A stretch of 64,000 nt of DNA from Candidatus Roizmanbacteria bacterium. Its GTDB lineage: Bacteria; Patescibacteriota; Microgenomatia; UBA1406; GWC2-37-13. The DNA lies in contig JAAXWC010000001.1 in assembly GCA_013335175.1 (NCBI GenBank), forward strand, positions 1 to 64,000, given 5' to 3'. Shown piece by piece: positions 1-64,000 of this stretch. Every line of letters begins with the position of its first letter. Positions within the stretch are counted from its first letter, which is position 1. Both the position numbers and the translations under genes were made by a program. The notes beneath the pieces were generated by a model. That model worked only from the letters and a program-made list of their open reading frames with translations. It was not told the origin of the DNA and did not search any database.

Positions 1-276
1 CTTGCACCAAACCTCACGATCAATGCCGGAGTACACCACATTCGGGGGATATATTACGGACAAGAGGTAACCATTCTCGGTGATGATCCAGTCACGGCAA
101 CGAGCACCGGGTTAAAGGTAACCGGGAACCTCATTGCCCAGACCAAACTCAACCAAGCGCGAAGAAGAGCAGACAATGCCTACCCGACGCTTTTGGTGGT
201 AGCCAACCCCAGCCTGTATGTAACGCTGTTACCCTACCTATCCGTTGCCAGTTATGAATGGAAACAACTCCAGTAA
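1..276 (+). CDS. C-terminal end of a pilus-operon surface protein (5' end outside window)
   Basis: The reading frame is open from the first base to a TAA at 274-276 and gives 91 residues with no start in view. The tail contains 'LRGIYYGQ'-like text (HIRGIYYGQE), then 'GNLIAQTKL', an Arg-rich step (ARRRADN) and a closing aromatic 'SYEWKQLQ'. This order resembles uncharacterised CPR proteins encoded just before PilX-like pilins, which I recall but cannot check here. The next gene starts inside it (19-bp overlap), which implies co-transcription and translational coupling. Function is therefore inferred as extracellular or pilus-associated; no catalytic motif is visible. Confidence 0.6.
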   Translation, partial: LAPNLTINAGVHHIRGIYYGQEVTILGDDPVTATSTGLKVTGNLIAQTKLNQARRRADNAYPTLLVVANPSLYVTLLPYLSVASYEWKQLQ

Positions 277-1112
277 ATCCTATGTACATTCCCCCTCCCC
301 GCACAAACCCCACAAACGATATCCAGTCTCAAAGCGGGCAGGTGCTCCTCATTGTGGTTATGCTCGTTGCAACGGTGATAACGGTTGTCACCTCGGTAGC
401 CTTCAAGTCGACGACCGAGACTCAGGTGTCCAAACTTCAGGAGGAGTCCCAGAAATCCCTTGCCGCAGCAGAATCAGCCATTGAAGCGGCCCTTGCACAA
501 AGTACGGCAACCACCCTAAACGTAAGCTCAATTCCCAACCTTTCCGACTACACCGGATCGGTGGTGATCACCACACAAAACAAGACGGAGTTTTCAACCC
601 CCCTTCTTACTCCCGATCAACAGTACACCTTCTACCTTTCCGACTACCCGGGACTTTCTGCCCATGTATATTCAGGGAACCTCGTTTTCTACTTTGCCTC
701 AGAAGGATCAGGCGACTGCACCAGTCGAAGCAGACCCGCCTTAGAAGTTACCCTCATATCTCTTTCAAACATAGGGACCCATTACCTCGTTGAACCCTGT
801 AGCTCAGGCCTCCACATAAACGGGACTACCGATGTCTTAAGTAGCAGTGCCATTTCCGCAGGGACAGCAATCGATGGAAGTACCTATTCCTACAAGACGG
901 CCACACTCAGCGTATCCAACACAAAGTTGCTCCTGGTTCGTGCTTTGTATGCGGGAACCCGGATAGGGTTCAAATCACAGGGGCCTGCCTTTAACCCTCA
1001 GGGGAAATATGTAGACGCCTCAGCAACCAGTAAGGCAAATGTAGAAAAGAAGGTCCAGCTCTTTCAGTCCTACCCTCAGATCCCCGCAGACTTCTGGACT
1101 ACCCAGCTGTAA
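258..1112 (+). CDS. PilX-like pilus-associated membrane protein
   Basis: 284 residues. After about 25 Pro/Asn-rich residues comes 'SGQVLLIVVMLVATVITVV', one hydrophobic helix, followed directly by a charged helix with the text 'KLQEESQKSLAAAESAIEAAL'-like Ala/Glu repeats. This is the layout of PilX/minor-pilin proteins: a single N-terminal helix, then an amphipathic 'AAAESA' helix, then a beta-rich globular part (residues 80-284). There is no canonical GFTLIE prepilin cleavage site; SGQ before the helix may be the equivalent. It overlaps the upstream frame by 19 bp. Role inferred as a minor pilin or pilus assembly component displayed on the cell surface. Confidence 0.65.
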   Translation: METTPVNPMYIPPPRTNPTNDIQSQSGQVLLIVVMLVATVITVVTSVAFKSTTETQVSKLQEESQKSLAAAESAIEAALAQSTATTLNVSSIPNLSDYTGSVVITTQNKTEFSTPLLTPDQQYTFYLSDYPGLSAHVYSGNLVFYFASEGSGDCTSRSRPALEVTLISLSNIGTHYLVEPCSSGLHINGTTDVLSSSAISAGTAIDGSTYSYKTATLSVSNTKLLLVRALYAGTRIGFKSQGPAFNPQGKYVDASATSKANVEKKVQLFQSYPQIPADFWTTQL

Positions 1113-1115
1113 TCG

Positions 1116-1835
1116 TTACGTAAATCGTTCAAAAAAGATAGAATCTGAAGGCACCTCAGCATCGAGAAGATACTGTTTCAAAGCAGCTACAACATCTTTA
1201 CCTCCACAGATATAAAATTCGCCCTGCGATTTATAGAGATCAAGAAGAGGTGGGAGAGCCGTTGTAATTCTTCCTGTCTGAAATCCATTTTGGTCGGGGA
1301 GTGTTGATTCTTGAGATAGACAAATCTTGCTTGTGAATCCATTCACTTTTTTCTCCAAGGTGTGAAGTTCTTCCGTATAGTAAACCTCTTGCAATGTCCG
1401 AAGGCCCCACAGCAAAGTCTGGGGTACAGAGGGGACAAGAGGATGTAAAAGCTGGTTTCTTAAAATGCTCAAAAATGGCGTAATACCAGTTCCCGTTGCA
1501 AGATATATCTTTGGTCGGTCAGTTTCTTTTAGGGTAAATAACCCAGCGGGGCCTTGAAATGTTACCTCTGACCCAAGGGGAAGAGCATGCAGATAGCTTG
1601 AGCCAATCCCATTTGGTACGTGGCGAACTAATAAGGAAAAAGATTCCGTTTGCTCCGGTGAAGTGTCAATAGAGTAAAGTCGACGGACAGAATTGGTGCC
1701 GGATGGAATGTGTGCAATTATATACTGTCCCGGGAGAAACACGAGAGGGGAATCTGTGTATGTGAAGGTGACGGAAAAAACGTCAGCCGATAATTGAATT
1801 TTTTCAACAAGTTTGGCAGAGAAGGTTGATATCAT
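1116..1835 (-). CDS. FAD/NAD(P)-binding oxidoreductase of the ferredoxin-NADP reductase family
   Basis: 239 residues with the two-domain FNR layout. The N-terminal barrel carries the FAD motif 'RRLYSID' (RxYS type, about residue 51) and 'GPAGLF' for the phosphates. The C-terminal Rossmann half has 'YLATGTGITPFLSIL' for NAD(P) and ends with 'YICGGKDVV' and a terminal aromatic residue pair before the last Thr. No iron-sulfur cysteine cluster follows, so it is a simple flavin reductase that would pass electrons between NAD(P)H and a separate carrier. Its ATG overlaps the stop of the preceding ATPase gene (ATGA), so translation is coupled. The partner protein is not evident in the window. Confidence 0.85.
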   Translation of the reverse strand: MISTFSAKLVEKIQLSADVFSVTFTYTDSPLVFLPGQYIIAHIPSGTNSVRRLYSIDTSPEQTESFSLLVRHVPNGIGSSYLHALPLGSEVTFQGPAGLFTLKETDRPKIYLATGTGITPFLSILRNQLLHPLVPSVPQTLLWGLRTLQEVYYTEELHTLEKKVNGFTSKICLSQESTLPDQNGFQTGRITTALPPLLDLYKSQGEFYICGGKDVVAALKQYLLDAEVPSDSIFFERFT

Positions 1836-4186
1836 AGTTTCGCACGGTGGGTAATTTCAGCTTCGACTAACTCCTTGGGACGACCAAATTTTAAACGAGA
1901 AAGCTGAATAATAGCTTGGGCAATATCTTCATTGGCTTCTGCTTTCAGTTTATCAATATCTTTTGTCATATCAATAGAAAAAGGTGGGACAGGCTCGTTG
2001 TTTACAATTGTTTTCATATAGGCGTGAAAACGTTCGACATTAATGAGATCGTTTTCACCAAAGAGTGGTTGAAACTCGCGTTGGAGATAAGAGGCATCGG
2101 TTACACCGACACGGAATGAAATATTCGTACCTACGTTTCCAAATACAGCATTTTTCACCTCTTCATCCATCTGCCCAATAAACTGGTTGGCCACAGTTAG
2201 ACTCAAGTGATATTTACGAGCTTCTGAAAGAATAACCGCAAAATCTGGGGTTGCAAAATTTTGGAATTCGTCTACGTAGAGGAAGAAATCTCGCCGTTTT
2301 TCTTCAGGAATCTCTACCCGACTCATCGCGGCAGCAAGAATTTTTGGCACAATTACCAATCCTAAGAAGGTAGAATTTTCCTCGCCAAGTTTTCCTTTAG
2401 AAAGATTAACCAATAATATTTTTCCGTTATCCATGACGTCTCTAAAATCAAAAGCACTTTTTGATTGCCCAATAATATTACGCATCATTTTATTGGTAAT
2501 GAAACGGCCAAACTTTGAGACGATATAATCGAGTACTTCTGATTTATGAAAATCGGCGGTCTGGGCGATTTGATCGGTCCAGTATCGGCGGATAATAGGG
2601 TCTTGTACTTTGGGGAGGAGCTCTTGGACAACCTTTGGATCAGTCATAATACGAACAATTTCAACAAAAGTTGCCCCTGGTTCACACATAATCGTAAGCA
2701 TGGCATTTCGTACTGCGTGCTCAAATCGAGGTCCAATAATACCCGTACGTTGAGGATCATAAAGTTTGTACATGAGGTTAATTATGGCTCCTGTTATGAA
2801 ATGTTTTTGTTCTTCTGTCTCTGCTTCCAAAAGATTAAGACCCATAGGGCGGTCTGTGTCTGCCGGGTCAAACAAAATAACGTCTTCAGCTCGTTCTGGA
2901 GGAACAAATCGAAGGGTGTCTTCTATTAAATCTCCGTGAGGATCAATGACGCAAACTCCAAATCCTGCGCGAATATCCTGTTTAATCATTTCTTTCAGAA
3001 GTTCAGATTTACCTACACCGGTTTTTCCAATAATATAGGTGTGTCGCATTCGATCTTTTAAATTTACGCACACAGGTCTACGTATGCCTCGATAATATCC
3101 ATATCCCATAAAGGTTCCGCCTTCGGTGGGTACTTCAGCGGATACGGGAGCGGACTTTGCCTTCATCCACTGAATATGAGGAGTTTCGATGGTTTTATTG
3201 GGGAAGTGGAACATGGTCCCCAGTTCGTCTGAAGAGAAGATTGAAACTTCCCGAGCGAATGGCCATTTTAGAACAGGAAAAAATTTATAAAGAAAGTTCA
3301 CCATGAATCCTCCTTTGAATAGGATTCGAGCACTTGTGAGACTATTTTGATCAGAATTGAATTGTGAAAAAGCATTTTTAATATTTCGTACATGGACATC
3401 TGCCAGATCTTTGTCTTTCGCATTTACCACGTAGCGGATCGTGGTTTCAAATCCCGTTTTTGCACATTTTTCATCAATTTTTTCCAGTATTTTTTGGTCG
3501 GTCTTGAAGGTGGCTTTTTCCGGATTGGCTTCATTTTTTTTAGTTGAAGAAATATATGATCGTCCGAGTTTTTTCCATTTAGAATTTGCGGGACGGATAA
3601 GAAATTGAATTATGGCTGCTTCATCATCATCCATTTTGGAAAGGGCAGAGGTGAGGGCAGAAATGGGATCGATGGGGATTTCTTTGAAAACCTTGAGCGG
3701 GAGGTAGCTTACCTCTTTTTGGACCAAAGATCCATACGCAACCTTCCCATTTTCGGTAAAAATATTCGGTTCATCTACTTTTTTAATATCTGCTGCGGGA
3801 TAATAACCGTAAATTGTTTTTTCTATCAAATCTTTGCTTTTTTCAGGGCAGGAAACGTAAAAACGGATATCGGATTTTTTACCTACGATTTCAAAGGCAA
3901 GGACATCATTTACGTTCAAAAATTGGAACCAGCCACCTTTTTTCAATGAAGCAAAAGCAGCAAACATTTGTTCAGCAGCATCAATTTTTATCTCATTTTC
4001 TTTAGACACTTGTACCTCAAGCGTAATCATGTTGAGAGCACTTTTTTCTCGTTTTTTCATCCTAGTGTAAATAATAAACGCGAAGAACAAGAGAAAGAGG
4101 AATGTAACCGCAAAAAGAAGGAACAGCAGAAAAAACAAAAGGTCATAGAACCTATTCAGCAGTGTTTGAACATACAACGAATCCAT
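1832..4186 (-). CDS. Membrane-anchored conjugation-type ATPase (VirD4/TraG-HerA superfamily)
   Basis: 784 residues. Residues 8-41 form a very hydrophobic segment, so the N-terminus is membrane-anchored. A soluble region (about 50-340) precedes the motor domain, with Walker A 'GKTGVGKS' near residue 385, 'VIDPHGDL' just after it and Walker B 'FLYVDEFQNF' near residue 632; 'ANQFIGQM' is the sensor region. These are hallmarks of DNA-pumping ATPases of the VirD4/TraG/HerA group. In CPR genomes such proteins occur without a complete type IV secretion system, and no other secretion genes are visible here. It may move DNA for uptake or transfer; that is inference. A 116-bp copy of its Walker A region lies at 7424-7539. 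Confidence 0.85.
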   Translation of the reverse strand: MDSLYVQTLLNRFYDLLFFLLFLLFAVTFLFLLFFAFIIYTRMKKREKSALNMITLEVQVSKENEIKIDAAEQMFAAFASLKKGGWFQFLNVNDVLAFEIVGKKSDIRFYVSCPEKSKDLIEKTIYGYYPAADIKKVDEPNIFTENGKVAYGSLVQKEVSYLPLKVFKEIPIDPISALTSALSKMDDDEAAIIQFLIRPANSKWKKLGRSYISSTKKNEANPEKATFKTDQKILEKIDEKCAKTGFETTIRYVVNAKDKDLADVHVRNIKNAFSQFNSDQNSLTSARILFKGGFMVNFLYKFFPVLKWPFAREVSIFSSDELGTMFHFPNKTIETPHIQWMKAKSAPVSAEVPTEGGTFMGYGYYRGIRRPVCVNLKDRMRHTYIIGKTGVGKSELLKEMIKQDIRAGFGVCVIDPHGDLIEDTLRFVPPERAEDVILFDPADTDRPMGLNLLEAETEEQKHFITGAIINLMYKLYDPQRTGIIGPRFEHAVRNAMLTIMCEPGATFVEIVRIMTDPKVVQELLPKVQDPIIRRYWTDQIAQTADFHKSEVLDYIVSKFGRFITNKMMRNIIGQSKSAFDFRDVMDNGKILLVNLSKGKLGEENSTFLGLVIVPKILAAAMSRVEIPEEKRRDFFLYVDEFQNFATPDFAVILSEARKYHLSLTVANQFIGQMDEEVKNAVFGNVGTNISFRVGVTDASYLQREFQPLFGENDLINVERFHAYMKTIVNNEPVPPFSIDMTKDIDKLKAEANEDIAQAIIQLSRLKFGRPKELVEAEITHRAKL

Positions 4187-4192
4187 AAATAC

Positions 4193-4202
4193 ATTATATA
4201 AT
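4193..4202. promoter_or_regulatory. Overlapping divergent -10 boxes
   Basis: TATAAT reads on the minus strand at 4193-4198, 6 nt before the ATPase start (4186), and on the plus strand at 4197-4202, 7 nt before the ATG at 4210. The two hexamers share two bases, so RNA polymerase can serve only one gene at a time. Both spacings put the transcription start at or within a base or two of the start codon, suggesting leaderless mRNAs. Confidence 0.65.
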
Positions 4203-4209
4203 AATACTA

Positions 4210-4632
4210 ATGCTTAACAAAGTGACGATTTTAGGGAAAACAACAGGATATATATTTGCCGGAACAGTATTTGCTAGTTACGTAACTTTAAATGTGTTAT
4301 TTTCTCAGTGGATCGATCCTCTCTATTTTGACTATGTAGAAGAAAAAGAACCGGCTGTAGTTCAAACTTTGGAAAAATTGCAAACGATACCAGAGTTTCC
4401 TCAGGTATTAGCGGTCCAGAAAAATATTTTTGGAGAAAATTTGAAAGACAAAGTAGTTGCTCCTCAACTACAGCAAAAGCAGAGAATTTCTCAGTTAGAG
4501 AAATTGTTGGAGCGAAATCCCTCTGCAAGAGATGTTTTGTGGAATGTATCCCGGTTGGAACAGATGAGCGATAATCCCGATAAGGCAAAAGAATATGCTG
4601 ACCGGGCGAAGGCAGTAGATCCGACATTGTGA
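4210..4632 (+). CDS. Small membrane-anchored protein with a TPR-like tail, unrecognised
   Basis: 140 residues. Residues 9-31 form one transmembrane helix ('TTGYIFAGTVFASYVTLNVLF'-like stretch). A linker follows, and the last 45 residues are helical with the text 'LEKLLERNPSARDVLWNVSRL' and 'DKAKEYADRAKAVDP', which looks like one and a half tetratricopeptide units. I do not recognise a named family. It probably anchors a protein-protein interaction module to the membrane. It is divergent from the ATPase gene and followed after 34 bp by the acylphosphatase gene. Confidence 0.6.
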   Translation: MLNKVTILGKTTGYIFAGTVFASYVTLNVLFSQWIDPLYFDYVEEKEPAVVQTLEKLQTIPEFPQVLAVQKNIFGENLKDKVVAPQLQQKQRISQLEKLLERNPSARDVLWNVSRLEQMSDNPDKAKEYADRAKAVDPTL

Positions 4633-4666
4633 TAATTGAAATTTCTCGTCATTTCCGATCTTTTTT

Positions 4667-4966
4667 ATGCTATCTCAAACTCATGTATACATTACAGGAG
4701 ATGTTATCAATGTCGGTATGCGGGCTTGGGTTTCTATACAGGCAAAACTTCTTCATGTAAATGGTTGGGTACGAAATGTTTTCGATAAGCCAGAGGTTTT
4801 TGGTTCACAGGGGGGAGTCGAGGCGGTTTTTCAAGGAGAAAAGCAGCATGTTGATAAACTTGTTGAGTTGGTTCAAAAGGGTTCAGATATTGCACGGGTA
4901 GAGTATGTAGAATCTCTCGAACAGACTCCTACCGAAGTGTTTGAAAAGTTTGAAATACGTAGATAA
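4667..4966 (+). CDS. Acylphosphatase
   Basis: 99 residues, the usual length for this family, which hydrolyses acyl-phosphate bonds. The phosphate-binding loop is present as 'GDVINVGMRAW' (family consensus GxVQGVGFR), including the catalytic Arg, and the catalytic Asn is in 'NGWVRN'. 'GGVEAVFQG' matches the following strand of the fold. The Gln-Gly of the common loop is replaced by Ile-Asn, a modest divergence. The frame ends 42 bp before tRNA-Ala. The substrate cannot be read from sequence. Confidence 0.8.
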   Translation: MLSQTHVYITGDVINVGMRAWVSIQAKLLHVNGWVRNVFDKPEVFGSQGGVEAVFQGEKQHVDKLVELVQKGSDIARVEYVESLEQTPTEVFEKFEIRR

Positions 4967-4972
4967 ATAGAA

Positions 4973-4978
4973 TATAAT
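4973..4978 (+). promoter_or_regulatory. Probable -10 box for tRNA-Ala
   Basis: TATAAT lies 30 nt before the tRNA 5' end, after the acylphosphatase stop. With a start about 6 nt downstream this gives a 5' leader of roughly 24 nt for RNase P to remove. No clear -35 was seen; it overlaps the upstream coding end. Confidence 0.45.
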
Positions 4979-5008
4979 TGCACTTTACAGGTAACGGATT
5001 GTTTTTTT

Positions 5009-5082
5009 GGGCCTATAGCTCAATTGGCTAGAGCGTCTGGCTGGCAGTCAGAAGGTTAGGGGTTCGACCCCCCTTAGGTCCA
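5009..5082 (+). tRNA. tRNA-Ala (anticodon GGC)
   Basis: A full cloverleaf folds: acceptor GGGCCTA with TAGGTCC (one G-U), D stem GCTC/GAGC, anticodon stem TCTGG/TCAGA with loop CTGGCAG (anticodon GGC at 5043-5045), and T arm AGGGG-TTCGACC-CCCCT. The discriminator is A at 5082. CCA is not encoded, so it must be added by tRNA nucleotidyltransferase. The next gene's ATG is only 7 nt downstream, so a shared transcript is likely. Confidence 0.95.
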
Positions 5083-5088
5083 CTCAGT

Positions 5089-5841
5089 ATGAAATTTATA
5101 AAAGATCTCCTTTTACTCTCAAAACGAGCGTTCTATTGTTCTTATAAGAATCTTGATCTCTATGTTTTTCAAAGTGTGCTTTTTGTGCTGCAGTTTTTCA
5201 TTTTCACGACTACCGTTCAATTTGAAAAATCGCCAATCATTATTCCCATAACTCTGATACAGATCGTTATCGTAATTCTCTCAACAGGATTTATGTATAG
5301 CATTCCTTATTTTATTACCTTGCGGCAGAAAAATGAACTAGTAAGCTTTCCCTTTGTTATTCAGGTGTCGTTCCGAAATTTTATTCGTTCACTTTTTCTT
5401 ATTTTTCTCTATTTGCTGTTTTTTGTTGTACTTGGGCTCGTGAGTTTGGTCTTTGCATACCTCTTCTCTATGCATTGGGAATCAGTGTTCACCTTATTTT
5501 CTCAAGATGCTCTTATTATGCTTATCGTATTTTTCCCGATCTCCACGTTTTTCCCGATCTATTTTTCGGTGGAGAAGAAAAGTGTATCTCAATCCGTAAA
5601 ACAAAGCATAATTACTGTAGCAAAAGAGTGGAGATTATCTCTGGTCGTGTTAGTAATGTATACTCTTATCCTATTTGCTCCCCAGTTGGTTCAGGGAATG
5701 AATATCCCTGGGATGAAAGAAGAGTACATACAGTTTGTTTATGGCGTAATAAGAGATTATTTCTATTTTGTAATACAGATAGCAATCTTATTGTATTATC
5801 AGAAGTTTATCCGGTCTTCAAAAGTTCAACTTACGAAATAA
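5089..5841 (+). CDS. Polytopic membrane protein, unrecognised
   Basis: 250 residues with about six hydrophobic spans (roughly residues 23-45, 48-75, 95-127, 138-163, 183-203 and 215-238) separated by short charged loops. Composition is Phe/Ile/Val-rich, and the layout resembles bacterial six-helix proteins of unknown function such as the DUF975-like or GDPD-membrane-domain group, but I see no diagnostic motif. It starts 7 nt after tRNA-Ala and ends in a 16-bp convergent overlap with the PIG-V-like gene. Confidence 0.6.
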   Translation: MKFIKDLLLLSKRAFYCSYKNLDLYVFQSVLFVLQFFIFTTTVQFEKSPIIIPITLIQIVIVILSTGFMYSIPYFITLRQKNELVSFPFVIQVSFRNFIRSLFLIFLYLLFFVVLGLVSLVFAYLFSMHWESVFTLFSQDALIMLIVFFPISTFFPIYFSVEKKSVSQSVKQSIITVAKEWRLSLVVLVMYTLILFAPQLVQGMNIPGMKEEYIQFVYGVIRDYFYFVIQIAILLYYQKFIRSSKVQLTK

Positions 5842-6953
5842 CCCCGAACGTAGAGAGAAAAAAGCATGATATGGAGGATCAGAAACAAAAATCCGATCAG
5901 CAGTTTTATCCATAGTTTTTTTATCGATCCCAGGGCAATAAAAATAGAAACGGATAGGAGTGCGTATCTCGGGACAGAGGATAGAGTCCCCGTTAGAGTA
6001 GGGAGAATAAGGCTGGCTGATGAAAAATACACGAGTCCCGCGAGTTCAGATAGGAGTTGTTTTTTTCTCCATAACTGCACCAATTGAAACACCAAAATCG
6101 CTCCGGCACCAATGAAAAGGAACAGTTCACAGAGAGATATAAAATACGGGATGTTCCAATCGGAGGTTACCACAATTTTGGCATAGCGATACAGAACTTG
6201 GGGGATAGATATGAGATTATTAGATCTCTGAGCCCCAAAAGCCCACTGAACATGCATAAAATATAATGGATCCCCTGTTGTTTGCCAGAGATACAAGCAG
6301 TAGGTAGCGAGTCCGACTACAGGAGCAAAAAGGAGTATAAAGTATCCCTGCAATTTTTTGCCCTCCTGCCATCTTCGCAGAATTATAAGGGCAAACGGGA
6401 TAATGAGAAATATTCCAATAAGACGTGTCAACGAAGCAAAGAAGGCACATATTCCAGCTAAAACCCAGTTTTTTTTATGAATGAAGTAGAACGTTCCTAT
6501 GCTCAGAAGAAAAAAGAGTCCTTCGGTATAGACAGCATTCAGAAAAAATGAAGTTGGAAAGAGAAGAAAGAATAGGAGTGTCCACCAGATTGAAGTATCT
6601 TTCTTCATTAATTCTTGGAGATATTTTTTAAAAACATACATTCCTCCAATAAATGAAAGGAAAGAAATAAGCACTCCAGCAACAATACTATGGCCTCCAA
6701 AAAGATACTGACTCAAGAGATAAATAAGTAGAGGATATAACGGGAAAAATGCCTGTTCATACTGAGCATATCCATTTTCTGAAATCAGCAAGTAATGAAT
6801 ACCATCAAAATGGGCGAGTGGTTGAAGGAAAAAAGGTTCATACATCTTTAGTTGTGCTTCATAGGGAAAAGATCCAGGGGTAGGGAAAATACTGGGCGCT
6901 AGAAAGCCCAAAAGAACGAATAGACTACACCATCCGAAAAGAAGCAGTTTCAT
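5826..6953 (-). CDS. PIG-V-like GT-C mannosyltransferase-type membrane protein
   Basis: 375 residues, about ten transmembrane helices. The first external loop contains 'HFDGIHYLLISENGY' near residue 48, the acidic active-site loop typical of PIG-V/GPI-mannosyltransferase-2-like GT-C enzymes, followed by 'FFPLYPLLIYLL', 'FPTSFFLNAVYTEG' and 'SLTRLIGIFL', all family hallmarks. It should transfer a sugar from a polyprenyl-phosphate carrier to a surface glycan or protein. The start is supported by TATACT at 6960-6965, 6 nt before the ATG. Acceptor unknown. Confidence 0.75.
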   Translation of the reverse strand: MKLLLFGWCSLFVLLGFLAPSIFPTPGSFPYEAQLKMYEPFFLQPLAHFDGIHYLLISENGYAQYEQAFFPLYPLLIYLLSQYLFGGHSIVAGVLISFLSFIGGMYVFKKYLQELMKKDTSIWWTLLFFLLFPTSFFLNAVYTEGLFFLLSIGTFYFIHKKNWVLAGICAFFASLTRLIGIFLIIPFALIILRRWQEGKKLQGYFILLFAPVVGLATYCLYLWQTTGDPLYFMHVQWAFGAQRSNNLISIPQVLYRYAKIVVTSDWNIPYFISLCELFLFIGAGAILVFQLVQLWRKKQLLSELAGLVYFSSASLILPTLTGTLSSVPRYALLSVSIFIALGSIKKLWIKLLIGFLFLILHIMLFSLYVRGYFVS

Positions 6954-6977
6954 GGAGAAAGTATAGCATTTTTTTAG

Positions 6978-7051
6978 TCGGGACGGCGAGACTTGAACTC
7001 GCGACCTTTGGACCCCCAGCCCAACGTTCTAGCCATCTGAACTACGTCCCG
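6978..7051 (-). tRNA. tRNA-Pro (anticodon GGG), intact copy
   Basis: The minus strand folds into a normal cloverleaf: acceptor CGGGACG/CGTCCCG, D stem GTTC/GAAC, anticodon stem TTGGG/TCCAA with loop CTGGGGG (anticodon GGG), and T arm GCGAG-TTCAAGT-CTCGC. Discriminator A; no CCA encoded. The stop codon and last two codons of the GIY-YIG gene lie inside its 5' acceptor strand. A second, altered copy lies at 7315-7389. Confidence 0.95.
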
Positions 7052-7287
7052 TTAATGAGCTTTTCATAAAAAGCTCTATTTTTCTGTTTTTTTAAAAAGT
7101 GCTCTCGTTGTAAAACCGATTTTTTTGTTTCATGTGTCTCTTGGTATACTACCTTCCAAGGACCTTTTTTCTTCGTCGATGCTGTCAAATTATTATTATG
7201 ATGCCATAGTCGATCTTCTAAATCAGAGGTAGATCCGATATAAAAGGCACCTGTCTGCGTACTTTGAATAATATAGACAAAGAACAT
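7042..7287 (-). CDS. Short GIY-YIG endonuclease-domain protein between tRNA-Pro copies
   Basis: 81 residues from the ATG at 7287. The frame extends upstream into the tRNA copy, but TATAAT at 7294-7299 (6 nt before this ATG) and the family start 'MFFVYIIQS' fix the start. 'VYIIQ' and 'FYIGST' are the two halves of the GIY-YIG core, 'LEDRLWHHN' carries the catalytic Arg and His, and 'REHFLKKQK' supplies a late Glu/basic region. Stand-alone proteins of this size (YhbQ-like) are common in CPR genomes. The gene fills the space between two same-strand tRNA-Pro copies and ends inside the downstream one, as expected for a small mobile or homing-type unit; mobility is inferred. Confidence 0.75.
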   Translation of the reverse strand: MFFVYIIQSTQTGAFYIGSTSDLEDRLWHHNNNLTASTKKKGPWKVVYQETHETKKSVLQREHFLKKQKNRAFYEKLINGT

Positions 7288-7293
7288 ACTCCA

Positions 7294-7299
7294 ATTATA
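7294..7299 (-). promoter_or_regulatory. -10 box of the GIY-YIG gene
   Basis: TATAAT on the minus strand, followed by TGGAGT and then the ATG at 7287. Six nucleotides of spacing place transcription start at the start codon; the GGAG could otherwise serve as a very short-spaced ribosome binding site. Confidence 0.5.
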
Positions 7300-7314
7300 G
7301 CGATTGTTAGTTTC

Positions 7315-7389
7315 TCGGGACGGCCCCGAGTCCTCGGGGCGACCTTTGGACCCCCAGCCCAACGTTCTAGCCATCTGAACTACGTCCCG
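7315..7389 (-). pseudogene. Altered second copy of tRNA-Pro (GGG) with replaced T arm
   Basis: 75 nt. Acceptor stem, D arm, anticodon arm (GGG) and variable loop are identical to the tRNA at 6978-7051. Only the T arm differs: the 17-nt normal arm with TTCAAGT loop is replaced by 18 nt forming a perfect 8-bp inverted repeat (GCCCCGAG-TC-CTCGGGGC). Read as a T arm it would have a GCCCC/GGGGC stem and an 8-nt loop lacking the TTCRANY consensus. It is therefore probably not a working elongator tRNA, although charging through the acceptor and anticodon parts cannot be excluded. Confidence 0.75.
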
Positions 7390-7423
7390 TTATCTATCAC
7401 ACTATTCTACCACATAGCAAGTT

Positions 7424-7539
7424 ATTTCTTTCAGAAGTTCAGATTTACCTAGACCAGCTTTTCCAATAATAGAGGTGAGTCGCATTCGATCTTTTAAATT
7501 TACGCACACAGGTCGACGTATGTCTCGATAATATCCATA
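7424..7539 (-). repeat. 116-bp duplicated fragment of the conjugation ATPase gene (Walker A segment)
   Basis: Aligns without gaps to 2988-3103 in the same orientation, with 7 mismatches by my count (about 94% identity). It encodes the remnant 'GKAGLGKSELLKE', corresponding to 'GKTGVGKSELLKE' in the parent gene. No start, domain or downstream frame accompanies it, so it is a non-functional fragment. It lies between the altered tRNA-Pro copy and the promoter of the GHKL gene. Confidence 0.9.
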
Positions 7540-7540
7540 G

Positions 7541-7570
7541 GTGACAATCGAGTGACTACTGTGGTACAAT
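7541..7570 (+). promoter_or_regulatory. Promoter of the GHKL ATPase gene
   Basis: GTGACA (7541-7546), 18-bp spacer, TACAAT (7565-7570), then 9 nt to the ATG at 7580. The close spacing suggests a leaderless or nearly leaderless mRNA. It abuts the duplicated ATPase fragment. Confidence 0.55.
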
Positions 7571-7579
7571 ACGCATGAA

Positions 7580-9091
7580 ATGGAAGATACTAACAAGATT
7601 TCTTCACTGAGAATAACATTTGACAAATCACACCTCTCTTCTATTGGCGAACGAATGTACAGCCAAAGCCTTGATCTTATTCGAGAACTGGTTGCAAATG
7701 CCTATGATGCAGATTCAAGTCGTGTAGAAATATCGGTCGGTTCACAATCACTGACGGTTCGCGATAATGGATCAGGTATGGATAGGGCAGGTTTGGAGCA
7801 GTATTTTACTATTGGATCAGCGTACAAAAAAAGTAATCCGGTCAGTTCAAAATACAAGAGAGCACGAATTGGAGAGTTTGGTATTGGAAAGTTTGCTGTG
7901 CTTTCACTTTGTGATCGATTTGAACTCTACACTTCTTCATCAGATTATGCTGCAACGGTTATCTTTGATCGGCAGGATTTTGAACATCAACAGGATTGGA
8001 CAGTGCCAATTATTGAGCACACTCCAACGGGAAAACAGGGGACATACGTAACCCTTTATAACGTAAAAAAAGATATTTCACTCCTCGATTTAGAGCGTTA
8101 TCTTACCAATTTATTTCCCCTCACCGACCCTCATTTTAGCATTGTACTGAATGAACGAAAATTAGAACCAAAGTATATTGCAGGTGAAAGAATCCGGATT
8201 CAGGAGTACACAAAATTTGGCACCATTAAAGGTGAAATTATCCTTGCTTCGCTTATGCTTTCAAAAGAATCTATCGGTATAGGAATTCGAGTGAAGGGAG
8301 TACTCATTAAGCGAAGTCTTTTTGGCGTTGACGCTAATGATTCGCTTTCCTTTCGTAAAGTTACTGGGGAGGTGAATGCTGATTTTCTCCTTATGAAAAC
8401 CGATCGTTCTGATTTTATTACAGATAGAGAAGAGTATGAATTATTTGAAAAAATAATGATTAAAAAATTGAAACGGGCAGTTTTGAAGATGGAAAAACGA
8501 CAAGTTTCGTATCAGGATAAGAAATCGGAAAAAGTGTTATCGGACGTATTGTTGATGATACGTGGGGCTTTACGAAGGAATAATACCATGTTTATCAGTG
8601 GCGATCTTCCACTCTTTGCTCGTCATAAAACAAAAAATCTTATTGCATCGGAGATAACAGATGGAATTATTGGTACAGAACTTTCGCAGAAAAAATCGCT
8701 TCCAAAAACCGAAGATGAAGAACTGAAAAAGTTAGTCAAAGAGGCAGTAAAAAAATTGAAACCGAAGTTGCGGGGAAGAGTCAAAACGCTTATGAAAGAT
8801 GAACAGCGCATTATCAAAAAAATTAAAATCGGTGGAACAGAACTGTTGGTTTCGTTTGCTCATTTGGGAGAAGAGGAAAAGGAAAGTTTTGTAGATGGCG
8901 GTATTATTTTTATCAACCGTGATCATGCGCTGTATAAACAGATCGAAACAAAAACTGATCTGATGTTCTACCATCTTATTCGTCTCGTTTCTCAGGAATT
9001 GATAAAGTTTGCCTATCCAAAAAATATTGAGGTTGCCTTTGACTGGCAGGGAAAACTGATGAAGGATTGCTATCAGGGAAGGGAAGAGTGA
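7580..9091 (+). CDS. GHKL-type (Hsp90/MutL/MORC-like) ATPase
   Basis: 503 residues. The N-terminal half is a GHKL ATP-binding domain: N-box 'RELVANAYDAD' (about residues 35-45, catalytic/Mg Glu-Asn), G1 'VRDNGSGMD' (about 60) and G2 'RIGEFGIGKFAVLSL' (about 95-109). A second alpha/beta region follows, then a lysine-rich helical segment (about 300-420) and a C-terminal domain without recognisable motifs. There is no histidine-kinase dimerisation helix or receiver, so it is not a sensor kinase. It may be a chaperone-like or DNA-associated ATPase; the role is unknown. It ends 1 nt from the convergent dCMP deaminase gene. Confidence 0.75.
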   Translation: MEDTNKISSLRITFDKSHLSSIGERMYSQSLDLIRELVANAYDADSSRVEISVGSQSLTVRDNGSGMDRAGLEQYFTIGSAYKKSNPVSSKYKRARIGEFGIGKFAVLSLCDRFELYTSSSDYAATVIFDRQDFEHQQDWTVPIIEHTPTGKQGTYVTLYNVKKDISLLDLERYLTNLFPLTDPHFSIVLNERKLEPKYIAGERIRIQEYTKFGTIKGEIILASLMLSKESIGIGIRVKGVLIKRSLFGVDANDSLSFRKVTGEVNADFLLMKTDRSDFITDREEYELFEKIMIKKLKRAVLKMEKRQVSYQDKKSEKVLSDVLLMIRGALRRNNTMFISGDLPLFARHKTKNLIASEITDGIIGTELSQKKSLPKTEDEELKKLVKEAVKKLKPKLRGRVKTLMKDEQRIIKKIKIGGTELLVSFAHLGEEEKESFVDGGIIFINRDHALYKQIETKTDLMFYHLIRLVSQELIKFAYPKNIEVAFDWQGKLMKDCYQGREE

Positions 9092-9092
9092 T

Positions 9093-9545
9093 TTATAAAA
9101 GAATGAGTTCAATTCCTGCTTGCTTCAACAGTAGCTCACCAAGAGGATCATGTTCTTCTTGTTTTGCGTAGATTGTTTTTATGCCACAGTTAATAATAAG
9201 TTTTGCACACTGACGGCAAGGCATTCCGGTAATATACATATTCGCATCTTTTGTAGAAACGCCATGATAGGCACATTGAATAATGGCATTTTGTTCTGCA
9301 TGAACGCAGATACATGAGTTTTTGTCTTCGCCTTCGGCAAGCTCATTTTTTTCCCGTCGAATGCATCGTTCGCAACCTCCCTCAAAACAAGGAGTAATCC
9401 CTGCGGGAGTGCCATTGTACCCGGTGGCGATGATACGTTTATCTTTTACGATAATCGCCCCTACCTGACGACGGATGCAATTTGAGCGTAATTTTGTGTC
9501 TTCGGCAATTTTCATAAAGTATTCATGCCAGCTTGGTCTGATCAT
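9093..9545 (-). CDS. dCMP deaminase (ComEB family)
   Basis: 150 residues. Zinc-dependent cytidine/deoxycytidylate deaminase motifs are intact: 'HAEQNAI' (zinc His and catalytic Glu) and 'PCRQC' (two zinc Cys). The extra cysteines in 'CFEGGCERC' match the second zinc site of dCMP deaminases. It converts dCMP to dUMP and so feeds the ThyA/FolA pair at 26.4-27.8 kb. A TACAAT box lies 10 nt before its ATG on the minus strand. Confidence 0.9.
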   Translation of the reverse strand: MIRPSWHEYFMKIAEDTKLRSNCIRRQVGAIIVKDKRIIATGYNGTPAGITPCFEGGCERCIRREKNELAEGEDKNSCICVHAEQNAIIQCAYHGVSTKDANMYITGMPCRQCAKLIINCGIKTIYAKQEEHDPLGELLLKQAGIELILL

Positions 9546-9609
9546 ATCAGGTATAATTGTAGCAGGAAAAAGAGAATTTGATCGTACACAATTTTAGATT
9601 ACAATCCGG

Positions 9610-9628
9610 ATTCCGGACAAGCCGGAAT
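9610..9628. repeat. Short palindromic repeat (ATTCCGG type)
   Basis: ATTCCGGACAAGCCGGAAT with 7-bp arms and flanking GATTCC/GACG text, one of the dispersed family present in most larger intergenic spaces here. It lies in the 130-bp gap before the glycoside hydrolase gene. Confidence 0.75.
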
Positions 9629-9676
9629 GACGTATAATTGTCGACGCATTCATGCGGCTTGGTGAAGGCCTACAAG

Positions 9677-11371
9677 ATGTTTCTTATGTTGCAAAAATTA
9701 ATTTTCGGTATCGTTTTTTTTCTGGCACCCCTGCTTCTTTGCGGTGGTATTTTTGCACAGGAAAATAACAAATTCGGCATACACCTTGCACAACCGCATG
9801 ATGATGATCTGTGGAAAGCACAAAAGTTGGTAAATTCCAATGGAGGAGACTGGGGATATATCACGCTCGTCATGCAGGAAAATGATCGAGACCATACGAA
9901 ATGGCAAAATGTCTTTAATATGTTGTCCGATATGCACCTGATTCCCATTATCCGTCTTGCAACAAAACCGGAGGGAGGAAACTGGAAGCGCCCGTCAAAA
10001 GAGGATGCAGATGGCTGGGCAAGTTTTTTGAACGGTTTGCATTGGGTTGTGAAGGATCGTTATATTATTTTATTCAATGAACCGAACCATGCTTCTGAAT
10101 GGGGTGGAGCGGTAGATCCAGTAAACTATGCAACCGTGACGAAAATTTTTGCACAAGAACTAAAAAAGAAAAGTGATGATTTTTATCTGATGCTTGCAGG
10201 ATTAGATGCTTCAACACCTTCTCAAAAACCACTCTATGAAGATGAAGGCTATTATTTAAAAGATGTAATTCAAACAATCGGTGTACAGGATTTTAATACG
10301 CTCTTTTCTGGGCTTTCTTCTCATTCCTATCCGAACCCGGGGTTTATTGGGAGTGTGGAAGGGACAGGAAAGGGGTCTATTCGTACCTATGAATGGGAGT
10401 TGGATTTATTAAAACAAATGGGCGTAAAAGATCTTCCCGTATTTATCACCGAAACCGGTTGGGATGGAGAACAACTATCTCGAACGTTAGTTGGCCAAAA
10501 TTATCAAACGGCATTTCAACAGGTGTGGCTCCCAGATTCTCGAGTGCAGGCAGTTACCCCTTTTATTCTTAACTATCAAAGTAAGCCCTTTCTTTCGTTT
10601 TCTTTTGCAAAACCAGGGAATTCCGAGTATTTTCCTCAGTACACAATTCTTCAATCCATGTCCAAAGTAAAGGGGAACCCGACGAGAGAAATAGCCGGTG
10701 AGGTTATTTGCAATCTCCCCGGAGAATTGGTAATCAACTCTGCATACCGGTTTAGTTGTGACATCAAGAATACCGGACAGACCGTAATCCAAGAAAAGGA
10801 CGGGTACACGGTTCGATTTGGAGGAGTAGATTCTCAGACCTATTTTTTCTCTTCCTTCAATCCCATTAAACCACTACAAACTTCATCTATCGATCTATAT
10901 GTGAAAACTGGGTCGGAATTAAAACAAAAACAAACAAAAATATATTTGGAAAAAAATGGAAAAACAATTGGGAAACCTCTTGAATGGGAATATAAAACGA
11001 TCGCGTTGCCAAGCCTCAAAATGAAAATTGATCTGTATCCGAAACTGCATGATTCCGGAAGTGACTTCCAGTTACAGGTTTTTGATGAGAAAGAACAACT
11101 CGTGTATAAGGTAGATGGTGTACAGTTTTCGAACAAATGGGGGACCATACCTGCAATTTATAACATTGTATTTGGAAAAAAATATCGAGTGGTTTTGTTG
11201 AAGCCATACTATCTTCCTCGACAGGAATACGTAACGTTTCAAAAAGGTGAAAATACAGTAAAATTTAAAATGATGTATCCTTTGGATTTTAATCGGGACG
11301 GTACGTTTGATTTTGGAGACATCGTCACTGTTTTTCAGAAGCCGGGGTTGCTGAACCTGTTTTCATTTTAA
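9677..11371 (+). CDS. Secreted glycoside hydrolase, clan A-like (GH5/GH39 type)
   Basis: 564 residues from the ATG at 9677. This start gives a clean signal peptide (residues 1-26: 'KLIFGIVFFLAPLLLCGGIFA' region); a TTG 39 nt upstream is in frame but lies in repeat DNA. Residues 30-330 look like a TIM barrel with the acid/base Glu in 'LFNEPNH' and the nucleophile Glu in 'FITETGWDG'. Residues 335-530 form beta-rich modules. The C-terminus has 'DFNRDGTFDFGDIV', one half of a dockerin-type calcium loop. The last 47 bp overlap the convergent epimerase gene. The substrate is not determinable. Confidence 0.75.
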   Translation: MFLMLQKLIFGIVFFLAPLLLCGGIFAQENNKFGIHLAQPHDDDLWKAQKLVNSNGGDWGYITLVMQENDRDHTKWQNVFNMLSDMHLIPIIRLATKPEGGNWKRPSKEDADGWASFLNGLHWVVKDRYIILFNEPNHASEWGGAVDPVNYATVTKIFAQELKKKSDDFYLMLAGLDASTPSQKPLYEDEGYYLKDVIQTIGVQDFNTLFSGLSSHSYPNPGFIGSVEGTGKGSIRTYEWELDLLKQMGVKDLPVFITETGWDGEQLSRTLVGQNYQTAFQQVWLPDSRVQAVTPFILNYQSKPFLSFSFAKPGNSEYFPQYTILQSMSKVKGNPTREIAGEVICNLPGELVINSAYRFSCDIKNTGQTVIQEKDGYTVRFGGVDSQTYFFSSFNPIKPLQTSSIDLYVKTGSELKQKQTKIYLEKNGKTIGKPLEWEYKTIALPSLKMKIDLYPKLHDSGSDFQLQVFDEKEQLVYKVDGVQFSNKWGTIPAIYNIVFGKKYRVVLLKPYYLPRQEYVTFQKGENTVKFKMMYPLDFNRDGTFDFGDIVTVFQKPGLLNLFSF

Positions 11372-12020
11372 GATGGAGCTGTGCAATTCTTGCCTCCAAT
11401 TCGTCTCCTGCATTACTGAGATAACTTCCTACACAAAGATAATTCGGGCGGTATTTTTTTTGCATAATTTGAGAAATAGTTCGATCATTTATTCCGCCAT
11501 CTACGTATATGGGGGACCTATAATCGTGCTTTTTTAATTGTTCAATTTTATATAACGAATCTGATAAGAAAGATCCTCCCTGAAATCCAGGATTAACCGT
11601 CATTATTTGTAAAAAAGGAATGGAGGAGAGAGTGTACTGTACTGCCAAATCATCAATCTGTTCTTCCGGGTTTATGGCAAGTCCTATAGTGAGATTATTA
11701 CATTCAAATTTGAGTTGTTCAAGTGGTGGGGCAAGTTTTGAATGAAGAAAAATATTCCCAATGGAAATGAGGGGGGAAAATATTTTAAGTTCTTGAAGTG
11801 CTTTTCGGTAATCGACGACCATGAGGTGAAAATCAAACACGATACCTTTTGGCGATAGAGAACATGTTTCTAAAACATTTTGTATTGATAGTGTTTTGTT
11901 TGGGACAAATGTTCCATCTGCAATGTCGATTTGTACGGTAGAAAAGTAGGGGGACACGGTAGTAATTTGCTTTTGCAATTCTTCTTTTGTTTTTACGAGG
12001 AGGGCGGGTATAATGTTCAT
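11325..12020 (-). CDS. rpe: Ribulose-phosphate 3-epimerase-like protein
   Basis: 231 residues of a TIM-barrel epimerase of the pentose phosphate pathway. Present: 'IDIADGTFVPN' (metal Asp), 'FDFHLMV' (metal His), 'TVNPGFQGG' (phosphate loop) and 'YVDGGIND' (catalytic Asp). Two usual residues differ: the first metal His (HxD) is Gln ('VQID'), and the N-terminal 'PSIL' Ser is missing ('IIPALL'). It is therefore a divergent Rpe-like enzyme; a related epimerase activity is possible. TATAAT lies 10 nt before its ATG. Its 3' end overlaps the glycoside hydrolase gene by 47 bp. Confidence 0.75.
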   Translation of the reverse strand: MNIIPALLVKTKEELQKQITTVSPYFSTVQIDIADGTFVPNKTLSIQNVLETCSLSPKGIVFDFHLMVVDYRKALQELKIFSPLISIGNIFLHSKLAPPLEQLKFECNNLTIGLAINPEEQIDDLAVQYTLSSIPFLQIMTVNPGFQGGSFLSDSLYKIEQLKKHDYRSPIYVDGGINDRTISQIMQKKYRPNYLCVGSYLSNAGDELEARIAQLHLKMKTGSATPASEKQ

Positions 12021-12074
12021 AGGTACTGTTATTATAGCTGAGAAGGTTGGTTGTTGAAAGGAGAAGCACCATCG

Positions 12075-12222
12075 TCATCCTCGACCTGCCGAGTCTAACT
12101 CGGCTCACTTGCCCTCAGATGCGATGAAAAACGAGTGCAAAGGGACGACAGCCACGTTCGACGTGGATCGAGGGGCCATCACTAACCCCCTGGATCCCCC
12201 TGTTCAGGGGGATGACGAGGAA
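12075..12222. repeat. Intergenic cluster of palindromic repeats
   Basis: Contains CCACGTTCGACGTGG, CCCCCTGTTCAGGGGG and GCCGAGTCTAACTCGGC, each a near-perfect inverted repeat, within the 246-bp gap between the epimerase and peptidase genes. The same motif types recur elsewhere in the window. No gene is seen here. Confidence 0.7.
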
Positions 12223-12266
12223 AGGCAAAAACGACGTAAATTGAACTTATCAATACACATAACTTT

Positions 12267-13601
12267 ATGAACAAACAAGCAATTCTGAAAACCCTTTCCG
12301 ATTTTGTTGCTATTCAGTCCGTTTCCACAAAACCAGCTCACTGGCCGGAAATGATGAGGGCAGTATCGTTTTTGGGAGATAAATTTACGTCTCTTGGCTT
12401 TGAAGTAGAAGTTATCAAAAGTAAAACAGAAAAAGCACCTCCGCTTCTTGTTGCTTCTCGCATCATTTCGCCATCGGTAAAAACACTGGGCATTTATGGC
12501 CATTATGATGTCCAACCGGAAGATCCACTTTCCGAATGGAACAGTGGACCGTATTCACTCACGCTAAAGGATGGAAAAATAGTTGGACGAGGTGTCGCAG
12601 ATAACAAGGGGCATGTAATTCAAAATATTTCTGCAATTGAAAATCTTATCAATGCCAATCAGTTGAAACACAATGTTGTTTTTTTGATCGAGGGTGAGGA
12701 AGAATTGGGGAGTGAACATTTTGAAGAATTAGTGATACAGGCAAAGAATCGTATCAAAACAGCGGATGTATTTTATATAAATGACGGGGAAATGTATGGG
12801 AAGAATAAACCAGCTATCGAGTATGCGTTACGCGGTTTGGTATCTCTTGAAATAGAACTTGAAATAGGGAAACAAGATCTTCATTCCGGTGCATATGGAA
12901 ACCGTGCAATAAATCCTGTACTGGTAGCAGCTGATTTGATTACAAAAATAAAAGATAGTAAAACAGGGAAGATTGTAATCCCCGAATTTAACGATGCAGT
13001 TCGTACTATTTCTGAAGAAGAACGTACGCTATTAAAATCCATATATAAATCTGATGAATTGGAACAGGAAGAAATGGGTACGTATGGAGTTGTGTCTTTA
13101 GAAAAAGCTAATCCGACATTATCGAGTAAAATATATCCATCTTTTGATGTGCATGGAATTAAGGGCGGTTATACCGATCCGGGGTCAAAAAATATCATTC
13201 CTCGTTCGGTTTCGTTTAAATGTTCGTTTCGTTTGGTAGAAAATCAGGACCCCCAAATAATTGAAAAATTGGTAATAGATTTTATTACACAAAATGTCCC
13301 CAACGGGGTAAAATGTACCATTACAAAACAGGGGGTAACGCCTCCGTTTTATACGAGTATAGATAACGGAGAAGTAACAAAAATGGCGGAGATAATGGGA
13401 AAAGTGTTTGGGAATAAAACGGTGTTTACCCGATCGGGTGGTTCTGTTGGTGCAGCTGGTGTTTTGCAGAATTTATTCCACAAACCCGTACTCCTTTCAG
13501 GATTTGTGTTGCCCGATTGCGGCATGCATTCTCCAAACGAAAACTTTGATGAGGAGATGTTCTGGAAGGGAATCGAGGCAATGCAACAGGTATTTACATA
13601 G
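12267..13601 (+). CDS. M20 family metallopeptidase (dipeptidase-like)
   Basis: 444 residues, the normal length for M20 dipeptidases. Di-zinc ligands and catalytic residues are visible: 'YGHYDVQP' (His, Asp), 'GRGVADNKG' (bridging Asp), 'EGEEELGS' (catalytic Glu and metal Glu), 'INDGE' (Asp) and C-terminal 'GMHSPNE' (His). The central 'LDLHSG'-like segment (QDLHSGAYG) starts the dimerisation domain, as in carnosinase-type enzymes. It probably cleaves dipeptides taken up from the host or environment. No signal peptide, so cytoplasmic. Confidence 0.88.
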   Translation: MNKQAILKTLSDFVAIQSVSTKPAHWPEMMRAVSFLGDKFTSLGFEVEVIKSKTEKAPPLLVASRIISPSVKTLGIYGHYDVQPEDPLSEWNSGPYSLTLKDGKIVGRGVADNKGHVIQNISAIENLINANQLKHNVVFLIEGEEELGSEHFEELVIQAKNRIKTADVFYINDGEMYGKNKPAIEYALRGLVSLEIELEIGKQDLHSGAYGNRAINPVLVAADLITKIKDSKTGKIVIPEFNDAVRTISEEERTLLKSIYKSDELEQEEMGTYGVVSLEKANPTLSSKIYPSFDVHGIKGGYTDPGSKNIIPRSVSFKCSFRLVENQDPQIIEKLVIDFITQNVPNGVKCTITKQGVTPPFYTSIDNGEVTKMAEIMGKVFGNKTVFTRSGGSVGAAGVLQNLFHKPVLLSGFVLPDCGMHSPNENFDEEMFWKGIEAMQQVFT

Positions 13602-13627
13602 AGATGAATGAGTAGCGTGTCTTGCAT

Positions 13628-13725
13628 TGTCATCCCCGACCTGATCGGGGATCCATGGATTTAGTTTATTAAATAGATTCCGGACCCGCACCATCCGGGG
13701 CAGGCTCCCCTGTCCGGAATGACGA
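13628..13725. repeat. Intergenic palindromic repeats
   Basis: CATCCCCGACCTGATCGGGGAT followed by GATTCCGGACC and a distant TCCGGAATGACG, forming nested inverted repeats in the 160-bp gap before the NUDIX gene. Confidence 0.7.
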
Positions 13726-13761
13726 CGAGACCTCTATTAAAACTGCGCTATAATTATTCAT

Positions 13762-14223
13762 ATGACTCATATCGTAGATCCCGATAAAGCGCATTATTTA
13801 TTTACGAACAATATAAAATTTCTGCAAAAAGTTCTGATTTTTCATCCGACAGATCAAACGTTTCTTGCATTAAAAAGATCTTCAGAAGATATTTCTCGTC
13901 CAAATTGTTGGGACCTTCCCGGAGGAAATGTTGCATTTGGTGAACTTAACACGGATGCTCTAGAACGAGAAGTAAAAGAAGAAACAAATCTATCATTTTC
14001 AGGATTGGAACCGGTGATCGTTACTACCAGTTTTGATAAAAACGAGGAACGATACTATTTATTCATTGGATATAAAGCCAGAGCTTCGTCAACACTGGTA
14101 ACTCTCAGTCATGAACATTCTGAGTTTCGCTGGGTAACAAAAGATGAATTTATGGAGGAAGAGTCAGCTGATTTTTTGCAAAAGTTAGTGCAAGCCTATT
14201 ACGAATTACGCCATAAAAAATAG
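13762..14223 (+). CDS. NUDIX hydrolase
   Basis: 153 residues. The Nudix box is intact: 'GGNVAFGELNTDALEREVKEETNL' pattern, i.e. G-x5-E-x7-REVxEET, near residues 53-75. It hydrolyses nucleoside diphosphates linked to another group; the exact substrate cannot be told. TATAAT at 13749-13754 is 7 nt before the ATG. The SGNH hydrolase gene starts 1 nt after its stop, so the two form an operon, probably with the HAD gene. Confidence 0.88.
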   Translation: MTHIVDPDKAHYLFTNNIKFLQKVLIFHPTDQTFLALKRSSEDISRPNCWDLPGGNVAFGELNTDALEREVKEETNLSFSGLEPVIVTTSFDKNEERYYLFIGYKARASSTLVTLSHEHSEFRWVTKDEFMEEESADFLQKLVQAYYELRHKK

Positions 14224-14224
14224 T

Positions 14225-14845
14225 ATGAGTACCATTTTTGTTTTTGGTGATAGCATTGCATATGGAGATTGGGATCAGGAAGGCGGGTGGGTAAATCGTC
14301 TGCACAAAGAAATAAATCAAAAAGTACTCAATAGTAATTTTGAAACGTATGGTGCGATATATAATCTTGGTATTCCGGGAGATACATCTCAAGAAATATG
14401 TGAACGATTTGAGCAGGAAATAAAGGTCCGTATTGATACAACAGAGGATACTCTTATTTACTTAGCTGTTGGAGTTAACGATTCCCAGGTAGAATTAGCA
14501 ACAGGTAGCAATCTTGTCTCACCGCACATTTTTAAAACTAACATACAGTTACTTGCGTATAAAGCGAAGAAATTATCAATACCTCTTACTCTCATAGGAA
14601 TTACCCCCGTCGATGAATCGAAAGTGTTTCCTATGCCATGGAAGCTAACCCACGGCTATAAAAATGCAGAAATTATAAAATATAATCAAATTTTAAAAGA
14701 GGTAGCTCAGTCGGAGCACCTATCGTTTGTAGATGTGTTCTCGGAGTTTATAAAAACAGAATATACAGATTTATTACTTACCGATGGAGTGCATCCCAAT
14801 ACACAAGGTCATCAACTGCTTTTTGAGGTTATTAAATTCATTTAG
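14225..14845 (+). CDS. SGNH/GDSL-type hydrolase
   Basis: 206 residues. The four SGNH blocks are visible: 'VFGDSIAYG' (nucleophile Ser), Gly in 'LGIPGDTS', 'VGVNDS' (Asn) and 'LTDGVHPNTQG' (catalytic Asp and His). Such enzymes are esterases or lipases on small esters or acylated sugars. No signal peptide, so it acts in the cytoplasm. It starts 1 nt after the NUDIX stop. Confidence 0.85.
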   Translation: MSTIFVFGDSIAYGDWDQEGGWVNRLHKEINQKVLNSNFETYGAIYNLGIPGDTSQEICERFEQEIKVRIDTTEDTLIYLAVGVNDSQVELATGSNLVSPHIFKTNIQLLAYKAKKLSIPLTLIGITPVDESKVFPMPWKLTHGYKNAEIIKYNQILKEVAQSEHLSFVDVFSEFIKTEYTDLLLTDGVHPNTQGHQLLFEVIKFI

Positions 14846-14893
14846 CCAAACAACTGATAGAGGATAATTCCTTAGTAAAACATAATTATTCTT

Positions 14894-15541
14894 ATGAAAT
14901 ATACAACACTCATTTTTGATTTTGATGGTACGTTAGCAGATACCAAGACAAGTATTTTGACAACGGTAAAAAAAACACAGGAAGTTATGAATCTCAAATC
15001 TGCAAATGAAACTGAAATAGTAAAACGTATTGGTCTTCCGTTGAAAACCACTTTTGAAGAATTGTATGGGCTAACGAGTACCGAACTAGATACAGCTATA
15101 ACGTTGTATCGCTCAATGTACGATGAAGTTGCTTTAAAAACTGTTACATTATTTCCAGAAGTTTATAAAACTTTACAAGTATTTCATAATAAAGGAATAA
15201 AGCTTACGGTCGCCTCGAGTAAAGGTAAGCAAAGTCTTGTGAAATTACTAGAAAATCTTGAAGTTTCTGAAATGATATCTTATATCGCTGGAGAACAAGA
15301 TGTGGAAAATAAAAAGCCAGCACCTGATCTTGTTTTTCATATATTAAAGACCATAAAAGATGATTCTGCAAATACGTTAGTCATAGGGGACACAAAGTAT
15401 GATATTCAAATGGGACGAAGTGCTGGATGTTCTACCTGTGGCGTGACCTATGGCAATGGTACGAAACAAGAACTAGAGACCGCATCATCAACATATGTTA
15501 TAGACACTTTTGAGAAGCTGAGAGATATTGTCATGGACTGA
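14894..15541 (+). CDS. HAD-family phosphatase (phosphoglycolate phosphatase-like)
   Basis: 215 residues with all HAD motifs: I 'FDFDGTLADT' (nucleophile and acid Asp), II 'VASSKGK' (Ser), III 'KKPAPD' (Lys) and IV 'IGDTKYDIQMG' (Asp pair). A helical cap sits between motifs I and II, as in Gph/PGMB-type enzymes. Substrate unknown. CATAAT lies 7 nt before the ATG, consistent with its own leaderless promoter. Confidence 0.85.
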   Translation: MKYTTLIFDFDGTLADTKTSILTTVKKTQEVMNLKSANETEIVKRIGLPLKTTFEELYGLTSTELDTAITLYRSMYDEVALKTVTLFPEVYKTLQVFHNKGIKLTVASSKGKQSLVKLLENLEVSEMISYIAGEQDVENKKPAPDLVFHILKTIKDDSANTLVIGDTKYDIQMGRSAGCSTCGVTYGNGTKQELETASSTYVIDTFEKLRDIVMD

Positions 15542-15706
15542 AAAACATTTGTAGCAAAAATCTTTTCTGGCTTTTTTTTGATCTTGAAATGATAGCCAAG
15601 TGTTTATACGGATCGACATCGGTTGAAGAACTTCATGCAATAACTTAAAATGGTAAACTAGTCTCGCAAAATAGCATCAAACCGTAGGAGGGAAGAGATG
15701 GTATCT

Positions 15707-17227
15707 TCATTCCCACTCCATAGTTGCAGGGGGTTTGTTAGAGATATCGTAGACGACGCGGGTTACTTCAGGAACTTCGGTAACAATCCGAACACTGATT
15801 GCATTTAGCACATCGTAGGGAATGTTTGCCCAGTGCGCGCTCATTGCATCGGCCGCTTCAATAGCTCGAATCGCGATTGTTTCTCCGTAGGCACGTGCAT
15901 CGCCACGGACACCGGTTGTTTTAATCCCCGTAAATATGGCAAATGCCTGCCAAAGTTTCAATTCTAGTCCAGCTTTTTTAATCTCATCTTTCACAATTGC
16001 ATCACTCTTTCGGAGAATAGCAAGCTTTTTTTCAGACACTTCACCAATAATACGAATGGCAAGTCCGGGGCCGGGGAACGGTCGACGATTGACAATTTCT
16101 GTTGGCATTTCTAAAAGAGAAGCGACTTTCCGAACTTCATCTTTATAAAACATACGGAGCGGTTCAATAAGAGAAAGTTTCATACGATCGGGGAGACCTC
16201 CCACATTGTGGTGGCTCTTAATTTTTGAAGCATGTTTGGTACCTGCGCTTTCGATGACATCGGGGTAAATAGTCCCTTGAACAAGGAATGTGGCACCAGT
16301 TTTTTTTGCTTCTTTTTCAAAAATGGTTATAAAGGTTTTTCCAATTGCTTTGCGTTTTTTTTCCGGATCGGTTACTCCTTTTAACGCTTTGAGAAACTGC
16401 TGCTTGGCATTCAAAATTTTGACATTCATATGATAATGATTCTTGAATACTTCGCGGAGTTGTTCTGTTTCATTCTGACGCATGAGGCCAGAGTCGATAT
16501 AGATTGCTGTCAGATGTTTTCCGATTGCTTTATGTACTAAAAGAGCGGCAACAGAAGAATCTACCCCGCCAGAGAGTGCGCAGATTGCTTTCCCGGTTCC
16601 GACCGATTCTTTAATATCCTCAATCATGTCGGTAACCGTGTGTTTGGTAAGTTCTTGTTTTACGGGTTCGATTCCACAAATTTTGATAAAGTTGGAAAGG
16701 AGAACATCTCCAAATTGGGTATGAACGAGTTCTGGATGAAACTGAATCCCGTACCATTTTTTCCCTTCATTGGCAATGGCGGCGTGGGGGATAGTATCTG
16801 ATTTGGCAATAGCCGCAAATCCTGCGGGAATTTTAGAAACTTCGTCTCCATGGGACATCCATACATTGCACGTTTGCGGAATATGAGCAAAAAGTGGCGA
16901 ATCTCCCTGAATCGTAATATTTGCAGGTCCGTATTCTTTCTTTTTCCCGGGTGTTACCTTTCCATCAAGTTTGTAGGCAATAATCTGTAGCCCGTAACAG
17001 ATCCCTAAAATAGGAACGGACGTTTTAAAAAGTTTACCGTCGATGGTCGGAGCACCCGGCTCGTATACGGAAGAAGGTCCCCCTGAAAGGATGATCCCTT
17101 TTACTTCATTCAGATTTATTTTTTCAAATTCATCAGGCGTAATGATCGTATTCTTTATGCCTAATTCGCGAATTCTGCGGGAAATAAGATGGGTTGATTG
17201 TGAACCGAAATCGACAATAAGAAACAT
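15707..17227 (-). CDS. guaA: GMP synthase (glutamine-hydrolysing)
   Basis: 506 residues, full length. The class I glutamine amidotransferase half has 'GICYGLQ' (nucleophile Cys) and 'GIQFHPE' (His, Glu). The ATP-pyrophosphatase half has the PP-loop 'LSGGVDSS' near residue 220, and the C-terminal dimerisation domain ends 'NKPPATMEWE', as expected. It makes GMP from XMP in the cytoplasm. It begins 5 nt after the guaB stop and is the last gene of the add-guaB-guaA operon. The 165 bp beyond it (15542-15706) hold no convincing gene. Confidence 0.96.
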   Translation of the reverse strand: MFLIVDFGSQSTHLISRRIRELGIKNTIITPDEFEKINLNEVKGIILSGGPSSVYEPGAPTIDGKLFKTSVPILGICYGLQIIAYKLDGKVTPGKKKEYGPANITIQGDSPLFAHIPQTCNVWMSHGDEVSKIPAGFAAIAKSDTIPHAAIANEGKKWYGIQFHPELVHTQFGDVLLSNFIKICGIEPVKQELTKHTVTDMIEDIKESVGTGKAICALSGGVDSSVAALLVHKAIGKHLTAIYIDSGLMRQNETEQLREVFKNHYHMNVKILNAKQQFLKALKGVTDPEKKRKAIGKTFITIFEKEAKKTGATFLVQGTIYPDVIESAGTKHASKIKSHHNVGGLPDRMKLSLIEPLRMFYKDEVRKVASLLEMPTEIVNRRPFPGPGLAIRIIGEVSEKKLAILRKSDAIVKDEIKKAGLELKLWQAFAIFTGIKTTGVRGDARAYGETIAIRAIEAADAMSAHWANIPYDVLNAISVRIVTEVPEVTRVVYDISNKPPATMEWE

Positions 17228-17232
17228 AGCTA

Positions 17233-18405
17233 TTATTTTTGATTATTATAATTTACACCTGCATTTTCAAGAACAATACTGTGTGGATGGCTCTCAATAA
17301 GACTCGCATTCGTAATTTTTATGTATCGAGCCTTTACAAAGTATTCTTCAAGAGTGCGTGCACCGATGTAATAGAGCGATGATTTGAGACTTCCTGCGAT
17401 TTGAAAGAGATAGTCTTTCACTCGTCCTTTCATTTCTACTAATCCTTCTACTCCTTCGGGGATTAATTTCTTTTCATCAGTATCTTTTGATTGACCATAC
17501 CGTTCTGCTCCACCTTTTTTCATTGCAGCTACAGATCCCATTCCGCGATACTGTTTATATTTTTTTTCATGAATTGTGATGCTTGTACCGGGAGATTCTT
17601 CAAAACGCGCAAGGAGTGATCCAAGCATTACTGCCTGTGCACCAAAGGCCAGTGCCTTTGCCATATCTCCCATTTGTTTGATTCCGCCGTCGGCAATAAT
17701 ACTTATATTCGTTCCTTCTGCTGCAAGTACGGCTTGTTGAACAGCTGTAAGTTGTGGGACTCCCATTCCTGTTATGACTCGGGTAGTACAGATACTTCCC
17801 GGGCCCATTCCAACACGAATACTATCTGCTCCGGCTTCGATAAGTGTTTTTGCTCCTTCGTAGGTTGCCACATTGCCCGCCATAACAACCATGTGTGGAT
17901 AGTCTTTTTTTATCTTTTTTACTCCGTCTACCATGTACTGTGTATTTCCATGACCTGAATCGATAACAATAATATCGACCTCTGCTTTTACAAGTTCTTC
18001 AACCCGTTCATCAAAATCAGTCCCTGTTCCGACTGCAGCTCCCACAAGTAGTCGCCCTTTTTCATCAACTGCGGCGTACGTAGTATTTTGTACGGTTGCT
18101 TTCTTTACCTGTTTTACCATATCGGCTTGTTTCTTAATGTCGAGGTTTCGGTGAATAATTCCCAATCCTCCATATTCTGCCATTTGAATAGCCATTGCAT
18201 CTTCGGTAACCGTGTCCATCGGAGAGGAAATAACCGGAAGAGTAAGCACGATTTTTGGATGAATGACGGTTTTGAGTTGTACCTCTGATCGTTTAAAATC
18301 GGTAAACCCAGGGAGCAATAGGACGTCATCGTACGTGAGCCCCTCATAGGGAATGGTTTTTTCCTGAAATAATTCGGTAACAGATCTATGGGGAGATATT
18401 TTCAT
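17233..18405 (-). CDS. guaB: IMP dehydrogenase lacking CBS domains
   Basis: 390 residues against about 480-500 for the common enzyme. Catalytic barrel motifs are present: '[12 protein letters not shown]', 'SSPMDTVTE', 'IDSGHGNT', the catalytic loop 'GPGSICTTR' with Cys, and 'RGMGSVAAM' with the flap 'ERYGQ'. The stretch after 'GIIHRN' runs directly through about 30 residues into 'RLLVGAAVG', so the two CBS modules are absent and CBS-mediated purine-nucleotide control should be lost. It oxidises IMP to XMP for GuaA. Its start overlaps the end of the deaminase gene by 20 bp. Confidence 0.95.
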
Positions 18406-19399
18406 AGAGTTCTTTTTGAGAATTAGTAATAAAAGAATATTTCTTGGCGGTTTCGATAGTTTTCTGAATTTCTTCCAGCGAAAGAATATTGTGTTTGTAC
18501 AGTTTGAGTAATTCTTGTTTCACATTGGTCTGTAGCAACTCAGGTCCATCTGAATTGATAGTAAAGAGTATAGAATTTTGTTTCAAAACAGTAATAATAT
18601 GTTTCATTTCTTGCCAGCTTTTGACGGCTTTTGTACTCAAATTGGATGTGGGACAAAGTTCTAGAACGATGGAATGTTCTCGAATGTGGTCGAGCAGGCG
18701 CTGGTCTTTGACTGCTTGGATTCCATGTCCAATGCGATCTGGTTTTAGTTTATTTACGACCTCCCACATTTCTTCAACACTTGTTACTTCGCCGGTATGA
18801 ATTGTTATCTTTAACCCGGCTGCTTTTGCTTGTTCAACCGGCTGTATGAGTCCATCTACGTTGAGTGGCGTTTCGATTGGCCCTGCGATGTCGAGTCCTA
18901 CGACTCCTTCATTTCTGAAAAGACTGGCTTTTTCTGCAATAATTGCATTGAGTTTTGTGTCGAGACGTCGATCCATCATCAGAATTAATCCTGCACGTAC
19001 CGGGTACTCGATCATTGCTTTTTTCATACCAACTAAAGCACTAAAAATAATCTTGTCGAGATCTTGTTCCCCCCCTTTGTTTCGGAACATGGGGCAAAAC
19101 CGAATTTCAATCGTACTCACATCTGATTTACGATAAGCGTTACTAATTGCGTTGTGAGTAGCTTTCTCTACTCCATATGGTGACGATTGGATAAGTTCAG
19201 TGAGGTGAAAGTAGTTCAGGTATCCCTGATAATCAGTTTTGTTTCGGATAATAACAGAGTCAATGAATTTCTGATAGTCTTTTTCGGCAAGACGAATACC
19301 TTGATCGTGAGCAAGTTCCCATAAAAAATGTGGCGTAGAAGCAGAACCTAAATGTATGTGAAGATCGACTAAATTGTGCAAGAAACTGTCTGGCACCAT
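18386..19399 (-). CDS. add: Adenosine deaminase family protein
   Basis: 337 residues, the usual length. Zinc and catalytic motifs: 'DLHIHLGSA' (HxH), 'TIHTGEV' (His, catalytic Glu), 'RIGHGI' (His), 'LELCPTSN' and 'INSDGPEL' (zinc Asp). In most adenosine deaminases the last motif is SDDP; here the second Asp is Gly, so substrate choice may differ. First gene of the purine operon with guaB and guaA. TATAAT at 19405-19410 is 5 nt before the ATG. Adenosine to inosine is the likely reaction, but adenine or a modified nucleoside is possible. Confidence 0.82.
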   Translation of the reverse strand: MVPDSFLHNLVDLHIHLGSASTPHFLWELAHDQGIRLAEKDYQKFIDSVIIRNKTDYQGYLNYFHLTELIQSSPYGVEKATHNAISNAYRKSDVSTIEIRFCPMFRNKGGEQDLDKIIFSALVGMKKAMIEYPVRAGLILMMDRRLDTKLNAIIAEKASLFRNEGVVGLDIAGPIETPLNVDGLIQPVEQAKAAGLKITIHTGEVTSVEEMWEVVNKLKPDRIGHGIQAVKDQRLLDHIREHSIVLELCPTSNLSTKAVKSWQEMKHIITVLKQNSILFTINSDGPELLQTNVKQELLKLYKHNILSLEEIQKTIETAKKYSFITNSQKELYENISP

Positions 19400-19404
19400 A
19401 ATTA

Positions 19405-19410
19405 ATTATA
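19405..19410 (-). promoter_or_regulatory. -10 box of the add-guaB-guaA operon
   Basis: Minus-strand TATAAT, then TAATT and the ATG at 19399. The spacing indicates transcription starting at the start codon. No guanine riboswitch-like structure can fit between promoter and gene. Confidence 0.55.
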
Positions 19411-19439
19411 GCGGAAGTCGGCGGGAATGCAAGAGAGAA

Positions 19440-19735
19440 TGACACCAGTGGCAGGCCGCCATTCTTTTTGAAGCATTGTTGAATTGAATAGATTCCGGAT
19501 CACGCTCATTCCATTCGCTGTCTGGAATGACAGTGAGGATAACAACGACTCCCGGCAAGCGGGAGTGACGTTGCTACTCCTTAGCGTGCCATCCTTTTTT
19601 TGAGAGACTTGGGATCGCCCGCAGGGAGGGAACCCACCGGGTCTCGAAAAAAATAGGTGGCGCGCGATGAACGGATGTCGAGCATGTGCTTGGGAAAGAC
19701 GAGTGGCAGGCCGCCATTCCCTTGGAAACTTCTGA
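19440..19735. repeat. Composite intergenic repeat region
   Basis: About 300 bp of repeats between the add and eno genes. It contains an ATTCCGG/CCGGAAT-type pair, ACTCCCGGCAAGCGGGAGT, an inverted GAGACTTGGG...CCGGGTCTC pair, and (19676-19719) a reverse-oriented relative of the 'GGCCTGCCACTCGTCTTTCCC' type block found at 35.6 and 41.1-41.4 kb. 'GGCAGGCCGCCATTC' occurs twice, at 19450 and 19705. No gene is seen. Confidence 0.7.
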
Positions 19736-19749
19736 ATAATTACATTTTG

Positions 19750-20994
19750 TTAATATCCTTTTTCAATCTCAAGCAAGCGATTATATTTTGCCAATCGTTC
19801 ACTTCGGCTCATCGATCCGGTTTTTATGAAATCTGCACCAACGCCGTAGGCTAAATCAGCAATAAACGAGTCCTCTGTTTCACCTGAACGGTGAGAAATA
19901 ATCACATCCCAGTTTGCGCTTCGTGCAAGTCGGATTGCTTCAATTGTCTCGGAGAGTGTGCCAATTTGGTTCACCTTTATGAGCACGGTATTGGCTGCTT
20001 TTTTATCAATCCCAACCTGAATTCGTTTTGCGTTGGTGACAAACAGATCATCTCCGACAACGAGGCAATCAAGATCGTTTACCTTTTCTGTAAACTTTTG
20101 AAAGTGCTCCCAGTCATCTTCTTGAAAGGGATCTTCAAAAGAAAACAGAGCATATTTTTTTTGTAAAGCAAGGTAAAACTCAATCAGTTCTTCTCCGGAA
20201 AGCGTTTTCTGCTCTTTTTTGAAAAGATACGCGCCTTGTTCATAAAACTCGCTTGCTGCTGCATCAATTGCCAGTTGGTAATCGACTCCATTTTCGTAGC
20301 CTGCTTCTTTTGCACTCGCAATGAGAACCTGGAATACTTCCTCATTTGAGGAAAGCGCGGGGGAGAATCCGCCTTCATCGCCCACAAGTGTTGAACATCC
20401 AAGTTTTTTGAGATGAGCACCAAGGGTGTGAAAAATAGTAGACGCAACCTCAACAAACATACTCGGTGTTTCGCTCATGGGTACAACCATAAATTCCTGA
20501 ATATCAAAATTCCACGATGCATGTTTGCCTCCGTTTACAACGTTTGTCATGCAACGGGGGAAACGAGGAGTACTGTCTGGCATAAGGGAATCGTGAATAA
20601 ACTGCCACACTGGTTTCTTTTCTGCATAGGAAGCTGCGCGAACGGCTGCTAAAGAAACGGCAAGAAGAGCATTCGCACCGAGGCGAGATTTGTTTTCTGT
20701 CCCGTCGGCTTGAATCATTTCCTCATCAATAGACTGAATATCGCTCACTTCTTTATTTTTAAGGAGATCGTTCAGTTCTGTCTCAATCGAATGGACTGCA
20801 TTTTGTACTCCTTGTGAAAGATAGTGGCTCGGATTATTATCTCGTCGTTCAACTGCTTCGTGCGATCCAGTTGAAGCACCAGAAGGGACAGAAGCACTAT
20901 GTCGAGAGCCATCTTCAAGTTCTATAAATGCGCGAACGGTTGGCCTTCCTCGGGAATCGAGAATTTCCAAAGCAGAAAGACGTGATATTTTCAT
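19750..20994 (-). CDS. eno: Enolase
   Basis: 414 residues, full length. Motifs: 'SRGRPTV', 'VPSGASTG', 'NVVNGGKHA', 'VGDEGGFSP' (catalytic Glu), 'SFEDPFQEDDW' and 'VGDDLFVTN' (metal Asp/Glu), 'IKVNQIGT' (catalytic Lys) and 'SHRSGETED' (substrate loop). It interconverts 2-phosphoglycerate and phosphoenolpyruvate in glycolysis. TATCAT at 21003-21008 lies 8 nt before the ATG. Confidence 0.97.
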   Translation of the reverse strand: MKISRLSALEILDSRGRPTVRAFIELEDGSRHSASVPSGASTGSHEAVERRDNNPSHYLSQGVQNAVHSIETELNDLLKNKEVSDIQSIDEEMIQADGTENKSRLGANALLAVSLAAVRAASYAEKKPVWQFIHDSLMPDSTPRFPRCMTNVVNGGKHASWNFDIQEFMVVPMSETPSMFVEVASTIFHTLGAHLKKLGCSTLVGDEGGFSPALSSNEEVFQVLIASAKEAGYENGVDYQLAIDAAASEFYEQGAYLFKKEQKTLSGEELIEFYLALQKKYALFSFEDPFQEDDWEHFQKFTEKVNDLDCLVVGDDLFVTNAKRIQVGIDKKAANTVLIKVNQIGTLSETIEAIRLARSANWDVIISHRSGETEDSFIADLAYGVGADFIKTGSMSRSERLAKYNRLLEIEKGY

Positions 20995-21100
20995 ATGAAA
21001 CTATGATAGAAGGTACTACGGCAAAATGCAATGGATGGGCGAGTATTTGTAGCATATAGTCTACTGACAGGGGAGGAAGATTGGGGTACACTTCTGAGGT

Positions 21101-22189
21101 ATGATTACACCGAAAGAAGCGTGTGTGGGGTTCTCGCACTGTTTGGGTATTGGTCCTATGCGGTTTTCACATCTTATCGTTCAGTTTGGAAATGCAGAAA
21201 CGGCGTATCTGGCATCGGAAGCGGAGTTAGTGCCGGTTATTGGGAAAAATACTGCGCACGATTTTGTAGCATTTCGCCACCGATTTGATGCAACGAAAAA
21301 GATAGAAGAGATAGAAAAGAAGGGGATTGGTATTCTAACAAGAGAAGAATCAGGATATCCAGAGCCGCTATTGCAGATTTCAGATCCCCCAATTTGTATT
21401 TATATAAAAGGGAATAGAGAGCTATTTGACACTCACAATTATCATTGCTTTGGACTCGTCGGGAGCAGAAAACCAACCAATTACGGCCTATGGGTTGCGC
21501 GAAAGTTTGCGGCAGAATTGGCAGCTGTCGGTATGGTTATTGTGTCGGGGATGGCGTATGGGATTGATGCCGTTTCACACATCGCATGTTTGGATACACA
21601 TGGAAAAACAATTGCTGTCTTGGGCTGCGGGGTTGATCTTCCCTACCCGGTTCAGCATACGTTTTTATACAATCGTATCCTTGAAAACGGAGGGGCCATT
21701 ATTTCAGAATTTCCTCCGGGAAATTTTGTGCAGAAGGGCTTATTTATTTCTCGGAACAGGCTTATTTCTGGAATTTCACAGGGAATTATGGTTGTGGAAG
21801 GGTCCTCTCAATCTGGATCGCTGAGTACGGCACGATATGCAGCTGAACAGGGGAAAACAGTGTTTGCTCCCCCCGTTCCCCTCAATTCACAGGTTTCAGA
21901 AGCGCCGCTCATTCTGTTAAAAGAAGGAGCGATTCTTGTTACGAAAGTAGAGGATATTTTAGATGGTTTGGGGCTCACGATAAACAGTATTAGTAGTTCA
22001 AAGAAGTTTGATAATCTCTCTCTTGAAGAACAAAAAATTGTTGCTTTGCTTCAACAAGAATCTTTTTCCGCAGATAGTCTTTGTTTGCAGGCTAAAATCG
22101 ATATTGATGTCGTGCTTAAATTATTACTCCTTTTAGAGATGCGTGGAATTGTTGTGAAGAATGCAAATGGCAGTTATACCGTAGGTTGA
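21101..22189 (+). CDS. dprA: DNA processing protein DprA/Smf
   Basis: 362 residues. The Rossmann-like DprA core is intact: 'VGSRKPTNYG', 'VSGMAYGIDAVSH', 'AVLGCGVDLPYP', 'SEFPPG' and 'FISRNRLISG', with 'GSSQSGSLSTARYA' near the end. An N-terminal helical domain (about 1-70) and a C-terminal winged-helix-like region (about 295-362) flank it. DprA binds incoming single-stranded DNA and loads RecA during natural transformation, which fits the pilus and DNA-pumping ATPase genes in this window. It overlaps rpiB convergently by 16 bp. Confidence 0.93.
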   Translation: MITPKEACVGFSHCLGIGPMRFSHLIVQFGNAETAYLASEAELVPVIGKNTAHDFVAFRHRFDATKKIEEIEKKGIGILTREESGYPEPLLQISDPPICIYIKGNRELFDTHNYHCFGLVGSRKPTNYGLWVARKFAAELAAVGMVIVSGMAYGIDAVSHIACLDTHGKTIAVLGCGVDLPYPVQHTFLYNRILENGGAIISEFPPGNFVQKGLFISRNRLISGISQGIMVVEGSSQSGSLSTARYAAEQGKTVFAPPVPLNSQVSEAPLILLKEGAILVTKVEDILDGLGLTINSISSSKKFDNLSLEEQKIVALLQQESFSADSLCLQAKIDIDVVLKLLLLLEMRGIVVKNANGSYTVG

Positions 22190-22620
22190 TCCAATTTTTG
22201 TTGCCGGCGATCATATTTTTCCCCGACGTTTGCCGCAGTTTCGATAAAAATATCTACCATCCTTTGCGCTTTTTCGGTATCGATATAATCGGAAGGGAGA
22301 GCAAGGACATTAATATTATCGTGCGTTCGTCCATGTTCCACCTGCCGTTCGTCAAACCCAAGTGCGCAGTAAATGCCTTTAAATCTGTTTGCGACCTCAG
22401 AAACGCCAATCCCCGATCCGCAGATAACAATTCCTCTATAGTCTGTGGGATTTTGAAGCACCGCCTGAGCAACGGGTCGCGCAAAGTCTGCATAATCATC
22501 GGTTGCGTTATATTCATAACTTCCCATGTCTTCAACCCGAATATTTTTTGATTGAAGATACTCAAGAAGTTCCTCTTTCAGTGCAAACCCACGGTGATCA
22601 GCTCCAATAAAAATTGTCAT
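22174..22620 (-). CDS. rpiB: Ribose-5-phosphate isomerase B
   Basis: 148 residues from the ATG at 22618-22620, which gives the family start 'MTIFIGADHRGF'. Upstream on the minus strand GGAGG lies about 13 nt away, one of the few good Shine-Dalgarno sequences in the window; a longer in-frame start 45 nt upstream adds residues not typical of the family. Motifs: 'GADHRGFALKEEL', 'CGSGIGVSEVAN' (catalytic Cys) and 'EHGRTHDNINVLAL' (His). It interconverts ribose-5-phosphate and ribulose-5-phosphate and pairs metabolically with the Rpe-like protein. Confidence 0.92.
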   Translation of the reverse strand: MTIFIGADHRGFALKEELLEYLQSKNIRVEDMGSYEYNATDDYADFARPVAQAVLQNPTDYRGIVICGSGIGVSEVANRFKGIYCALGFDERQVEHGRTHDNINVLALPSDYIDTEKAQRMVDIFIETAANVGEKYDRRQQKLDQPTV

Positions 22621-22714
22621 ACGATAACTGTAAAACCTCCAAGGTAAAATGTCAAAAGATATCACAACTAGTTCGAGTCAGAGAATTATAGCAATCTCAA
22701 AACCGACTGATAGG

Positions 22715-22835
22715 TTTGTTCGTCATTCCCCTGGATTGTTCGTCATTCCCCTGGAAAGGGGAATCCATTGCTAAGGGTTATTCTAACCATGGATCCTGCC
22801 CCCGACTATGATCCGAGACGGGGCGTTGAAACGAT
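22715..22835. repeat. Intergenic palindromic repeats
   Basis: CGTCATTCCCCTGG occurs twice in direct order, the second continuing into AAAGGGGAATCC to make a palindrome, followed by CCATGGATCC-type text and a CCCGACTATGATCCGAGACGGGG segment. It fills the 277-bp gap between rpiB and the TatD gene; no gene is seen. Confidence 0.7.
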
Positions 22836-22897
22836 ATCAAACATGTCATTTTGTTGCTATCGTGCTATATACATAAAAATTGAAGTATGATAGAGAT

Positions 22898-23728
22898 ATG
22901 TTTGACACCCATGTTCATCTCAATTTTTCTCGCTTCAAAAAAAACCTGGAAGAAGTAATCTCTCGTGCCCATGCGTCGGGGGTGCATGAGATGGTTGTGC
23001 CGGGGACCGATCTCAAGACCTCCCAAAAAGCGGTAGAAATCGCAGCGCGGTTTGAAGGAATTTACGCAGCAGTTGGACTCCATCCGCACCATGTGTACGA
23101 ACAGAAGGACAGCACCGCAGCGGATTTGCCATGGGGGGAGCTGGAGCAGTTGTTACCGCATCCAAAAGTTGTCGCCATTGGTGAAGTGGGATTGGATCGT
23201 CATCCTTACGAAGAAACAAAATATGAAAATTACACCGTTGATGAATCGTTTATTGATCTGCAAAAAGACAATTTACGACGTCAGATTGGGTGGGCGATTC
23301 GGTATAAGAAAAGTCTTATACTCCATAATCGAGAGGCAAAGCAGGATCTTTTTCCGCTGTTGGAGGAGGTTTGGGACGAGTCTTTATCTGGCCGGAGTGT
23401 TTTTCATTGTTGTGAAGCTGATACGGAGTTACTTCACTTTGCGAAAAAACACAACCTATTTATTGGAGTAGATGGCGATATTTCGTATGGCGAGGCAAAA
23501 AAAAGCTTTATCAAAGAGGTTCCGTTAGAGATGTTGGTGTTAGAAACAGATGCTCCGTTCCTCCTTCCTGAGCCGTTGCGTTCCCAACGAGCCTATCCAA
23601 ATGAGCCTAAAAATATTCCTCTCATTGCCCAAATCGTTGCAGAGGTAAAAGGATTGCCCGTGAAAGAAATTGAGAAGACAACAACGGAGAATGCACATCG
23701 GTTGTTTGGGCTGTCACCAAAAAACTAA
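22898..23728 (+). CDS. tatD: TatD-family metal-dependent hydrolase
   Basis: 276 residues from the ATG at 22898, which matches the family start 'MFDTHVHLNF' and is preceded by TATGAT at 22886-22891 (6 nt). Metal-site motifs: HxH in 'DTHVHL', 'VGLHPHHV', 'IGEVGLD' (Glu), 'LHNREA' (His), 'FHCCEA' (His) and 'LETDAPFL' (Asp). TatD proteins are Mg-dependent deoxyribonucleases or amidohydrolases in DNA repair and turnover. It overlaps the next, convergent gene by 15 bp. Confidence 0.92.
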   Translation: MFDTHVHLNFSRFKKNLEEVISRAHASGVHEMVVPGTDLKTSQKAVEIAARFEGIYAAVGLHPHHVYEQKDSTAADLPWGELEQLLPHPKVVAIGEVGLDRHPYEETKYENYTVDESFIDLQKDNLRRQIGWAIRYKKSLILHNREAKQDLFPLLEEVWDESLSGRSVFHCCEADTELLHFAKKHNLFIGVDGDISYGEAKKSFIKEVPLEMLVLETDAPFLLPEPLRSQRAYPNEPKNIPLIAQIVAEVKGLPVKEIEKTTTENAHRLFGLSPKN

Positions 23729-23908
23729 CGTAAGAATAATGGCCACTACGAGGCCCGTTTCATAGCTATGTATAAAATAACCAAGCACTCCACAGAGGAC
23801 AAAAAAGCTAGTAAAAAGGTAAAGTTCTAAATCTTTTTTTAAACCGATTCCAAAATGAACGATTAAAATATAGGTAAACGAAAGAACACTGTAAAGTAGG
23901 AGGTCCAT
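23714..23908 (-). CDS. Small membrane protein (64 aa), unrecognised
   Basis: 64 residues with two or three hydrophobic segments (about 3-21, 30-45 and 48-63). Its ATG shares a base with the TAA of the upstream glycosyltransferase gene (TAATG), a classic re-initiation overlap, which is the main reason to believe it is real. No motif suggests a function; it may be a membrane partner of the glycosyltransferase. Confidence 0.55.
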   Translation of the reverse strand: MDLLLYSVLSFTYILIVHFGIGLKKDLELYLFTSFFVLCGVLGYFIHSYETGLVVAIILTLVFW

Positions 23909-24951
23909 TATATTGTTTTTGACACAACCGGTAACAGTATTTTTTGCAGACTTTCTTTACTTTTTTGAAATGTAAATAACTCCACGCGTTTGTATGCTTT
24001 TTCTCCGAGTTCCGTTCGAAAAGCAGGTTCATTCATGAGTTTTTTAATACACCGTGCGATGTTATCGGGATGATCTTCCGCTGTGAAAACAGCAGAAATA
24101 CCGGCTATTTCATGGAAAATGGGAATATTAGAAAGGATAGATGGTGTCTTTTGAGCAGCTGCCTCTACAAAAGAATATCCAAATCCCTCATCGCGAGAAA
24201 TGAGGAGATTGGCTGCGGCATTTTGGTAAAGATTGCGCAGTTGGGTATCGGTGATAAAGCCAGGGAAGAGAAACCTCGAATCTCCCTTTGCTTCTGCAAG
24301 GAACCCTTTGAGTTCACGCTGCCAGGGGTGTTCGGGATTTATTGTTTCAAATACTTTCCCCACAAATACGCACGAAACATTGGCAGTTTTTATGGCTTTT
24401 GCAAGCATAATCAGATTTTTGTTCCAGGTTGCATCTCCAACGTAGAGTACATACTGAAATGGTTGAAGTTTCAAAGTTCCCAGAATTTCTGAACCATCGC
24501 CCGATTGTTGAAGGAGAAACTGTTCATCGAGACAGGGATAAGAAACAGAAATGCGAGCAGGATCTTTGTGAAGGATGCATTCAATGTCTTGTTTTGTTGT
24601 CTGCGAATTGGCAATAATGTGGTCGTAGGTGTTGAGCGTGAGTTTATTAAGAAAGACATTCAGTTTGCCGCGTGCACCAAGAGGGAAATTGTCTGGATAT
24701 TTGAGCGGGATGACATCGTGAATGACTGCAATTTGTTTCTGTGCGATCCGAGTATAAGAAAATGGCGGTTGCAAGAGGTTGAAAAATGGGTTCATAAAGA
24801 CTGATTTTTTGGGGATGCTTTTAAGATCTGCGGTAAAAATACTTTCAGGGGGAAGGAGTGATTTTAATATATGAACGTACCGTCCGATACCTCGCACTCG
24901 GCTTAATTCATCTGATTCGGTAGGATCATACACATAAATGGGCAACGCCAT
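23908..24951 (-). CDS. Glycosyltransferase, GT4 family
   Basis: 347 residues with the GT-B layout. The N-terminal half has 'RGIGRYVHIL' and 'VIHDVIPLKYP', followed by 'IIANSQTTKQDI', typical of mannosyltransferase B-like GT4 enzymes. The C-terminal nucleotide-sugar domain has 'YVLYVGDATWNKN' and the E-x7-E motif in 'SRDEGFGYSFVEAAAQ'. It would build surface polysaccharide or glycolipid. TACAAT at 24960-24965 is 8 nt before the ATG. Confidence 0.88.
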   Translation of the reverse strand: MALPIYVYDPTESDELSRVRGIGRYVHILKSLLPPESIFTADLKSIPKKSVFMNPFFNLLQPPFSYTRIAQKQIAVIHDVIPLKYPDNFPLGARGKLNVFLNKLTLNTYDHIIANSQTTKQDIECILHKDPARISVSYPCLDEQFLLQQSGDGSEILGTLKLQPFQYVLYVGDATWNKNLIMLAKAIKTANVSCVFVGKVFETINPEHPWQRELKGFLAEAKGDSRFLFPGFITDTQLRNLYQNAAANLLISRDEGFGYSFVEAAAQKTPSILSNIPIFHEIAGISAVFTAEDHPDNIARCIKKLMNEPAFRTELGEKAYKRVELFTFQKSKESLQKILLPVVSKTI

Positions 24952-24976
24952 ACATCTTTATTGTACAGCATGAGTT

Positions 24977-25005
24977 TTGACTTTTTGCATAACTCCTACT
25001 ATTAT
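24977..25005 (+). promoter_or_regulatory. Promoter of the carbonic-anhydrase-like gene
   Basis: TTGACT (24977-24982), 17-bp spacer, TATTAT (25000-25005), then 10 nt to the ATG at 25016. It supports that ATG over an in-frame TTG upstream, which lies inside the -35 box. Confidence 0.55.
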
Positions 25006-25015
25006 ATTCTTCTAT

Positions 25016-25798
25016 ATGCCGAACGTAACTTTAGCCCCAGCAGATATTCAAGATTTGATAACGGCCAATACCTATCCGGTCGAGGAATCGACCCGGTTTA
25101 TCAGTCGCTGTATGGAAGGTCAGTACGAGAAAGCTCCTCTGCCGTCGCTTGCGATTCCTGGAGGAGACGCCGGTGATTTAGCTATTTTGTATGCAACCGG
25201 AGAAAAATATGGATTTACCGTAGAGTATGAAAAAGCCCTCGACACGTTTCTTGACCTCATTGGGGGAAGTGCCAACTTTTCTCTGCACACAGATTGCTAT
25301 GCAGCGGGAAACGAGGGCGCCGCAGGGTGTAGCTGTTTACAGCAAATTCGTTTGCATGGGGAAGCCTTTGGTATTACTCAAGAGCAGATTGTTATTCTTA
25401 ATTCACAAATTGAACGGGTGAAAAAAGAAGGCGCACAAGAATTACTTTTGAACGGGGATCATCAAGAGGGGGCAGTTCTGATCGTTGAAGGACAGTATGG
25501 AGTTCTTCCGCAGTACCAAACGAGTTCGTTTGCTGGAGCAGGAGTGGTACAGGTACTCGTTTTTCAGAAAACCCTTGTCGATGCTCGTCACAAAGAGTTT
25601 GCGCGAAAGTTAGTCGAAAACGGTGGCGTGAAACTTCTCGATGGTTGCGATGAAGAGTATCTGTACGAGACGCTATCTGAAACGACGGACGACCATTTTT
25701 TGGAAACGGTAAAACGGATTACACCGGGATTACCACTCTATTTGGTGAGGTTTGATGAGGCGGGGGAATTTACGGTTGAAGAGCAGGGAGTGGTGTAA
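25016..25798 (+). CDS. Conserved protein resembling CPR 'cadmium-type carbonic anhydrase-like' proteins
   Basis: 260 residues. Visible motifs in order: Cys32 in 'SRCMEGQY', 'PGGDAGDL' (48-55), 'FSLHTDCYA' with His91/Asp93/Cys94, and 'GAAGCSCLQQ' with Cys105/Cys107. A Cys...His...Cys set with a GGDAG motif is what I recall from CPR proteins annotated as cadmium-containing carbonic anhydrases; this assignment is from memory and uncertain. The C-terminal half ('LLNGDHQEGAVL') has no motif I can name. It is followed after 13 bp by the Dcd/Dut-like gene. If not a carbonic anhydrase, it is a metal- or thiol-dependent enzyme of unknown reaction. Confidence 0.45.
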   Translation: MPNVTLAPADIQDLITANTYPVEESTRFISRCMEGQYEKAPLPSLAIPGGDAGDLAILYATGEKYGFTVEYEKALDTFLDLIGGSANFSLHTDCYAAGNEGAAGCSCLQQIRLHGEAFGITQEQIVILNSQIERVKKEGAQELLLNGDHQEGAVLIVEGQYGVLPQYQTSSFAGAGVVQVLVFQKTLVDARHKEFARKLVENGGVKLLDGCDEEYLYETLSETTDDHFLETVKRITPGLPLYLVRFDEAGEFTVEEQGVV

Positions 25799-25811
25799 TA
25801 CACTATGATCT

Positions 25812-26351
25812 ATGATCATCGGTCCAAAAATTCTTTTAGAACTTGTTAAAACACAACAGTTAGTAGAAAATCTTACCGAACGTGAGTTAACCAACCCAGA
25901 AGGGGCAGGGTTTGATTTACGTCTGGGAGAGGTTTACAAAATCTCAGGTACGGCGTTTTTAGGTGTTGAAGAGCGGCAAACTCCAGACGTGGAATTGGTA
26001 GTACAGTATGAGGAGGGTAAAAAAAATACCATTACCATTGAGCCGGGAGATTTCTTCCTTGTTTCTACCATGGAAACGGTAAATACTCCATTGGATATTA
26101 CGATTAATTTTAAGCCGCGAACTACGACATTTCGAAGTGGCCTTTTTTTAAGAACGGGAAATGTGGCCCCTGGGTATAAAGGGAAACTTACATTTGGATT
26201 GAAAAATGAAGGACCTATCCCTGTTACCATGGAGTTGGGAGCGCGGTTTGTTCATGCGCAGTTTGCATGGGTAGACGGGGGAGGTAGTCAGTATCGTGGC
26301 CAGTGGCAAGGAGGACGAGTTACTACGGAGAAAAGAGAGACACAGGTATAA
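25812..26351 (+). CDS. dCTP deaminase/dUTPase superfamily protein
   Basis: 179 residues. The trimeric dUTPase/Dcd fold is indicated by 'GAGFDLRLG', 'PRTTTFRSGLFLRTG' and 'VAPGYKGKLTFGLKNEG', ending 'YRGQWQGGR'. In dCTP deaminases the third motif carries a catalytic Glu (typically 'TLEL'); here that position is Gly ('TFGL'), so deamination by the usual mechanism is doubtful. A dUTPase-like role would complement the dCMP deaminase and ThyA in this window. It lies 33 bp before thyA, in the same direction. Confidence 0.7.
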   Translation: MIIGPKILLELVKTQQLVENLTERELTNPEGAGFDLRLGEVYKISGTAFLGVEERQTPDVELVVQYEEGKKNTITIEPGDFFLVSTMETVNTPLDITINFKPRTTTFRSGLFLRTGNVAPGYKGKLTFGLKNEGPIPVTMELGARFVHAQFAWVDGGGSQYRGQWQGGRVTTEKRETQV

Positions 26352-26384
26352 TCGTTTACAATTACTAGTTGTCATATTGCACCT

Positions 26385-27353
26385 ATGAAGACACAAGAAA
26401 TGCATCCCGAATATCAGTATTTGAATCTGCTCCAGGAAGTTCTCGACAACGGGGTAAAAAAAATTGATAGAGGCACCGATGTCGTGCTTTATAGTCTGTT
26501 TGGGAAACAAACTCGGTATGATCTTTCCCAGGGATTTCCTCTTCTTACTACGAAAAAAGTGTACTGGAAGGGTGTTCTTCATGAGCTGTATTGGTTTATG
26601 TCTGGGCAATCAAATATCAAATACTTGGTCGATCACAATGTGCATATCTGGGATGACTATCCTTACAATATGTACAAAAAATTAGCAGACGGAGGCAAAG
26701 CTCCTGAGCTTTCTAAAGAAGAGTTTGTACAAAGAATTAAAGAAGATGCTGCTTTTGCAAAAAAATATGGCAATCTTCAAAGAATTTATGGAGAATTGTG
26801 GCGTCGATGGCCGACCCGATCGGGGAGGACAATTGATCAGCTGAAATGGATTATTCAGGAGCTAAAAGATGATCCTGATGCGAAAAATCTTATTGTTACC
26901 TCTTGGAATCCGGAATATTTATACACGATGGCTAGTTATGAGGACGCATGTCGTTTCCCAATCTGCCACAACATGTATCAAATAAGTAATCGAAACGGAA
27001 AGTTATCACTTCAACTCTATCAGCGAAGTGCCGATTTGTTTTTGGGAGTACCGTTTAATATTGCCAGTTATGCTCTTCTCACCATTATTTTAGCGCGGGT
27101 TACCGGGTTAGAACCGGGCGAATTTATTCATACGTTTGGTGATGTGCATATTTATGAAAATCATATCGATCAGGTAAAGGAACAGCTGAAACGTGAACCA
27201 AAGCCGTTTCCCACTTTGCGACTTGATCCAGCTGTAACAGACATAGACTCCTTTCTACCAGAACATGCAATTTTGGAGAATTACGATCCCCATCCTCTGT
27301 TAAAAGGAGAACTTACGGTGGCAGGTGGATTTTATGAAACTAAAAAGAAATGA
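26385..27353 (+). CDS. thyA: Thymidylate synthase (ThyA)
   Basis: 322 residues, longer than the 264 of the short bacterial form because of an insertion around residues 100-140, as in Lactobacillus-type enzymes. Motifs: 'RTGVDVV'-equivalent 'RGTDVVLYSLFG', 'GVLHELYWF', catalytic Cys in 'FPICHNMYQ', 'QRSADLFLGVPFNIASY' and 'GDVHIYENH'. It methylates dUMP to dTMP with methylene-tetrahydrofolate. It overlaps folA by 4 bp (ATGA). Confidence 0.96.
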   Translation: MKTQEMHPEYQYLNLLQEVLDNGVKKIDRGTDVVLYSLFGKQTRYDLSQGFPLLTTKKVYWKGVLHELYWFMSGQSNIKYLVDHNVHIWDDYPYNMYKKLADGGKAPELSKEEFVQRIKEDAAFAKKYGNLQRIYGELWRRWPTRSGRTIDQLKWIIQELKDDPDAKNLIVTSWNPEYLYTMASYEDACRFPICHNMYQISNRNGKLSLQLYQRSADLFLGVPFNIASYALLTIILARVTGLEPGEFIHTFGDVHIYENHIDQVKEQLKREPKPFPTLRLDPAVTDIDSFLPEHAILENYDPHPLLKGELTVAGGFYETKKK

Positions 27354-27847
27354 TACGTATTCAAAAGCCTCGGCTGAGCATTATTGTTGCGGTTGGAGAG
27401 AACCGCGAGATTGGTAAGGATAATCAGTTACTTTGGCATATCTCTGCTGATCTTAAGCGTTTTAAGAGCCTCACGTCTGGCCATCCGGTGATTATGGGAA
27501 GGAAAACATTCGATTCAATTGGTCGACCACTTCCGAATAGATTGAATATTATCGTAACGCGAGATACGACAATTGTTGCAGAAGGATGTACGGTCGTGCA
27601 TTCTTTAGAAGAGGCAATCTTCGCAGCTCAACAGACAGAAACAGAGGAAGTGTTTGTTATTGGAGGAGGGAGTCTGTATGAACAGGCTTTGCCGCTTGCT
27701 GAGAGACTGTACATTACCCTCGTACATACATCATTTGAAGCAGATACCTTTTTCCCGGAATATCACTCGCAGTTTCCAAAGATTATCGAGCAGGAAGAAG
27801 GCCAAACAGAAGATGTGAAGTATACGTTTCTTGTGCTGGAAAAATAA
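27350..27847 (+). CDS. folA: Dihydrofolate reductase
   Basis: 165 residues. Motifs: 'SIIVAVGENREIGKDNQLLWHISADLKRF' region with the catalytic Asp in 'SADLKRFK', 'VIMGRKTFDSIGRPLPNR' (NADPH site) and 'VFVIGGGSLYEQAL'. It regenerates tetrahydrofolate consumed by ThyA. The 4-bp ATGA overlap with thyA indicates translational coupling. Confidence 0.96.
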   Translation: MIRIQKPRLSIIVAVGENREIGKDNQLLWHISADLKRFKSLTSGHPVIMGRKTFDSIGRPLPNRLNIIVTRDTTIVAEGCTVVHSLEEAIFAAQQTETEEVFVIGGGSLYEQALPLAERLYITLVHTSFEADTFFPEYHSQFPKIIEQEEGQTEDVKYTFLVLEK

Positions 27848-27864
27848 AGTAAAATAGAGCTTCT

Positions 27865-28899
27865 ATGATTTCTGCCAACGATTACCAATATAATCTTCCA
27901 TCGGAACTCATTGCGCAGGAGCCAGTTGAACCGCGCGACAGTTCTCGTTTGTTTGTATACTCTATTTCTCAGGATACAGTTACTTTTGATTCCTTCTTCA
28001 ATTTAGCAAACTATCTTCCCCAAAAGAGTTTCTTAGTTATGAATGAAACCAAGGTTTTGCCTTCACGGATTACCCTTTTTAAAGATACAGGTGGGAAAGT
28101 AAATGTATTATTTTTGGTGAATGAGATGACGGAAGAGGGGAAGGTAGAAGGGTTAGTAGATCGAGAAGTTCACGTTGATCAAGTGCTTCGCACAGATTTT
28201 GGCCATTCATTTCATGTTATTTCTCAAACGCAGAATCGGTTTACCTTTCAATTTGATTTTAAGAAACAGGAACTATTTCATATCTTAGATGTGTCTGGCC
28301 GGATGCCGATTCCCCCGTATTTGAAGGAATGCCCTTTGTCGGAAACCGAACTACGGAAAAAATATCAACCGGTTACGGCGCACGATCCCGGCTCTATTGC
28401 TGCCCCAACTGCCTCATTGCATTTTACCGATACAGTGTTTGAGACCTTAGCTCAAAAGGGAATTTCCCATTATTTCATTACGTTGCATGTAGGAATGGGA
28501 ACATTTGCACCAATAGGTGAAGAGGCTGTCCGAGAGAAACGTTTGCATACCGAGTGGTATCAGATCCCTCCCGAGACACAACACGCAATAGATCAAAAAA
28601 AACAAAATGGGGAGCTATTAGTGGCGGTTGGGACGACGGTCGTTCGTACACTAGAATCGGCTGCGGAAGCGGAAGCATCGGGAAATACAAGTTTGTTTAT
28701 TTACCCTCCGTACCGGTTTCAACAGGTAGACGGAATGCTTACCAATTTTCATCTTCCGAAATCGTCATTGCTGATGCTCGTAGATGCGCTTCTGAAAGAT
28801 AAAGGTGCAAAGCGTGGTATTCTCGAACTCTATGAAGTGGCGATTCAGGAGAAATTTCGTTTTTTCTCGTTTGGAGACGCTATGTTGATTCTCCCTTGA
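27865..28899 (+). CDS. queA: S-adenosylmethionine:tRNA ribosyltransferase-isomerase
   Basis: 344 residues, full length. Family text: 'YNLPSELIAQEPVEPRDSSRL', 'NETKVLPSRI' (Asn-Glu-Thr), 'GRMPIPPYL', 'PGSIAAPTASLHF' and 'TNFHLPKSSLLMLV'. It adds the epoxycyclopentane moiety during queuosine synthesis on tRNA. tgt lies two genes downstream. TAAAAT is 9 nt before the ATG. Its stop codon lies inside the -35 box of the next gene. Confidence 0.96.
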   Translation: MISANDYQYNLPSELIAQEPVEPRDSSRLFVYSISQDTVTFDSFFNLANYLPQKSFLVMNETKVLPSRITLFKDTGGKVNVLFLVNEMTEEGKVEGLVDREVHVDQVLRTDFGHSFHVISQTQNRFTFQFDFKKQELFHILDVSGRMPIPPYLKECPLSETELRKKYQPVTAHDPGSIAAPTASLHFTDTVFETLAQKGISHYFITLHVGMGTFAPIGEEAVREKRLHTEWYQIPPETQHAIDQKKQNGELLVAVGTTVVRTLESAAEAEASGNTSLFIYPPYRFQQVDGMLTNFHLPKSSLLMLVDALLKDKGAKRGILELYEVAIQEKFRFFSFGDAMLILP

Positions 28900-28924
28900 C
28901 AAACTGGAATCAGAAAATTACTAT
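28896..28924 (+). promoter_or_regulatory. Promoter of the small membrane protein gene at 28934
   Basis: Consensus TTGACA (28896-28901), 17-bp spacer and TACTAT (28919-28924), 9 nt before the ATG. The -35 box overlaps the queA stop codon. Confidence 0.6.
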
Positions 28925-28933
28925 TCTGATAGT

Positions 28934-29347
28934 ATGCACCCAACTCTCAAGTTAAAACCGTATTTTTCTCAGGTTGAATCGATACTCGACCTTTTTTTTG
29001 TCCAAAAAATTCCTGCGCTTCCTTTCGATTGGAAACGAGGAATTTTGAAATATCGGTCGCTTATTGGTGTCGTCTATGCGGGTATTTCTACGCTCGTATA
29101 TTTTAGTAGCTGGAGTGTTCTTCTGGTTTCTATTGTGGGAATTATCGTTCTGTTTGTTCAACTGGGGATTTATTTTTTCGCCTTACCGGATCTTATTTTG
29201 CAACAACGAAAGGGGTGGGAAAAGCTCGTGTTCGGTACGGTGCTGGGGACTATTTTTTACATTGTTTCGTTGCAGTTTTTCTACGTTTTTATTGTTTCTA
29301 TTCCACTCCTTTACGTGGCTTTCCAGATACGTAAGGAGTTCGAGTAG
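28934..29347 (+). CDS. Small membrane protein, unrecognised
   Basis: 137 residues with three hydrophobic spans (about 45-62, 62-85 and 95-125) after a charged 30-residue head with two 'LPFDWKRG'-like aromatic/basic turns. No known motif. It lies between queA and tgt and has its own strong promoter, so link to tRNA modification is not assured. Confidence 0.55.
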   Translation: MHPTLKLKPYFSQVESILDLFFVQKIPALPFDWKRGILKYRSLIGVVYAGISTLVYFSSWSVLLVSIVGIIVLFVQLGIYFFALPDLILQQRKGWEKLVFGTVLGTIFYIVSLQFFYVFIVSIPLLYVAFQIRKEFE

Positions 29348-29354
29348 GAAATGG

Positions 29355-29360
29355 TACAAT
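29355..29360 (+). promoter_or_regulatory. -10 box before tgt
   Basis: TACAAT followed by ACACC and the ATG at 29366. Because this box lies just after an upstream in-frame ATG (29351), it argues for 29366 as the true start with a leaderless mRNA. No good -35 is visible. Confidence 0.45.
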
Positions 29361-29365
29361 ACACC

Positions 29366-30541
29366 ATGGCAACGCCCTATTTTTCAGTACTCTCGAAGTC
29401 AAAAAAATCGCGCGCACGGACGGGCGTTATTCATACCTCCCATGGGGAAATTCAAACTCCCGCATTTGTCTCCGCTGCGACGAAGGCAACGATAAAAAGT
29501 CTTACTCCTTCAGAAATTTCTCAGGTCGGTACGCAGGCAGGGTGTGTCAACACCTACCATTTGGTAATGCATCCCGGCGTTGAACTATTGCAAAAAGCTG
29601 GAGGCGCTCATTCGTGGGCGAATCTTTCTCTTCCCCTCATGTCAGACTCCGGAGGATTTCAGGTATTTTCGCTTGCTCAAAATAAAAGGAGAGCCTCAAT
29701 TCGTGGTGAAGAGGAGACGTTGCTTCTTAAAATGTCTGAGGACGGCGTTATCTTTCGTTCCGTATACGATGGTACCGTGCAGACATTTACCCCGGAAACC
29801 GTTATGCGATTTGAGCAGGCAATTGGAGCCGATTTTATAATGGCCTTTGATGAGTGTGTGTATTATCCATCGACCCATGAATACGCACAGAAATCAACAG
29901 AACGCACCCATCGGTGGCTCGAACGCTGTGTTGCTGAGTTCCAAAAAATAAAGGAGCAAAATCCAGAAAATTATCAGCATTTGTACGGGATCATTCAAGG
30001 AGGAACCTTTGAAGATCTTCGTATTGCGAGTGCAAAGTTTGTACACGATCAGCCAACTGATGGCGTTGCTATCGGCGGGGTTTCGGTCGGGGAACCAAAA
30101 GAAGAAATGCGGAAAGAGGTTTCGTGGGTTGCCCCGTACTTGCCTTTGGATCGGCCTGTTCATTTGTTAGGAGTAGGGCACGTGGATGATATTGTTGATT
30201 TAGTTGTTCACGGGATTGATACCTTTGACTGTGTCGAACCAACGCGGCATGCGCGGATGGGGAGTATTTATCAGTGGAAGGACATGGTTCTTATGCTCGA
30301 CAAATTAGAGTCCGAACGCATACCGTACGCAATCGATATTAATCATTTACAGCATAAAAATGATCAGTCTCCGTTGGATGAAAACTGCACCTGCGAAGTG
30401 TGTACGAACGTTTCTAAATCATATCTCCATCATTTATTTAAACAAAAAGAACTGCTTGCCTACACCTACGCTACTATGCACAACCTCACCCTCATGAATC
30501 GCCTCATGGCAGAGATTAGAAGGAGAATAGAAGAAGAGTGA
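29366..30541 (+). CDS. tgt: Queuine tRNA-ribosyltransferase
   Basis: 391 residues from the ATG at 29366; 29351 would add only five residues that the family lacks. Motifs: 'SDSGGFQVFS' (catalytic Asp region), 'GIIQGG', 'IGGVSVGEP', 'LLGVGHVDDI', nucleophile Asp in 'FDCVEPTRHAR' and the zinc site 'CTCEVC...H' near the C-terminus. It exchanges guanine for preQ1 at tRNA position 34, the step before QueA. No preQ1 synthesis genes are seen in this window. Confidence 0.95.
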   Translation: MATPYFSVLSKSKKSRARTGVIHTSHGEIQTPAFVSAATKATIKSLTPSEISQVGTQAGCVNTYHLVMHPGVELLQKAGGAHSWANLSLPLMSDSGGFQVFSLAQNKRRASIRGEEETLLLKMSEDGVIFRSVYDGTVQTFTPETVMRFEQAIGADFIMAFDECVYYPSTHEYAQKSTERTHRWLERCVAEFQKIKEQNPENYQHLYGIIQGGTFEDLRIASAKFVHDQPTDGVAIGGVSVGEPKEEMRKEVSWVAPYLPLDRPVHLLGVGHVDDIVDLVVHGIDTFDCVEPTRHARMGSIYQWKDMVLMLDKLESERIPYAIDINHLQHKNDQSPLDENCTCEVCTNVSKSYLHHLFKQKELLAYTYATMHNLTLMNRLMAEIRRRIEEE

Positions 30542-30564
30542 GTGTAATTATTGATAAATCTCTA

Positions 30565-30594
30565 TTGACAAAGTGTACATTAGTCAAGTATCAT
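30565..30594 (+). promoter_or_regulatory. Promoter of the VapBC-type module
   Basis: TTGACA (30565-30570), 18-bp spacer, TATCAT (30589-30594), then 6 nt to the antitoxin ATG at 30601. This promoter fixes the antitoxin start and again implies a leaderless transcript. Confidence 0.65.
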
Positions 30595-30600
30595 TGGGGC

Positions 30601-30861
30601 ATGAATACTCTTCGAATCTCCGCAACCTATGCTCGAAACAATTTTTTTGAGCTATTGAATCAAGTGGCTCTTGGCAGGGAGGCAGTTATTGAAAAAGATG
30701 GGAAAGAGGTCGCTCTGCTTACTGCAAAGACGACAAAAACCAATTGGAGAGGCTTATTAAAAGCAAGCAAGGCTGTTCATGCAATTTTGAAAGAAGAAAT
30801 GGATGAAAATCCCTTAAGAACACAGAAGGCAAAGAAATTGTTAGGTTCATGGGATAGATAA
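30601..30861 (+). CDS. Phd/YefM-type antitoxin
   Basis: 86 residues. 'RISATYARNNFFELLNQVALGREAVIEKDGKEVALL' is the N-terminal DNA-binding fold of Phd/YefM antitoxins (short phrases: 'ARNNFFELLNQV', 'GREAVIEKDG'). The C-terminal 35 residues are charged and helical, as expected for the toxin-neutralising tail. The toxin gene begins 4 nt after its stop. It should repress its own operon. Confidence 0.82.
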   Translation: MNTLRISATYARNNFFELLNQVALGREAVIEKDGKEVALLTAKTTKTNWRGLLKASKAVHAILKEEMDENPLRTQKAKKLLGSWDR

Positions 30862-30865
30862 TGCT

Positions 30866-31264
30866 ATGAAAATAGTTGTTGATACCAATATTATTATTGA
30901 TTATTTGCGAGGTGGAACTGCTTGGGAAGAATTCCTCACTCACGCGGATCCAAAAGCCGAGCTTTATCTATCGACGCTCGTCGTTTTCGAATTATTCTCA
31001 GGAAAAATCACAATAAAAACAGAGGTTGCAAAAAAAATACACGCATTCCTTTCCTATTTTGAAAAAGTAGATGTTACTGAAAAAATAGCTGAGCGCGCGG
31101 GAAAGATATATCGAGACATTTCTTGCAATCTCGATGTTCCTGATTACATTGTGGCAGCAACCGCTTTAGAAATGAATGCTGCTGTTCTTACATTAAATAA
31201 GAAACATTTTTCTCAAATACCTGAATTAAGATTGCTTGATATTACAAACGTATCACAGCGTTAA
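30866..31264 (+). CDS. PIN-domain toxin (VapC family)
   Basis: 132 residues. The four acidic PIN residues are in 'VDTNIIIDYL' (Asp), 'VVFELFSG' (Glu), 'DVPDYIVAATA' (Asp) and 'LTLNKKHF' (Asn in the usual last acidic position). Such toxins are Mg-dependent ribonucleases that cut tRNA or rRNA. Paired with the antitoxin 4 nt upstream. Confidence 0.87.
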   Translation: MKIVVDTNIIIDYLRGGTAWEEFLTHADPKAELYLSTLVVFELFSGKITIKTEVAKKIHAFLSYFEKVDVTEKIAERAGKIYRDISCNLDVPDYIVAATALEMNAAVLTLNKKHFSQIPELRLLDITNVSQR

Positions 31265-31340
31265 AATACCCCAGATTTTTCCTTCAAAACGGTATCAAGC
31301 GTTTTCCGACAGGCACCGATTAATGAACATTCATAGTCAT

Positions 31341-31610
31341 CTATTTATATACCTGATCATGAGTCCCGATAGCTACAAAATATGCTTCATTATTCTCGAG
31401 TACGATGTAGACGATACGAATACTTTTATTTATTGATATGCTCCAAAGATTTTGTAAATTACCAGACAGTTTATGAAGACGTAACGAGTGATGGGTTGGC
31501 GATTGTTGAAATAGTTTGAGTTGTTTCTGAATTCGTCGAAATAATACTGCGTCTCGTTTTTTTATTGCTTTTAAATCTTCTACAATATCGGGAGAGAATT
31601 TAAGATACAT
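31341..31610 (-). CDS. RelE/ParE-superfamily toxin
   Basis: 89 residues. 'FSPDIVEDLKAIKKRD', 'LHKLSGNLQNLWSISI', 'SIRIVYIV' and the terminal 'IGTHDQVYK' match RelE/YafQ-type mRNA interferases, with the basic pair and late His-Asp in place. It begins 14 nt after its antitoxin gene. It is convergent with the VapC gene at 76 bp. Confidence 0.82.
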   Translation of the reverse strand: MYLKFSPDIVEDLKAIKKRDAVLFRRIQKQLKLFQQSPTHHSLRLHKLSGNLQNLWSISINKSIRIVYIVLENNEAYFVAIGTHDQVYK

Positions 31611-31624
31611 GTTATGGTTTCGGT

Positions 31625-31879
31625 TTACAATGATTCAAAAAATGTATCAACATTATGTACTGATACCGATTTTTTCATTTCCTGTAGAGCTTTTTTTGTT
31701 TTTTTCTCAAGCAATTCAGAAGCTTGATAGGTAGGAAACTGATCTTTTTCTATCTCTTTGATGATAATGTACTTCACATATTGGGTGACCGGTACCCCGA
31801 GAGCATCAGATTTTTCTTTTAATAGATGATTGAGTTGCGATGATAGACTAAGTTTCAATTGAATTTGTGGAGTTTGCAT
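31625..31879 (-). CDS. RelB-like antitoxin
   Basis: 84 residues. The N-terminal 45 residues ('IQLKLSLSSQLNHLLKEKSDALGVPVTQYV' region) fit a ribbon-helix-helix DNA-binding fold with the beta strand 'IQLKLSL' and 'GVPVTQYVKYII'. The C-terminal part is a charged, neutralising helix. It precedes the RelE-type toxin gene by 14 nt. Confidence 0.75.
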   Translation of the reverse strand: MQTPQIQLKLSLSSQLNHLLKEKSDALGVPVTQYVKYIIIKEIEKDQFPTYQASELLEKKTKKALQEMKKSVSVHNVDTFFESL

Positions 31880-31932
31880 ATCATTTAATAAACTAAATAA
31901 TACCTAAATTGTACCTAATACTACTTATTTTG

Positions 31933-32934
31933 TCAAAACACTTGATATGCTTTTTGAAACGTCTCAAAATCAACCTCATTTTTCCCCTCGAGTTGGACGC
32001 GGTCAATCAGTATCTTCCCCTGATTCAGGCTCAGCTTCGTCAATTTTAATCGTTTTTCGATTCCGTTTATCATAATTTTTGTCCATATCCCGGGCCAGGG
32101 AGTAAGGGCGCGGTAATAGTTGAAAAGCGTACGAGAATCGGGTCGATTCCCGACAAGCGGGAATGACGATAATTGGTTATTTTTCTGAAGAAAATAATGG
32201 ATTGCAGGGAAGAGAGTAATGTCAGTTTCTCGATTCCCGACAAGCGGGAGTGATGCCTCGTTTTGCATGATCATGTTCAGCGATTCAAAGGGGATAAACC
32301 CATCGTTTTTTTCCAGCATCCGTGTATACGTAGCTTGAGAATGGTCCTGCGGAGTGAATTGAGATTCAAACAAAGGGGTCGCAATAAGATCGTGAAGGGC
32401 CTGTTTCAGAAGGGGGATTGCTTCCAGAGAAAGGAGCGTTTCCATCTCGTCGCGGGTAGCAACCGAAGGAATGACGACTTCTTTCTGAGAAATAATATGA
32501 CCGTGGTCCAGGAGCGCATCCATTTTCATCAGACTCACGGCCGTGGTTTGATCTCCCATGAGAATCGGGTAGGCAATTGGAGAAGCGCCTCGATACTGAG
32601 GAAGACGCGAAGGGTGAATATTCCAAAAACCGTACTTCGGCTGGTCGAGGAGTGTTGGGGGAATAATCGAGCCATAGGCAAAAAGGACCGCGAGATCAAT
32701 GTTCTGTTCTTTCAAAAACAGGGATGAAATGGTTTTCAGAGGCTGGTCAATGACCGGCAGGTGAAACTTGAGAGCAGTCGTTTTGACAGGGGACGGTTGT
32801 ACGAACTGTTTTCTTCCGACTGGTTTATCGGGTTGGGTTACTACCAAGTCCACAGAAAAGGAATCATCGTTTAATAATGACTCAAGAACGGTGGCTGCGA
32901 TGGTGGGAGTTCCGAAAAATGCTAAAGAAATCAT
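31933..32934 (-). CDS. fmt: Methionyl-tRNA formyltransferase with in-frame palindrome insertions
   Basis: 333 residues. Catalytic domain motifs: 'FFGTPTIAATVLESLL', 'FAYGSIIPP', 'NIHPSRLPQYRGASP' (catalytic Asn and His) and 'LDHGHIIS' (Asp). The C-terminal tRNA-binding domain begins 'RALTPWPGIWT'. Between 'NDGFIPFESLN' and 'RALTPWPG', where family members have roughly 10-15 residues, there are about 50; this extra stretch includes two copies of 'PLVGNR' encoded by palindromic repeats at 32146-32164 and 32233-32251. The frame stays open, so the protein is probably functional with a surface insertion. It formylates initiator Met-tRNA. Confidence 0.93.
   Translation of the reverse strand: MISLAFFGTPTIAATVLESLLNDDSFSVDLVVTQPDKPVGRKQFVQPSPVKTTALKFHLPVIDQPLKTISSLFLKEQNIDLAVLFAYGSIIPPTLLDQPKYGFWNIHPSRLPQYRGASPIAYPILMGDQTTAVSLMKMDALLDHGHIISQKEVVIPSVATRDEMETLLSLEAIPLLKQALHDLIATPLFESQFTPQDHSQATYTRMLEKNDGFIPFESLNMIMQNEASLPLVGNRETDITLFPAIHYFLQKNNQLSSFPLVGNRPDSRTLFNYYRALTPWPGIWTKIMINGIEKRLKLTKLSLNQGKILIDRVQLEGKNEVDFETFQKAYQVF
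32146..32251. repeat. Two palindromic repeats inside fmt
   Basis: ATTCCCGACAAGCGGGAAT at 32146-32164 and ATTCCCGACAAGCGGGAGT at 32233-32251 (one difference), 87 bp apart start to start, a multiple of three. Both have the flanking TGA/CGA text of the intergenic family. On the coding strand each is read as 'PLVGNR'. Confidence 0.9.
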
Positions 32935-32946
32935 AAGAATTTTTGT

Positions 32947-33060
32947 ACGTCATTCCCCTGAACAGGGGAATCCAATGTAAAAATTACCCCTTGGATCTCC
33001 CTCGACGATTGTTCTTTGTACGGGGACTTTCTGCGGTCGCCCGATCAGGTCGAGGATGAC
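32947..33060. repeat. Intergenic palindromic repeats
   Basis: CATTCCCCTGAACAGGGGAATCC followed by CCCTCGACGATTG and a distant GTCGAGGATGAC, that is, two nested inverted pairs. They occupy most of the 159-bp gap upstream of fmt. No gene seen. Confidence 0.7.
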
Positions 33061-33093
33061 AACCATTCATTTTCAAATTTAAAATTATCTGAT

Positions 33094-33609
33094 TTACTTT
33101 CCAAACTCGAGTGTCGTTTCAAACAAATCAAAGTAAGTTTTGCTTACCGTAGCTTGTATTTTACGCCGATTCATCGGATTTTGAAACGTAAAAAGATACA
33201 TCCCTGGTTGGGGAGTGGTGAATGCAACGGTTGTTGTACTGAGTTTTACCGATTCACTCGCCGTTTTGGGCGATTCAATTTTTAAAGATTGAAGAGGATC
33301 CTGGCAGTTCAACGACAAAATATCTTTTCCTTGTTCTTGCAAAACAGCCTCATCACTGGCGGATTTTTGAAGAGTATATACAGTGGGGTAAAGGAAAGAG
33401 ATGCCACAGGTAGGCAGACGAAGGGTTTGAAAGGAAACCGTAGGAGCCACAGATGGGCTCAGACGGGGAGTAGGAGTGATACTCAGAATAAATGCGATTT
33501 TTTTGTTCGTTTTTTCCACAGAAGTTCCATATCGTACGCCACCAACAAAAATAAGAATCATTACAAGCACACCCATAAAGAGAAATGGAACGTACGGATT
33601 TTTGCGCAT
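33094..33609 (-). CDS. Membrane-anchored extracytoplasmic protein, unrecognised
   Basis: 171 residues. Residues 7-25 form one transmembrane helix or uncleaved signal ('FLFMGVLVMILIFVGGV'), followed by a Thr/Pro/Ser-rich linker ('TPTPRLSPSVAPTV') and a beta-rich domain of about 110 residues. The domain has two cysteines (in 'LPTCGISF' and 'LNCQDP') that could form a disulfide. This is a common design for surface-anchored lipoprotein-like proteins. TACACT lies 6 nt before the ATG. No family recognised. Confidence 0.6.
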   Translation of the reverse strand: MRKNPYVPFLFMGVLVMILIFVGGVRYGTSVEKTNKKIAFILSITPTPRLSPSVAPTVSFQTLRLPTCGISFLYPTVYTLQKSASDEAVLQEQGKDILSLNCQDPLQSLKIESPKTASESVKLSTTTVAFTTPQPGMYLFTFQNPMNRRKIQATVSKTYFDLFETTLEFGK

Positions 33610-33662
33610 AGGAATAGTGTAACATAAACAAAAACATGATGAACAGGTTCATATAACATCGC

Positions 33663-33690
33663 TTGACAACGAAAAAGGGTGGTGTATACT
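33663..33690 (+). promoter_or_regulatory. Strong sigma70-type promoter for a structured RNA
   Basis: TTGACA (33663-33668), 16-bp spacer and TATACT (33685-33690). Six nt further is G33697, exactly the first base of a long terminal stem. It is the best promoter in the 350-bp gap before rho. Confidence 0.65.
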
Positions 33691-33696
33691 AATAAT

Positions 33697-33860
33697 GATC
33701 CTCCGAATAGGGTCGGCAAATTGAAATCTTTTTTTCTACAAGCATAGTTTAGGGTAAGTTCATTCTTTTGAATAATGAGACTTTGTGTCTCTAGAGACCA
33801 GGTCTTCCCATTTCCGGAAGGAAAAAAGTTTTCTTTACGCCCATTACGGAGGATCTTTAT
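33697..33860 (+). ncRNA. Candidate structured RNA upstream of rho (6S-like rod?)
   Basis: About 160 nt. The ends pair perfectly: GATCCTCCG (33697-33705) with CGGAGGATC (33847-33855). Inside follow an AATA/ATTA internal loop, GGG/CCC, then GAAA/TTTC and a 9-bp stem CTTTTTTTC/GGAAAAAAG (one G-U), and small apical hairpins such as GAGAC-TTTGT-GTCTC. T-rich DNA follows. A rod with internal loops and this size recalls 6S RNA, but I cannot assign a class; CCGGAAGG recalls SRP RNA, yet the rest does not fit. It could alternatively be the rho 5' leader. Confidence 0.5.
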
Positions 33861-33962
33861 TTATTCATTTCCATTCGTTATTTCCACTTTTTTGTCTTGA
33901 GCCTGCAATCCTGTCTCCGGCCAAGCATAAAAAAAATTTACAATTTTTCTCTATCTTATAGT

Positions 33963-35312
33963 ATGCTACGTAAAAATAGTAGATCTCAGGAAGAAAAGAA
34001 AGACGACCAATCGTTAGATGTCGGCGCTCTCCTGGATACCTACGAATCTAAACCTATCGTTCCTGCCTCAGAGGAGGTAAGTACCCCTGCATCAGAATTC
34101 TCTGCTGCACCTTATGAACAAGCAGAAGCACCTCAACAGGCTTCACCACAAGCTCAACAGCAAGCTCCTGATGATCGACTGAAAGAAGATCTCAAAATGA
34201 GCTACCCGGCAAAAGGGATTTTAGATGTTACTTTTGGAGGATACGGATTCCTTCGTCAGGACTATGCTATTAATCCTGATCAGGATATTTATGTTTCAAC
34301 CTCTCAAATTCGTCGTTTTTGGCTTCGCCGTGGCGATGAAGTCGAGGGATTGGCACGACCACCCAAAGAGGGAGAACGGTTTCACAGTTTGCTTTTGATT
34401 AAAAAAATTAATGGTGTTGAACTGACAGAAGAACAAAGTAGAACACGTAAAAATTTTGATCAGCTCACCTCACTTCATCCGAATCGTCAGATAATGCTGG
34501 AAACAAAACAAGATGTTTTGTCTACCCGAATTATCGATTTAGTATCACCTATCGGATTTGGACAGCGAGCACTTATCGTTTCTCAGCCAAAGGCGGGAAA
34601 AACAACCTTGCTCAAAGAAATTGCTGAAGGAATTTCTGCAAATTTCCCTGACGCAAAATTATTAGCCATTCTGATCGGAGAACGACCAGAAGAAGTGACA
34701 GAGATCAAACGATTTATTAAGGGGGAGGTAGCAGCTTCCCATTTTGACGAATCGCCACGTCAGCAGGTGAAAGTAGCCAATTTGGCACTAGATCGTGCGC
34801 GCCGGATGGTGGAAATGGGACACGATGTTATTATCCTTTTAGATTCTATTACTCGACTTGCACGGGCGTTTAATTTGTCGGTAACGAATTCAGGAAGATC
34901 GCTCTCGGGAGGATTTGATCCACAAGCTTTGTTCCCTGCAAAAAAATTCTTAGGAGCAGCCCGCAACTGTGAAGAAGGCGGGAGTCTTACGATAATTGGG
35001 ACAGCTCTCATTGGAACAGAATCTCGTATGGATGATCTTATCTACGAAGAATTCAAAGGTACGGGGAATATGGAAGTCCATTTGGATCGAAAATTTGCCG
35101 AACGGAGAATTTTCCCGGCCGTGAATATTGAGGCTTCGAGCACACGGCATGACGAACTTCTCTTTACTGAGGAAAAACTTAAAAAAATTAATACGCTTCG
35201 TCGCATGCTGTCTTTGCTTAATCCGGAAGAACGCTTGACGGTAATGATCGATAAGCTTTCGAAGACAAAAGGAAATGTAGATTTTCTGGAAGCTTTGAAT
35301 GCAAGTAAATAA
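33963..35312 (+). CDS. rho: Transcription termination factor Rho
   Basis: 449 residues from the ATG at 33963. Upstream in-frame codons (from 33897) would add 22 residues of non-conserved sequence. Residues 1-75 are Glu/Gln/Ala/Pro-rich and probably disordered in place of the usual helical N-domain. Then come the RNA-binding fold ('KGILDVTFGGYGFLR'), Walker A 'QPKAGKTTLLKE', 'GERPEEVTE', Walker B 'VIILLDSITRLARAFN' and Q/R-loop 'SLSGGFDP'. It is an RNA-dependent helicase that ends transcription. Rho often autoregulates through its leader. Confidence 0.96.
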   Translation: MLRKNSRSQEEKKDDQSLDVGALLDTYESKPIVPASEEVSTPASEFSAAPYEQAEAPQQASPQAQQQAPDDRLKEDLKMSYPAKGILDVTFGGYGFLRQDYAINPDQDIYVSTSQIRRFWLRRGDEVEGLARPPKEGERFHSLLLIKKINGVELTEEQSRTRKNFDQLTSLHPNRQIMLETKQDVLSTRIIDLVSPIGFGQRALIVSQPKAGKTTLLKEIAEGISANFPDAKLLAILIGERPEEVTEIKRFIKGEVAASHFDESPRQQVKVANLALDRARRMVEMGHDVIILLDSITRLARAFNLSVTNSGRSLSGGFDPQALFPAKKFLGAARNCEEGGSLTIIGTALIGTESRMDDLIYEEFKGTGNMEVHLDRKFAERRIFPAVNIEASSTRHDELLFTEEKLKKINTLRRMLSLLNPEERLTVMIDKLSKTKGNVDFLEALNASK

Positions 35313-35335
35313 TAATTAGTTTTTGTTATAAAGTA

Positions 35336-35372
35336 GGGGCAGGATTTTCCTGCCCTTATTTTTTTGTGTCGC
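35336..35372 (+). terminator. Intrinsic terminator after rho
   Basis: GGGGCAGGA-TTTT-TCCTGCCC stem-loop followed by TTATTTTTTT, 20-25 bp after the rho stop. A second GC-rich hairpin (GGGCGGG-GAAAA-CCCCGCCC type) with A/T flanks lies at about 35462-35485. Confidence 0.75.
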
Positions 35373-35499
35373 ATAAATGGTGTAAAAATAACTACATCAA
35401 AATATATAATTAATAGAACAAAAAACATCAATTCTTTCATTATTTGTATTTTTTATCATTAAGGGCGGGAAAACCCCGCCCCTACAAAAAATCTCCGCG

Positions 35500-36060
35500 C
35501 GTCAACCACGTTTGACGTGGTGCAATGGGACCCTTCCTCTCGTGTCACCCGTTTTTTTTGTCCCCCGCCCGCCTGTTTGTCATTCCGGCGAAGTCCGGAA
35601 TCGTTGTTTCAAAAAGAATGGAGGCCTGCCACTCGTCTTTCCCACGCACTTGACTTCGAGCATCACACCACCGTCAAAAGTGCGTGAGACCCCTGACTCG
35701 TGTCACCCATTCTTTTTTTTACTGGTTTGTTTGTCACTCCCGCTTGCCGGGAGTCGTTGTTATCCTCACTGTCATTCCGGACTGGGGAGCCTGCCCCGGA
35801 CTGCGCCGATCCGGGGGAATCTATTCCATTAAACAACGCTTTAAAAAGAATTGCAGCCGAATATTGGTCATTGCGAGGAGTGAAATGACGAAGCAATCTT
35901 ACCCGCACGTCATCCCCTCTCTCTCGTCATTCCCTCGAAGGAGGGAATCCATGGTAGGAGTCTGATGCAAGGGTCGGGATGGATCCCCGCCTACGCGGGG
36001 ATGACGATGCAACGTCATTCCGGATCGCATTCACTTCGTTCATTTGTCCGGAATGACGGT
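35500..36060. repeat. Long composite repeat region between rho and the CsoR-family gene
   Basis: Most of the 934-bp gap. 35539-35828 is a 290-bp block about 98% identical to 41209-41498 (same length, about five differences). Around it are the palindromes CCACGTTTGACGTGG, ATTCCGGCGAAGTCCGGAAT, ACTCCCGCTTGCCGGGAGT, CATTCCCTCGAAGGAGGGAATCC and GGATCCCCGCCTACGCGGGGATGA. Open frames across it are products of repeat DNA. The last 120 bp before the promoter at 36178 hold nothing I recognise. Confidence 0.85.
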
Positions 36061-36177
36061 ACTTTGGATCCATGCATTGCAATGCCGTTTCTCGCCCGGG
36101 TTTAACCAGAACCAGGATGATAAATACCAGGTACGTATTGTGTATAAATTGTGGATAAGTGATGGTATAACTAATGG

Positions 36178-36227
36178 TTGACAAAGGTGAAGAAAATAGC
36201 CTATACTCTATAGGGGTATGGAGTATA
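36178..36227 (+). promoter_or_regulatory. Promoter with probable CsoR-family operator
   Basis: TTGACA (36178-36183), 18-bp spacer, TATACT (36202-36207). The -10 box starts an imperfect palindrome TATACTC...GAGTATA (36202-36227) around TATAGGGGTATG. CsoR/FrmR-family operators are dyads with a G/C tract in the middle, so this is a likely autoregulatory site. Unlike most genes here, the ATG is about 40 nt downstream. Confidence 0.55.
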
Positions 36228-36246
36228 TAATTTATCTATCACATCT

Positions 36247-36474
36247 ATGGAATTAACAACACGGATTAACCGTATTATTGGACAGCTCAAAGGGATTGTT
36301 AAAATGGTAGACGAGAAGCGAGATTGTACCGAGGTACTACAACAAATCTCGGCGGTGAAAAAAGCTATTGACGGACTATCGAAGGAGATAGTAATATCTG
36401 ATATCTGTCAGTATATTCCCAAAGAAGATACCGAAAAGGTAAAAGCCATGATAGAGCGGGCGATAAAATTATGA
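36247..36474 (+). CDS. Metal/thiol-sensing repressor, CsoR/FrmR/CstR family
   Basis: 75 residues, all-helical. 'RINRIIGQLKGIVKMV' and 'RDCTEVLQQISAVKKAIDGLSKEI' are the family helices. Cys27 matches the first ligand. The usual His of copper sensors is not present, and the second Cys (Cys54 in 'SDICQYI') is two positions earlier than normal. Two Cys and no His recall persulfide-sensing CstR rather than copper-sensing CsoR. The thioredoxin reductase gene follows at 54 bp. A thiol or persulfide signal is therefore a reasonable inference. Confidence 0.8.
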   Translation: MELTTRINRIIGQLKGIVKMVDEKRDCTEVLQQISAVKKAIDGLSKEIVISDICQYIPKEDTEKVKAMIERAIKL

Positions 36475-36492
36475 TAACGGAATGACAGTCTT

Positions 36493-36521
36493 TTGACGTT
36501 TCACATTATCACTTATATATA
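36493..36521 (+). promoter_or_regulatory. Promoter of trxB
   Basis: TTGACG (36493-36498), 17-bp spacer, TATATA (36516-36521), 7 nt before the ATG at 36529. It gives trxB its own leaderless transcript and argues against an upstream in-frame start located within the -35 box. Confidence 0.55.
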
Positions 36522-36528
36522 CATATAT

Positions 36529-37533
36529 ATGGAAAACAAAACAGTAGTGCCGGTCGTAATTATTGGTGGCGGTCCAGCCGGGCTATCGGCTGCACTTTAT
36601 ACTTCTCGTGCAGGTTTGCAACCGGTTGTGTTTGCAGGTTCTCCTCCCGGAGGACAACTTACACTTACGTCTGAGGTTGAAAACTTTCCCGGTGTTGCAC
36701 ATATTTTGGGGAGTGAACTGATTCAAAAAATGCGAGAGCAGGTAGTTCCCTTTGGGACAACTCTACGAGATGAAAATGTGAAAGAGATCGATTTCTCCCA
36801 ACGACCATTTGCTGTTACGCCCGCTGGTTCAGCAGATCCGATATATGCACGATCTCTTATTATTGCAACTGGTGCAAAGGCTTTGTGGCTCGGGCTTGAA
36901 TCAGAACAACGGTTGCGTGGAAAGGGAGTTTCTGCCTGCGCTACCTGTGACGGATTTTTTTTCAGAAACAAAGTAGTTGCGGTGGTTGGTGGGGGAGATA
37001 CCGCGTTAGAAGACGCACTTACCCTTACAAAATTTGCATCAAAGGTTTATATCATTCACAGAAGAGATACTTTTAAAGCTTCAAAAATTATGCAGGAGCG
37101 TGTTATTCATCATGAAAAAATCGAGATCCTTTGGAATTCGGCAGTTACAGAGATTTTGGGGGACCAAAGAGTTACGGGGATTCAAATTGAACAGGGCGGA
37201 GGGGAAAAAGTAATCGAGCTCCAGGGAGTTTTTATTGCAATTGGGCATAAACCGGACACTGACCTTTTTCGAGAACAGCTCAAGCTCGATAGTCGTGGGT
37301 ATGTGCTCACAACACAGCAGGTTGCGTATGCGCGACTGAAAGACCAGAGTGCATATCAAGATTCTGTCTTATCGTTTGATACTGAGTTTCAAACGGCGAC
37401 CAGCGTGAAAGGCGTTTTTGCCGGGGGAGATTGCGTGGATACGGTTTATCGCCAGGCATCTACTGCTTCAGGCATGGGAGTAGGCGCAGCTTTAGATGTA
37501 GAAAAGTACTTGGAAGAAAGCGAATCGGCGTAA
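36529..37533 (+). CDS. trxB: Thioredoxin reductase
   Basis: 334 residues from the ATG at 36529 ('MENKTVVPVVIIGGGPAG'). FAD motif 'GGGPAGLSAA', redox-active 'CATCDG' (CxxC, about residue 138), NADPH motif 'VVGGGDTALEDAL' and 'GVFAGGDCVD' at the end are all intact. An insertion before the last motif (about residues 265-290, 'RLKDQSAYQDSV') is longer than in Escherichia coli. It keeps thioredoxin reduced with NADPH. Preceded by the thiol-sensor-like repressor gene. Confidence 0.94.
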   Translation: MENKTVVPVVIIGGGPAGLSAALYTSRAGLQPVVFAGSPPGGQLTLTSEVENFPGVAHILGSELIQKMREQVVPFGTTLRDENVKEIDFSQRPFAVTPAGSADPIYARSLIIATGAKALWLGLESEQRLRGKGVSACATCDGFFFRNKVVAVVGGGDTALEDALTLTKFASKVYIIHRRDTFKASKIMQERVIHHEKIEILWNSAVTEILGDQRVTGIQIEQGGGEKVIELQGVFIAIGHKPDTDLFREQLKLDSRGYVLTTQQVAYARLKDQSAYQDSVLSFDTEFQTATSVKGVFAGGDCVDTVYRQASTASGMGVGAALDVEKYLEESESA

Positions 37534-37598
37534 CTGCATCAATTCCATCTGAGAAACTGGGTTAGGCGCGGATATGGTACAATGGGAGTGCTATATTT

Positions 37599-38672
37599 AT
37601 GCAAGACCTTAAATCATTCTGTATATTTTTGCGCCAGTACATTGTATCCAGACTCTTTTTGTTTGGTCGGGGTTTTGAACAGGTAAAAAATATTATCGTA
37701 GCATTTTTGTTGGTTAAGCGAGGCAAATATTCAAATTCATTCTTAAATACGTCTTTTTTTGTCTTGGTAGCCGCGGTTCTTATTGGTATCCCGACCATTG
37801 CCGAAAATAATCCCTTCGTAAGTTCTATCGACGCAACCAATGCACCGAGCCAAGCGGCTGTCGTTTCTTACAATCCATACGAAAATCCCTTAGGGACGAG
37901 TGTCTCGATAAAGCCGCGCGATAAAGTAGAGGATTATACGGTAAAAGGGGGAGACACACTTGCCTTAATTGCACAACAGTCAAATATTACGGTAGATACC
38001 ATTAAATGGGCAAATAATTTGAAGTCGGATAGCATTAAGCCTGGTCAGGTGCTCAAAATTCCACCGGTTACGGGAGTTGTTCATAAGGTAAGTTCTGGAG
38101 AAAATATCTACACTATTGCGAAAAAGTATAAAACCGACGCTCAGAACATTGTAAACTTTCCGTTCAACGATTTTGCTGATTTGGATACCTTTCAGTTGAC
38201 TCCCGGGCAGACGCTTATTGTCCCAGGCGGAGTAATTGAAGAAGAACAGCCGAAATATGATTCTGGCTATGGAGGGATGGCTCAGATTCAGGCAGGGGTA
38301 AAAGGAACTTCGAATTTTATCTGGCCAACATCGGGAATAATTACGCAGTATCCTATCTGGTACCATATGGCACTTGATATTGCGAACAACGCTCATCCGG
38401 CAGTGATCGCGGCCGATACCGGTACCGTTACATTTGCCGGATGTATAAACTGGGGATATGGGTGCCACGTGATTATTAATCATGGAAATGGATATCAATC
38501 GTTGTATGGGCATATGGTTTCGGGGAGTATCGTTGTTTCTGCAGGTCAGGTTGTTTCACAGGGGCAAAAGCTAGGAAATATGGGCTCTACCGGTCGTTCT
38601 ACCGGTACTCATCTTCATTTTGAAATACGATCGGGAAGCACGCTATTGAATCCACTTAACTTTCTCAAATAA
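37599..38672 (+). CDS. LysM and M23-domain peptidoglycan endopeptidase
   Basis: 357 residues. A basic N-terminal 45 residues precede a transmembrane segment (about 50-66, 'FFVLVAAVLIGIPTIA'). Two LysM modules follow: 'DYTVKGGDTLALIAQQSNI...GQVLKIPP' (about 107-152) and 'HKVSSGENIYTIAKKY...GQTLIVPG' (about 155-208). The M23 peptidase domain has the zinc ligands in 'WYHMALDIA' (His, Asp) and 'GTHLHFEI' (HxH). It would cut cross-links in the cell wall at the outer face of the membrane. Confidence 0.92.
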   Translation: MQDLKSFCIFLRQYIVSRLFLFGRGFEQVKNIIVAFLLVKRGKYSNSFLNTSFFVLVAAVLIGIPTIAENNPFVSSIDATNAPSQAAVVSYNPYENPLGTSVSIKPRDKVEDYTVKGGDTLALIAQQSNITVDTIKWANNLKSDSIKPGQVLKIPPVTGVVHKVSSGENIYTIAKKYKTDAQNIVNFPFNDFADLDTFQLTPGQTLIVPGGVIEEEQPKYDSGYGGMAQIQAGVKGTSNFIWPTSGIITQYPIWYHMALDIANNAHPAVIAADTGTVTFAGCINWGYGCHVIINHGNGYQSLYGHMVSGSIVVSAGQVVSQGQKLGNMGSTGRSTGTHLHFEIRSGSTLLNPLNFLK

Positions 38673-38750
38673 GAGAAGAGTGTCCGGGTTATTATCACCA
38701 TAGTATTTTCGTGTTGATTTTTATTCCCAGATAATGCATCATAAAATATT

Positions 38751-40889
38751 ATGACACATTCTCACCAACCTCTAACCGTTTTTCAAAAATTAAAAACTCT
38801 AGTCCTTCTTGGCGTTATCTTTCTGACGCCCTTTTTCTTTTTGACAACCACTCAAGAGTATTATGTTACCAACAAATTTTATTTACTGGCAGTAGCTGCT
38901 CTGCTTCTTTTGGCGATTTCTACTATTGAATTTATAATTACCAAAAAGATTGTCTGGGTAAAACGGCCATTGGATAATGCGGTGAGTTTGTTTGCACTGG
39001 CTGTGGGAGTTTCGACGCTATTGGTGAGTCCTAACAAAATTCAGGCCTTACTCAATCCAACCTTTGGATTTGTGGTCGTTTCTTCTTTAGCGGTACTTTA
39101 TTACTATATTTCGCGCAATACTTCGGCAAAATTCGAAAAACTAGCGCTTGGAGCGATTCAGTTGAGTACGTTGCTGGTGGGATTGGTGAGTATTTTCTTC
39201 TTTTTTCAACCATTAAAAGGAGCAAATTTGCCTTCTTCGCTTGCATTCTTAAAGCAAACAGGTTTTACTCCGGTCGGGAGTTCTCTTGATTTAATCGTTG
39301 TCCTCGGATTTGGCTTCGTTGTTTCTGTCATGGGGATTATCTTGGCAAAAAAAACACGTGAAGCTCAAACGGAGGAAGCAAAGTCTCGACGGATATACTC
39401 ACTCGTTTCCGCAATTGTTCTTTTTGTCGGATTGCTTCTTACGGTGTTCACCGTATTTAAACCATTTCAGGCGACTGCACAAAATAACCTCCTGTTGCCG
39501 CCATTCAGATTGTCTTGGTACGGAGCAGTAGAAATATTAAAAACACCTTTGAATGCAGTATTTGGTGTAGGGGTAGATAACTATCCATTCTTATTCACTC
39601 GAGTAAAAGATGCAGCCTATAACGCTACAGCTATGTGGCAGTTGTCATCATTCTCTGTTGCCAGTTCTACATTGCTTCACATTATGAGTGAGTCAGGGCT
39701 ATTGGGACTCGTTTCATTTGTCCTATTCCTCTTTGTAGCAGGGAAAAAGAATATAGTGAATTTAAAACAAAAAGCATTCTCTAAGGTTTCGCCAGTCGTG
39801 TTGGGGTATTTAGGATTAATTATTGTGGCACTGGTGCTCCCGCCATCGTTCATAATCTTTTTTCTCTTATTCGTTTCCGCTTCATTGTTGACACGAAAAG
39901 ATGAAGAAAATGGACCAGAAGCAGAACCAACGGTGTTGGATGCGGGGAAATTGCTTCCCATCTACGGAATTATTGCGATTGTATCCGTCGCCTTTATTTT
40001 GAGTTCAGGATTTGGTCTGTATCAAACCTATATGGCAGAAGCGTACTTCAAAAAGTCGCTCGATGGATATTTGGCAAACAGTGCACAGGATTTGTACAAT
40101 AATCAAAGAACGGCGATCCTTTACAATCCATACATTGAGCGATTCCGCATTAATTTTGCTCAGACCAATTTGTTAATCGCGAACAATTTAGCAGCAAAAG
40201 CAAGTACTCAGACTGCGGATGGAAAAACACAGCAAAATCAGCTCAGTGATCAGGACAAGACAACGATCACCAACGCAATTCAAGCTGCTATTTCAGAGGC
40301 AAAAGCTGCGGTAGCTTTGAATGATCAGAAATCTACCAACTGGGACAACCTGGCAACGATTTACAGAAATGTATTAAATGTAGCGCAGGGGGCGGATAGT
40401 TGGACGGTTACTTCCTACACCCGAGCAATTACTTTTGATCCTCAGAATCCGGTGTATCGGTTGAATTTAGGAGGAGTATATTTCTCTCTGAAAAATTACG
40501 ATGATGCAATTCGCATGTTTGAGCAGGCTGCTTCTCTGAAACCAGATTGGGCAAACGCGCACTATAATCTGGCCTGGGCTACCTATCAAAAAGGGGATTA
40601 TCAGAGATCGGCAACTGAAATGCAGAACGTATTGTATCTTTTAGACCAGAAGAAAGATGCAGCAGACTATCAGAAGGTTGCGGCAGATTTGGAAGAGATT
40701 AAGAAGAAAATTCCAAAAGCGGAAACCCAGACGCAGCAGCAACAGCCTGAAGCGCAGGCACCTCAGAAACTGAGCTTGCCAACGCCTCCTCAGGCCACCA
40801 TATCTCCGAAACTGAAACTAAAGGAGAAAGAAGCTCAACCACCCGCTCCATCACCAAAAGAGCAGGCAGCAGAGCCGACGCAACCGTAA
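38751..40889 (+). CDS. O-antigen-ligase-like membrane protein with TPR tail
   Basis: 712 residues. About ten to twelve transmembrane helices (residues 15-440), with a large loop between helices holding 'FGVGVDNYPFLFTRVKD' and 'SSFSVASSTLLHIMSESGLLGL', the arrangement of Wzy/WaaL-type polymerase-ligases (ExF...HN-like loop). Then comes a helical region with tetratricopeptide repeats ('PVYRLNLGGVYFSLKNYDDAIRMFEQA' region, about 560-640) and a Pro/Gln/Lys-rich tail. It probably ligates or polymerises surface glycans, or glycosylates surface proteins. TPR tails are usual for this type in CPR genomes. Confidence 0.8.
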   Translation: MTHSHQPLTVFQKLKTLVLLGVIFLTPFFFLTTTQEYYVTNKFYLLAVAALLLLAISTIEFIITKKIVWVKRPLDNAVSLFALAVGVSTLLVSPNKIQALLNPTFGFVVVSSLAVLYYYISRNTSAKFEKLALGAIQLSTLLVGLVSIFFFFQPLKGANLPSSLAFLKQTGFTPVGSSLDLIVVLGFGFVVSVMGIILAKKTREAQTEEAKSRRIYSLVSAIVLFVGLLLTVFTVFKPFQATAQNNLLLPPFRLSWYGAVEILKTPLNAVFGVGVDNYPFLFTRVKDAAYNATAMWQLSSFSVASSTLLHIMSESGLLGLVSFVLFLFVAGKKNIVNLKQKAFSKVSPVVLGYLGLIIVALVLPPSFIIFFLLFVSASLLTRKDEENGPEAEPTVLDAGKLLPIYGIIAIVSVAFILSSGFGLYQTYMAEAYFKKSLDGYLANSAQDLYNNQRTAILYNPYIERFRINFAQTNLLIANNLAAKASTQTADGKTQQNQLSDQDKTTITNAIQAAISEAKAAVALNDQKSTNWDNLATIYRNVLNVAQGADSWTVTSYTRAITFDPQNPVYRLNLGGVYFSLKNYDDAIRMFEQAASLKPDWANAHYNLAWATYQKGDYQRSATEMQNVLYLLDQKKDAADYQKVAADLEEIKKKIPKAETQTQQQQPEAQAPQKLSLPTPPQATISPKLKLKEKEAQPPAPSPKEQAAEPTQP

Positions 40890-40919
40890 GGGATTAGATA
40901 TACGAACATAAAAAAATAA

Positions 40920-40946
40920 CCCTCCAGAAATGGAGGGTTTTTTGTT
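40920..40946 (+). terminator. Rho-independent terminator
   Basis: CCCTCCA-GAAA-TGGAGGG with a perfect 7-bp stem and GAAA loop, followed by TTTTTTGTTATT, 30 bp after the stop of the O-antigen-ligase-like gene. Confidence 0.92.
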
Positions 40947-40954
40947 ATTGCCGA

Positions 40955-41600
40955 GTCAAATCCTTCGGCTTAGACTCAGGATAGTGAGCCATGTGTTCAC
41001 GAGGATGACGATGTATTTTTTGTCATTCCAGGCTCAAGGTTGTCATTCCGGACAGCGAATAGAATGAGCTCAGCGTCGTCATTCTGGCAAACGTAGTGCG
41101 TCCAGAATCGTTGTTTAGTTTCAAAAAGAATGGAGGCCTGCCACTCGTCTTTCCCACGCACTTGACTTCGAGCATCACACCACCGTCAAAAGTGCGTGAG
41201 ACCCCTGACTCGTGTCACCCATTTTTTTTGTCCCCCGCCCGCCTGTTTGTCATTCCGGCGAAGTCCGGAATCGTTGTTTCAAAAAGAATGGAGGCCTGCC
41301 ACTCGTCTTTCCCACGCACTTGACTTCGAGCATCACACCACCGTCAAAAGTGCGTGAGACCCCTGACTCGTGTCACCCATTCTTTTTTTTATTGGTTTGT
41401 TTGTCACTCCCGCTTGCCGGGAGTCGTTGTTATCCTCACTGTCATTCCGTCCTGAGGAGCCTGCCCCGGACTGCGCCGATCCGGGGGAATCTATTCCATA
41501 AAGCACACAATGGGGCCATAAAAGCGGTTATATTATATAGATTCCGGCTCGGAGGCCGGAATGACGGGGGAAACGGATCCCGGATCCCTGGCATGCCCTG
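40955..41600. repeat. Long composite repeat region with tandem duplication
   Basis: Fills the 791-bp gap between the terminator and the prepilin gene. 41209-41498 is about 98% identical to 35539-35828. A shorter unit starting GTTTCAAAAAGAATGG occurs at 41118 and again at 41276 (period 158 bp, nearly identical for about 110 bp). ATTCCGGCTCGGAGGCCGGAAT and other palindromes lie at 41530-41565. No gene seen; frames here are repeat artefacts. Confidence 0.88.
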
Positions 41601-41680
41601 CGATGCCGCATGGCTGTCGTGCAAGCCCGGGATGACGAGAAGAGGGAAATGGATTCCGTTCCGAGTGGCAATAAACAGGT

Positions 41681-42373
41681 CTATCGATTTCCATCCTGCT
41701 GACATGCCATTCGACTTGAGTAGAATTTGTTATCATGGCAATAGTGGTTTGTGATACACATATTGTACGTTCCGCAGTCATTGCATTTTCCATCTCCACC
41801 TACGCATTGATAACGGGCTGCCCTATCGAGATCTATATTCGGGCTGGAGATTCCGAGATCGTATCCGAATGGTACCTCAGAATTGGACAAAAGCTCACTG
41901 TCTGGTATCCCACAGCCTTTGAATGCACATCCTAATTGGACACTTTGTTGATCTTGGTGATTGGTAAGGACGGAGTAGATTTTATACCAATTGTTTGTAG
42001 TTCTGCTGACAACGTATAAATACTTGTGGTCCGGATGGGCTGGATCGCAGGGAATGTTTCCATAGGAAGAAAGAGATGGAGGCGACGTAGATTCTCTCCC
42101 ACAGATATGGCAGGATTGAGTATTCATATATAAAACGGGCGTATCGTAGCAAAGGTCGGAGGGATCGGGATAATACTGTTTGTCATTGTACCACTCTTCT
42201 AGCATTTTGTTGAGTTTGCTCAAATCTGCTTTCCGTTCCCCGTCGCGCGCTTTGTTAAGCTGTCCCAAGGGGTTTAATATCGCGAGCGACGCTACTGCAA
42301 TAACAACGAGCATGGCAATTACGATCAGGATCTCTACCAATGTCATGCCTTGAGAATAGTTTTTCTTTTTCAT
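41681..42373 (-). CDS. Type IV prepilin with cysteine-rich C-terminus
   Basis: 230 residues. The prepilin signal is textbook: short basic leader 'KKKNYSQG' cut before 'MTLVEILIVIAMLVVIAVAS', with Glu at +5, then a helix ending 'NKARDGERKADLSKLNKMLEEWY' as in major pilins and GspG. The globular part holds many cysteines; the last 45 residues have seven ('CVGGDGKCNDCGTYNMC' and later), enough for several disulfides. It starts 21 nt after the stop of the giant gene on the same strand; TACGAT 9 nt before the ATG may be its own -10 box. It is exported and assembled into a pilus. Confidence 0.88.
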   Translation of the reverse strand: MKKKNYSQGMTLVEILIVIAMLVVIAVASLAILNPLGQLNKARDGERKADLSKLNKMLEEWYNDKQYYPDPSDLCYDTPVLYMNTQSCHICGRESTSPPSLSSYGNIPCDPAHPDHKYLYVVSRTTNNWYKIYSVLTNHQDQQSVQLGCAFKGCGIPDSELLSNSEVPFGYDLGISSPNIDLDRAARYQCVGGDGKCNDCGTYNMCITNHYCHDNKFYSSRMACQQDGNR

Positions 42374-42394
42374 TATTTTCTTATCGTACCATGA

Positions 42395-45300
42395 TTAATG
42401 AATAATAAGCCAGTTGAATTTTACATCTGAGTGTATTCCGTTACCCACTGATACTGTGAAATATGGTTTGCATCCCGGCGTTTTTGTGGTGCATGCTTCT
42501 TTTTGCACGACCGTAAGTTGTGGTGCATTTTCGCCTACGGGGGTAAGATAGATGAGCGAATCTTTTGTAACACTCGTATTGTAGATTGCTACCTCAGGTT
42601 GTCCACTGGGTATAATTCCAATACCTGCGGACTGAGTATCTGTTTCAATGGCCGGAGCGTTTAATCCATTTTTATTGAAATTATCCGGTGCAGAAAGTAC
42701 AGAGGCACTGGAAGTTGCTGCGAGGTATTTGTTTAAGGACAAGTTTTGGAACGAAGCAGAACCGGATGCATCAATGGAGGCAACCGTTGTTCCGAGGACG
42801 TCTTTTACTTTGAGTTTTGCATTTTCCATTTCACCCGAGCCAGAAGCAGTTCGTGCCCCGAGGACGACACTTACATCTTGATCAGGAGAAATTGCTTTTA
42901 TTTCATTCGTTCGTACGCCGCCTTGTGCAATAATTTCACCTCGAGAGGTGATGGTGCCATCTTTGGCGATAATGACTGCGCCATTCATGAGGTTTATCTG
43001 CGAAAGTGCTGCAAGCTTGAGTTCGTTTGTTAACGAACTTATTGAATTTTCATGAACAATAATCTGTGAAACGGTAAGCTGATCTGTAATAACTGCCTGT
43101 GTAGCGTTTACCGAACCGGTAGCCCACAGATTTACAACGGAGGCATCGGCAAGAGATGCACTTCCAGAAGCTAACGAATCAGAAGAGAGATTTTGATAAT
43201 ACGCAGGGCTGGGGAGTGGCTGATTTTTAATATCACCCAGTAATTTTTGAACATCGTTCATTTGCTTAGAAAGTTCTTCCATAGACTGGAGAGAGGAACT
43301 GGTTTGGTTAGAAATAGAAGAGACCTGATTCTGTAAATTGGTGATATTTTCAGATTGAATTTCTTTCGCAATGAGTTTTCCTTCAATGGTTGCTTCATGA
43401 GCGGCAAGCGTTCCCGCTATGGTTGCTGTTTGTGCTTGGACATTATTGGCAATAACGACGGATGAGACGATGGAACCGCTGATAGATGCATTTTTAACTG
43501 AAAGATCTCCTGCGGTGTTGATGTTCCCGGCGGCATCAATGGTGGTAACTGTTTTTCCTTGTAGACCTTTGAATATTACTTTTGCGAGTGCGCCTGTCTG
43601 GGAATTAGAGGTTGTTCCATTTTGTTGAACAGATGCATCTTCAGTATTTGATCCACTTTGATCAGTACTGATATCTAATGTTATATTTTTATCTTTCGCT
43701 TTAATTTCATTTGTCTGGATTTTGGAAAGGGTTGCCGTGCCGGTTGCGATTAAATCTCCCGTTTCGATGACGGGTGAAACTATTTTTTCACGGACGATTA
43801 AGTTTTGGAAAGAGGCGAGTTGAGCATCGAGGGTATCAATTGTGGCGTGCTTGGCTGCAAGAGTGCCATTCACGATGGCATGTTCTGTCTCAATAAGACC
43901 GGACGTAATAGTTGAGGCAATTACTTTGGCAAACGAGCCGGAATTCGTAAGTATCTGTTGAGATCCGTTTGTGAGGGTAAAGGTGAGCGACTTCAACAGT
44001 GATTTAACTCCATCGAAACTCAGTCCGGTGGTGGAGACAGAGGCGGTTGGTGTGGATGTGTTTAACGCAACGTCTCCAGATGGATTCAGATTCATGGTGA
44101 GGGCGTTGGTGGTAGATTGCAGTGCTTGAATCTGGGATTGTTGCTCTTGGATAGCACTGGCAAGCACGGCTGTAAGTTTCGAATAGTCTAAGTATTTAAA
44201 TCCGTCTTGATCAGTAATTACGAGATCTGGTAGGATCTGTTCAACCTCCTGAGCTATAAAACCTAAGGATGGTGCCGTACCAAGCAGTCGTTCCGGATAG
44301 GCATCTCCATTCCAGTTGAATGTGACTCCTCGCAGTTTTTCGACAAGGTCTAATCCATTACTAATGGTATGAACGTTTGTTTTAAATCGTGCATCGGAGA
44401 GTGCGGCTGTGTTATCGGTACAGTTCCCGTCGGCGTTAAGATCAAGACAAACAGTACCTTTCACATGGAGCTTGTAAGCGGGGCTTGTTGATCCAGTTCC
44501 AATTCCGACATTGCCACTTGAACCACTGATAGCCATTCTCAAACCGTTTGCGATAACAAATCGGAAAACATCATTGGTCCGATCAAAATCCATATAATTT
44601 CCAGACTCAAAGTTTATCCCGACATTGCCACTTCCAAGGGTACCAAGGTAATAACTCGTATCGTTGCCGGGGTACATTGATCCGCCTGCGTACATAGATC
44701 CTGTTGAACTGACGGCACCAGAGACGGTTAGTTTGTATGATGATGTTGTTGTTGTGCCTATCCCGACGTTCCCACTCGTATCCCAGATTCCACTCCCCGG
44801 GAAGTTGGTTGCTGCCTGAAAGGTTTGGGCGGCAGTCCAGGTATTGGCATTACCGAGATTAAGGCCTAAAGTATAGGGGGCACTGGCACTTCTGGTAAGG
44901 GTAGCGTTTGTTACATTGTTGACATAGGGAAGTGCCGTGACGGCATAGGTGCCTAAAGTAGAGGCATTGATTGTCCCGGTTCCGGTGTAATTGAGCGATG
45001 CTCCAGATCCCACGACCATAGCTGCAGCTGTATTCGTTCCTCCCGTAAGATAGTTAAATGCAAGGGATGTTACGGGGATTGAAGTTGTCCATGACAAAGT
45101 ACCACTTCCGTTTGTAGTAAGGAATCCTCCGGATGTCTGAGAAGCAGGCCAGGTGTAAATATTGCTGGCAAACTGAGTGGTTCCAATGTTAAGGAGGTTA
45201 CCGCCATTCGAGATACGGGCTGTTCCTCCGGTTCTCAGTTCTGCACTTCCTGTTAAATTTACATAGCTTGCTCCTGAGGTCAGATAGGTTGAGGAAATGG

Positions 45301-48300
45301 TCCCAATATTGGTGAGATTTCGTGAAGAGTCAATAACGGTAGAGCCTCCTGCCTGATAGGAACCGGATACAATATTGAGGCTGTCTCCGGTAGCCAATGC
45401 AAGGGTGTTGGCCGCTGATCGATACAACTCTACATCTGTCCCAAATCCAATCCCTCCCGTAGCAGTAGTATCCGAAGCAAGTTCCAGCTTATGCGCGGGG
45501 GCCGTGGTACCAATGCCTAAATTCCCTCCGTCGGCCATGGTCATATAGACAGTGCCGGCGGTTCCAATATTCGGTTGTTGGAAAATGCGCAAATTATTAC
45601 TATTATTGTCAAAATGCCATGTTTTTGTAGATAGTGGATCTCCACCTACATTACTTGCTAACGATAGTCGATTCCCCGAGCCAGACACTACGAGATCTCC
45701 TACTACTTGCAGTGGGCGGATTGGAGTTGTTGTGCCGATACCTACATTTCCATTGTTACTGATTACTCCAATGGGGTTATTAGAGATATCATACCATTCA
45801 AGAATGGGGGAGGTGTCTATTGTCCCAATATTTGCCCATGCACTTGTCCCAGTAGTTGCTACTTGGAAACCAGTATTAGATCCAAATCGCATGGTGGCAC
45901 CACTATCTGTCACTTCAAGTTTTGCTGCTGGTGCTGTTGTCCCGATGCCAACATTTCCTCCAGAGTAAGAAATTTTTCCTCCACCTCCATTTGCCCATTG
46001 GGTGCCGCCTGTTCCGACAGGGACACCATTAACTAAAATGGAAGTAGCATTAATTGCTCCATTTACATCGAGCTTATACGAAGGATTTGTTATTCCAATG
46101 CCGACATTTCCTCCATACGGGTTCAGTAGAAGATCTCTATATGCGGTCCCTTGATCTTCAACTTGGATAATGCCGGTATTAGCGACAACATCTCCATAAT
46201 CTAACCAGATGCCTTTATCACCTGTCCCTAGGCCACTTGCCAGTACTACATGATTTGTTGAGCTTCCAAATCTCGCGTAGCCCGATACGTCAAGTGTCGC
46301 TTCTGGGTTCGTGGTACCAATTCCCATATTTCCGCTAGCAGCGATAAGACCTAAGATATTATTTGATGTATCAAACCACTCAAGAATTGGCGCTCCATTG
46401 GCTGAACCTAGGTTAACCCAAGCAGAGTTACCGGTTGTCCCTACTTGAAACCCGGTATCGAAACTTGATCGCATCGTATAAACGCCATCAACTACTTCTA
46501 GTTTCGCACTAGGAGCAGTTGTTCCAATACCAACGTTCCCATTCGCGTCTATTCTCATCCGTTCAGTGTCGTTTGTATTGAACGTAAACGGGATAGCCGT
46601 GATACTCCCCGAATATACGGTGTTCGCACCGCCAGCTGCACTTGGATTCCCTGCACCAAAATATGCTACTTTTGTGTTATTTGAATTAAATAAATCGAAA
46701 CCAGTCCATGCATTAGCATTTGTATTCCGTATTTTTAGATTTGTTCCTCCTGCATAGTTGTTTGATATTTCAACTGGGTATGAAGGGGCGGTAGTTCCAA
46801 TCCCCACATTTCCCCCTGTATATGAAATTGCTCCTCCACTTCCATTTGCCCACTGGGTGCTACCTGATCCGACAGGGACACCGTTAACTAAAATGGAAGT
46901 AGCATTGATGGCTCCATTTACATCCAGCCTGTAACCTGGGGTTGTTGTCCCGATTCCTACATTTCCCTGGCCTAACCCGTTCAAAATAATATTGGCATTT
47001 GAAGGTGTACCATTGTTTGTCCCCGCTAACGTGAGGGTAGAAGATGCACTTGTACCTCCATAGATCGCTGGTGAAGTAACGGATGTAGAGAAGGAACCGG
47101 TTGAAGCACTCAATGATCCAATACCGGAGATATTTGGAGATCCGGATCCGGTTATAGAACCGGCAAGGGTAAAGCCTTGGACATTGCCAGCGAGTGTGGT
47201 AGACTGTCCGAACCGTCCAAGTATAAGTCCGTTTTGTGTGACCCCTCCGATAGTCAGGGTGCCTGCTACTTCGGTATCAATGGTTCCTCCTCCTTGAACA
47301 AGTATGTTTCCATTTACATCAAGTTTTGCTCCTGGTGCTGTTGTGCCAATTCCGACGTTCCCACTATTGTCGATCAATAAATTTTGCGTTGTCCCACCAT
47401 CCATAGAAATTCCGAATTTGTTAGCTAATGAGTTTCCACTTGCATAGCGTCTCAAAACAGTTGTTGCTGTACCATCAGTGATCATTCGGATAGTGGCGGC
47501 TCCTGTATTGCTCCCTTCCTCCAATCTAAGCTGATTACTATTACTGCTTACGATATGGAAGTTACTTCCTGGATTCGTGGTTCCAATTCCCACATTCCCC
47601 CCTGCGTCGATCGTCATCGCTATCGATGAAGAGAGGTCGCTAATTGACCCATTTCCAATACTATTTGTCCCGGTAAATTTTGCTGTTCTATTCGTAGTCC
47701 CCGTCAAACTTCCTGCGTCTAGTACCTGATTTGATCCCTGATAAATCGTTGCCCCGCGGATAGAACCGTTGACATCGAGTTTGAACCCCGGAGTTGTGGT
47801 ACCAATTCCCAAATTACCGTTTGGATTTACAATAATATTTCCTGTCTGATTGTCTCCAATAGTGAGTGCATTGTTCGCTCGTGATGCAATTGTACGTGCA
47901 CCGTTGAAAGTAAGATTACCTGAAATAGTTGCATTCCCAGTTACATCGAGCATTTCAGTTGGACTAATGTTCCCAATTCCGATTTTCCCTGCCGTGATAA
48001 GAGAGGTTCCAGAGTTTGCAGGATCAAGGAAATAGCCACCAATTGTATCCCAGAAAGCGGTAGCGCGAATAGCGCCGTCTACGGAAAGTTTGTATCCGTC
48101 ATAGGGTGTTCCAATTCCGACATTTCCATCGGCAGTAATGGTAAGTGGGGGAGTCGCATTTGCACCCGGATTGATTACAACAGCACCCGTTTCTGCATCT
48201 CCGATGTAGAGAGTGTTTCGAGCTCTGGTTGCAATGTATGCAGGGCCTCCGTAGAAGGTAAGGTTTCCAGATATGGTGGCAGCGCCAGCAACATCGAGTT

Positions 48301-51300
48301 TTGCAAGGGGAGAGGTTGTACCGACACCCACATTTCCATTATTTGCTACATAAAGTCTCGAAGCGAGACCTGCATCGCCGCCGCCGGACGTTTTGAGATT
48401 GAAATTTCCTCCGTTTAGGACATTTAAGAATGACGTCTGATTGGTTCCAGTGGGAGAGCCGAGGGCCAAATTTCCCGAAATCGAGGCAGTGGGGCTTCCT
48501 GAATTCACATTCATGAACGCGAATTTAGCAGAGGAAGAGGCAGTACCGCCAATGAACATATCAACCGTTGAGTTTAGCGGAGAGAGAGCTCCGTTAGCCT
48601 GATTCCAGTAATTGGTACCTAAGGATGCCGGGCTTGTCCAAGAGAGAGTACCCGATCCATTGGTAGAAAGGATAGCACCATTTGAACCAGCGTTCCCTGG
48701 CCAGGTGTAGGTTTGGCTATTGAATGTGGTAGTACCAGAGAGTTGGAAGTTTCCAACAACATCAAGCTTCTGAGCTGGAGCGGTGGTACCAATTCCGACG
48801 TTGCCACCGGAAAATAATGCCGGCATCTGTATATCAAGGTATCCAATATTACTATCCTGACGAGTTAGCTCATAATTGTCGGTAGTGTCACTTACCTGCC
48901 ATTGGACATACTTTTCTGCAGTGGCTGCAGTAATATAGCCATACTGTTTAAACGTAGTATTGCCATTTGTCCAATGACCAATAGTAAGCGGAGATTGAGC
49001 GGCTATTTCATAACCAACACCCGAGCCAAGAGCAAAATGTCTTGATGCAGCAATTCTACTCACCTGGTAACTATCGATATTTAGGGTGAGCAAGTCATTT
49101 CCTTCAGCCGCTTTTCGATAGATGGATAAGGCTGATCCGTTTGCCGTATCACTTACTTGTGTGTCTTCGCCTATAGTTACATTACCGATAGCATTTGAAT
49201 CTAACTTTAAATTGCCGGAGGAAGCATTAATATATCCGTTCGCACCATCGGAATATACCCCTAATTGATGGGTTCCATTTCCAATCGCCAACTTATAGTT
49301 AGGGCTCGTCGTCCCAATCCCGACGTTGCCATTAAATGCCGCAACGCCATTGGCAATGGTTGAAGGAGTGTACCCAACGCCGAGAGTAGCGGAACCGAGT
49401 TGATTCACGCCCGTGATATTTTTACTATTCCCAGTGATATCTCCACCCAAGGTATGCGCATTGAGGGTAAGAACCCCAGTTGCTCCGATTGTCAGATTGT
49501 TTGATGCACCAATGGTAGCAGTGCCACTATTGGTAAACGTGAGATTTCCGGAAGCATCAACCGACAGGTAAGCACCCGTACCTCCTGCACGTAAGGCAGT
49601 ATTGGTTCCGGTTGAAGTAAAAGTACCCACTGTAGTAGCAGAAGAGGTAGCAGCAACGACATCAGAAGAAGTAGCAGGGGAAAGGACACCATTGAGTCTT
49701 GTCCATAAATTACTACTACTCATCTGCCCTAAGGTAACAAACTCATTGGTATTTACTGCATTAGCACCAATTACTCGTCCGGAGAACTGACCGACAATGC
49801 CTGTTCCTCCCTGGATATCGAGCTTGTACCCAGGAGCGGTGGTACCGATACCAAGGTTGCCGTTTCCAATATACATATTTCCATTTACTTCAAATTTATT
49901 AGTTGGGAAATAGTTGGTTGAAAAGCCTACTGCCAGGTTACCGCTTGAAGAAGCAATGAGAGCGTTGTTCATTGCCGTCATGAGAGGGTTCGTATCATTC
50001 CCTCCAGTAGCTGCGCTATATGCAATATTGGTCCCATTGTATACATCTACTGCTGCCATACTTACGCTCATAATCTTCATTTTTTGTCCTGGATTGGCCA
50101 TCTGAGCGTCAATTTTCCAGTAGTAAGAAGAACAGGAAGCTCCAGAAACGGCAGTTGGAGGAATCTCTACCCAATTTGTAGATCCTTCATCAATGTTACC
50201 CCAGTTGCTAACTAGGCTAAAACCATGCCCTGGAATATCAGTTCCACCATTCCAACCAGAGTCACAGGCAAAGCGCCAATTACTGCCATTTCCGCCTGGT
50301 TGATCGTCTCCTTTTCTGATCACGAGATAGTACTTACGTGTAGCTCCTGGTAATGTGCTCACTCCACTAAAGAGATTGGTCATAGCAGCATAATTCGTTT
50401 TGGTTACTCGCTGCCATCCGGGACTGTTAATGATAATTTCGCTGTTTGGCATTGCAAGCGGTACCACTGCTCGAGTAACTCCATTTCCGCCTGGTACCAT
50501 ATCGCCAGTTGATCGAATTGCACCAGCAACATCTAAAGCGGAACCCGGACTCGTTGTCCCAATTCCGACGTTGCCATTGGTCATAATCCTCATCATAGTG
50601 GAGCCAGAATACGAACTATTTTTAAAAGATATTCCGGTCGTATTGTTTGTAAATAATACGAGATCAGAAGAATCGATACCCAATCCATACGTGGTTGAAT
50701 AGAGGTAAATTTTATCTTGATTGGGTTGACTGCCGAGTGCGATTTTTCCGCCACTAGCAATGTCCATTTTATAATTTGGATTTGTCGTCCCAATCCCGAC
50801 GTTGCCGGAGACAATAAGTCCATTACTTGGAGCAGCATTATTGCCGGCATAAGATCCTACTGCAACGCCTCCGTTTACATCTAGTCTCGATAGAGGATTC
50901 GTTGTCCCTATACCTGCACCATATCCAGTTGAACTTCCGGCTAGAGTTAAAATAGTGTTATCATTTGCACTTACGCCACCCCCTGTTTCCGTATCGGTAT
51001 TTTGTAATCGGAATGAAAGTCGGCTACTAGATTCATCATTAATATAGTTGAAGTACGTATTTGCATCATCAAGGCCTACTCTTAATTCTTCAAAATTAGA
51101 AACTTTGTGATTTCTACTGATAATGAGAGGGTATGCATTTGTGTTTGTAGCAAACTCAGCAGAACCTCCTTCTACCTGCAAACGATTCCCCGGACTCGTT
51201 GTCCCAATTCCCACATTCCCACTAGAGTTCACTGTCAATGCCTCAGTACTTCCAGCTCTCACCCGAAGAGGCATAAGAGTAGAGGAGGCTCCTGTTTGCA

Positions 51301-54300
51301 GATTTAAGAGAGTTCCTGTCCCATTGGCACTCGCATCTGAGGTGAGACTGAACAAATTATTTGTCCCGGTTCCGGTTGCCCAGTTAAACCCAGTTGTGTA
51401 GGTACTCATATTCAAACTTAGATTCGCAACAGGTGCAGTCAGAGAAGACCAGGCCATAGAGGACGCAGTGAGACTGTTGTCCCAGGTCAAGGTTCCCGAA
51501 CCATTATTCTTCAAATATCCAGAGGCATTGGTTGAAGGGAAGGAGGTAACCGCTCCATTGATTTTAGTAATATTTCCGTTCGTATCTACCTGGAATCCAT
51601 TAGTTGATCCGACTGAGAGGAGAGCACCAGGAGTAAGAGTGCCAATTCCCACATTTCCGTTCACTTGAGTAAGGGCAGTGCTACCGAAATATCCGGTCGG
51701 AGCACTGACAGAACTTGTATTAGTTGAAGCGGTAAAGGTGTCTGTATTTACCCCCTCTTGTTTTATAACGATATAGGCGGTGCCTCCAGTGGATCCGAGC
51801 GTTCGGCGAAGTCTCAACATAGCAGCTGACCCGTTCACATTAACATCGAGATCAAAATCATTGGAACTATAGGAGCCGGTACTAGAGGTTGGTAGAGCTG
51901 TAGTCCATGTATTTGTAGTTTGATTATATTTAATTGGTAATAGATATTCTTTTGCTACTGAAAAGCCACTGGATGGTACTGTGATACTTATATCAAACGA
52001 TCCGCCTCCGTTAGTGAGAGTAAAAGTACCGATATCCACTTCATCGTTGACGGTTGTTGGTAGAGTGCGAGTCATGGTTCGAGTCCGCATATTGTTGATT
52101 TTCAGATCACCATTCACATCGAGCTTCTCGACTGGTACTGTTGTCCCGATCCCGACACTACCATTTGATAATATGGCCATTTTGGTAGTTGATCCAAACG
52201 CAGAGAAATATATATTATTTTCTGATCTTATAGCTAGATCATTATTATTACCGTTTGAAAGTAATCCAGAAGCACCTCCTATATATCCAAATTGAGTACC
52301 TGTACCTGCAAAGCTAATTGAACCACCGTTACTACCTGTTGTATCAAATACAGCAGTGTTATTAGATGTGGACACAACAGTTAATTTTGCACTTGGAGCA
52401 GTAGTCCCAATCCCGACTCCACCGGTGCCTTTAGGGATTAGTGCTAAATTGATATTTGTGTCAGAGCCGGTTGCTCGTATTTCTGGGGCGGTACCACCGA
52501 CAGAGCTTGCATAGAGCTCCATATTTGTATTACTACCAGGACCAAGCTTTAGTGTTGTAAAAAAAGCATCTAGATTAGTACCGGTAGAAGGTTCAATCCT
52601 TTTAAATCTAACCGCATATCCGGGGAAAATAACTCTACCACTTCCTGTATCAAGGTTAATATCAGGTGCAGATCCTGCAGGCGTAGTGAAATATACCCGT
52701 GCGTTAGCGCTATTAGTGGTATCACGAAAAATAAGAGCGTCAGTTCCTCCTACAGAGGTATTTATTTGTAAAGCAGCAGCGGGATTAGTGGTTCCAATTC
52801 CGACGTTACCGGTTGAGTTTGCATAGGCGGCAATGGTGTATGTTGGACTTGTAATATCTTCAATCGATATTTCATCCATTTCGACCCATGGACAGATACT
52901 GCTGTCAACCAAATTTACCAAGAAGTTACGGTTGCTCCATGAATCCACCGTTTTGGTGTAATCGAAACTAAATACTTTCGCGGTAGTGGCATTCGCGGGT
53001 ACAGTAGCAAACGTGGTATCGCGATCTCGAATAGTGAAAGGCCCGCCGCTTCGGTACTTAAATGAAACCCGGTACGTATGATTGAGAATAAACTCCGCCG
53101 ACTGTGCACCTCCCGATGCCCAATCTCGCTGGCCTTGAGCTCCGCCGGTTGCGTCCCAGCGAAGCACCGTGCTAGAAAAACCACTTCCAGGTGACGGATT
53201 TGAACGTGTGAGATAACTTGGGGTCTGATTAGACCATCCGGTAAACGCAGAACCGTCATAACTTGTATTATTCATCAGATTTGTCCGAGTTTGAAGTATA
53301 TTCGGTGACCAGTTTGAAAAATTATTGTATAAGCCTCCACTCACGTTTAGATTTCCTTGTAAATCCAATTTTGCAATCGGGCTTGTTGTCCCAATTCCCA
53401 CATTCCCATTATTTGCTACATAGAATCTCGAGGCAAGGCCTGCGTCGCCACCGACAGACGTTTGAAGATTGAATGCGCCTCCGTTTAGCACATTCATGAA
53501 TGCTGTTTGATTATTCCCAGTTGCATTTCCGATGGCTAAATTCCCCGAGATTGAGGCGGTGGGAGAACCTGCGGCATTATTCATAAATGCAAATTTAGCA
53601 GAAGCGGTACTGGTTCCGCCAACCAAGAGATCAGCAGTGGAGTTCAACGGGGAGAGAGCCCCGTTTGCTAAATTCCAGTAATTGGTGCCTAAACCGGAGG
53701 CAGTAGCCCAGGAAAGGGTACCACTCCCGTTCGTAACTAATGCATAGCCATTAGAACCCGTATTCCCTGGCCAGGTGTAGGTTTGACCATTGAAGGTGGT
53801 AGTACCAGACAGTTGGAAGTTCCCAACCACATCAAGCTTCTGAGCTGGAGCGGTGGTACCGATACCGACGTTGCCGTTAGAGAGTAGGGTCATCGCCGTT
53901 GAACCACCGGGGCTGAGCCCAATCGGCTGGCTTGCAGCAGAGCTTAGTATAATTCCACCAAGATAATTAGCAGTAAGCGAACCACTCGCACCCGTTCCGC
54001 TGTAACGACCTGTTAATGTGAGTGTCGCATTGCTGCTTCCACTGCCTTTATCAATCGAAAGTGAAGAAACTCCAGAGAGATTTAAACCACCATTTGCCGG
54101 GGCAATGTTGAGGTTGCCGTTATAGTCCGCATAGATTGAGGCGGTATTTGCTGTTCCTCCATTGCGTCCGATAAGTTGCAACATAGCGTTATTACTTCCT
54201 GAACCGGAATCAACGGTAATGGTATTTGCAGTGTGCAGTGTACCATTTACGTCTAATGTAGACCCTGGTGCAGTTGTCCCGATCCCGACGTTGCCATCGC

Positions 54301-57300
54301 CTCTTATTGTCAGCGCGTAGTTTGTAACTCCCGTGTTTCCGGTATTAATGAAACTAATTCCTCCATCCGGACTTGCTCCATTAGCATCGGTTTTTTCAAA
54401 AATGAGGCCATCAGCGTTTGTCCCATAAAAATTGGAATCATATTTCATTCTGAAACTGTCTGAACCGGGATTGCCTGTGGCGTTTGTATCGTTATAAATA
54501 AGTGTACCTGTAGTAGGAGTTTTAATAGCGCCAGCTACTTCCAATTTTGCTCCCGGGCTCGTTGTCCCAATCCCGACGTTACCAGTTGAGTCAATTCTCA
54601 TCTGTTCAGCCCCAGAGGTGACTAAACCTAGTGTATTTGCTGCAGGTCTATACAATCCAACAGTAGTGGATCCATTAAATGTAATACCTGGTGAACCAGC
54701 CGATCCCGTGTTAGCATAAAATGTTCCCGCTGATGATATTCTCGATAGTCCATTGACACGCAAGGTAGAACTTGCGTTGATCGTACCTGTAACGTCCAAC
54801 TCATACGATGGGCCCGTCGTCCCGACCCCAACATTTCCTGTTCCGTCTACAAAAAGGCCGGTTGTGCCTTTTGGTGAGAGCTGAACAGAACCGGTGGTGG
54901 AAGAACCGAGGACCATCGGTTTCATAGCGGTCGTTTGAATTGTACCATTGGCATCAAGGGAGAGAACGCCACCAATTGAGGCAGTAGGAGTACCCGAGTT
55001 TACATTTAAGAAGGCAAACTTGGCAGAAGCGGTACTGGTTCCGCCAACCAAGAGATCAGTAGTGGAGTTCATCGGAGAGAGAGCTCCGTTAGCCAGGTTC
55101 CAGTAATTGGTCCCTAAACCGGAGGCAGAAGCCCAGGAAAGGGTACCACTCCCGTTCGTAACTAATGCATAGCCATTAGAACCCGTATTCCCTGGCCAGG
55201 TGTAGGTCTGGCTATTGAAGGTAGTAGTACCAGAGAGTTGGAAGTTTCCTGCAACGTCAAGTTTCTGCAAGGGGTTGGTTGTCCCAATACCGACATTGCC
55301 TCCAGGTTGGAGTATGATATGTGCACCAGAGCCAGTTGTCGCCAGAGTGGTAAGTTTCCCTGATTGAGTATTAGAAAGATTAATATTACCATAACCATCT
55401 TGATTTAAAGACTGTGCGCTTGTACCAAGGTAGAGAACACTCGTACCTTCGAGTAATATATTTCCTCCTGCGATGTCGAGTTTTTGTCCTGGGCTCGTCG
55501 TCCCGATCCCGACGTTTCCGGCATTAGTCACCACTAATCCTGTATTCGCTGAACCACTTACATTCATTGCGATTGTAGTATTTAAGGAATCAGTTCCTGT
55601 AATCATAGCATGTGCAGCATTGACCTGAGAAACTGAAAGAGTGCCGCTTCCGTTCAAACTACCTCGTTGTATACCATTTACCACCATAATAAAATCACCA
55701 TATGTTGGATCGATATTTAAACCACTGTTTGGTTTTGCCGCACTCGCAATACTCGGTAAGGACGCTGTCCCGTTTGCGATAAGAAGTTGACCTCTCCCTA
55801 TATGTAATGTACCAGAAGGGTTTGTCGTCCCAATCCCGACGTTACCATTTTGCTGAACTCGCATGATTTCATTTGTCTGCCCGTCATAGAATTGGACTGT
55901 TCCGCCTGTTCCTGATTGATTGTAGTTAAATCGTGTAGACTGTCCCAGTTTTGGATTTATCGTTAAGCCACCATTCCAATCGGCTAATAATTGAGCAGAG
56001 CTTCCGACACCTGCGTTTCTCCCAGTTAACACCAGTGAGGCATTGGCACTTCCGGCTCCGGGATCAGCAATAAGGCTGCTGGTTGCTCTAATTGAACCAG
56101 TTACATCAAGCGGATATCCCGGACTCGTCGTCCCAATTCCCACATTTCCAGCTCCGGTGATGCTGATTAAGGAAGAACTGTCGGCATTGTTTCTGAAGTT
56201 TAGGTTGTATCCCGCAGAGGGGAGTATAAACTTCGTATCTTGTGTAGCAGTTTTTGTGCTAAAGAAGTTTGAATACAGCCCACCAAATGTGATAACGTTT
56301 CCGTAGCTGTCAATATTTACACGATCGTATCCGTCCCCGCTAATTCTCCCTGCAAATAGATTGGCGCCAGCAGAAGGTGCCGTTACATCTACCTGGCCAC
56401 CAACAACGGTAAGTTTCTGTGTGGGATTACTCGTACCCACGCCTACATTCCCTGAGAATACACCATTACCAATCCCACCGAGAACCGAATTGTATCCGAC
56501 CGCCAAAGATGCAGAAGCAGTGGCATAGCCCTGGAAGTTTACATTGCCAGCAACGTCGAGCTTCGAGCCAGGAGCAGTAGTACCAATTCCTACGTTGTAA
56601 GAAGTAGAACTCGGGTACAGGTTGGATCCATTTAGATTCCAGATTCCGCCTGTGCCGGCTACAGCCGCGTTGTACGCAGTATTTAAAGCACCGAGAATAC
56701 TCTGGGTTGAAGCGAAATTACTTCGGAAGGTATTCACCTCGGCAGAGCCAGTGGCAAAACCAATAGGAGTGGTGTCGGTTGCATTTTTAACGTTCGAATC
56801 ATTAAATTTGATGCTCCCTGCGCCAGATGGTCCGTTGGTACCTGCATCGAGCACAATATCTCCATAATTGTACGTTCGGAGATAAAGATCGGAAGAATCA
56901 TAGGATTCACCCGATTGAATATTTAGCGTGGCTAGCGATTTAATAGTAGAAGAAGTGGGGTTTGCAAAGAGCATATCATAGCTCACACTTACATCACCAG
57001 CACTGGTGAAAGAAGTTGGCGTGTTGAAGGTGGTGTTGGTGGGGGAGACCGTCATAATATCACTGCCGTTATTATTTAACGTGAGTAAGTTTCCGGTTCC
57101 ATCTACCCGTATGAATAGACCACCGGCAGAAGATCCCGTATTTGCATTCCAGATACGGGAGAGGTAATCATTCTGAGAGCCATACTGATCAAACTGGTAA
57201 AGGGGAGCGGTGGTTCCCAAGCCCAGGAATCCATTCTGTAAGAGCGACATCTGGGTAGTAAGGCCAGCATCTCCACCGACGGACGTTGCAAAATCAAGTC

Positions 57301-60300
57301 GACCGCCGTTTAGCGATTTGATTACGTTCGTAGAAGTTCCCCGCATCACGAATGATCCAGAAGCAGAAGCATCTCCCGAGATATCGAGCTTGGATGTTGG
57401 AGTAGTTGTTCCGATACCAATGTTACCTGCGGTATCGATAACAAACCTGTTTGCTACCGCAGTGTCATCAAAAATACTAAAATTACCAATACCAGCACCA
57501 TAAAGGTTTGTTCCCACCGACCATTTTCTATCCTGATTTTTGAATTGTATCCCTGTATCAGCCCCGCGATTGCTTTCAAAAACTGCTTGCCTATTATTGA
57601 GAGTGTTGTAAACATGGAGGGTAAAACCTGGTGATGTCGTCCCAATCCCTACATTCCCATTGTTTGCCACATAGAGTCGTGAATTAAGTCCTGCATCGCC
57701 ACCGACAGACGTTTGAAGATTGAATGCGCCTCCATTTAAGACATTTAAAAAGGCCGTTTGATTATTTCCAGTAGCGTTTCCAAGTGCCAAGTTCCCCGAG
57801 ATTGAGGCGGTGGGAGAACCTGCGGCATTATTTATAAACGCAAATTTAGCAGAAGCGGTACTGCTTCCGCCAAGGAGAAGATCGGTAGAGGTATTCTGCG
57901 GCATTAGAGCCCCGTTTATTAAATTCCAATAATTCGTGCCTAAACCGGAGGCTGAAGCCCAGGAGAGCGTACCTGATCCGTTCGTAACTAAGGCATAGCC
58001 ATTCGAGCCCGAAGCTCCGGGCCAGGTGTAGGTCTGGCCATTGAAGGTAGTGGTACCTGAGACTTTTATGTTTCCTACAACGTCGAGTTTTTGTGCTGGT
58101 GCAGTAGTACCGATACCGAGGTTGCCAGCAGTGGTAAGTCTCAATAGTTCGTTTCCTGGACCATCATTTATTTTAAATGCCCCTTGGTATGTCGCATCAT
58201 TTCCTAATTGGATTGTAGTCCCGTGTAAAGCAGTTGCTCCACCTACTTGGAATAAGGCCCCTGTAGACATAGAACTCGAAAGTGTTGTTTGACCGATAGC
58301 AAGATGTGATCCATCACTCATGAGTTTTATACTTTTGCCGAACAACATTTCTGACATATTAGAGTCAAGTAATATACCCCCAACATATGTATTGCTAAAA
58401 TCTGAGGAGCTTATAGATCTAACCGAAAAATATTGATTAGAATTTACATTGGTAAAACGTGCTATTTCGTTTCCGTTTGCACTAGAAGCTAAAATGTCTA
58501 AAGATCTCCCCGGATTTGTCGTTCCAATCCCCACATTACCACTAAATGCGGCGTTACCTACGCCACCTAAGACTGAATTGTATCCGACCGCTAAAGATGC
58601 AGAAGCAGTGGCGTAGCCTTGAAAGTTTACGTTGCCTGCGACATCGAGCTTCGCAAGGGGAGAAGTCGTACCAATTCCAACATTTCCATTACTATCAAAT
58701 CGTACACGTTCGTTACCATTAGTAACAAAACCCAATTCGTGAAGCGCTGGGAAATACACACCAGTGTTCGAATCACCCCAACTTCTGAAGGCAGGATTAA
58801 TGGTCGTTCCATTAGATAGTGCTGCAAATTGAGATGCTCCTATATTTCCAGTAAACTTACCCGAACCAACTACGTCTAAATTATATGCAGGTGTCGTCGT
58901 TCCAATTCCGATATATCCGTTATTTGCTACATAGAATCTCGAGGCGAGTCCTGCGTCGCCACCGACAGACGTTTGAAGATTGAACGCACCACCGTTTAAG
59001 ACATTTAAAAATGCTGTTTGATTGTTCCCAGTAGCGTTTCCAAGTGCCAAGTTCCCCGAGATTGAGGCGGTGGGAGAACCTGCGGCATTATTTATAAACG
59101 CAAATTTAGCAGAAGCGGTACTGGTTCCGCCAACTAAGAGATCCGCAGTGGAGTTCATCGAGAACAGAGCCCCATTTGTTAAATTCCAATAATTCGTGCC
59201 TAAGCTTGAGGCACTTGCCCAAGACAACGTACCTGATCCGTTGGTGGTTAATGCATAGTTGGAAGAGCCAGGACCACTGGGCCAGGTGTAGGTTTGACCA
59301 TTGAAAGTGGTGGTACCAGAGAGATTGAAGTTACCGACGACATCAAGGGCTTGGGTGGGAGAAGAAGTGCCAATCCCAACATTCCCGGCATTGTTAATAA
59401 CAAACTTGGTCACACCGGAAGAAGAAGCCGTTAAGATATCCTGATTTTCCAGTTGATCAACAATGAGTGCCGCTGCTCCCGTTAGGTTCGTTAGATCTGT
59501 CGCTACGTGGAGTCTTCCTAATGGGGATGAGGTGCCCACGCCTAAGTTCTTTGTAACGAGCACATTTGCCCCTGGATCCAAAACGATGTTCCCACTATTA
59601 AATGAGTTCAACGTGAGATCTGTGGAACTGTAAGAATCGCCAGCTTGGATATAGAGCGGCGCAGCAGATTTTATGTAAGAAGCGACAGAGTTGGTGAATA
59701 TTAGGTCATAGGCCATCGAAACATCACCGGCGGCATTGAAAGAGGTGGGGACGTTGAAGTTTGCACCAGTAGAGGAGACAGTCATAATGTCACTGCCGTT
59801 ACTATTTAACGTCAGCAAATTTCCGTTGCCATCTACTCGAAGGAATAGTCCCGCAGCAGAGTCTCCGGTACTGGCGTTCCAGATCCTCGACAGATAATCA
59901 TTTTGTGTTCCATACTGATCAAACTGGTAGGAAGGAGCCGTGGTTCCTAACCCTAAGAAGCCATTCTGAAGGAGAGACATCTGGGTAGTAAGGCCGAGGT
60001 CCCCACCGACGGACGTTGCAAAATCAAGTCGTCCCCCGTTCAACGATTTTATGACGTTCGTAGAAGTTCCCCGCATCACGAATGATCCCGAAGCAGAAGC
60101 ATCTCCGGCTACATCGAGTTTCGCCAGGGGAGAGGTCGTACCAATACCGACGTTTCCTGCTCGATCAAGATGCAAACTGTTAGTGAGTGCTCCCCCTTGG
60201 CGTGTATAAAAATCGAGACTCGTATCCCACCCCGAGATTACTGTCGGCTCAATCGCAGCAAGTGTATTTGTTGACCCTATGTCCCCCTGTTCCCATGAAA

Positions 60301-63300
60301 TTCCAAACTTTGCACCGGAACCTATATTGGTATCTTTAATTCGAATGGCCGTATTAGTGTAAGCACTTGTGATCGAAGCACCACCTGCCATAGCAAGGGC
60401 TAACTTTGCGTTCGGTGACGTAGTCCCAATCCCTACATTCCCATTGTTTGCCACATACAGTCTCGAGGCAAGACCTGCGTCGCCGCCCACGGACGTTTGG
60501 AGATTAAAAGCACCGCCATTTAGCACATTCAAGAAGGCGGTTTGATTATTTCCCGTGGCATTTCCCAGCGAGAGGTTTCCGGAGATCGAGGCCGTAGGAC
60601 TTCCTGAATTCACATTCATGAATGCAAATTTAGCAGAGGAGGTACTGGTTCCGCCAACTAAGAGATCCGCAGTGGAGTTCATCGGGAACAGAGCCCCATT
60701 CGTTAGATTCCAGTAATTCGTGCCTAAGCTTGAGGCACTTGCCCAAGACAACGTACCTGATCCGTTGGTGGTTAATGCATAGTTCGAAGAGCCAGGACCA
60801 CTGGGCCAGGTGTAGGTTTGACCATTGAAGGTAGTGGTGGAAGCTACGTTCAAGTTTCCGTTCACATCTAACGAATACCCCGGAAGAGTTGTTCCAATTC
60901 CCACGTTTCCTGCATTGTTAATCACAAACTTGGTGACCCCAGAGGAAGAGGCAGTTAAGATATCCTGATTCTCCAGTTGATCAACAATCAAAGCGGAGGC
61001 ACCGGTTAGGTTCGTCAGATCTGTGGCGACATGCAAACGTCCCAACGGGGCGGAGGTGCCGACTCCTAAGTTTTTAGTAACGATCGTATTTCCACCTGCA
61101 TCTAAAATAATGTCACCACTGTTAAAAGTGTTTAAAGTAAGCGGTGATGATTCATAGCTTTCTCCCGACTGAATGGTAAGCGGCGCATGTGATTTAATAA
61201 ATGAGGCCGTCATATCGGTAAACAATAAGTCGTTTGCAATAGAGACATCCCCGGCGGCATTGAACGAGGTAGGCACATTGAAGTTTGCTCCAGTAGAGGA
61301 GACCGTCATAATGTCACTGCCGTTACTATTTAACGTCAGCAAATTTCCGTTGCCATCCACGCGAAGGAATAGTCCCCCAGCAGAGTCTCCGGTACTGGCG
61401 TTCCAGATACGGGAAAGGTAATCATTCTGAGAGCCATACTGATCAAACTGGTAGGCCGGTGCCGTGGTACCCAAGCCGAGGAATCCATTCTGTAAGAGAG
61501 ACATCTGGGTAGTAAGGCCGAGGTCCCCACCGACGGACGTTGCAAAATCAAGCCGTCCACCGTTTAACGATTTAATTACGTTCGTAGAAGTTCCCCGCAT
61601 CACGAACGATCCAGAAGCAGAAGCGTCTCCTGCAATATCGAGTTTCGCCAGGGGAGCGGTCGTACCAATACCGACGTTACCGCCTTGATCAAGAGATAAC
61701 ACATCAGTAGAATCAGCTAGTCTAAAGCGAAAGTTCTGGTAGTAGGACATGACATCTACTGCTTTTCCACTGAGGTTACTGTTGTAATACCAGGAATGAT
61801 TTGCGTCGGGATAGGTGTAATATCTCTGGGATCCATCTTGCCCTGCAGCTGTTAAAGCGATAGTGCCGTTCACTTGCAATTTTTGACTGGGATTCGTAAT
61901 ACCAACACCGATATACCCGTTATTCGCCACGTACAGTCTCGAGGCAAGACCTGCGTCGCCGCCCACGGACGTTTGGAGATTGAATGCACCACCGTTTAAC
62001 ACATTCAAGAAGGCAGTTTGATTATTCCCGGTAGCGTTTCCAAGTGCTAAGTTCCCCGAGATTGAGGCGGTAGGAGAACCTGATGCATTATTTATAAATG
62101 CAAATTTAGCAGAGGAGGTACTGGTTCCGCCAATGAGGAGATCAGTAGTGGAGTTCATCGGGAACAGAGCCCCGTTTGTTAAATTCCAATAATTTGTGCC
62201 TAAACTTGAAGCATTCGCCCAAGAAAGAGTACCCGATCCGTTCGTTACTAATGCATACCCATTCGAACCAGTATTTCCCGGCCAGCTATAGGTTTGACCA
62301 TTGAAGGTAGTGGTGGAAGCTACGTTCAAGTTTCCGTTCACATCTAACGAATACCCCGGAAGAGTTGTTCCAATCCCCACGTTTCCGGCATTGTTGATCA
62401 CAAACTTAGTGACCCCTGAGGAAGAAGCGGTTAATATATCCTGATTTTCCAGTTGGTCAACAATCAAAGCCGCTGCTCCGGTTAGGTTCGTCAGATCCGT
62501 GGATACATGCAAACGACCAAGAGGGTTGTTTGTACCAACTCCAAGGTTCTTTGTCACGTACGTGAATCTTCCAGGATCAAGCACGATATCGCCATTATTG
62601 AAGGTATTCAGGGTAAGATCCATAGAACTAAAGGTGTCACCAGACTGGATGGTAAGTGCACCCGCGGATTTTATAAACGAAGAAATAGGATTAGAGAAGA
62701 TCAGGTCATAGGCCATCGAAACATCACCGGCGGCATTGAAAGAGGTGGGGACGTTGAAGTTTGCACCGGTATTGGAGACAGTCATAATGTCACTGCCGTT
62801 ACTATTTAAGGTAAGTAAGTTTCCGTTGCCATCCACGCGAAGGAATAGTCCTGCAGCAGAGTCTCCGGTACTGGCGTTCCAGATGCGAGAGAGGTAATCA
62901 TTCTGTGTTCCATACTGATCAAACTGGTAAAGGGGAGCCGTGGTTCCTAACCCCAAAAATCCATTCTGAAGAAGCGACATCTGGGTAGTAAGGCCGAGGT
63001 CCCCACCGACAGAGGTTGCAAAATCAAGTCGGCCTCCGTTCAACGATTTTATGACGTTCGTAGAAGTTCCCCGCATCACAAAAGATCCTGAAGCAGAAGC
63101 ATCTCCTGCGATATCGAGTTTTGCGAGAGGAGAGTTTGTCCCGATCCCAATATTCCCGTTATTTGCCACATACAATCTTGAAGATAATCCTGCGTCGCCT
63201 CCCACGGACGTTTGAAGATTAAACGCACCTCCGTTTAGCACATTCATAAATGCTGTCTGAGTGTTGCCCGTGGCGTTTCCAATAGCCAGGTTCCCCGAGA

Positions 63301-64000
63301 TCGATGCTGTTGGGTTCCCCGAGTTCATATTCATAAAGGCAAACTTTGCTGAGGAGGTAGCCGTACCTCCTAACAAAACATCGGATGTTAGATTTGCAGG
63401 ATAAAGTGCCCCGTTCGATAGCGTCCATAGATTTTGTGCACTTGCACCCGTGGCAAGCACGTTCCATGAAGAACCATTGTAGTAATACAGTTGGCTTGTC
63501 CCCGTGTTGTAGTACATCGACCCACTGCCGATAGCCGTTGGTTCACTTCCAAAATTCCCTATGCGAATCTGGCCGCCATTTGCATAAATATTCCCCGCCA
63601 CTTCCAATTTTTGAGAAGGAGCAGTCGTGCCAATACCGACATTGCCCAAGTTGTCTACAACCATCCTTGTATATACGTCCGTATTTCCACCAGTTCGGAA
63701 GCGAAGTGTTCCACTTTCGGTTGCGACCATAACCACATCACCGCTTCCTGCAGATTGGATGGTAATAGAATTTGCGCTCGAAAGGGTGAAGTTTGCGCTT
63801 GCAAGGGTGGAGCGTACCGCAGGTGTAGCAGCCGCAATTAGCAGATCGCCGGTGTTACTGATATAGGGAATTGAAGATGTTGTTTGCCCAGGTGGAAGGC
63901 CCTGAAGTGTTTCGGCATTTATTGCATATCCCACGTTCGCAATTTGTTGCCGCGGAGACATCTCGGCGTCACTTCCCACGGTTACTCCCAAATAGACATT
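42395..64000 (-). CDS. Giant tail-fibre-like surface protein with internal S74 chaperone (5' end outside window)
   Basis: 7,201 in-frame codons are in view and the frame is still open at the window edge ('NVYLGVTVG'), so the true start lies beyond. From the N-terminal side: 'MSPRQQIANVGYAINAE' (a leader motif I associate with large tail-fibre-domain proteins), then about 60 copies of a beta-structured unit with core 'NVGIGTTAPxxKLDVxG', in larger modules that begin 'NYWNLTNGAL' and recur at roughly 1.2-1.5-kb intervals in the first 6 kb. Non-repetitive insert domains lie near 53.3-52.9, 52.1-51.7 and 50.5-50.0 kb. An S74-type chaperone (44.4-44.1 kb) is followed by about 550 further residues. 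No enzyme motif besides S74 is seen. Probably a fibrous adhesin used for attachment; this is inference. Confidence 0.9.
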   Translation of the reverse strand, partial: NVYLGVTVGSDAEMSPRQQIANVGYAINAETLQGLPPGQTTSSIPYISNTGDLLIAAATPAVRSTLASANFTLSSANSITIQSAGSGDVVMVATESGTLRFRTGGNTDVYTRMVVDNLGNVGIGTTAPSQKLEVAGNIYANGGQIRIGNFGSEPTAIGSGSMYYNTGTSQLYYYNGSSWNVLATGASAQNLWTLSNGALYPANLTSDVLLGGTATSSAKFAFMNMNSGNPTASISGNLAIGNATGNTQTAFMNVLNGGAFNLQTSVGGDAGLSSRLYVANNGNIGIGTNSPLAKLDIAGDASASGSFVMRGTSTNVIKSLNGGRLDFATSVGGDLGLTTQMSLLQNGFLGLGTTAPLYQFDQYGTQNDYLSRIWNASTGDSAAGLFLRVDGNGNLLTLNSNGSDIMTVSNTGANFNVPTSFNAAGDVSMAYDLIFSNPISSFIKSAGALTIQSGDTFSSMDLTLNTFNNGDIVLDPGRFTYVTKNLGVGTNNPLGRLHVSTDLTNLTGAAALIVDQLENQDILTASSSGVTKFVINNAGNVGIGTTLPGYSLDVNGNLNVASTTTFNGQTYSWPGNTGSNGYALVTNGSGTLSWANASSLGTNYWNLTNGALFPMNSTTDLLIGGTSTSSAKFAFINNASGSPTASISGNLALGNATGNNQTAFLNVLNGGAFNLQTSVGGDAGLASRLYVANNGYIGVGITNPSQKLQVNGTIALTAAGQDGSQRYYTYPDANHSWYYNSNLSGKAVDVMSYYQNFRFRLADSTDVLSLDQGGNVGIGTTAPLAKLDIAGDASASGSFVMRGTSTNVIKSLNGGRLDFATSVGGDLGLTTQMSLLQNGFLGLGTTAPAYQFDQYGSQNDYLSRIWNASTGDSAGGLFLRVDGNGNLLTLNSNGSDIMTVSSTGANFNVPTSFNAAGDVSIANDLLFTDMTASFIKSHAPLTIQSGESYESSPLTLNTFNSGDIILDAGGNTIVTKNLGVGTSAPLGRLHVATDLTNLTGASALIVDQLENQDILTASSSGVTKFVINNAGNVGIGTTLPGYSLDVNGNLNVASTTTFNGQTYTWPSGPGSSNYALTTNGSGTLSWASASSLGTNYWNLTNGALFPMNSTADLLVGGTSTSSAKFAFMNVNSGSPTASISGNLSLGNATGNNQTAFLNVLNGGAFNLQTSVGGDAGLASRLYVANNGNVGIGTTSPNAKLALAMAGGASITSAYTNTAIRIKDTNIGSGAKFGISWEQGDIGSTNTLAAIEPTVISGWDTSLDFYTRQGGALTNSLHLDRAGNVGIGTTSPLAKLDVAGDASASGSFVMRGTSTNVIKSLNGGRLDFATSVGGDLGLTTQMSLLQNGFLGLGTTAPSYQFDQYGTQNDYLSRIWNASTGDSAAGLFLRVDGNGNLLTLNSNGSDIMTVSSTGANFNVPTSFNAAGDVSMAYDLIFTNSVASYIKSAAPLYIQAGDSYSSTDLTLNSFNSGNIVLDPGANVLVTKNLGVGTSSPLGRLHVATDLTNLTGAAALIVDQLENQDILTASSSGVTKFVINNAGNVGIGTSSPTQALDVVGNFNLSGTTTFNGQTYTWPSGPGSSNYALTTNGSGTLSWASASSLGTNYWNLTNGALFSMNSTADLLVGGTSTASAKFAFINNAAGSPTASISGNLALGNATGNNQTAFLNVLNGGAFNLQTSVGGDAGLASRFYVANNGYIGIGTTTPAYNLDVVGSGKFTGNIGASQFAALSNGTTINPAFRSWGDSNTGVYFPALHELGFVTNGNERVRFDSNGNVGIGTTSPLAKLDVAGNVNFQGYATASASLAVGYNSVLGGVGNAAFSGNVGIGTTNPGRSLDILASSANGNEIARFTNVNSNQYFSVRSISSSDFSNTYVGGILLDSNMSEMLFGKSIKLMSDGSHLAIGQTTLSSSMSTGALFQVGGATALHGTTIQLGNDATYQGAFKINDGPGNELLRLTTAGNLGIGTTAPAQKLDVVGNIKVSGTTTFNGQTYTWPGASGSNGYALVTNGSGTLSWASASGLGTNYWNLINGALMPQNTSTDLLLGGSSTASAKFAFINNAAGSPTASISGNLALGNATGNNQTAFLNVLNGGAFNLQTSVGGDAGLNSRLYVANNGNVGIGTTSPGFTLHVYNTLNNRQAVFESNRGADTGIQFKNQDRKWSVGTNLYGAGIGNFSIFDDTAVANRFVIDTAGNIGIGTTTPTSKLDISGDASASGSFVMRGTSTNVIKSLNGGRLDFATSVGGDAGLTTQMSLLQNGFLGLGTTAPLYQFDQYGSQNDYLSRIWNANTGSSAGGLFIRVDGTGNLLTLNNNGSDIMTVSPTNTTFNTPTSFTSAGDVSVSYDMLFANPTSSTIKSLATLNIQSGESYDSSDLYLRTYNYGDIVLDAGTNGPSGAGSIKFNDSNVKNATDTTPIGFATGSAEVNTFRSNFASTQSILGALNTAYNAAVAGTGGIWNLNGSNLYPSSTSYNVGIGTTAPGSKLDVAGNVNFQGYATASASLAVGYNSVLGGIGNGVFSGNVGVGTSNPTQKLTVVGGQVDVTAPSAGANLFAGRISGDGYDRVNIDSYGNVITFGGLYSNFFSTKTATQDTKFILPSAGYNLNFRNNADSSSLISITGAGNVGIGTTSPGYPLDVTGSIRATSSLIADPGAGSANASLVLTGRNAGVGSSAQLLADWNGGLTINPKLGQSTRFNYNQSGTGGTVQFYDGQTNEIMRVQQNGNVGIGTTNPSGTLHIGRGQLLIANGTASLPSIASAAKPNSGLNIDPTYGDFIMVVNGIQRGSLNGSGTLSVSQVNAAHAMITGTDSLNTTIAMNVSGSANTGLVVTNAGNVGIGTTSPGQKLDIAGGNILLEGTSVLYLGTSAQSLNQDGYGNINLSNTQSGKLTTLATTGSGAHIILQPGGNVGIGTTNPLQKLDVAGNFQLSGTTTFNSQTYTWPGNTGSNGYALVTNGSGTLSWASASGLGTNYWNLANGALSPMNSTTDLLVGGTSTASAKFAFLNVNSGTPTASIGGVLSLDANGTIQTTAMKPMVLGSSTTGSVQLSPKGTTGLFVDGTGNVGVGTTGPSYELDVTGTINASSTLRVNGLSRISSAGTFYANTGSAGSPGITFNGSTTVGLYRPAANTLGLVTSGAEQMRIDSTGNVGIGTTSPGAKLEVAGAIKTPTTGTLIYNDTNATGNPGSDSFRMKYDSNFYGTNADGLIFEKTDANGASPDGGISFINTGNTGVTNYALTIRGDGNVGIGTTAPGSTLDVNGTLHTANTITVDSGSGSNNAMLQLIGRNGGTANTASIYADYNGNLNIAPANGGLNLSGVSSLSIDKGSGSSNATLTLTGRYSGTGASGSLTANYLGGIILSSAASQPIGLSPGGSTAMTLLSNGNVGIGTTAPAQKLDVVGNFQLSGTTTFNGQTYTWPGNTGSNGYALVTNGSGTLSWATASGLGTNYWNLANGALSPLNSTADLLVGGTSTASAKFAFMNNAAGSPTASISGNLAIGNATGNNQTAFMNVLNGGAFNLQTSVGGDAGLASRFYVANNGNVGIGTTSPIAKLDLQGNLNVSGGLYNNFSNWSPNILQTRTNLMNNTSYDGSAFTGWSNQTPSYLTRSNPSPGSGFSSTVLRWDATGGAQGQRDWASGGAQSAEFILNHTYRVSFKYRSGGPFTIRDRDTTFATVPANATTAKVFSFDYTKTVDSWSNRNFLVNLVDSSICPWVEMDEISIEDITSPTYTIAAYANSTGNVGIGTTNPAAALQINTSVGGTDALIFRDTTNSANARVYFTTPAGSAPDINLDTGSGRVIFPGYAVRFKRIEPSTGTNLDAFFTTLKLGPGSNTNMELYASSVGGTAPEIRATGSDTNINLALIPKGTGGVGIGTTAPSAKLTVVSTSNNTAVFDTTGSNGGSISFAGTGTQFGYIGGASGLLSNGNNNDLAIRSENNIYFSAFGSTTKMAILSNGSVGIGTTVPVEKLDVNGDLKINNMRTRTMTRTLPTTVNDEVDIGTFTLTNGGGSFDISITVPSSGFSVAKEYLLPIKYNQTTNTWTTALPTSSTGSYSSNDFDLDVNVNGSAAMLRLRRTLGSTGGTAYIVIKQEGVNTDTFTASTNTSSVSAPTGYFGSTALTQVNGNVGIGTLTPGALLSVGSTNGFQVDTNGNITKINGAVTSFPSTNASGYLKNNGSGTLTWDNSLTASSMAWSSLTAPVANLSLNMSTYTTGFNWATGTGTNNLFSLTSDASANGTGTLLNLQTGASSTLMPLRVRAGSTEALTVNSSGNVGIGTTSPGNRLQVEGGSAEFATNTNAYPLIISRNHKVSNFEELRVGLDDANTYFNYINDESSSRLSFRLQNTDTETGGGVSANDNTILTLAGSSTGYGAGIGTTNPLSRLDVNGGVAVGSYAGNNAAPSNGLIVSGNVGIGTTNPNYKMDIASGGKIALGSQPNQDKIYLYSTTYGLGIDSSDLVLFTNNTTGISFKNSSYSGSTMMRIMTNGNVGIGTTSPGSALDVAGAIRSTGDMVPGGNGVTRAVVPLAMPNSEIIINSPGWQRVTKTNYAAMTNLFSGVSTLPGATRKYYLVIRKGDDQPGGNGSNWRFACDSGWNGGTDIPGHGFSLVSNWGNIDEGSTNWVEIPPTAVSGASCSSYYWKIDAQMANPGQKMKIMSVSMAAVDVYNGTNIAYSAATGGNDTNPLMTAMNNALIASSSGNLAVGFSTNYFPTNKFEVNGNMYIGNGNLGIGTTAPGYKLDIQGGTGIVGQFSGRVIGANAVNTNEFVTLGQMSSSNLWTRLNGVLSPATSSDVVAATSSATTVGTFTSTGTNTALRAGGTGAYLSVDASGNLTFTNSGTATIGASNNLTIGATGVLTLNAHTLGGDITGNSKNITGVNQLGSATLGVGYTPSTIANGVAAFNGNVGIGTTSPNYKLAIGNGTHQLGVYSDGANGYINASSGNLKLDSNAIGNVTIGEDTQVSDTANGSALSIYRKAAEGNDLLTLNIDSYQVSRIAASRHFALGSGVGYEIAAQSPLTIGHWTNGNTTFKQYGYITAATAEKYVQWQVSDTTDNYELTRQDSNIGYLDIQMPALFSGGNVGIGTTAPAQKLDVVGNFQLSGTTTFNSQTYTWPGNAGSNGAILSTNGSGTLSWTSPASLGTNYWNQANGALSPLNSTVDMFIGGTASSSAKFAFMNVNSGSPTASISGNLALGSPTGTNQTSFLNVLNGGNFNLKTSGGGDAGLASRLYVANNGNVGVGTTSPLAKLDVAGAATISGNLTFYGGPAYIATRARNTLYIGDAETGAVVINPGANATPPLTITADGNVGIGTPYDGYKLSVDGAIRATAFWDTIGGYFLDPANSGTSLITAGKIGIGNISPTEMLDVTGNATISGNLTFNGARTIASRANNALTIGDNQTGNIIVNPNGNLGIGTTTPGFKLDVNGSIRGATIYQGSNQVLDAGSLTGTTNRTAKFTGTNSIGNGSISDLSSSIAMTIDAGGNVGIGTTNPGSNFHIVSSNSNQLRLEEGSNTGAATIRMITDGTATTVLRRYASGNSLANKFGISMDGGTTQNLLIDNSGNVGIGTTAPGAKLDVNGNILVQGGGTIDTEVAGTLTIGGVTQNGLILGRFGQSTTLAGNVQGFTLAGSITGSGSPNISGIGSLSASTGSFSTSVTSPAIYGGTSASSTLTLAGTNNGTPSNANIILNGLGQGNVGIGTTTPGYRLDVNGAINATSILVNGVPVGSGSTQWANGSGGAISYTGGNVGIGTTAPSYPVEISNNYAGGTNLKIRNTNANAWTGFDLFNSNNTKVAYFGAGNPSAAGGANTVYSGSITAIPFTFNTNDTERMRIDANGNVGIGTTAPSAKLEVVDGVYTMRSSFDTGFQVGTTGNSAWVNLGSANGAPILEWFDTSNNILGLIAASGNMGIGTTNPEATLDVSGYARFGSSTNHVVLASGLGTGDKGIWLDYGDVVANTGIIQVEDQGTAYRDLLLNPYGGNVGIGITNPSYKLDVNGAINATSILVNGVPVGTGGTQWANGGGGKISYSGGNVGIGTTAPAAKLEVTDSGATMRFGSNTGFQVATTGTSAWANIGTIDTSPILEWYDISNNPIGVISNNGNVGIGTTTPIRPLQVVGDLVVSGSGNRLSLASNVGGDPLSTKTWHFDNNSNNLRIFQQPNIGTAGTVYMTMADGGNLGIGTTAPAHKLELASDTTATGGIGFGTDVELYRSAANTLALATGDSLNIVSGSYQAGGSTVIDSSRNLTNIGTISSTYLTSGASYVNLTGSAELRTGGTARISNGGNLLNIGTTQFASNIYTWPASQTSGGFLTTNGSGTLSWTTSIPVTSLAFNYLTGGTNTAAAMVVGSGASLNYTGTGTINASTLGTYAVTALPYVNNVTNATLTRSASAPYTLGLNLGNANTWTAAQTFQAATNFPGSGIWDTSGNVGIGTTTTSSYKLTVSGAVSSTGSMYAGGSMYPGNDTSYYLGTLGSGNVGINFESGNYMDFDRTNDVFRFVIANGLRMAISGSSGNVGIGTGSTSPAYKLHVKGTVCLDLNADGNCTDNTAALSDARFKTNVHTISNGLDLVEKLRGVTFNWNGDAYPERLLGTAPSLGFIAQEVEQILPDLVITDQDGFKYLDYSKLTAVLASAIQEQQSQIQALQSTTNALTMNLNPSGDVALNTSTPTASVSTTGLSFDGVKSLLKSLTFTLTNGSQQILTNSGSFAKVIASTITSGLIETEHAIVNGTLAAKHATIDTLDAQLASFQNLIVREKIVSPVIETGDLIATGTATLSKIQTNEIKAKDKNITLDISTDQSGSNTEDASVQQNGTTSNSQTGALAKVIFKGLQGKTVTTIDAAGNINTAGDLSVKNASISGSIVSSVVIANNVQAQTATIAGTLAAHEATIEGKLIAKEIQSENITNLQNQVSSISNQTSSSLQSMEELSKQMNDVQKLLGDIKNQPLPSPAYYQNLSSDSLASGSASLADASVVNLWATGSVNATQAVITDQLTVSQIIVHENSISSLTNELKLAALSQINLMNGAVIIAKDGTITSRGEIIAQGGVRTNEIKAISPDQDVSVVLGARTASGSGEMENAKLKVKDVLGTTVASIDASGSASFQNLSLNKYLAATSSASVLSAPDNFNKNGLNAPAIETDTQSAGIGIIPSGQPEVAIYNTSVTKDSLIYLTPVGENAPQLTVVQKEACTTKTPGCKPYFTVSVGNGIHSDVKFNWLIIH
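44100..44404 (-). other. S74 intramolecular chaperone domain within the giant protein
   Basis: 'LSDARFKTNVHTI' carries the Ser-Lys pair of the endosialidase-type chaperone; the Ser codon is at 44396-44398. Downstream text 'GVTFNWNGDAYP', 'GFIAQEVEQILPDLV' and 'YLDYSKLTAVLASAIQEQ' completes the domain. In phage tail spikes this domain drives trimer folding and then cuts itself off before the Ser. Here 667 residues, counting that Ser, lie from the cut site to the stop codon. Confidence 0.88.
52860..53300 (-). other. Non-repetitive insert domain in the giant protein (carbohydrate-binding-like)
   Basis: About 145 residues between two 'GIGT' units: 'NTSYDGSAFTGWSNQ', 'NHTYRVSFKYRSGGPF' and 'WVEMDEISIED'. 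The pattern of a named-part opening, a central 'YRVSFKYR' strand and a closing 'DEISIED' strand is that of beta-sandwich carbohydrate-binding modules. Ligand unknown. Confidence 0.5.
57000..63420 (-). repeat. Higher-order tandem repeats in the giant gene
   Basis: Near-identical DNA blocks recur around 57260-57380, 59995-60110, 61520-61635 and 62995-63110 (text GACGTTCGTAGAAGTTCCCC in each). The three between 59.2 and 63.1 kb sit at about 1.5-kb spacing, each encoding a module of about 500 residues. Recombination between them could change fibre length. Confidence 0.85.

Follow-up and report, generated by a model that had tools for sequence, protein, structure and literature searches.

Why does a very small nuclease gene lie between an intact tRNA gene and a damaged copy of the same tRNA gene? 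The question is raised by a Candidatus Roizmanbacteria bacterium, from which we analyzed a stretch of 64,000 nucleotides (the window). CPR genomes are small and are reported to be poor in mobile elements. The first-pass annotation had described here a GIY-YIG ORF of 81 amino acids between two same-strand copies of tRNA-Pro(GGG), an arrangement that ARAGORN, Rfam and Pfam confirmed (Table 1), and had proposed a small element directed at tRNA genes, for which the nuclease would be the mobility enzyme. At the level of sequence this proposal is supported, since both empty sites and an enrichment of such genes near tRNAs have been found. The hairpins of the broken copy, the units on the 3' side of a tRNA and the tandem arrays described below go beyond what that annotation had noticed. 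We consider it likely that the unit, about 410 bp long and with a single ORF coding for a GIY-YIG domain only, is one copy of a free-standing, homing-type mini-element that invades tRNA genes and supplies a replacement tRNA.

Anatomy of the tRNA-Pro unit

On the minus strand the broken tRNA-Pro comes first, followed by the leader, the ORF and the intact tRNA-Pro(GGG), into which the ORF runs. The stop codon, TAG (7044-7042), had been placed inside the acceptor stem; actually it corresponds to tRNA positions 8-10, just beyond the 5' strand of the stem, and it is the last sense codons that lie in the stem.

Table 1. Features of the tRNA-Pro unit, with positions numbered along the window
Feature	Position	Strand	Basis and remarks
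Intact tRNA-Pro(GGG)	6977..7051	(-)	ARAGORN; Rfam RF00005, 63.2 bits; 3' end of the element; presumed functional
54-nt direct repeat, downstream member	7001..7054	(-)	Exact identity
GIY-YIG endonuclease ORF, 81 aa, single domain	7042..7287	(-)	Pfam PF01541, E=2.3e-17
Leader, 27 nt, broken tRNA to start codon	7288..7314	(-)	TATAAT at 7299-7294; sequence only, weak
Broken (pseudo) tRNA-Pro(GGG)	7315..7389	(-)	Rfam RF00005, 38.4 bits; no ARAGORN call
Hairpin GCCCCGAGGACTCGGGGC in place of the T arm, broken copy	7323..7340	(-)	Read from the sequence; folds as a stem
54-nt direct repeat, upstream member (tRNA 5' part + 3 nt)	7339..7392	(-)	Exact identity

The broken copy keeps the acceptor stem, the D arm and the anticodon arm, and a hairpin has been swapped for its T arm. 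After the 54 shared nucleotides, the T arm of the intact gene, GCGAGTTCAAGTCTCGC, is replaced in the broken copy by GCCCCGAGGACTCGGGGC, after which the acceptor strand CGTCCCGA is found again. It had been noticed that one copy was intact and the other had a changed T arm, and both statements hold; the change, however, is not simple drift but replacement by a perfect hairpin, GCCCCGAG-GA-CTCGGGGC (7340-7323). Different hairpins occupy the T-arm position in the tRNA-Pro locus L226 and in L012, the second place at which the window genome has a tRNA-Pro of this kind.

Residues Y5, Y16, G18, R26, H30 and E62 are invariant in 13 tRNA-linked homologues; four of them (Y16, G18, R26 and E62, corresponding to the catalytic Tyr, Gly, Arg and Glu), together with the Pfam match, place the window protein in the GIY-YIG superfamily (PF01541). 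The gene is free-standing, i.e., not inside an intron: an Rfam search of positions 6800-7700 at E values up to 1 gave the two tRNA matches only, and no intron family was found at the window or at 13 further loci, so that an intron- or intein-encoded nuclease was rejected. A tRNA-targeting integrative element or prophage was also rejected, as the unit has no integrase and the repeat is the 5' part of the tRNA and not the 3' end typical of an attachment site. The TATAAT of the leader was not flagged in a promoter scan, and we make no promoter claim because -10-like boxes before the ORF were not enriched over the control (18/65, against 28/65 inside ORFs).

Immediately upstream of the broken tRNA-Pro there is a 116-bp copy (7424-7539, minus strand, 94% identical) of part of the DUF87/TrwB-like ATPase gene located at 1832-4186 (source 2988-3103). 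This copy could be filler DNA taken in during break repair.

Recurrence in the same genome, across CPR and beyond

We have found 11 PF01541 matches in the window genome, one in a long UvrC-like ORF and ten in small genes. Four of these ten, at three loci, run directly into a tRNA, or a copy of one, on their own strand (Pro, Lys and Gln, the last with two in tandem), and each has before it a 5' fragment of the same tRNA, interrupted by hairpins. The ORFs end within the tRNA also at the other two, with TAG as the stop in tRNA-Lys and TAA in tRNA-Gln, and in the tRNA-Lys locus the remainder of the original tRNA, in which TCCCGATTCATCGGGA has taken the place of the anticodon arm, is found downstream of the intact copy. 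Its repetition at tRNA-Lys and tRNA-Gln puts the arrangement well out of the reach of chance: from tRNA density alone, three such loci have a P of about 8e-8.

The same genome holds a tRNA-Pro nested between a 5' and a 3' fragment of tRNA-Pro (L012:1600-1900, i.e., G000:C17:27616-27893), without a nuclease ORF; the T arm of the 3' fragment is CCCCGAGTCCTCGGGG. The locus L244 (G005:C116) resembles it, with a nested tRNA-Pro, hairpins and again no nuclease ORF. There is also a second class of small GIY-YIG genes with REP-like palindromes on their flanks (L005, L006, L007 and L008; G000:C33, C45 and C32:66890), of which the window genome has three near-identical copies.

The pattern is repeated in loci from 30 relatives, with tRNA-Pro, Gln, Ser, Tyr and Glu, and in a finished single-contig genome (G007) 4 or 5 of the 9 small genes examined show it. 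In a sample of 193 CPR genomes, 144 match the tRNA-linked profile, with up to 17 matches per genome; these frequencies rest on a profile built from tRNA-linked proteins and are not those of all GIY-YIG genes, and the contig search, which used a 4-sequence subset of the 13-sequence alignment, is biased toward that subgroup. Within this sample a same-strand tRNA was located at most 60 nt downstream in 30 of 74 ORFs (3 more within 500 nt), and at most 200 nt upstream, just 5' of the ORF, in 12, these being elements on the 3' side of a tRNA. An opposite-strand tRNA in that range was found in none of the 74. The expectation by chance from tRNA density is 0.2 of 74, and even the conservative bound in which every tRNA is taken to directly follow a same-strand gene gives a P of 2e-22. 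The enrichment of small GIY-YIG genes near tRNAs anticipated by the first-pass annotation is thus massive, directional and extends across the phylum. ARAGORN misses some tRNAs, and one (in L113) was recovered by Rfam. About half of the related ORFs in the samples have no RNA gene nearby; they may have decayed, or may represent other classes, e.g., the REP-flanked genes.

A scan of all bacterial species added 22 tRNA-linked ORFs with the tRNA downstream and 15 with it upstream, all same-strand and mostly CPR. Outside CPR, a similar build was found in a Deltaproteobacteria MAG (L213, tRNA-Asn) and in a Zixibacteria chromosome (L200, tRNA-Ala). No relative, and hence no candidate vector, was detected in the viral contigs searched, and the phage records searched gave weak 40% matches only.

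Some loci depart from the common plan. In four without a tRNA (L173, L182, L077 and L086) related GIY-YIG genes adjoin a tmRNA on the same strand, and tmRNA genes may be a further target. Five others (L051, L052, L095, L099 and L106) have two nuclease genes, one at either side of the intact tRNA, with a 3' tRNA fragment after the second nuclease gene in L051, L095 and L099. A conserved tRNA-Arg / GIY-YIG / tRNA-Lys block without broken copies (L022, L027 and L028) is present in several relatives and is perhaps a domesticated form.

Hairpins, empty sites and the likely mobility of the unit

We have looked at the hairpins in the 65 loci with the nuclease 5' of the tRNA (class A). A broken copy of the downstream tRNA precedes the ORF in 44 of them (alignment above the 95% level of mismatched controls, with about 3 expected), and in the remaining 21 none was detectable. 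In loci with the 3' part of the tRNA after the ORF (class B) the repeats were weaker, with few loci above control. Typically, the broken copy has one or two tandem hairpins and retains in most cases the 3' strand of the interrupted arm before the leader. The insert can be in the D arm (L001, L004, L051, L104, L127, L134, L139, L198 and L210), in the anticodon loop (L052, L071 and L256/L050) or in the T loop, e.g., after TTCG (L087, L098, L101 and L115). The 110 nt before the ORF are unusually structured (median z of -2.24 against -0.03 in the control, p 6e-11).

The hairpin sequences vary between lineages and differ in nearly every locus. One nuclease clade, with members at Pro, His, Asn, Lys, Thr, Val, Met and Gln tRNAs, shows again and again a hairpin that can be recognised as CCCGCCYGC...GCGGGCGGG, and for six isotypes (Pro, His, Asn, Lys, Thr and Gln) a homologous hairpin lies in the D arm. 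That the same hairpin recurs across isotypes within one nuclease clade indicates that hairpin and gene move together. As for covariation in the hairpin of this D-arm clade, one pair only was changed on both sides, over a poor alignment of the inner stem, so that covariation gives no proof of a conserved structure there.

It is possible, though less likely than not, that the upstream hairpins regulate translation of the nuclease gene or the stability of its transcript and that the tRNA sequence is nothing but the insertion site. T4 segB, mobE and intron endonucleases do have upstream RNA hairpins that limit translation (PMC2988022), but those described here are located in tRNA arms, at a distance from the start codon that varies between 0 and about 70 nt, and not at the ribosome site. 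Besides, this reading concerns the hairpins alone and is compatible with the unit being a mobile element.

Evidence for mobility comes from several sides. The first-pass annotation had suggested looking for strains with a single uninterrupted tRNA-Pro at this locus. In a comparison between genera, an uninterrupted tRNA-Pro(GGG) without the nuclease is present in 15 relatives, up to 97% identical in sequence; the tRNA would be the recognition site of the nuclease. In another genome (G004) at least 12 identical tandem units of 357 bp start one contig (L050, G004:C2:1-6500), each made of one ORF and of the 5' part of a tRNA-Ser whose anticodon carries two hairpins, and at the end of another contig (L256, G004:C3 end) the ORF runs into an intact tRNA-Ser(TGA). 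A second assembly breaks at the same array junction, with 99.8% identity. The tRNA label is clustered on the nuclease tree (36 changes against 45 when shuffled, with 0 of 200 shufflings as low), over many switches and with most forks unresolved. Among the relatives fetched for the nuclease of L226, a locus with the tRNA-Pro(TGG) of G010, the closest is the nuclease of the window (50%, E 5e-25), and at L226 too the T arm of the broken tRNA-Pro has been replaced by a hairpin, although with a sequence unlike that of the window. Finally, while the two copies in the window are identical over 54 nt, in four loci (L058, L097, L109 and L198) a reading by eye shows differences between the intact and the broken copy in the acceptor stem, D arm or T arm, apparently within the same isoacceptor, which is what an element arriving with a tRNA of its own should produce.

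These data bear on two further explanations. The nuclease might be a domesticated host gene, involved in repair or in tRNA-gene maintenance like UPF0213 or SLX1, and the broken tRNAs ordinary decaying duplicates. The closest solved structures by profile are indeed UPF0213 proteins and SLX1, a structure-specific repair nuclease, and not homing enzymes, and the tRNA-Arg / GIY-YIG / tRNA-Lys block may be a domesticated case. We regard this as unlikely for the whole set, in which the tRNA partner, the position and the very presence of the gene vary among related genomes, hairpin-bearing broken copies of the very same tRNA appear at many isotypes and identical units form a tandem array. It is equally hard to favor a scenario in which REP- or MITE-like hairpins invade tRNA arms by themselves, with the GIY-YIG gene as a passenger that tolerates or exploits them. 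The REP-flanked GIY-YIG genes, the nuclease-free nested tRNA-Pro with hairpins in L244 and in contig C17 of the window genome, and the different hairpin sequence of nearly every locus would fit it, but the homologous hairpin shared across isotypes by one nuclease clade suggests that hairpin and gene travel together, and in essentially all cases the gene lies between the broken and the intact copy and on the strand of the tRNA.

A homing-type element that supplies a replacement tRNA is the reading that we favor, and it could work as follows. The nuclease, of 80-90 amino acids, would cut the tRNA gene in one arm, and repair would copy in the whole unit, i.e., a 5' segment of the tRNA in which one or two hairpins have entered an arm or taken its place, the short leader, the nuclease gene and an intact version of the same tRNA. 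The insertion would be tolerated by the host, which retains a working tRNA. As the intact tRNA would still hold the target, further rounds of cleavage, each repaired from the upstream copy, would add unit after unit in tandem; a still-cuttable intact tRNA beside a broken copy thus predicts tandem arrays like the one seen. The hairpins most likely would destroy the target site in the old copy, damp expression, or both; put more broadly, they may mark a healed and uncuttable site, restrain expression or serve in recognition. Given that the structure-specific endonuclease SLX1 is among the nearest solved folds, the enzyme might act on hairpins that tRNA genes form. The model gives no account of why the broken copy has paired hairpins rather than plain deletions, nor of why, once the unit has moved to a different isotype, its two flanks agree with the tRNA found there.

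A further reading, which we consider a long shot, is that the 5' tRNA fragment and its paired hairpins are a working part of the element and not debris, and that in the form of RNA or of folded DNA they guide the nuclease to the tRNA gene that they match. The nuclease has some 80 residues and no DNA-binding domain of its own, and the layout is comparable to that of IscB-type nucleases, in which the RNA is located upstream. If so, the element would re-address itself at every move, by taking over the sequence of the gene that it enters, and the spread of one small protein family over many tRNA isotypes would be accounted for. A chance neighborhood or an assembly artefact, to which the break of the G004 array at contig ends and the 46 contigs of the window genome might point, can be rejected for practical purposes, given the tRNA density, the conservative bound, the recurrence also in finished single-contig genomes (G007) and the array junction shared by two assemblies.

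If the homing-type reading is right, these would be among the smallest autonomous DNA parasites described, of about 350-450 bp, with one 80-aa gene and with essential tRNA genes as their home, present in most of the CPR genomes sampled, to judge from the matches to the profile. They would account for the puzzling broken tRNA copies in CPR genomes and provide a natural collection of tiny nucleases that differ in the tRNA they target, in which site finding by a single GIY-YIG domain becomes testable.

Comparison with known systems

What we have described looks like a widespread class of free-standing homing elements, set apart by their size, their target and the hairpin-bearing pseudo-tRNA, and apparently unreported: in the open-access literature searched, we found no description of GIY-YIG genes associated with tRNA genes in CPR. 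The UPF0213/YhbQ-like proteins and SLX1 are the closest in fold by profile, and the former also in size, but SLX1 serves its host in repair, the UPF0213 proteins with solved structures carry the label hypothetical, and we know of no linkage of either to tRNA genes. Nor are we aware of any link of the mitochondrial double-hairpin elements to tRNA arms or to a fixed nuclease neighbor. They are similar in being short, GC-rich paired hairpins that are apparently mobile (Paquin, Laforest and Lang, 2000, as cited in PMC4478555).

Two systems share the invasion of essential genes or the hosts. Insertions with GIY-YIG ORFs outside introns, mostly at stem-loops, have been described in the rRNA genes of CPR (PMC11270868); in that case the target is the rRNA, no second intact copy is described and the word "tRNA" is absent from the main text. 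The fungal mitochondrial mobile ORFs with carboxy-terminal duplication (atp6, atp9, cox2 and nad3; PMC3630166) insert in an essential gene, supply a substitute for the part that is cut off and leave the displaced native part in place. However, their targets are mitochondrial protein genes, only the 3' end is supplied and the displaced part has no hairpins.

T-even phages encode SegB, a free-standing homing endonuclease of the GIY-YIG family that cleaves within tRNA genes and whose activity is required for the tandem amplification of the tRNA-Tyr/segB segment (PMC13096335). Its motif, RAWTSGAAC (PMC13096335), resembles, by our own comparison, the conserved T-loop sequence. The likeness extends to the location of a GIY-YIG nuclease beside tRNA genes of many isotypes (PMC2988022, PMC13096335) and to the amplification in tandem of a tRNA together with the nuclease's own gene, as in the L050 array. 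SegB is found, though, in the intergenic regions of tRNA genes, with no broken copies described in PMC2988022 or PMC13096335, whereas the CPR proteins are chromosomal single domains of 80-90 amino acids, and their units hold a hairpin-bearing broken copy of the target and restore an intact tRNA.

Follow-up and report, generated by a model that had tools for sequence, protein, structure and literature searches.

The window, as the 64,000-nucleotide stretch of DNA analysed here is called, contains an fmt gene with two short palindromes in its interior. The gene, the palindromes and the related elements of the window considered below are as follows.

31933-32934, minus strand: fmt, methionyl-tRNA formyltransferase, 333 aa, an intact open reading frame with Pfam Formyl_trans_N and Formyl_trans_C domains
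32098-32304, minus strand: Fmt inter-domain linker, residues 211-279
32230-32253, minus strand: REP copy 1 (23-nt match 32232-32254), read as SLPLVGNR, residues 228-235
32143-32168, minus strand: REP copy 2 (23-nt match 32145-32167), consisting of CGTC, ATTCCCG-CTTGT-CGGGAAT and CGA
32950-32971, plus strand: intergenic CGTC-type REP (TCATTCCCCTGAACAGGGGAAT, tail CCA), lying ~16 nt ahead of the start codon of fmt
9610-9630, minus strand: intergenic REP of the CTTGT-loop subfamily found in fmt, with a CCGG stem
19548-19568, minus strand: REP of the CTTGC/T-loop subfamily found in fmt, within a composite repeat

The fmt product is the single match to Fmt that the assembly (1.45 Mb, 46 contigs) contains, and it conserves N105, H107 and D143, residues with a catalytic role in this enzyme. 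Fold comparison of the predicted structure gave matches to E. coli 1fmt/2fmt and B. anthracis 4iqf. The AlphaFold model has a mean pLDDT of 85.9, and within it pLDDT falls below 50 over three or more residues only at positions 233-238 and 260-263, both of which overlap REP-encoded peptides. A sequence-only reading had placed two palindromes in the inter-domain linker of fmt and had both translated as PLVGNR; they are indeed present there, in an intact reading frame, and are read in frame to give PLVGNR at residues 230-235 and 259-264. Copy 2 has a 7-bp stem and a 5-nt loop, and its nucleotides 32143-32166 encode SFPLVGNR (residues 257-264). Copy 1, in which the tag has decayed to CATC (for CGTC) and the stem carries one mismatch, looks the older of the two. 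The copies are identical at 23 of 24 nt (TCAYTCCCGCTTGTCGGGAATCGA) and their flanks are unrelated, which argues for separate insertion events by members of one family and against local duplication. The palindrome is open in five of its six reading frames, so that read-through inside genes is possible. As to the neighbors of fmt, a toxin-antitoxin-like pair (a Phd/YefM-like protein and a PIN-domain protein) is located at 30538-31264 on the plus strand, and a ParE/YoeB-like toxin with a small ORF upstream, also a toxin-antitoxin-like pair, at 31341-31879 on the minus strand.

The palindromes inside fmt have many counterparts elsewhere. When up to three mismatches are allowed, the 23-mer has six matches in the window and none in 100 dinucleotide shuffles, while the pattern TTCCCGN{3,9}CGGGAA occurs at 20 genomic sites as compared to none for its reversed control. 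The pattern TCATYCCN{6,24}GGRAT has ~205 matches in the genome, a count in which a few sites are scored on both strands, versus 6 for the reversed pattern. The elements form a high-copy family of about 200 members dispersed across the genome. The REP load of the 57 genomes searched is uneven, ranging from 0 to 205 matches. A catalogue drawn from 247 kb around REP sites, and thus giving a partial census of intragenic cases, holds 140 candidate elements, 118 of them well paired. In 112 of these 118 the TC is preceded by CG (82 elements) or TG (30 elements); the tail is CCA in 57, CGT in 36 and CGA, as in the fmt copies, in 5. An 8-bp stem with a 4-nt loop is found in 47 of the 118 and the 7-bp, 5-nt arrangement of the fmt type in 40, the subfamily in fmt, with the loop CTTGT and the tail CGA, being a variant whose stem is one base pair short. 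Elements less than 100 bp apart form 13 tail-to-tail (TT), 10 head-to-tail (HT) and 9 head-to-head (HH) pairs, if heads are assigned by the convention of PMC3733652. The genome contains five Y1_Tnp matches, two of them at contig ends, and the flanks that were read contain no fmt-type REP. Mobilization of the REPs by a RAYT is therefore unsupported.

The Neisseria dRS3 element has the core ATTCCC...GGGAAT in common with the elements described here. Judged by their sequence, the fmt elements fit the CGTC-tagged REPs, a superfamily that takes in dRS3 as well as RPE-4 and RPE-6 of Rickettsia conorii (PMC3733652). CGTC-tagged REPs have an unpaired CGTC, TGTC or CCTC tag at one end, an 8-9-bp stem beginning with an A-T and a T-A pair, a 4-5-nt loop and a short unpaired tail with the consensus CCA; they pair mostly head-to-head, have no dedicated transposase, and some lie in frame inside genes, a number of which are hit twice (Di Nocera et al. 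2013, PMC3733652). The elements studied here resemble the CGTC-1 REPs of that work in their CGTC or TGTC tag, in a stem that starts with A-T and then T-A, in the tail CCA and in their high copy number. Their commonest class likewise has an 8-bp stem and a 4-nt loop, they are mostly intergenic and partly intragenic, and none of the five Y1_Tnp matches adjoins an fmt-type REP. They differ from CGTC-1 REPs in that the fmt subfamily combines a 7-bp stem with the 5-nt loop CTTGT and the tail CGA, in that their host belongs to the CPR (Microgenomatia), and in that pairs, with heads assigned as above, do not appear to be predominantly head-to-head. The dRS3 elements belong to the same CGTC-1 class but lie mostly in large clusters (PMC3733652), whereas the elements here are dispersed and in part intragenic. 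GTAG REPs with their RAYT are similar as high-copy, mobile-like short palindromes; unlike them, the present elements carry a CGTC tag instead of GTAG, and the RAYT-like genes are not flanked by fmt-type REPs. The analogy to Rickettsia RPEs drawn from the sequence alone proved apt, since RPE-4 and RPE-6 fall within the same superfamily (PMC3733652). As with these two, short palindromes of the CGTC superfamily occupy protein-coding genes of a reduced genome without breaking the frame, a gene sometimes holding two of them, although the host phylum and the target genes are different. Elements of the RPE-1 type are ~150 bp long, encode a conserved peptide and are inserted in frame in functional genes, according to PMC10969869, which refers to Ogata et al. 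(2000, 2002); they share with the present elements the in-frame addition of peptide segments, but single elements here measure 24-27 nt and not ~150 bp.

To place the palindromes in an evolutionary setting, 54 distinct Fmt sequences were aligned, taken from genomes that belong to the family, order and class of the host, so that the window protein was compared with 53 others. After DGFIP....NE the relatives go straight to PLT..(E/K)LP, whereas the window Fmt adds ~8 residues, ASLPLVGN(R). Copy 1 amounts to a net insertion of ~8 aa relative to the 53 related proteins, with borders that are uncertain by about one residue, the nearest Fmt being ~49% identical over the whole protein and no relative exceeding this value; at this distance neither an empty site nor a target duplication or polymorphism was visible. 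Copy 2 sits in the length-variable second half of the linker, and its borders lie where the alignment is poor. The stretch from DG to WPG spans 69 aa in the window Fmt, compared with a median of 55 aa (range 22-96, n=53) in the relatives. Removal of two 8-aa REP units leaves 53 aa, close to this median, and each palindrome thus corresponds to about one 24-nt in-frame step. The linker had been described as several times longer than usual; this is true relative to canonical Fmt such as 4iqf, whose linker of ~22 aa is about one-third as long, but not relative to the family. The alignment indicates that a long linker is normal in this Fmt family, that most of the extra length is family-wide and that only 16 of these additional residues are REP-encoded. 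The PLVGNR segments are absent from all related Fmt proteins aligned (n=53), so the proposed in-frame insertion stands, and the comparison argues for insertion rather than another origin. Separately, the linker in the Fmt of G036 (L208) measures 96 aa and includes a long insert (EQAKGADSSTWHAGPPTIETPSTSTS...) in which no REP is recognizable.

In-frame REPs are also found in other genes of this genome. In the YchF GTPase (L112:1501-2637, on C20 of this genome) residues 229-243 are largely REP-encoded and have no counterpart in at least 75% of relatives. A PMT_2-type glycosyltransferase (L106:2277-3806) has ~56 to 70 extra residues between positions 143 and 214, which hold two in-frame REPs and are flanked on both sides by sequence that aligns with relatives. 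The third case is a 1227-aa protein without a Pfam match (L126:478-4161, C2:92477-96160), whose relatives are ~950-1100 aa long. Its in-frame insertions at ~122-180, 280-353 and 533-618 contain REPs singly or in clusters, and a further REP is located near residue 1121; at least three REP-containing insertions add ~200 residues in all, and the frame is open. Like the protein-coding palindromes of the RPE type, then, the elements in fmt, ychF, the PMT_2 gene and the 1227-aa gene leave the frame open, and the inserts are missing from most orthologues. Several other candidates were set aside. In the ClpC-like ORF L110:2347-4851 a REP falls at residue 73; it is taken to lie upstream of the true start and not within the gene, because relatives of the ORF begin near residue 117. 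The 596-aa ORF at C17:40600-42387 is not a long gene of its own and has REPs near its N-terminus only, and it was not counted. An ABC ORF and an HD ORF, with REPs near their N-termini only, were left out of the count, as was a 600-aa ORF with two REPs that has no Pfam match.

The same Fmt linker carries palindromic repeats in five sampled genomes (G000, G007, G028, G035 and G050). That of G007, which represents another genus, contains a canonical CGTC REP, GGATTCCCGCCTCCGCGGGAATGAC, read as SLDSRLRGND; its opposite orientation implies that it arose independently. In G028, G035 and G050 the linker holds a second palindromic family, TTCGACN{3,4}CTCRGG, which has 14, 27 and 6 matches in the respective genomes, as compared to at most 1 for the reversed control. 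The YchF loop similarly contains repeats in four genomes, G000 and three of other genera (G006, G012 and G018). In G006 and G012 the repeat is TCATYGCGA...GAAGCRATC, with 7 and 4 genomic matches, and in G018 it is TCATCCTGAACTTGTTTCAGGAT, with 4 matches at up to three mismatches. The peptides that result from these repeats are unrelated (PLVGNR, SLDSRLRGND, TLRQAQGDGEQSRTI and VLREVEG). The occurrence of different families, frames and orientations at one place points to a tolerant linker and to independent insertion. On balance, we consider it probable that the inter-domain linker of Fmt and one loop of YchF serve as recurrent landing sites, or hot spots, which palindromic families unrelated to each other would have entered in frame, and independently, in several genera belonging to one CPR family. 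If so, REP insertion would regularly generate variation in the linkers of core proteins of that family.

Taken together, we hold with high confidence that the fmt palindromes are CGTC-tagged REPs that were inserted at separate times into a flexible Fmt linker and were kept by tolerance, probably without function for Fmt. It is exceedingly improbable that the PLVGNR segments are instead ancestral linker that resembles REPs by chance or convergence. Linker length does vary from 22 to 96 aa across the family, so that some extra sequence is normal, but two copies that are nearly identical to each other also match ~200 genomic elements, the shuffled sequences yielded no match, and PLVGNR is present in no relative. 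The repeated hits on one Fmt linker and one YchF loop could also be read as recruitment, in which a linker hairpin or peptide modulates Fmt (by translation pausing, length tuning or tRNA contact) and palindromes are for that reason found in several lineages. We regard recruitment as very unlikely, as the families, orientations and frames differ and the peptides are unrelated, which fits tolerance and not a selected sequence; moreover, copy 1 in fmt is without an intact tag and part of the stem, and the REP segments are predicted to be disordered. Hits on one linker across genera would similarly agree with site-specific insertion, the fmt linker being a preferred target of a REP-mobilizing enzyme. 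However, at least two unrelated repeat families are involved, they occupy different linker positions, and aligned subfamily copies, compared by eye, share no flanking motif beyond tag and tail, which makes a preferred target highly improbable.

Insertion followed by tolerance suggests the following course of events. The REPs would most likely have been copied to new sites by some mobilizing activity, and each insertion in fmt would have added ~24 nt; as this length is divisible by three and no stop codon occurs in the frame that is read, the gene would have stayed open. The Fmt product would have gained two PLVGNR loops that are predicted to be disordered. The REP segments are probably neutral in Fmt, and they would have been kept because the linker tolerates extra residues, whereas insertions that shifted the frame or struck folded parts of a protein would have been removed by selection. 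Most surviving REPs would then lie between genes, with a few in-frame ones persisting inside genes in disordered linkers.

In-frame intragenic REPs have been known since 2013 (PMC3733652), and the kind of element described here is therefore not new. We found no report on REPs in the literature on Patescibacteria and none of in-frame intragenic REPs in CPR bacteria; as far as the literature consulted shows, the host group, the genes hit and the recurrence across genera are new. Protein-coding palindromes, which are best known from Rickettsia and have been described in some other bacteria, are thus extended to a reduced CPR genome, where they occur in core translation-related genes. Recurrence of distinct repeat families in one and the same linker provides a natural insertion series that maps where proteins tolerate sequence, and that allows one to ask whether REP insertion is neutral linker filling or a source of useful variation. 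For annotation, peptides such as PLVGNR, DSRLRGND and IPAFAGMT are best treated with caution, as read-through repeats and not as homologous protein sequence.

Larger repeats are also present in the window. A composite repeat of ~300 bp that contains several REPs occurs at 35539-35835 and 41209-41505 in copies that are 98% identical; a partial inverted copy is located at 19444-19730, and related copies are found in C2, C21, C22, C25 and C44. A giant repetitive ORF of 7468 aa occupies 42395-64000 on the minus strand, extends to contig position 64801 and is made up of many direct repeats of 48-300 nt.

Follow-up and report, generated by a model that had tools for sequence, protein, structure and literature searches.

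A 7,448-residue, probably membrane-tethered fibre related to Bdellovibrio MAT proteins in a Roizmanbacteria-type Patescibacterium

Known fibres and the frame of the giant gene

The mosaic adhesive trimer (MAT) fibres of Bdellovibrio bacteriovorus are displayed on the cell surface; one of them binds prey glycans and a member with an S74 domain cleaves itself (PMC10769870). Giant open reading frames (ORFs) in Omnitrophota and other nanosized bacteria encode surface-type proteins of small, probably host-dependent cells. Adhesion has been proposed for them, and they have few annotated domains, often many transmembrane (TM) helices and poor conservation; large ORFs in Patescibacteria have likewise been proposed as adhesins (PMC10066038), and size alone is therefore not new. 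The phage S74 tail fibres and tailspikes, for example the K1F endosialidase and the T5 L-shaped fibre, combine an S74 chaperone with beta-helical repeats. An S74 (ICA) domain is also found within a larger protein in the myelin regulatory factor MYRF (PDB 7dc3), which is a eukaryotic transcription factor of unrelated function. To our knowledge, little can be said of how uncultivated Patescibacteria recognise or hold other microbes.

In our analysis a Roizmanbacteria-type Patescibacterium has a giant gene whose product is probably a membrane-tethered, MAT-like trimeric surface fibre or adhesin. It shares with the MAT fibres of Bdellovibrio (Bd2133, Bd3182; NF053851) a related N-terminal domain, a beta-helical shaft of the GIGT/capping-loop type, an optional S74 domain with the SDxxxK dyad and a variable tip, and both Bdellovibrio and the cultivated Patescibacteria live on other microbes. 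It differs from them in being about 7 times longer than a typical MAT of 1,000 amino acids (aa), in having a TM anchor with an Xer-type, presumably cytoplasmic segment where MATs have a signal peptide, and in having an internal S74 domain followed by a conserved region of 667 residues. In contrast to the giant ORFs of nanosized bacteria, its architecture is conserved, only a single TM helix is predicted and the fibre shaft can be recognised. Four features have no earlier account in the literature read here: the relationship of a patescibacterial fibre to the MATs, an inner anchor derived from Xer that is either fused or split, an S74 domain that is internal and optional with conserved sequence on its C-terminal side, and the linkage to genes for a prepilin and a membrane protein.

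The window, that is the whole stretch of 64,000 nucleotides analysed here, contains a minus-strand frame that is unbroken from the edge at 64000 down to a stop at 42395. A sequence-only reading of the window had described a frame of more than 7,200 codons, still open at the edge. This frame is real, and when the contig was extended in search of the N-terminus and any anchor, as that reading had proposed, 741 further bases completed the ORF with an ATG at C32:64741, followed by a membrane anchor with an Xer-type SAM-like segment. The whole gene (C32:42395-64741, minus strand; 42395..64000 in the window) encodes 7,448 aa. Among several candidates this ATG is the likeliest start codon; it overlaps the upstream ORF by 8 nt, and the first in-frame stop upstream of it is at 64811. 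The genome is a metagenome-assembled genome (MAG) of 1,453,037 bases in 46 contigs with an estimated completeness of 100%, of which the fibre gene makes up 1.5%, and the source organism is tiny and probably dependent on a host.

The similar super-repeats of the gene and the 46 contigs of the MAG raise the question of whether several shorter fibre genes were joined into a chimaera during assembly. We regard this as very improbable. The longest exact DNA repeat inside the gene is 96 nt, and in an ungapped comparison of copies of a 104-residue shaft segment dS is about 0.5-2.8 and dN/dS mostly 0.05-0.17; one copy, at 3211, gives 0.24-0.59, having either diverged or lost register in the ungapped alignment. 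The repeat copies are under strong purifying selection, and neither frame drift nor a collapsed recent duplication fits such short exact repeats together with heavy synonymous divergence and low dN/dS. Relatives have N-free frames of 6,112, 5,350, 4,717, 4,529 and 4,446 aa, the last from a single-contig genome. Taken together, these indirect checks of the assembly, made from the sequence, make an artefact unlikely. The 7,448-aa fibre is the longest N-free family member seen. Apparent frames of 24,949 aa (G299), 25,790 aa (G666) and 6,561 aa (G152) in other relatives are masking artefacts on stretches of N, and a frame of 5,888 aa (G291) has N inside.

Shaft, S74 domain and distal tip

Most of the gene encodes a shaft (44480..63646, minus strand) of about 60 'GIGT' units with the motif [VLI]G[IVL]GTxxPxxxL and non-repeat inserts between them. 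The sequence-only reading had estimated this number of units well: the fibre has 47 exact GIGT and 62 G[ILVMF]GT, and the longer motif occurs 56 times where shuffled sequences give an expectation of 0.07. The first part of the shaft is arranged in super-repeats of about 490-510 aa, and its composition is repetitive and rich in Ser, Thr, Asn and Gly. In phmmer searches the shaft matches the crystallised Bdellovibrio protein Bd2133 (PDB 8ond) with E=1.2e-6, another stretch with 2e-6, and the Bdellovibrio MAT protein of PDB 8ojn with E=6.8e-4. The capping-loop motif as printed in the MAT paper, taken literally, has no copy in the fibre, and the link of the shaft to the MATs therefore depends on the Bd2133 alignment. 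The protein had been called phage-fibre-like; the fibre-like part of this description holds, but of the characterised proteins tested, the cellular Bdellovibrio MATs come closest to it, not phage fibres. Two insert stretches have no GIGT unit (52832..53329, aa ~3805-3970, and 49952..50509, aa ~4745-4930, both minus strand); neither has a Pfam match, and a regional PDB search gave Bdellovibrio-MAT-type matches alone.

Downstream of the shaft lies a Peptidase_S74 intramolecular chaperone domain (PF13884; 44219..44398, minus strand), which had been recognised from the sequence and scores 60.6 bits against a cut-off of 22. Its SDxxxK dyad consists of Ser6782 (44396-44398) and Lys6787 (44381-44383) in 'LSDARFK'. 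The domain is internal, since 667 residues follow its serine. The region after it (42395..44218, minus strand) is conserved, with predicted helices and beta repeats, and its last part is kept in family members with or without S74. The domain itself is optional, being carried by only some members of the family; 18 of the 83 genomes in the order have S74, not always within the fibre protein. If it is active, S74 might cut ahead of the C-terminal part and free it from the shaft.

The protein ends in a beta-sandwich tip (42398..42643, minus strand; aa 7367-7448) of a family ending in '..FNWLIIN'. AlphaFold models of two fibre ends are poor overall (pLDDT 49 and 54), and the tip block, mostly at 70-89, is the only part used here. 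In VIA searches with the last 82 residues, the top matches come from Klebsiella phage depolymerases and the Pam1 tailspike, in each case from the C-terminal domain, with Z of 8.3, 8.0 and 7.0, a Z of about 8 being close to the level at which a common fold may carry little meaning. The modelled tip can be described as resembling the C-terminal domains of phage capsule depolymerases and tailspikes (Z 7.0-8.3).

An attachment role had been thought plausible from the sequence, and we also find it so; the partner may be a host cell. We propose that the single helix would keep the N-terminus inside the cell while Sec exports the remainder, and that three chains would form an intertwined beta-helical shaft, with S74 assisting in the 7,448-aa copy. 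If it scales as Bd3182 does (550 Angstrom per ~920 residues), the shaft would be about 0.4 micrometre long, and such a length would keep the inserts and the distal tip far from the cell, where they could grip the glycans of a partner microbe. Its extreme length and repetitive Ser/Thr/Asn/Gly-rich shaft could also be read as those of a structural coat filament, in which long fibres mainly wrap the cell for protection or spacing rather than act as a specific adhesin, and a giant Omnitrophota ORF has been proposed to form a coat (PMC10066038). This reading seems to us rather unlikely, because the tip and an insert of a paralogue look like binding modules, the characterised proteins closest to it recognise the surfaces of prey (PMC10769870), and length differs widely among relatives, which is unusual for a lattice protein. 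As a probable adhesin, the fibre family offers a concrete and testable candidate for the attachment machinery of Patescibacteria. The family has a recognisable fold and is common in one class, its genes in close relatives are linked to one for a prepilin and another that may serve glycosylation, and it would tie attachment in Patescibacteria to fibres that a bacterial predator uses for prey recognition.

The inner end of the fibre

The first 153 residues of the fibre (C32:64283-64741, minus strand) comprise half of an Xer-type SAM-like fold, a linker and the one predicted TM helix (aa ~127-153). Residues 1-79 are the second half of the Xer/integrase SAM-like fold and align to positions 43-99 of the XerC model. 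The ORF that overlaps the fibre start (176 aa; C32:64734-65264 = L004:4734-5264) has an Xer/integrase N-terminal SAM-like domain (PF02899, E=3e-11; XerC model 2-117 of 295, E=6e-14). It contains one whole SAM-like domain, and from its sequence it looks as if it also starts a second. Neither this ORF nor the fibre N-terminus has the C-terminal catalytic domain of XerC/XerD, their matches covering model positions 2-117 of 295 and 43-99. Of the 78 family loci that were scored, 72 have an Xer-type domain. In 37 of them it is part of the fibre ORF itself and in 35 it lies in a separate upstream ORF; none was seen at the other six. In the literature searched we found no earlier description of an Xer-type inner anchor associated with a fibre.

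Following the helix is a MAT_N-related beta domain (aa 166-285, C32:63887-64246, minus strand, with its in-window end at 63887..64000), which reads 'ISFQGRMTD...IANVGYAINAETLQG'. The Bdello_MAT_N model NF053851 matches all nine family members tested, with a best E of 5.7e-6 and scores, where shown, of about 20-25 bits against a curated cut-off of 60 bits. No signal peptide was found directly ahead of this domain, where the SAM-like segment and the TM helix take its place. Since there is no signal peptide and the MAT_N scores are below the curated cut-off, we call the fibre MAT-like and not a member of the MATs. With the N-terminal AlphaFold model, VIA and Foldseek gave generic beta-sandwich and helical matches alone, with no MAT_N structure among them.

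The Xer-derived module could be more than an anchor. It is conceivable, although doubtful, that it serves as a functional coupler between the external host-contact fibre and a DNA or cytoplasmic partner, in which case the fibre would be a transmembrane contact sensor and not a grip alone. About half of the loci split the module, and two polypeptides would there complete its second fold. A palindromic element containing GTCATCCCCGCGAAGGCGGGGATCC occurs as two 58-nt copies in the intergenic gap (L004:5799-5959) that lies upstream of the ORF with the SAM-like domain. A palindromic repeat inserted into the coding linker was also considered, and is unsupported, with a single copy in the genome.

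Family distribution and neighbouring genes

A profile of the anchor plus MAT_N matches 72 of the 83 genomes of the order at E<=0.001, many of the matches being merely ordinary proteins of Xer-recombinase size, and 136 of the 372 genomes of the class at E<=1e-25. In the rest of the phylum it is mostly the MAT_N part alone that matches. Across the class the N- and C-termini are conserved and the repeat middle varies in length. The family is common in its class, which makes the fibre a lineage trait and not a one-off.

Phage S74 fibres share with this protein the S74 chaperone, beta-helical repeats and a similar tip fold, and matches to tail-fibre families of PHROGs reach E=3e-39 for the repeats and 1e-29 for S74. 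These matches would fit a degraded or domesticated tail-fibre gene left by a prophage. Such an origin is nevertheless highly unlikely. The sequence-only reading saw no phage structural gene nearby, and none was found among the window-side neighbours tested, which are housekeeping genes (GMP synthase, IMPDH, enolase, ThyA, QueA, Tgt and Rho), while 6.7 kb upstream reads as N. The N-terminal anchor and MAT_N domain have no match in the phage, plasmid and viral-contig collections, and many genomes of the class have the gene, which is under strong purifying selection. It differs further from the phage fibres in its membrane anchor and in an S74 domain that is not terminal. We conclude that this is a chromosomal surface-fibre family and not a prophage remnant.

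The neighbour noted earlier as a prepilin is a prepilin-like protein (PF07963; 41681..42373, minus strand) that adjoins the fibre. Prepilins of five relatives share 33-41% identity with it, and the linkage is kept in several: the prepilin lies about 0.1-4.5 kb from the fibre in G030, G062, G027 and G007, with the copy of G074 elsewhere. By HMM matches and direct reading, a prepilin is near the fibre in G000, G007, G027, G030 and G062. A regular-expression search of contig flanks located a prepilin close to the fibre at 1 of 15 loci, and so the linkage is not general. Beyond the prepilin is a multi-pass membrane protein with TPRs (38751..40889, plus strand), possibly of the O-antigen-ligase/O-oligosaccharyltransferase type, which is 40-49% identical to the product of the next gene beyond the prepilin in G007, G030 and G062. 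The G030 copy has a weak, below-cut-off match to Wzy_C (E=4.5e-5), which suggests an O-oligosaccharyltransferase-like role for the protein at 38751-40889. The prepilin and this neighbour of the Wzy_C/TPR type together suggest a joint adhesion locus for pilus, fibre and glycosylation. At 37599-38672 in the window there is a cell-wall hydrolase with LysM and an M23 peptidase, of possible relevance to host contact.

The same genome has two paralogues with S74. One is a second giant fibre of 3,512 aa on contig 27 (L005:6038-16576), whose shaft is interrupted by a PA14/GLEYA-type domain; its N-terminus lacks the SAM-like domain and resembles a simple TM segment. The other, of 1,111 aa (contig 37, L006:5761-9096), is similar in its C-terminal region to the contig-27 fibre. 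The relative G007 has an additional S74 fibre of 1,126 aa (L128:453-3833) placed between its main fibre and its prepilin, and the locus may therefore have undergone duplication or exchange of cassettes.

Upstream of the locus, the 6.7 kb of N (L004:7390-14070, C32 ~67390-74070) contain false ORFs of 2,300 aa on both strands and could conceal relevant genes; the long opposed ORFs at L004 7160-14499 are an artefact of this stretch. Proteins of surface type follow at L004:14096-16457. One, a TM protein that ends near 14499, has an apparent Ig-like tail, and another, on the minus strand at L004 15426-16457, has weak matches to WxLIP_PGBD and Fn3.
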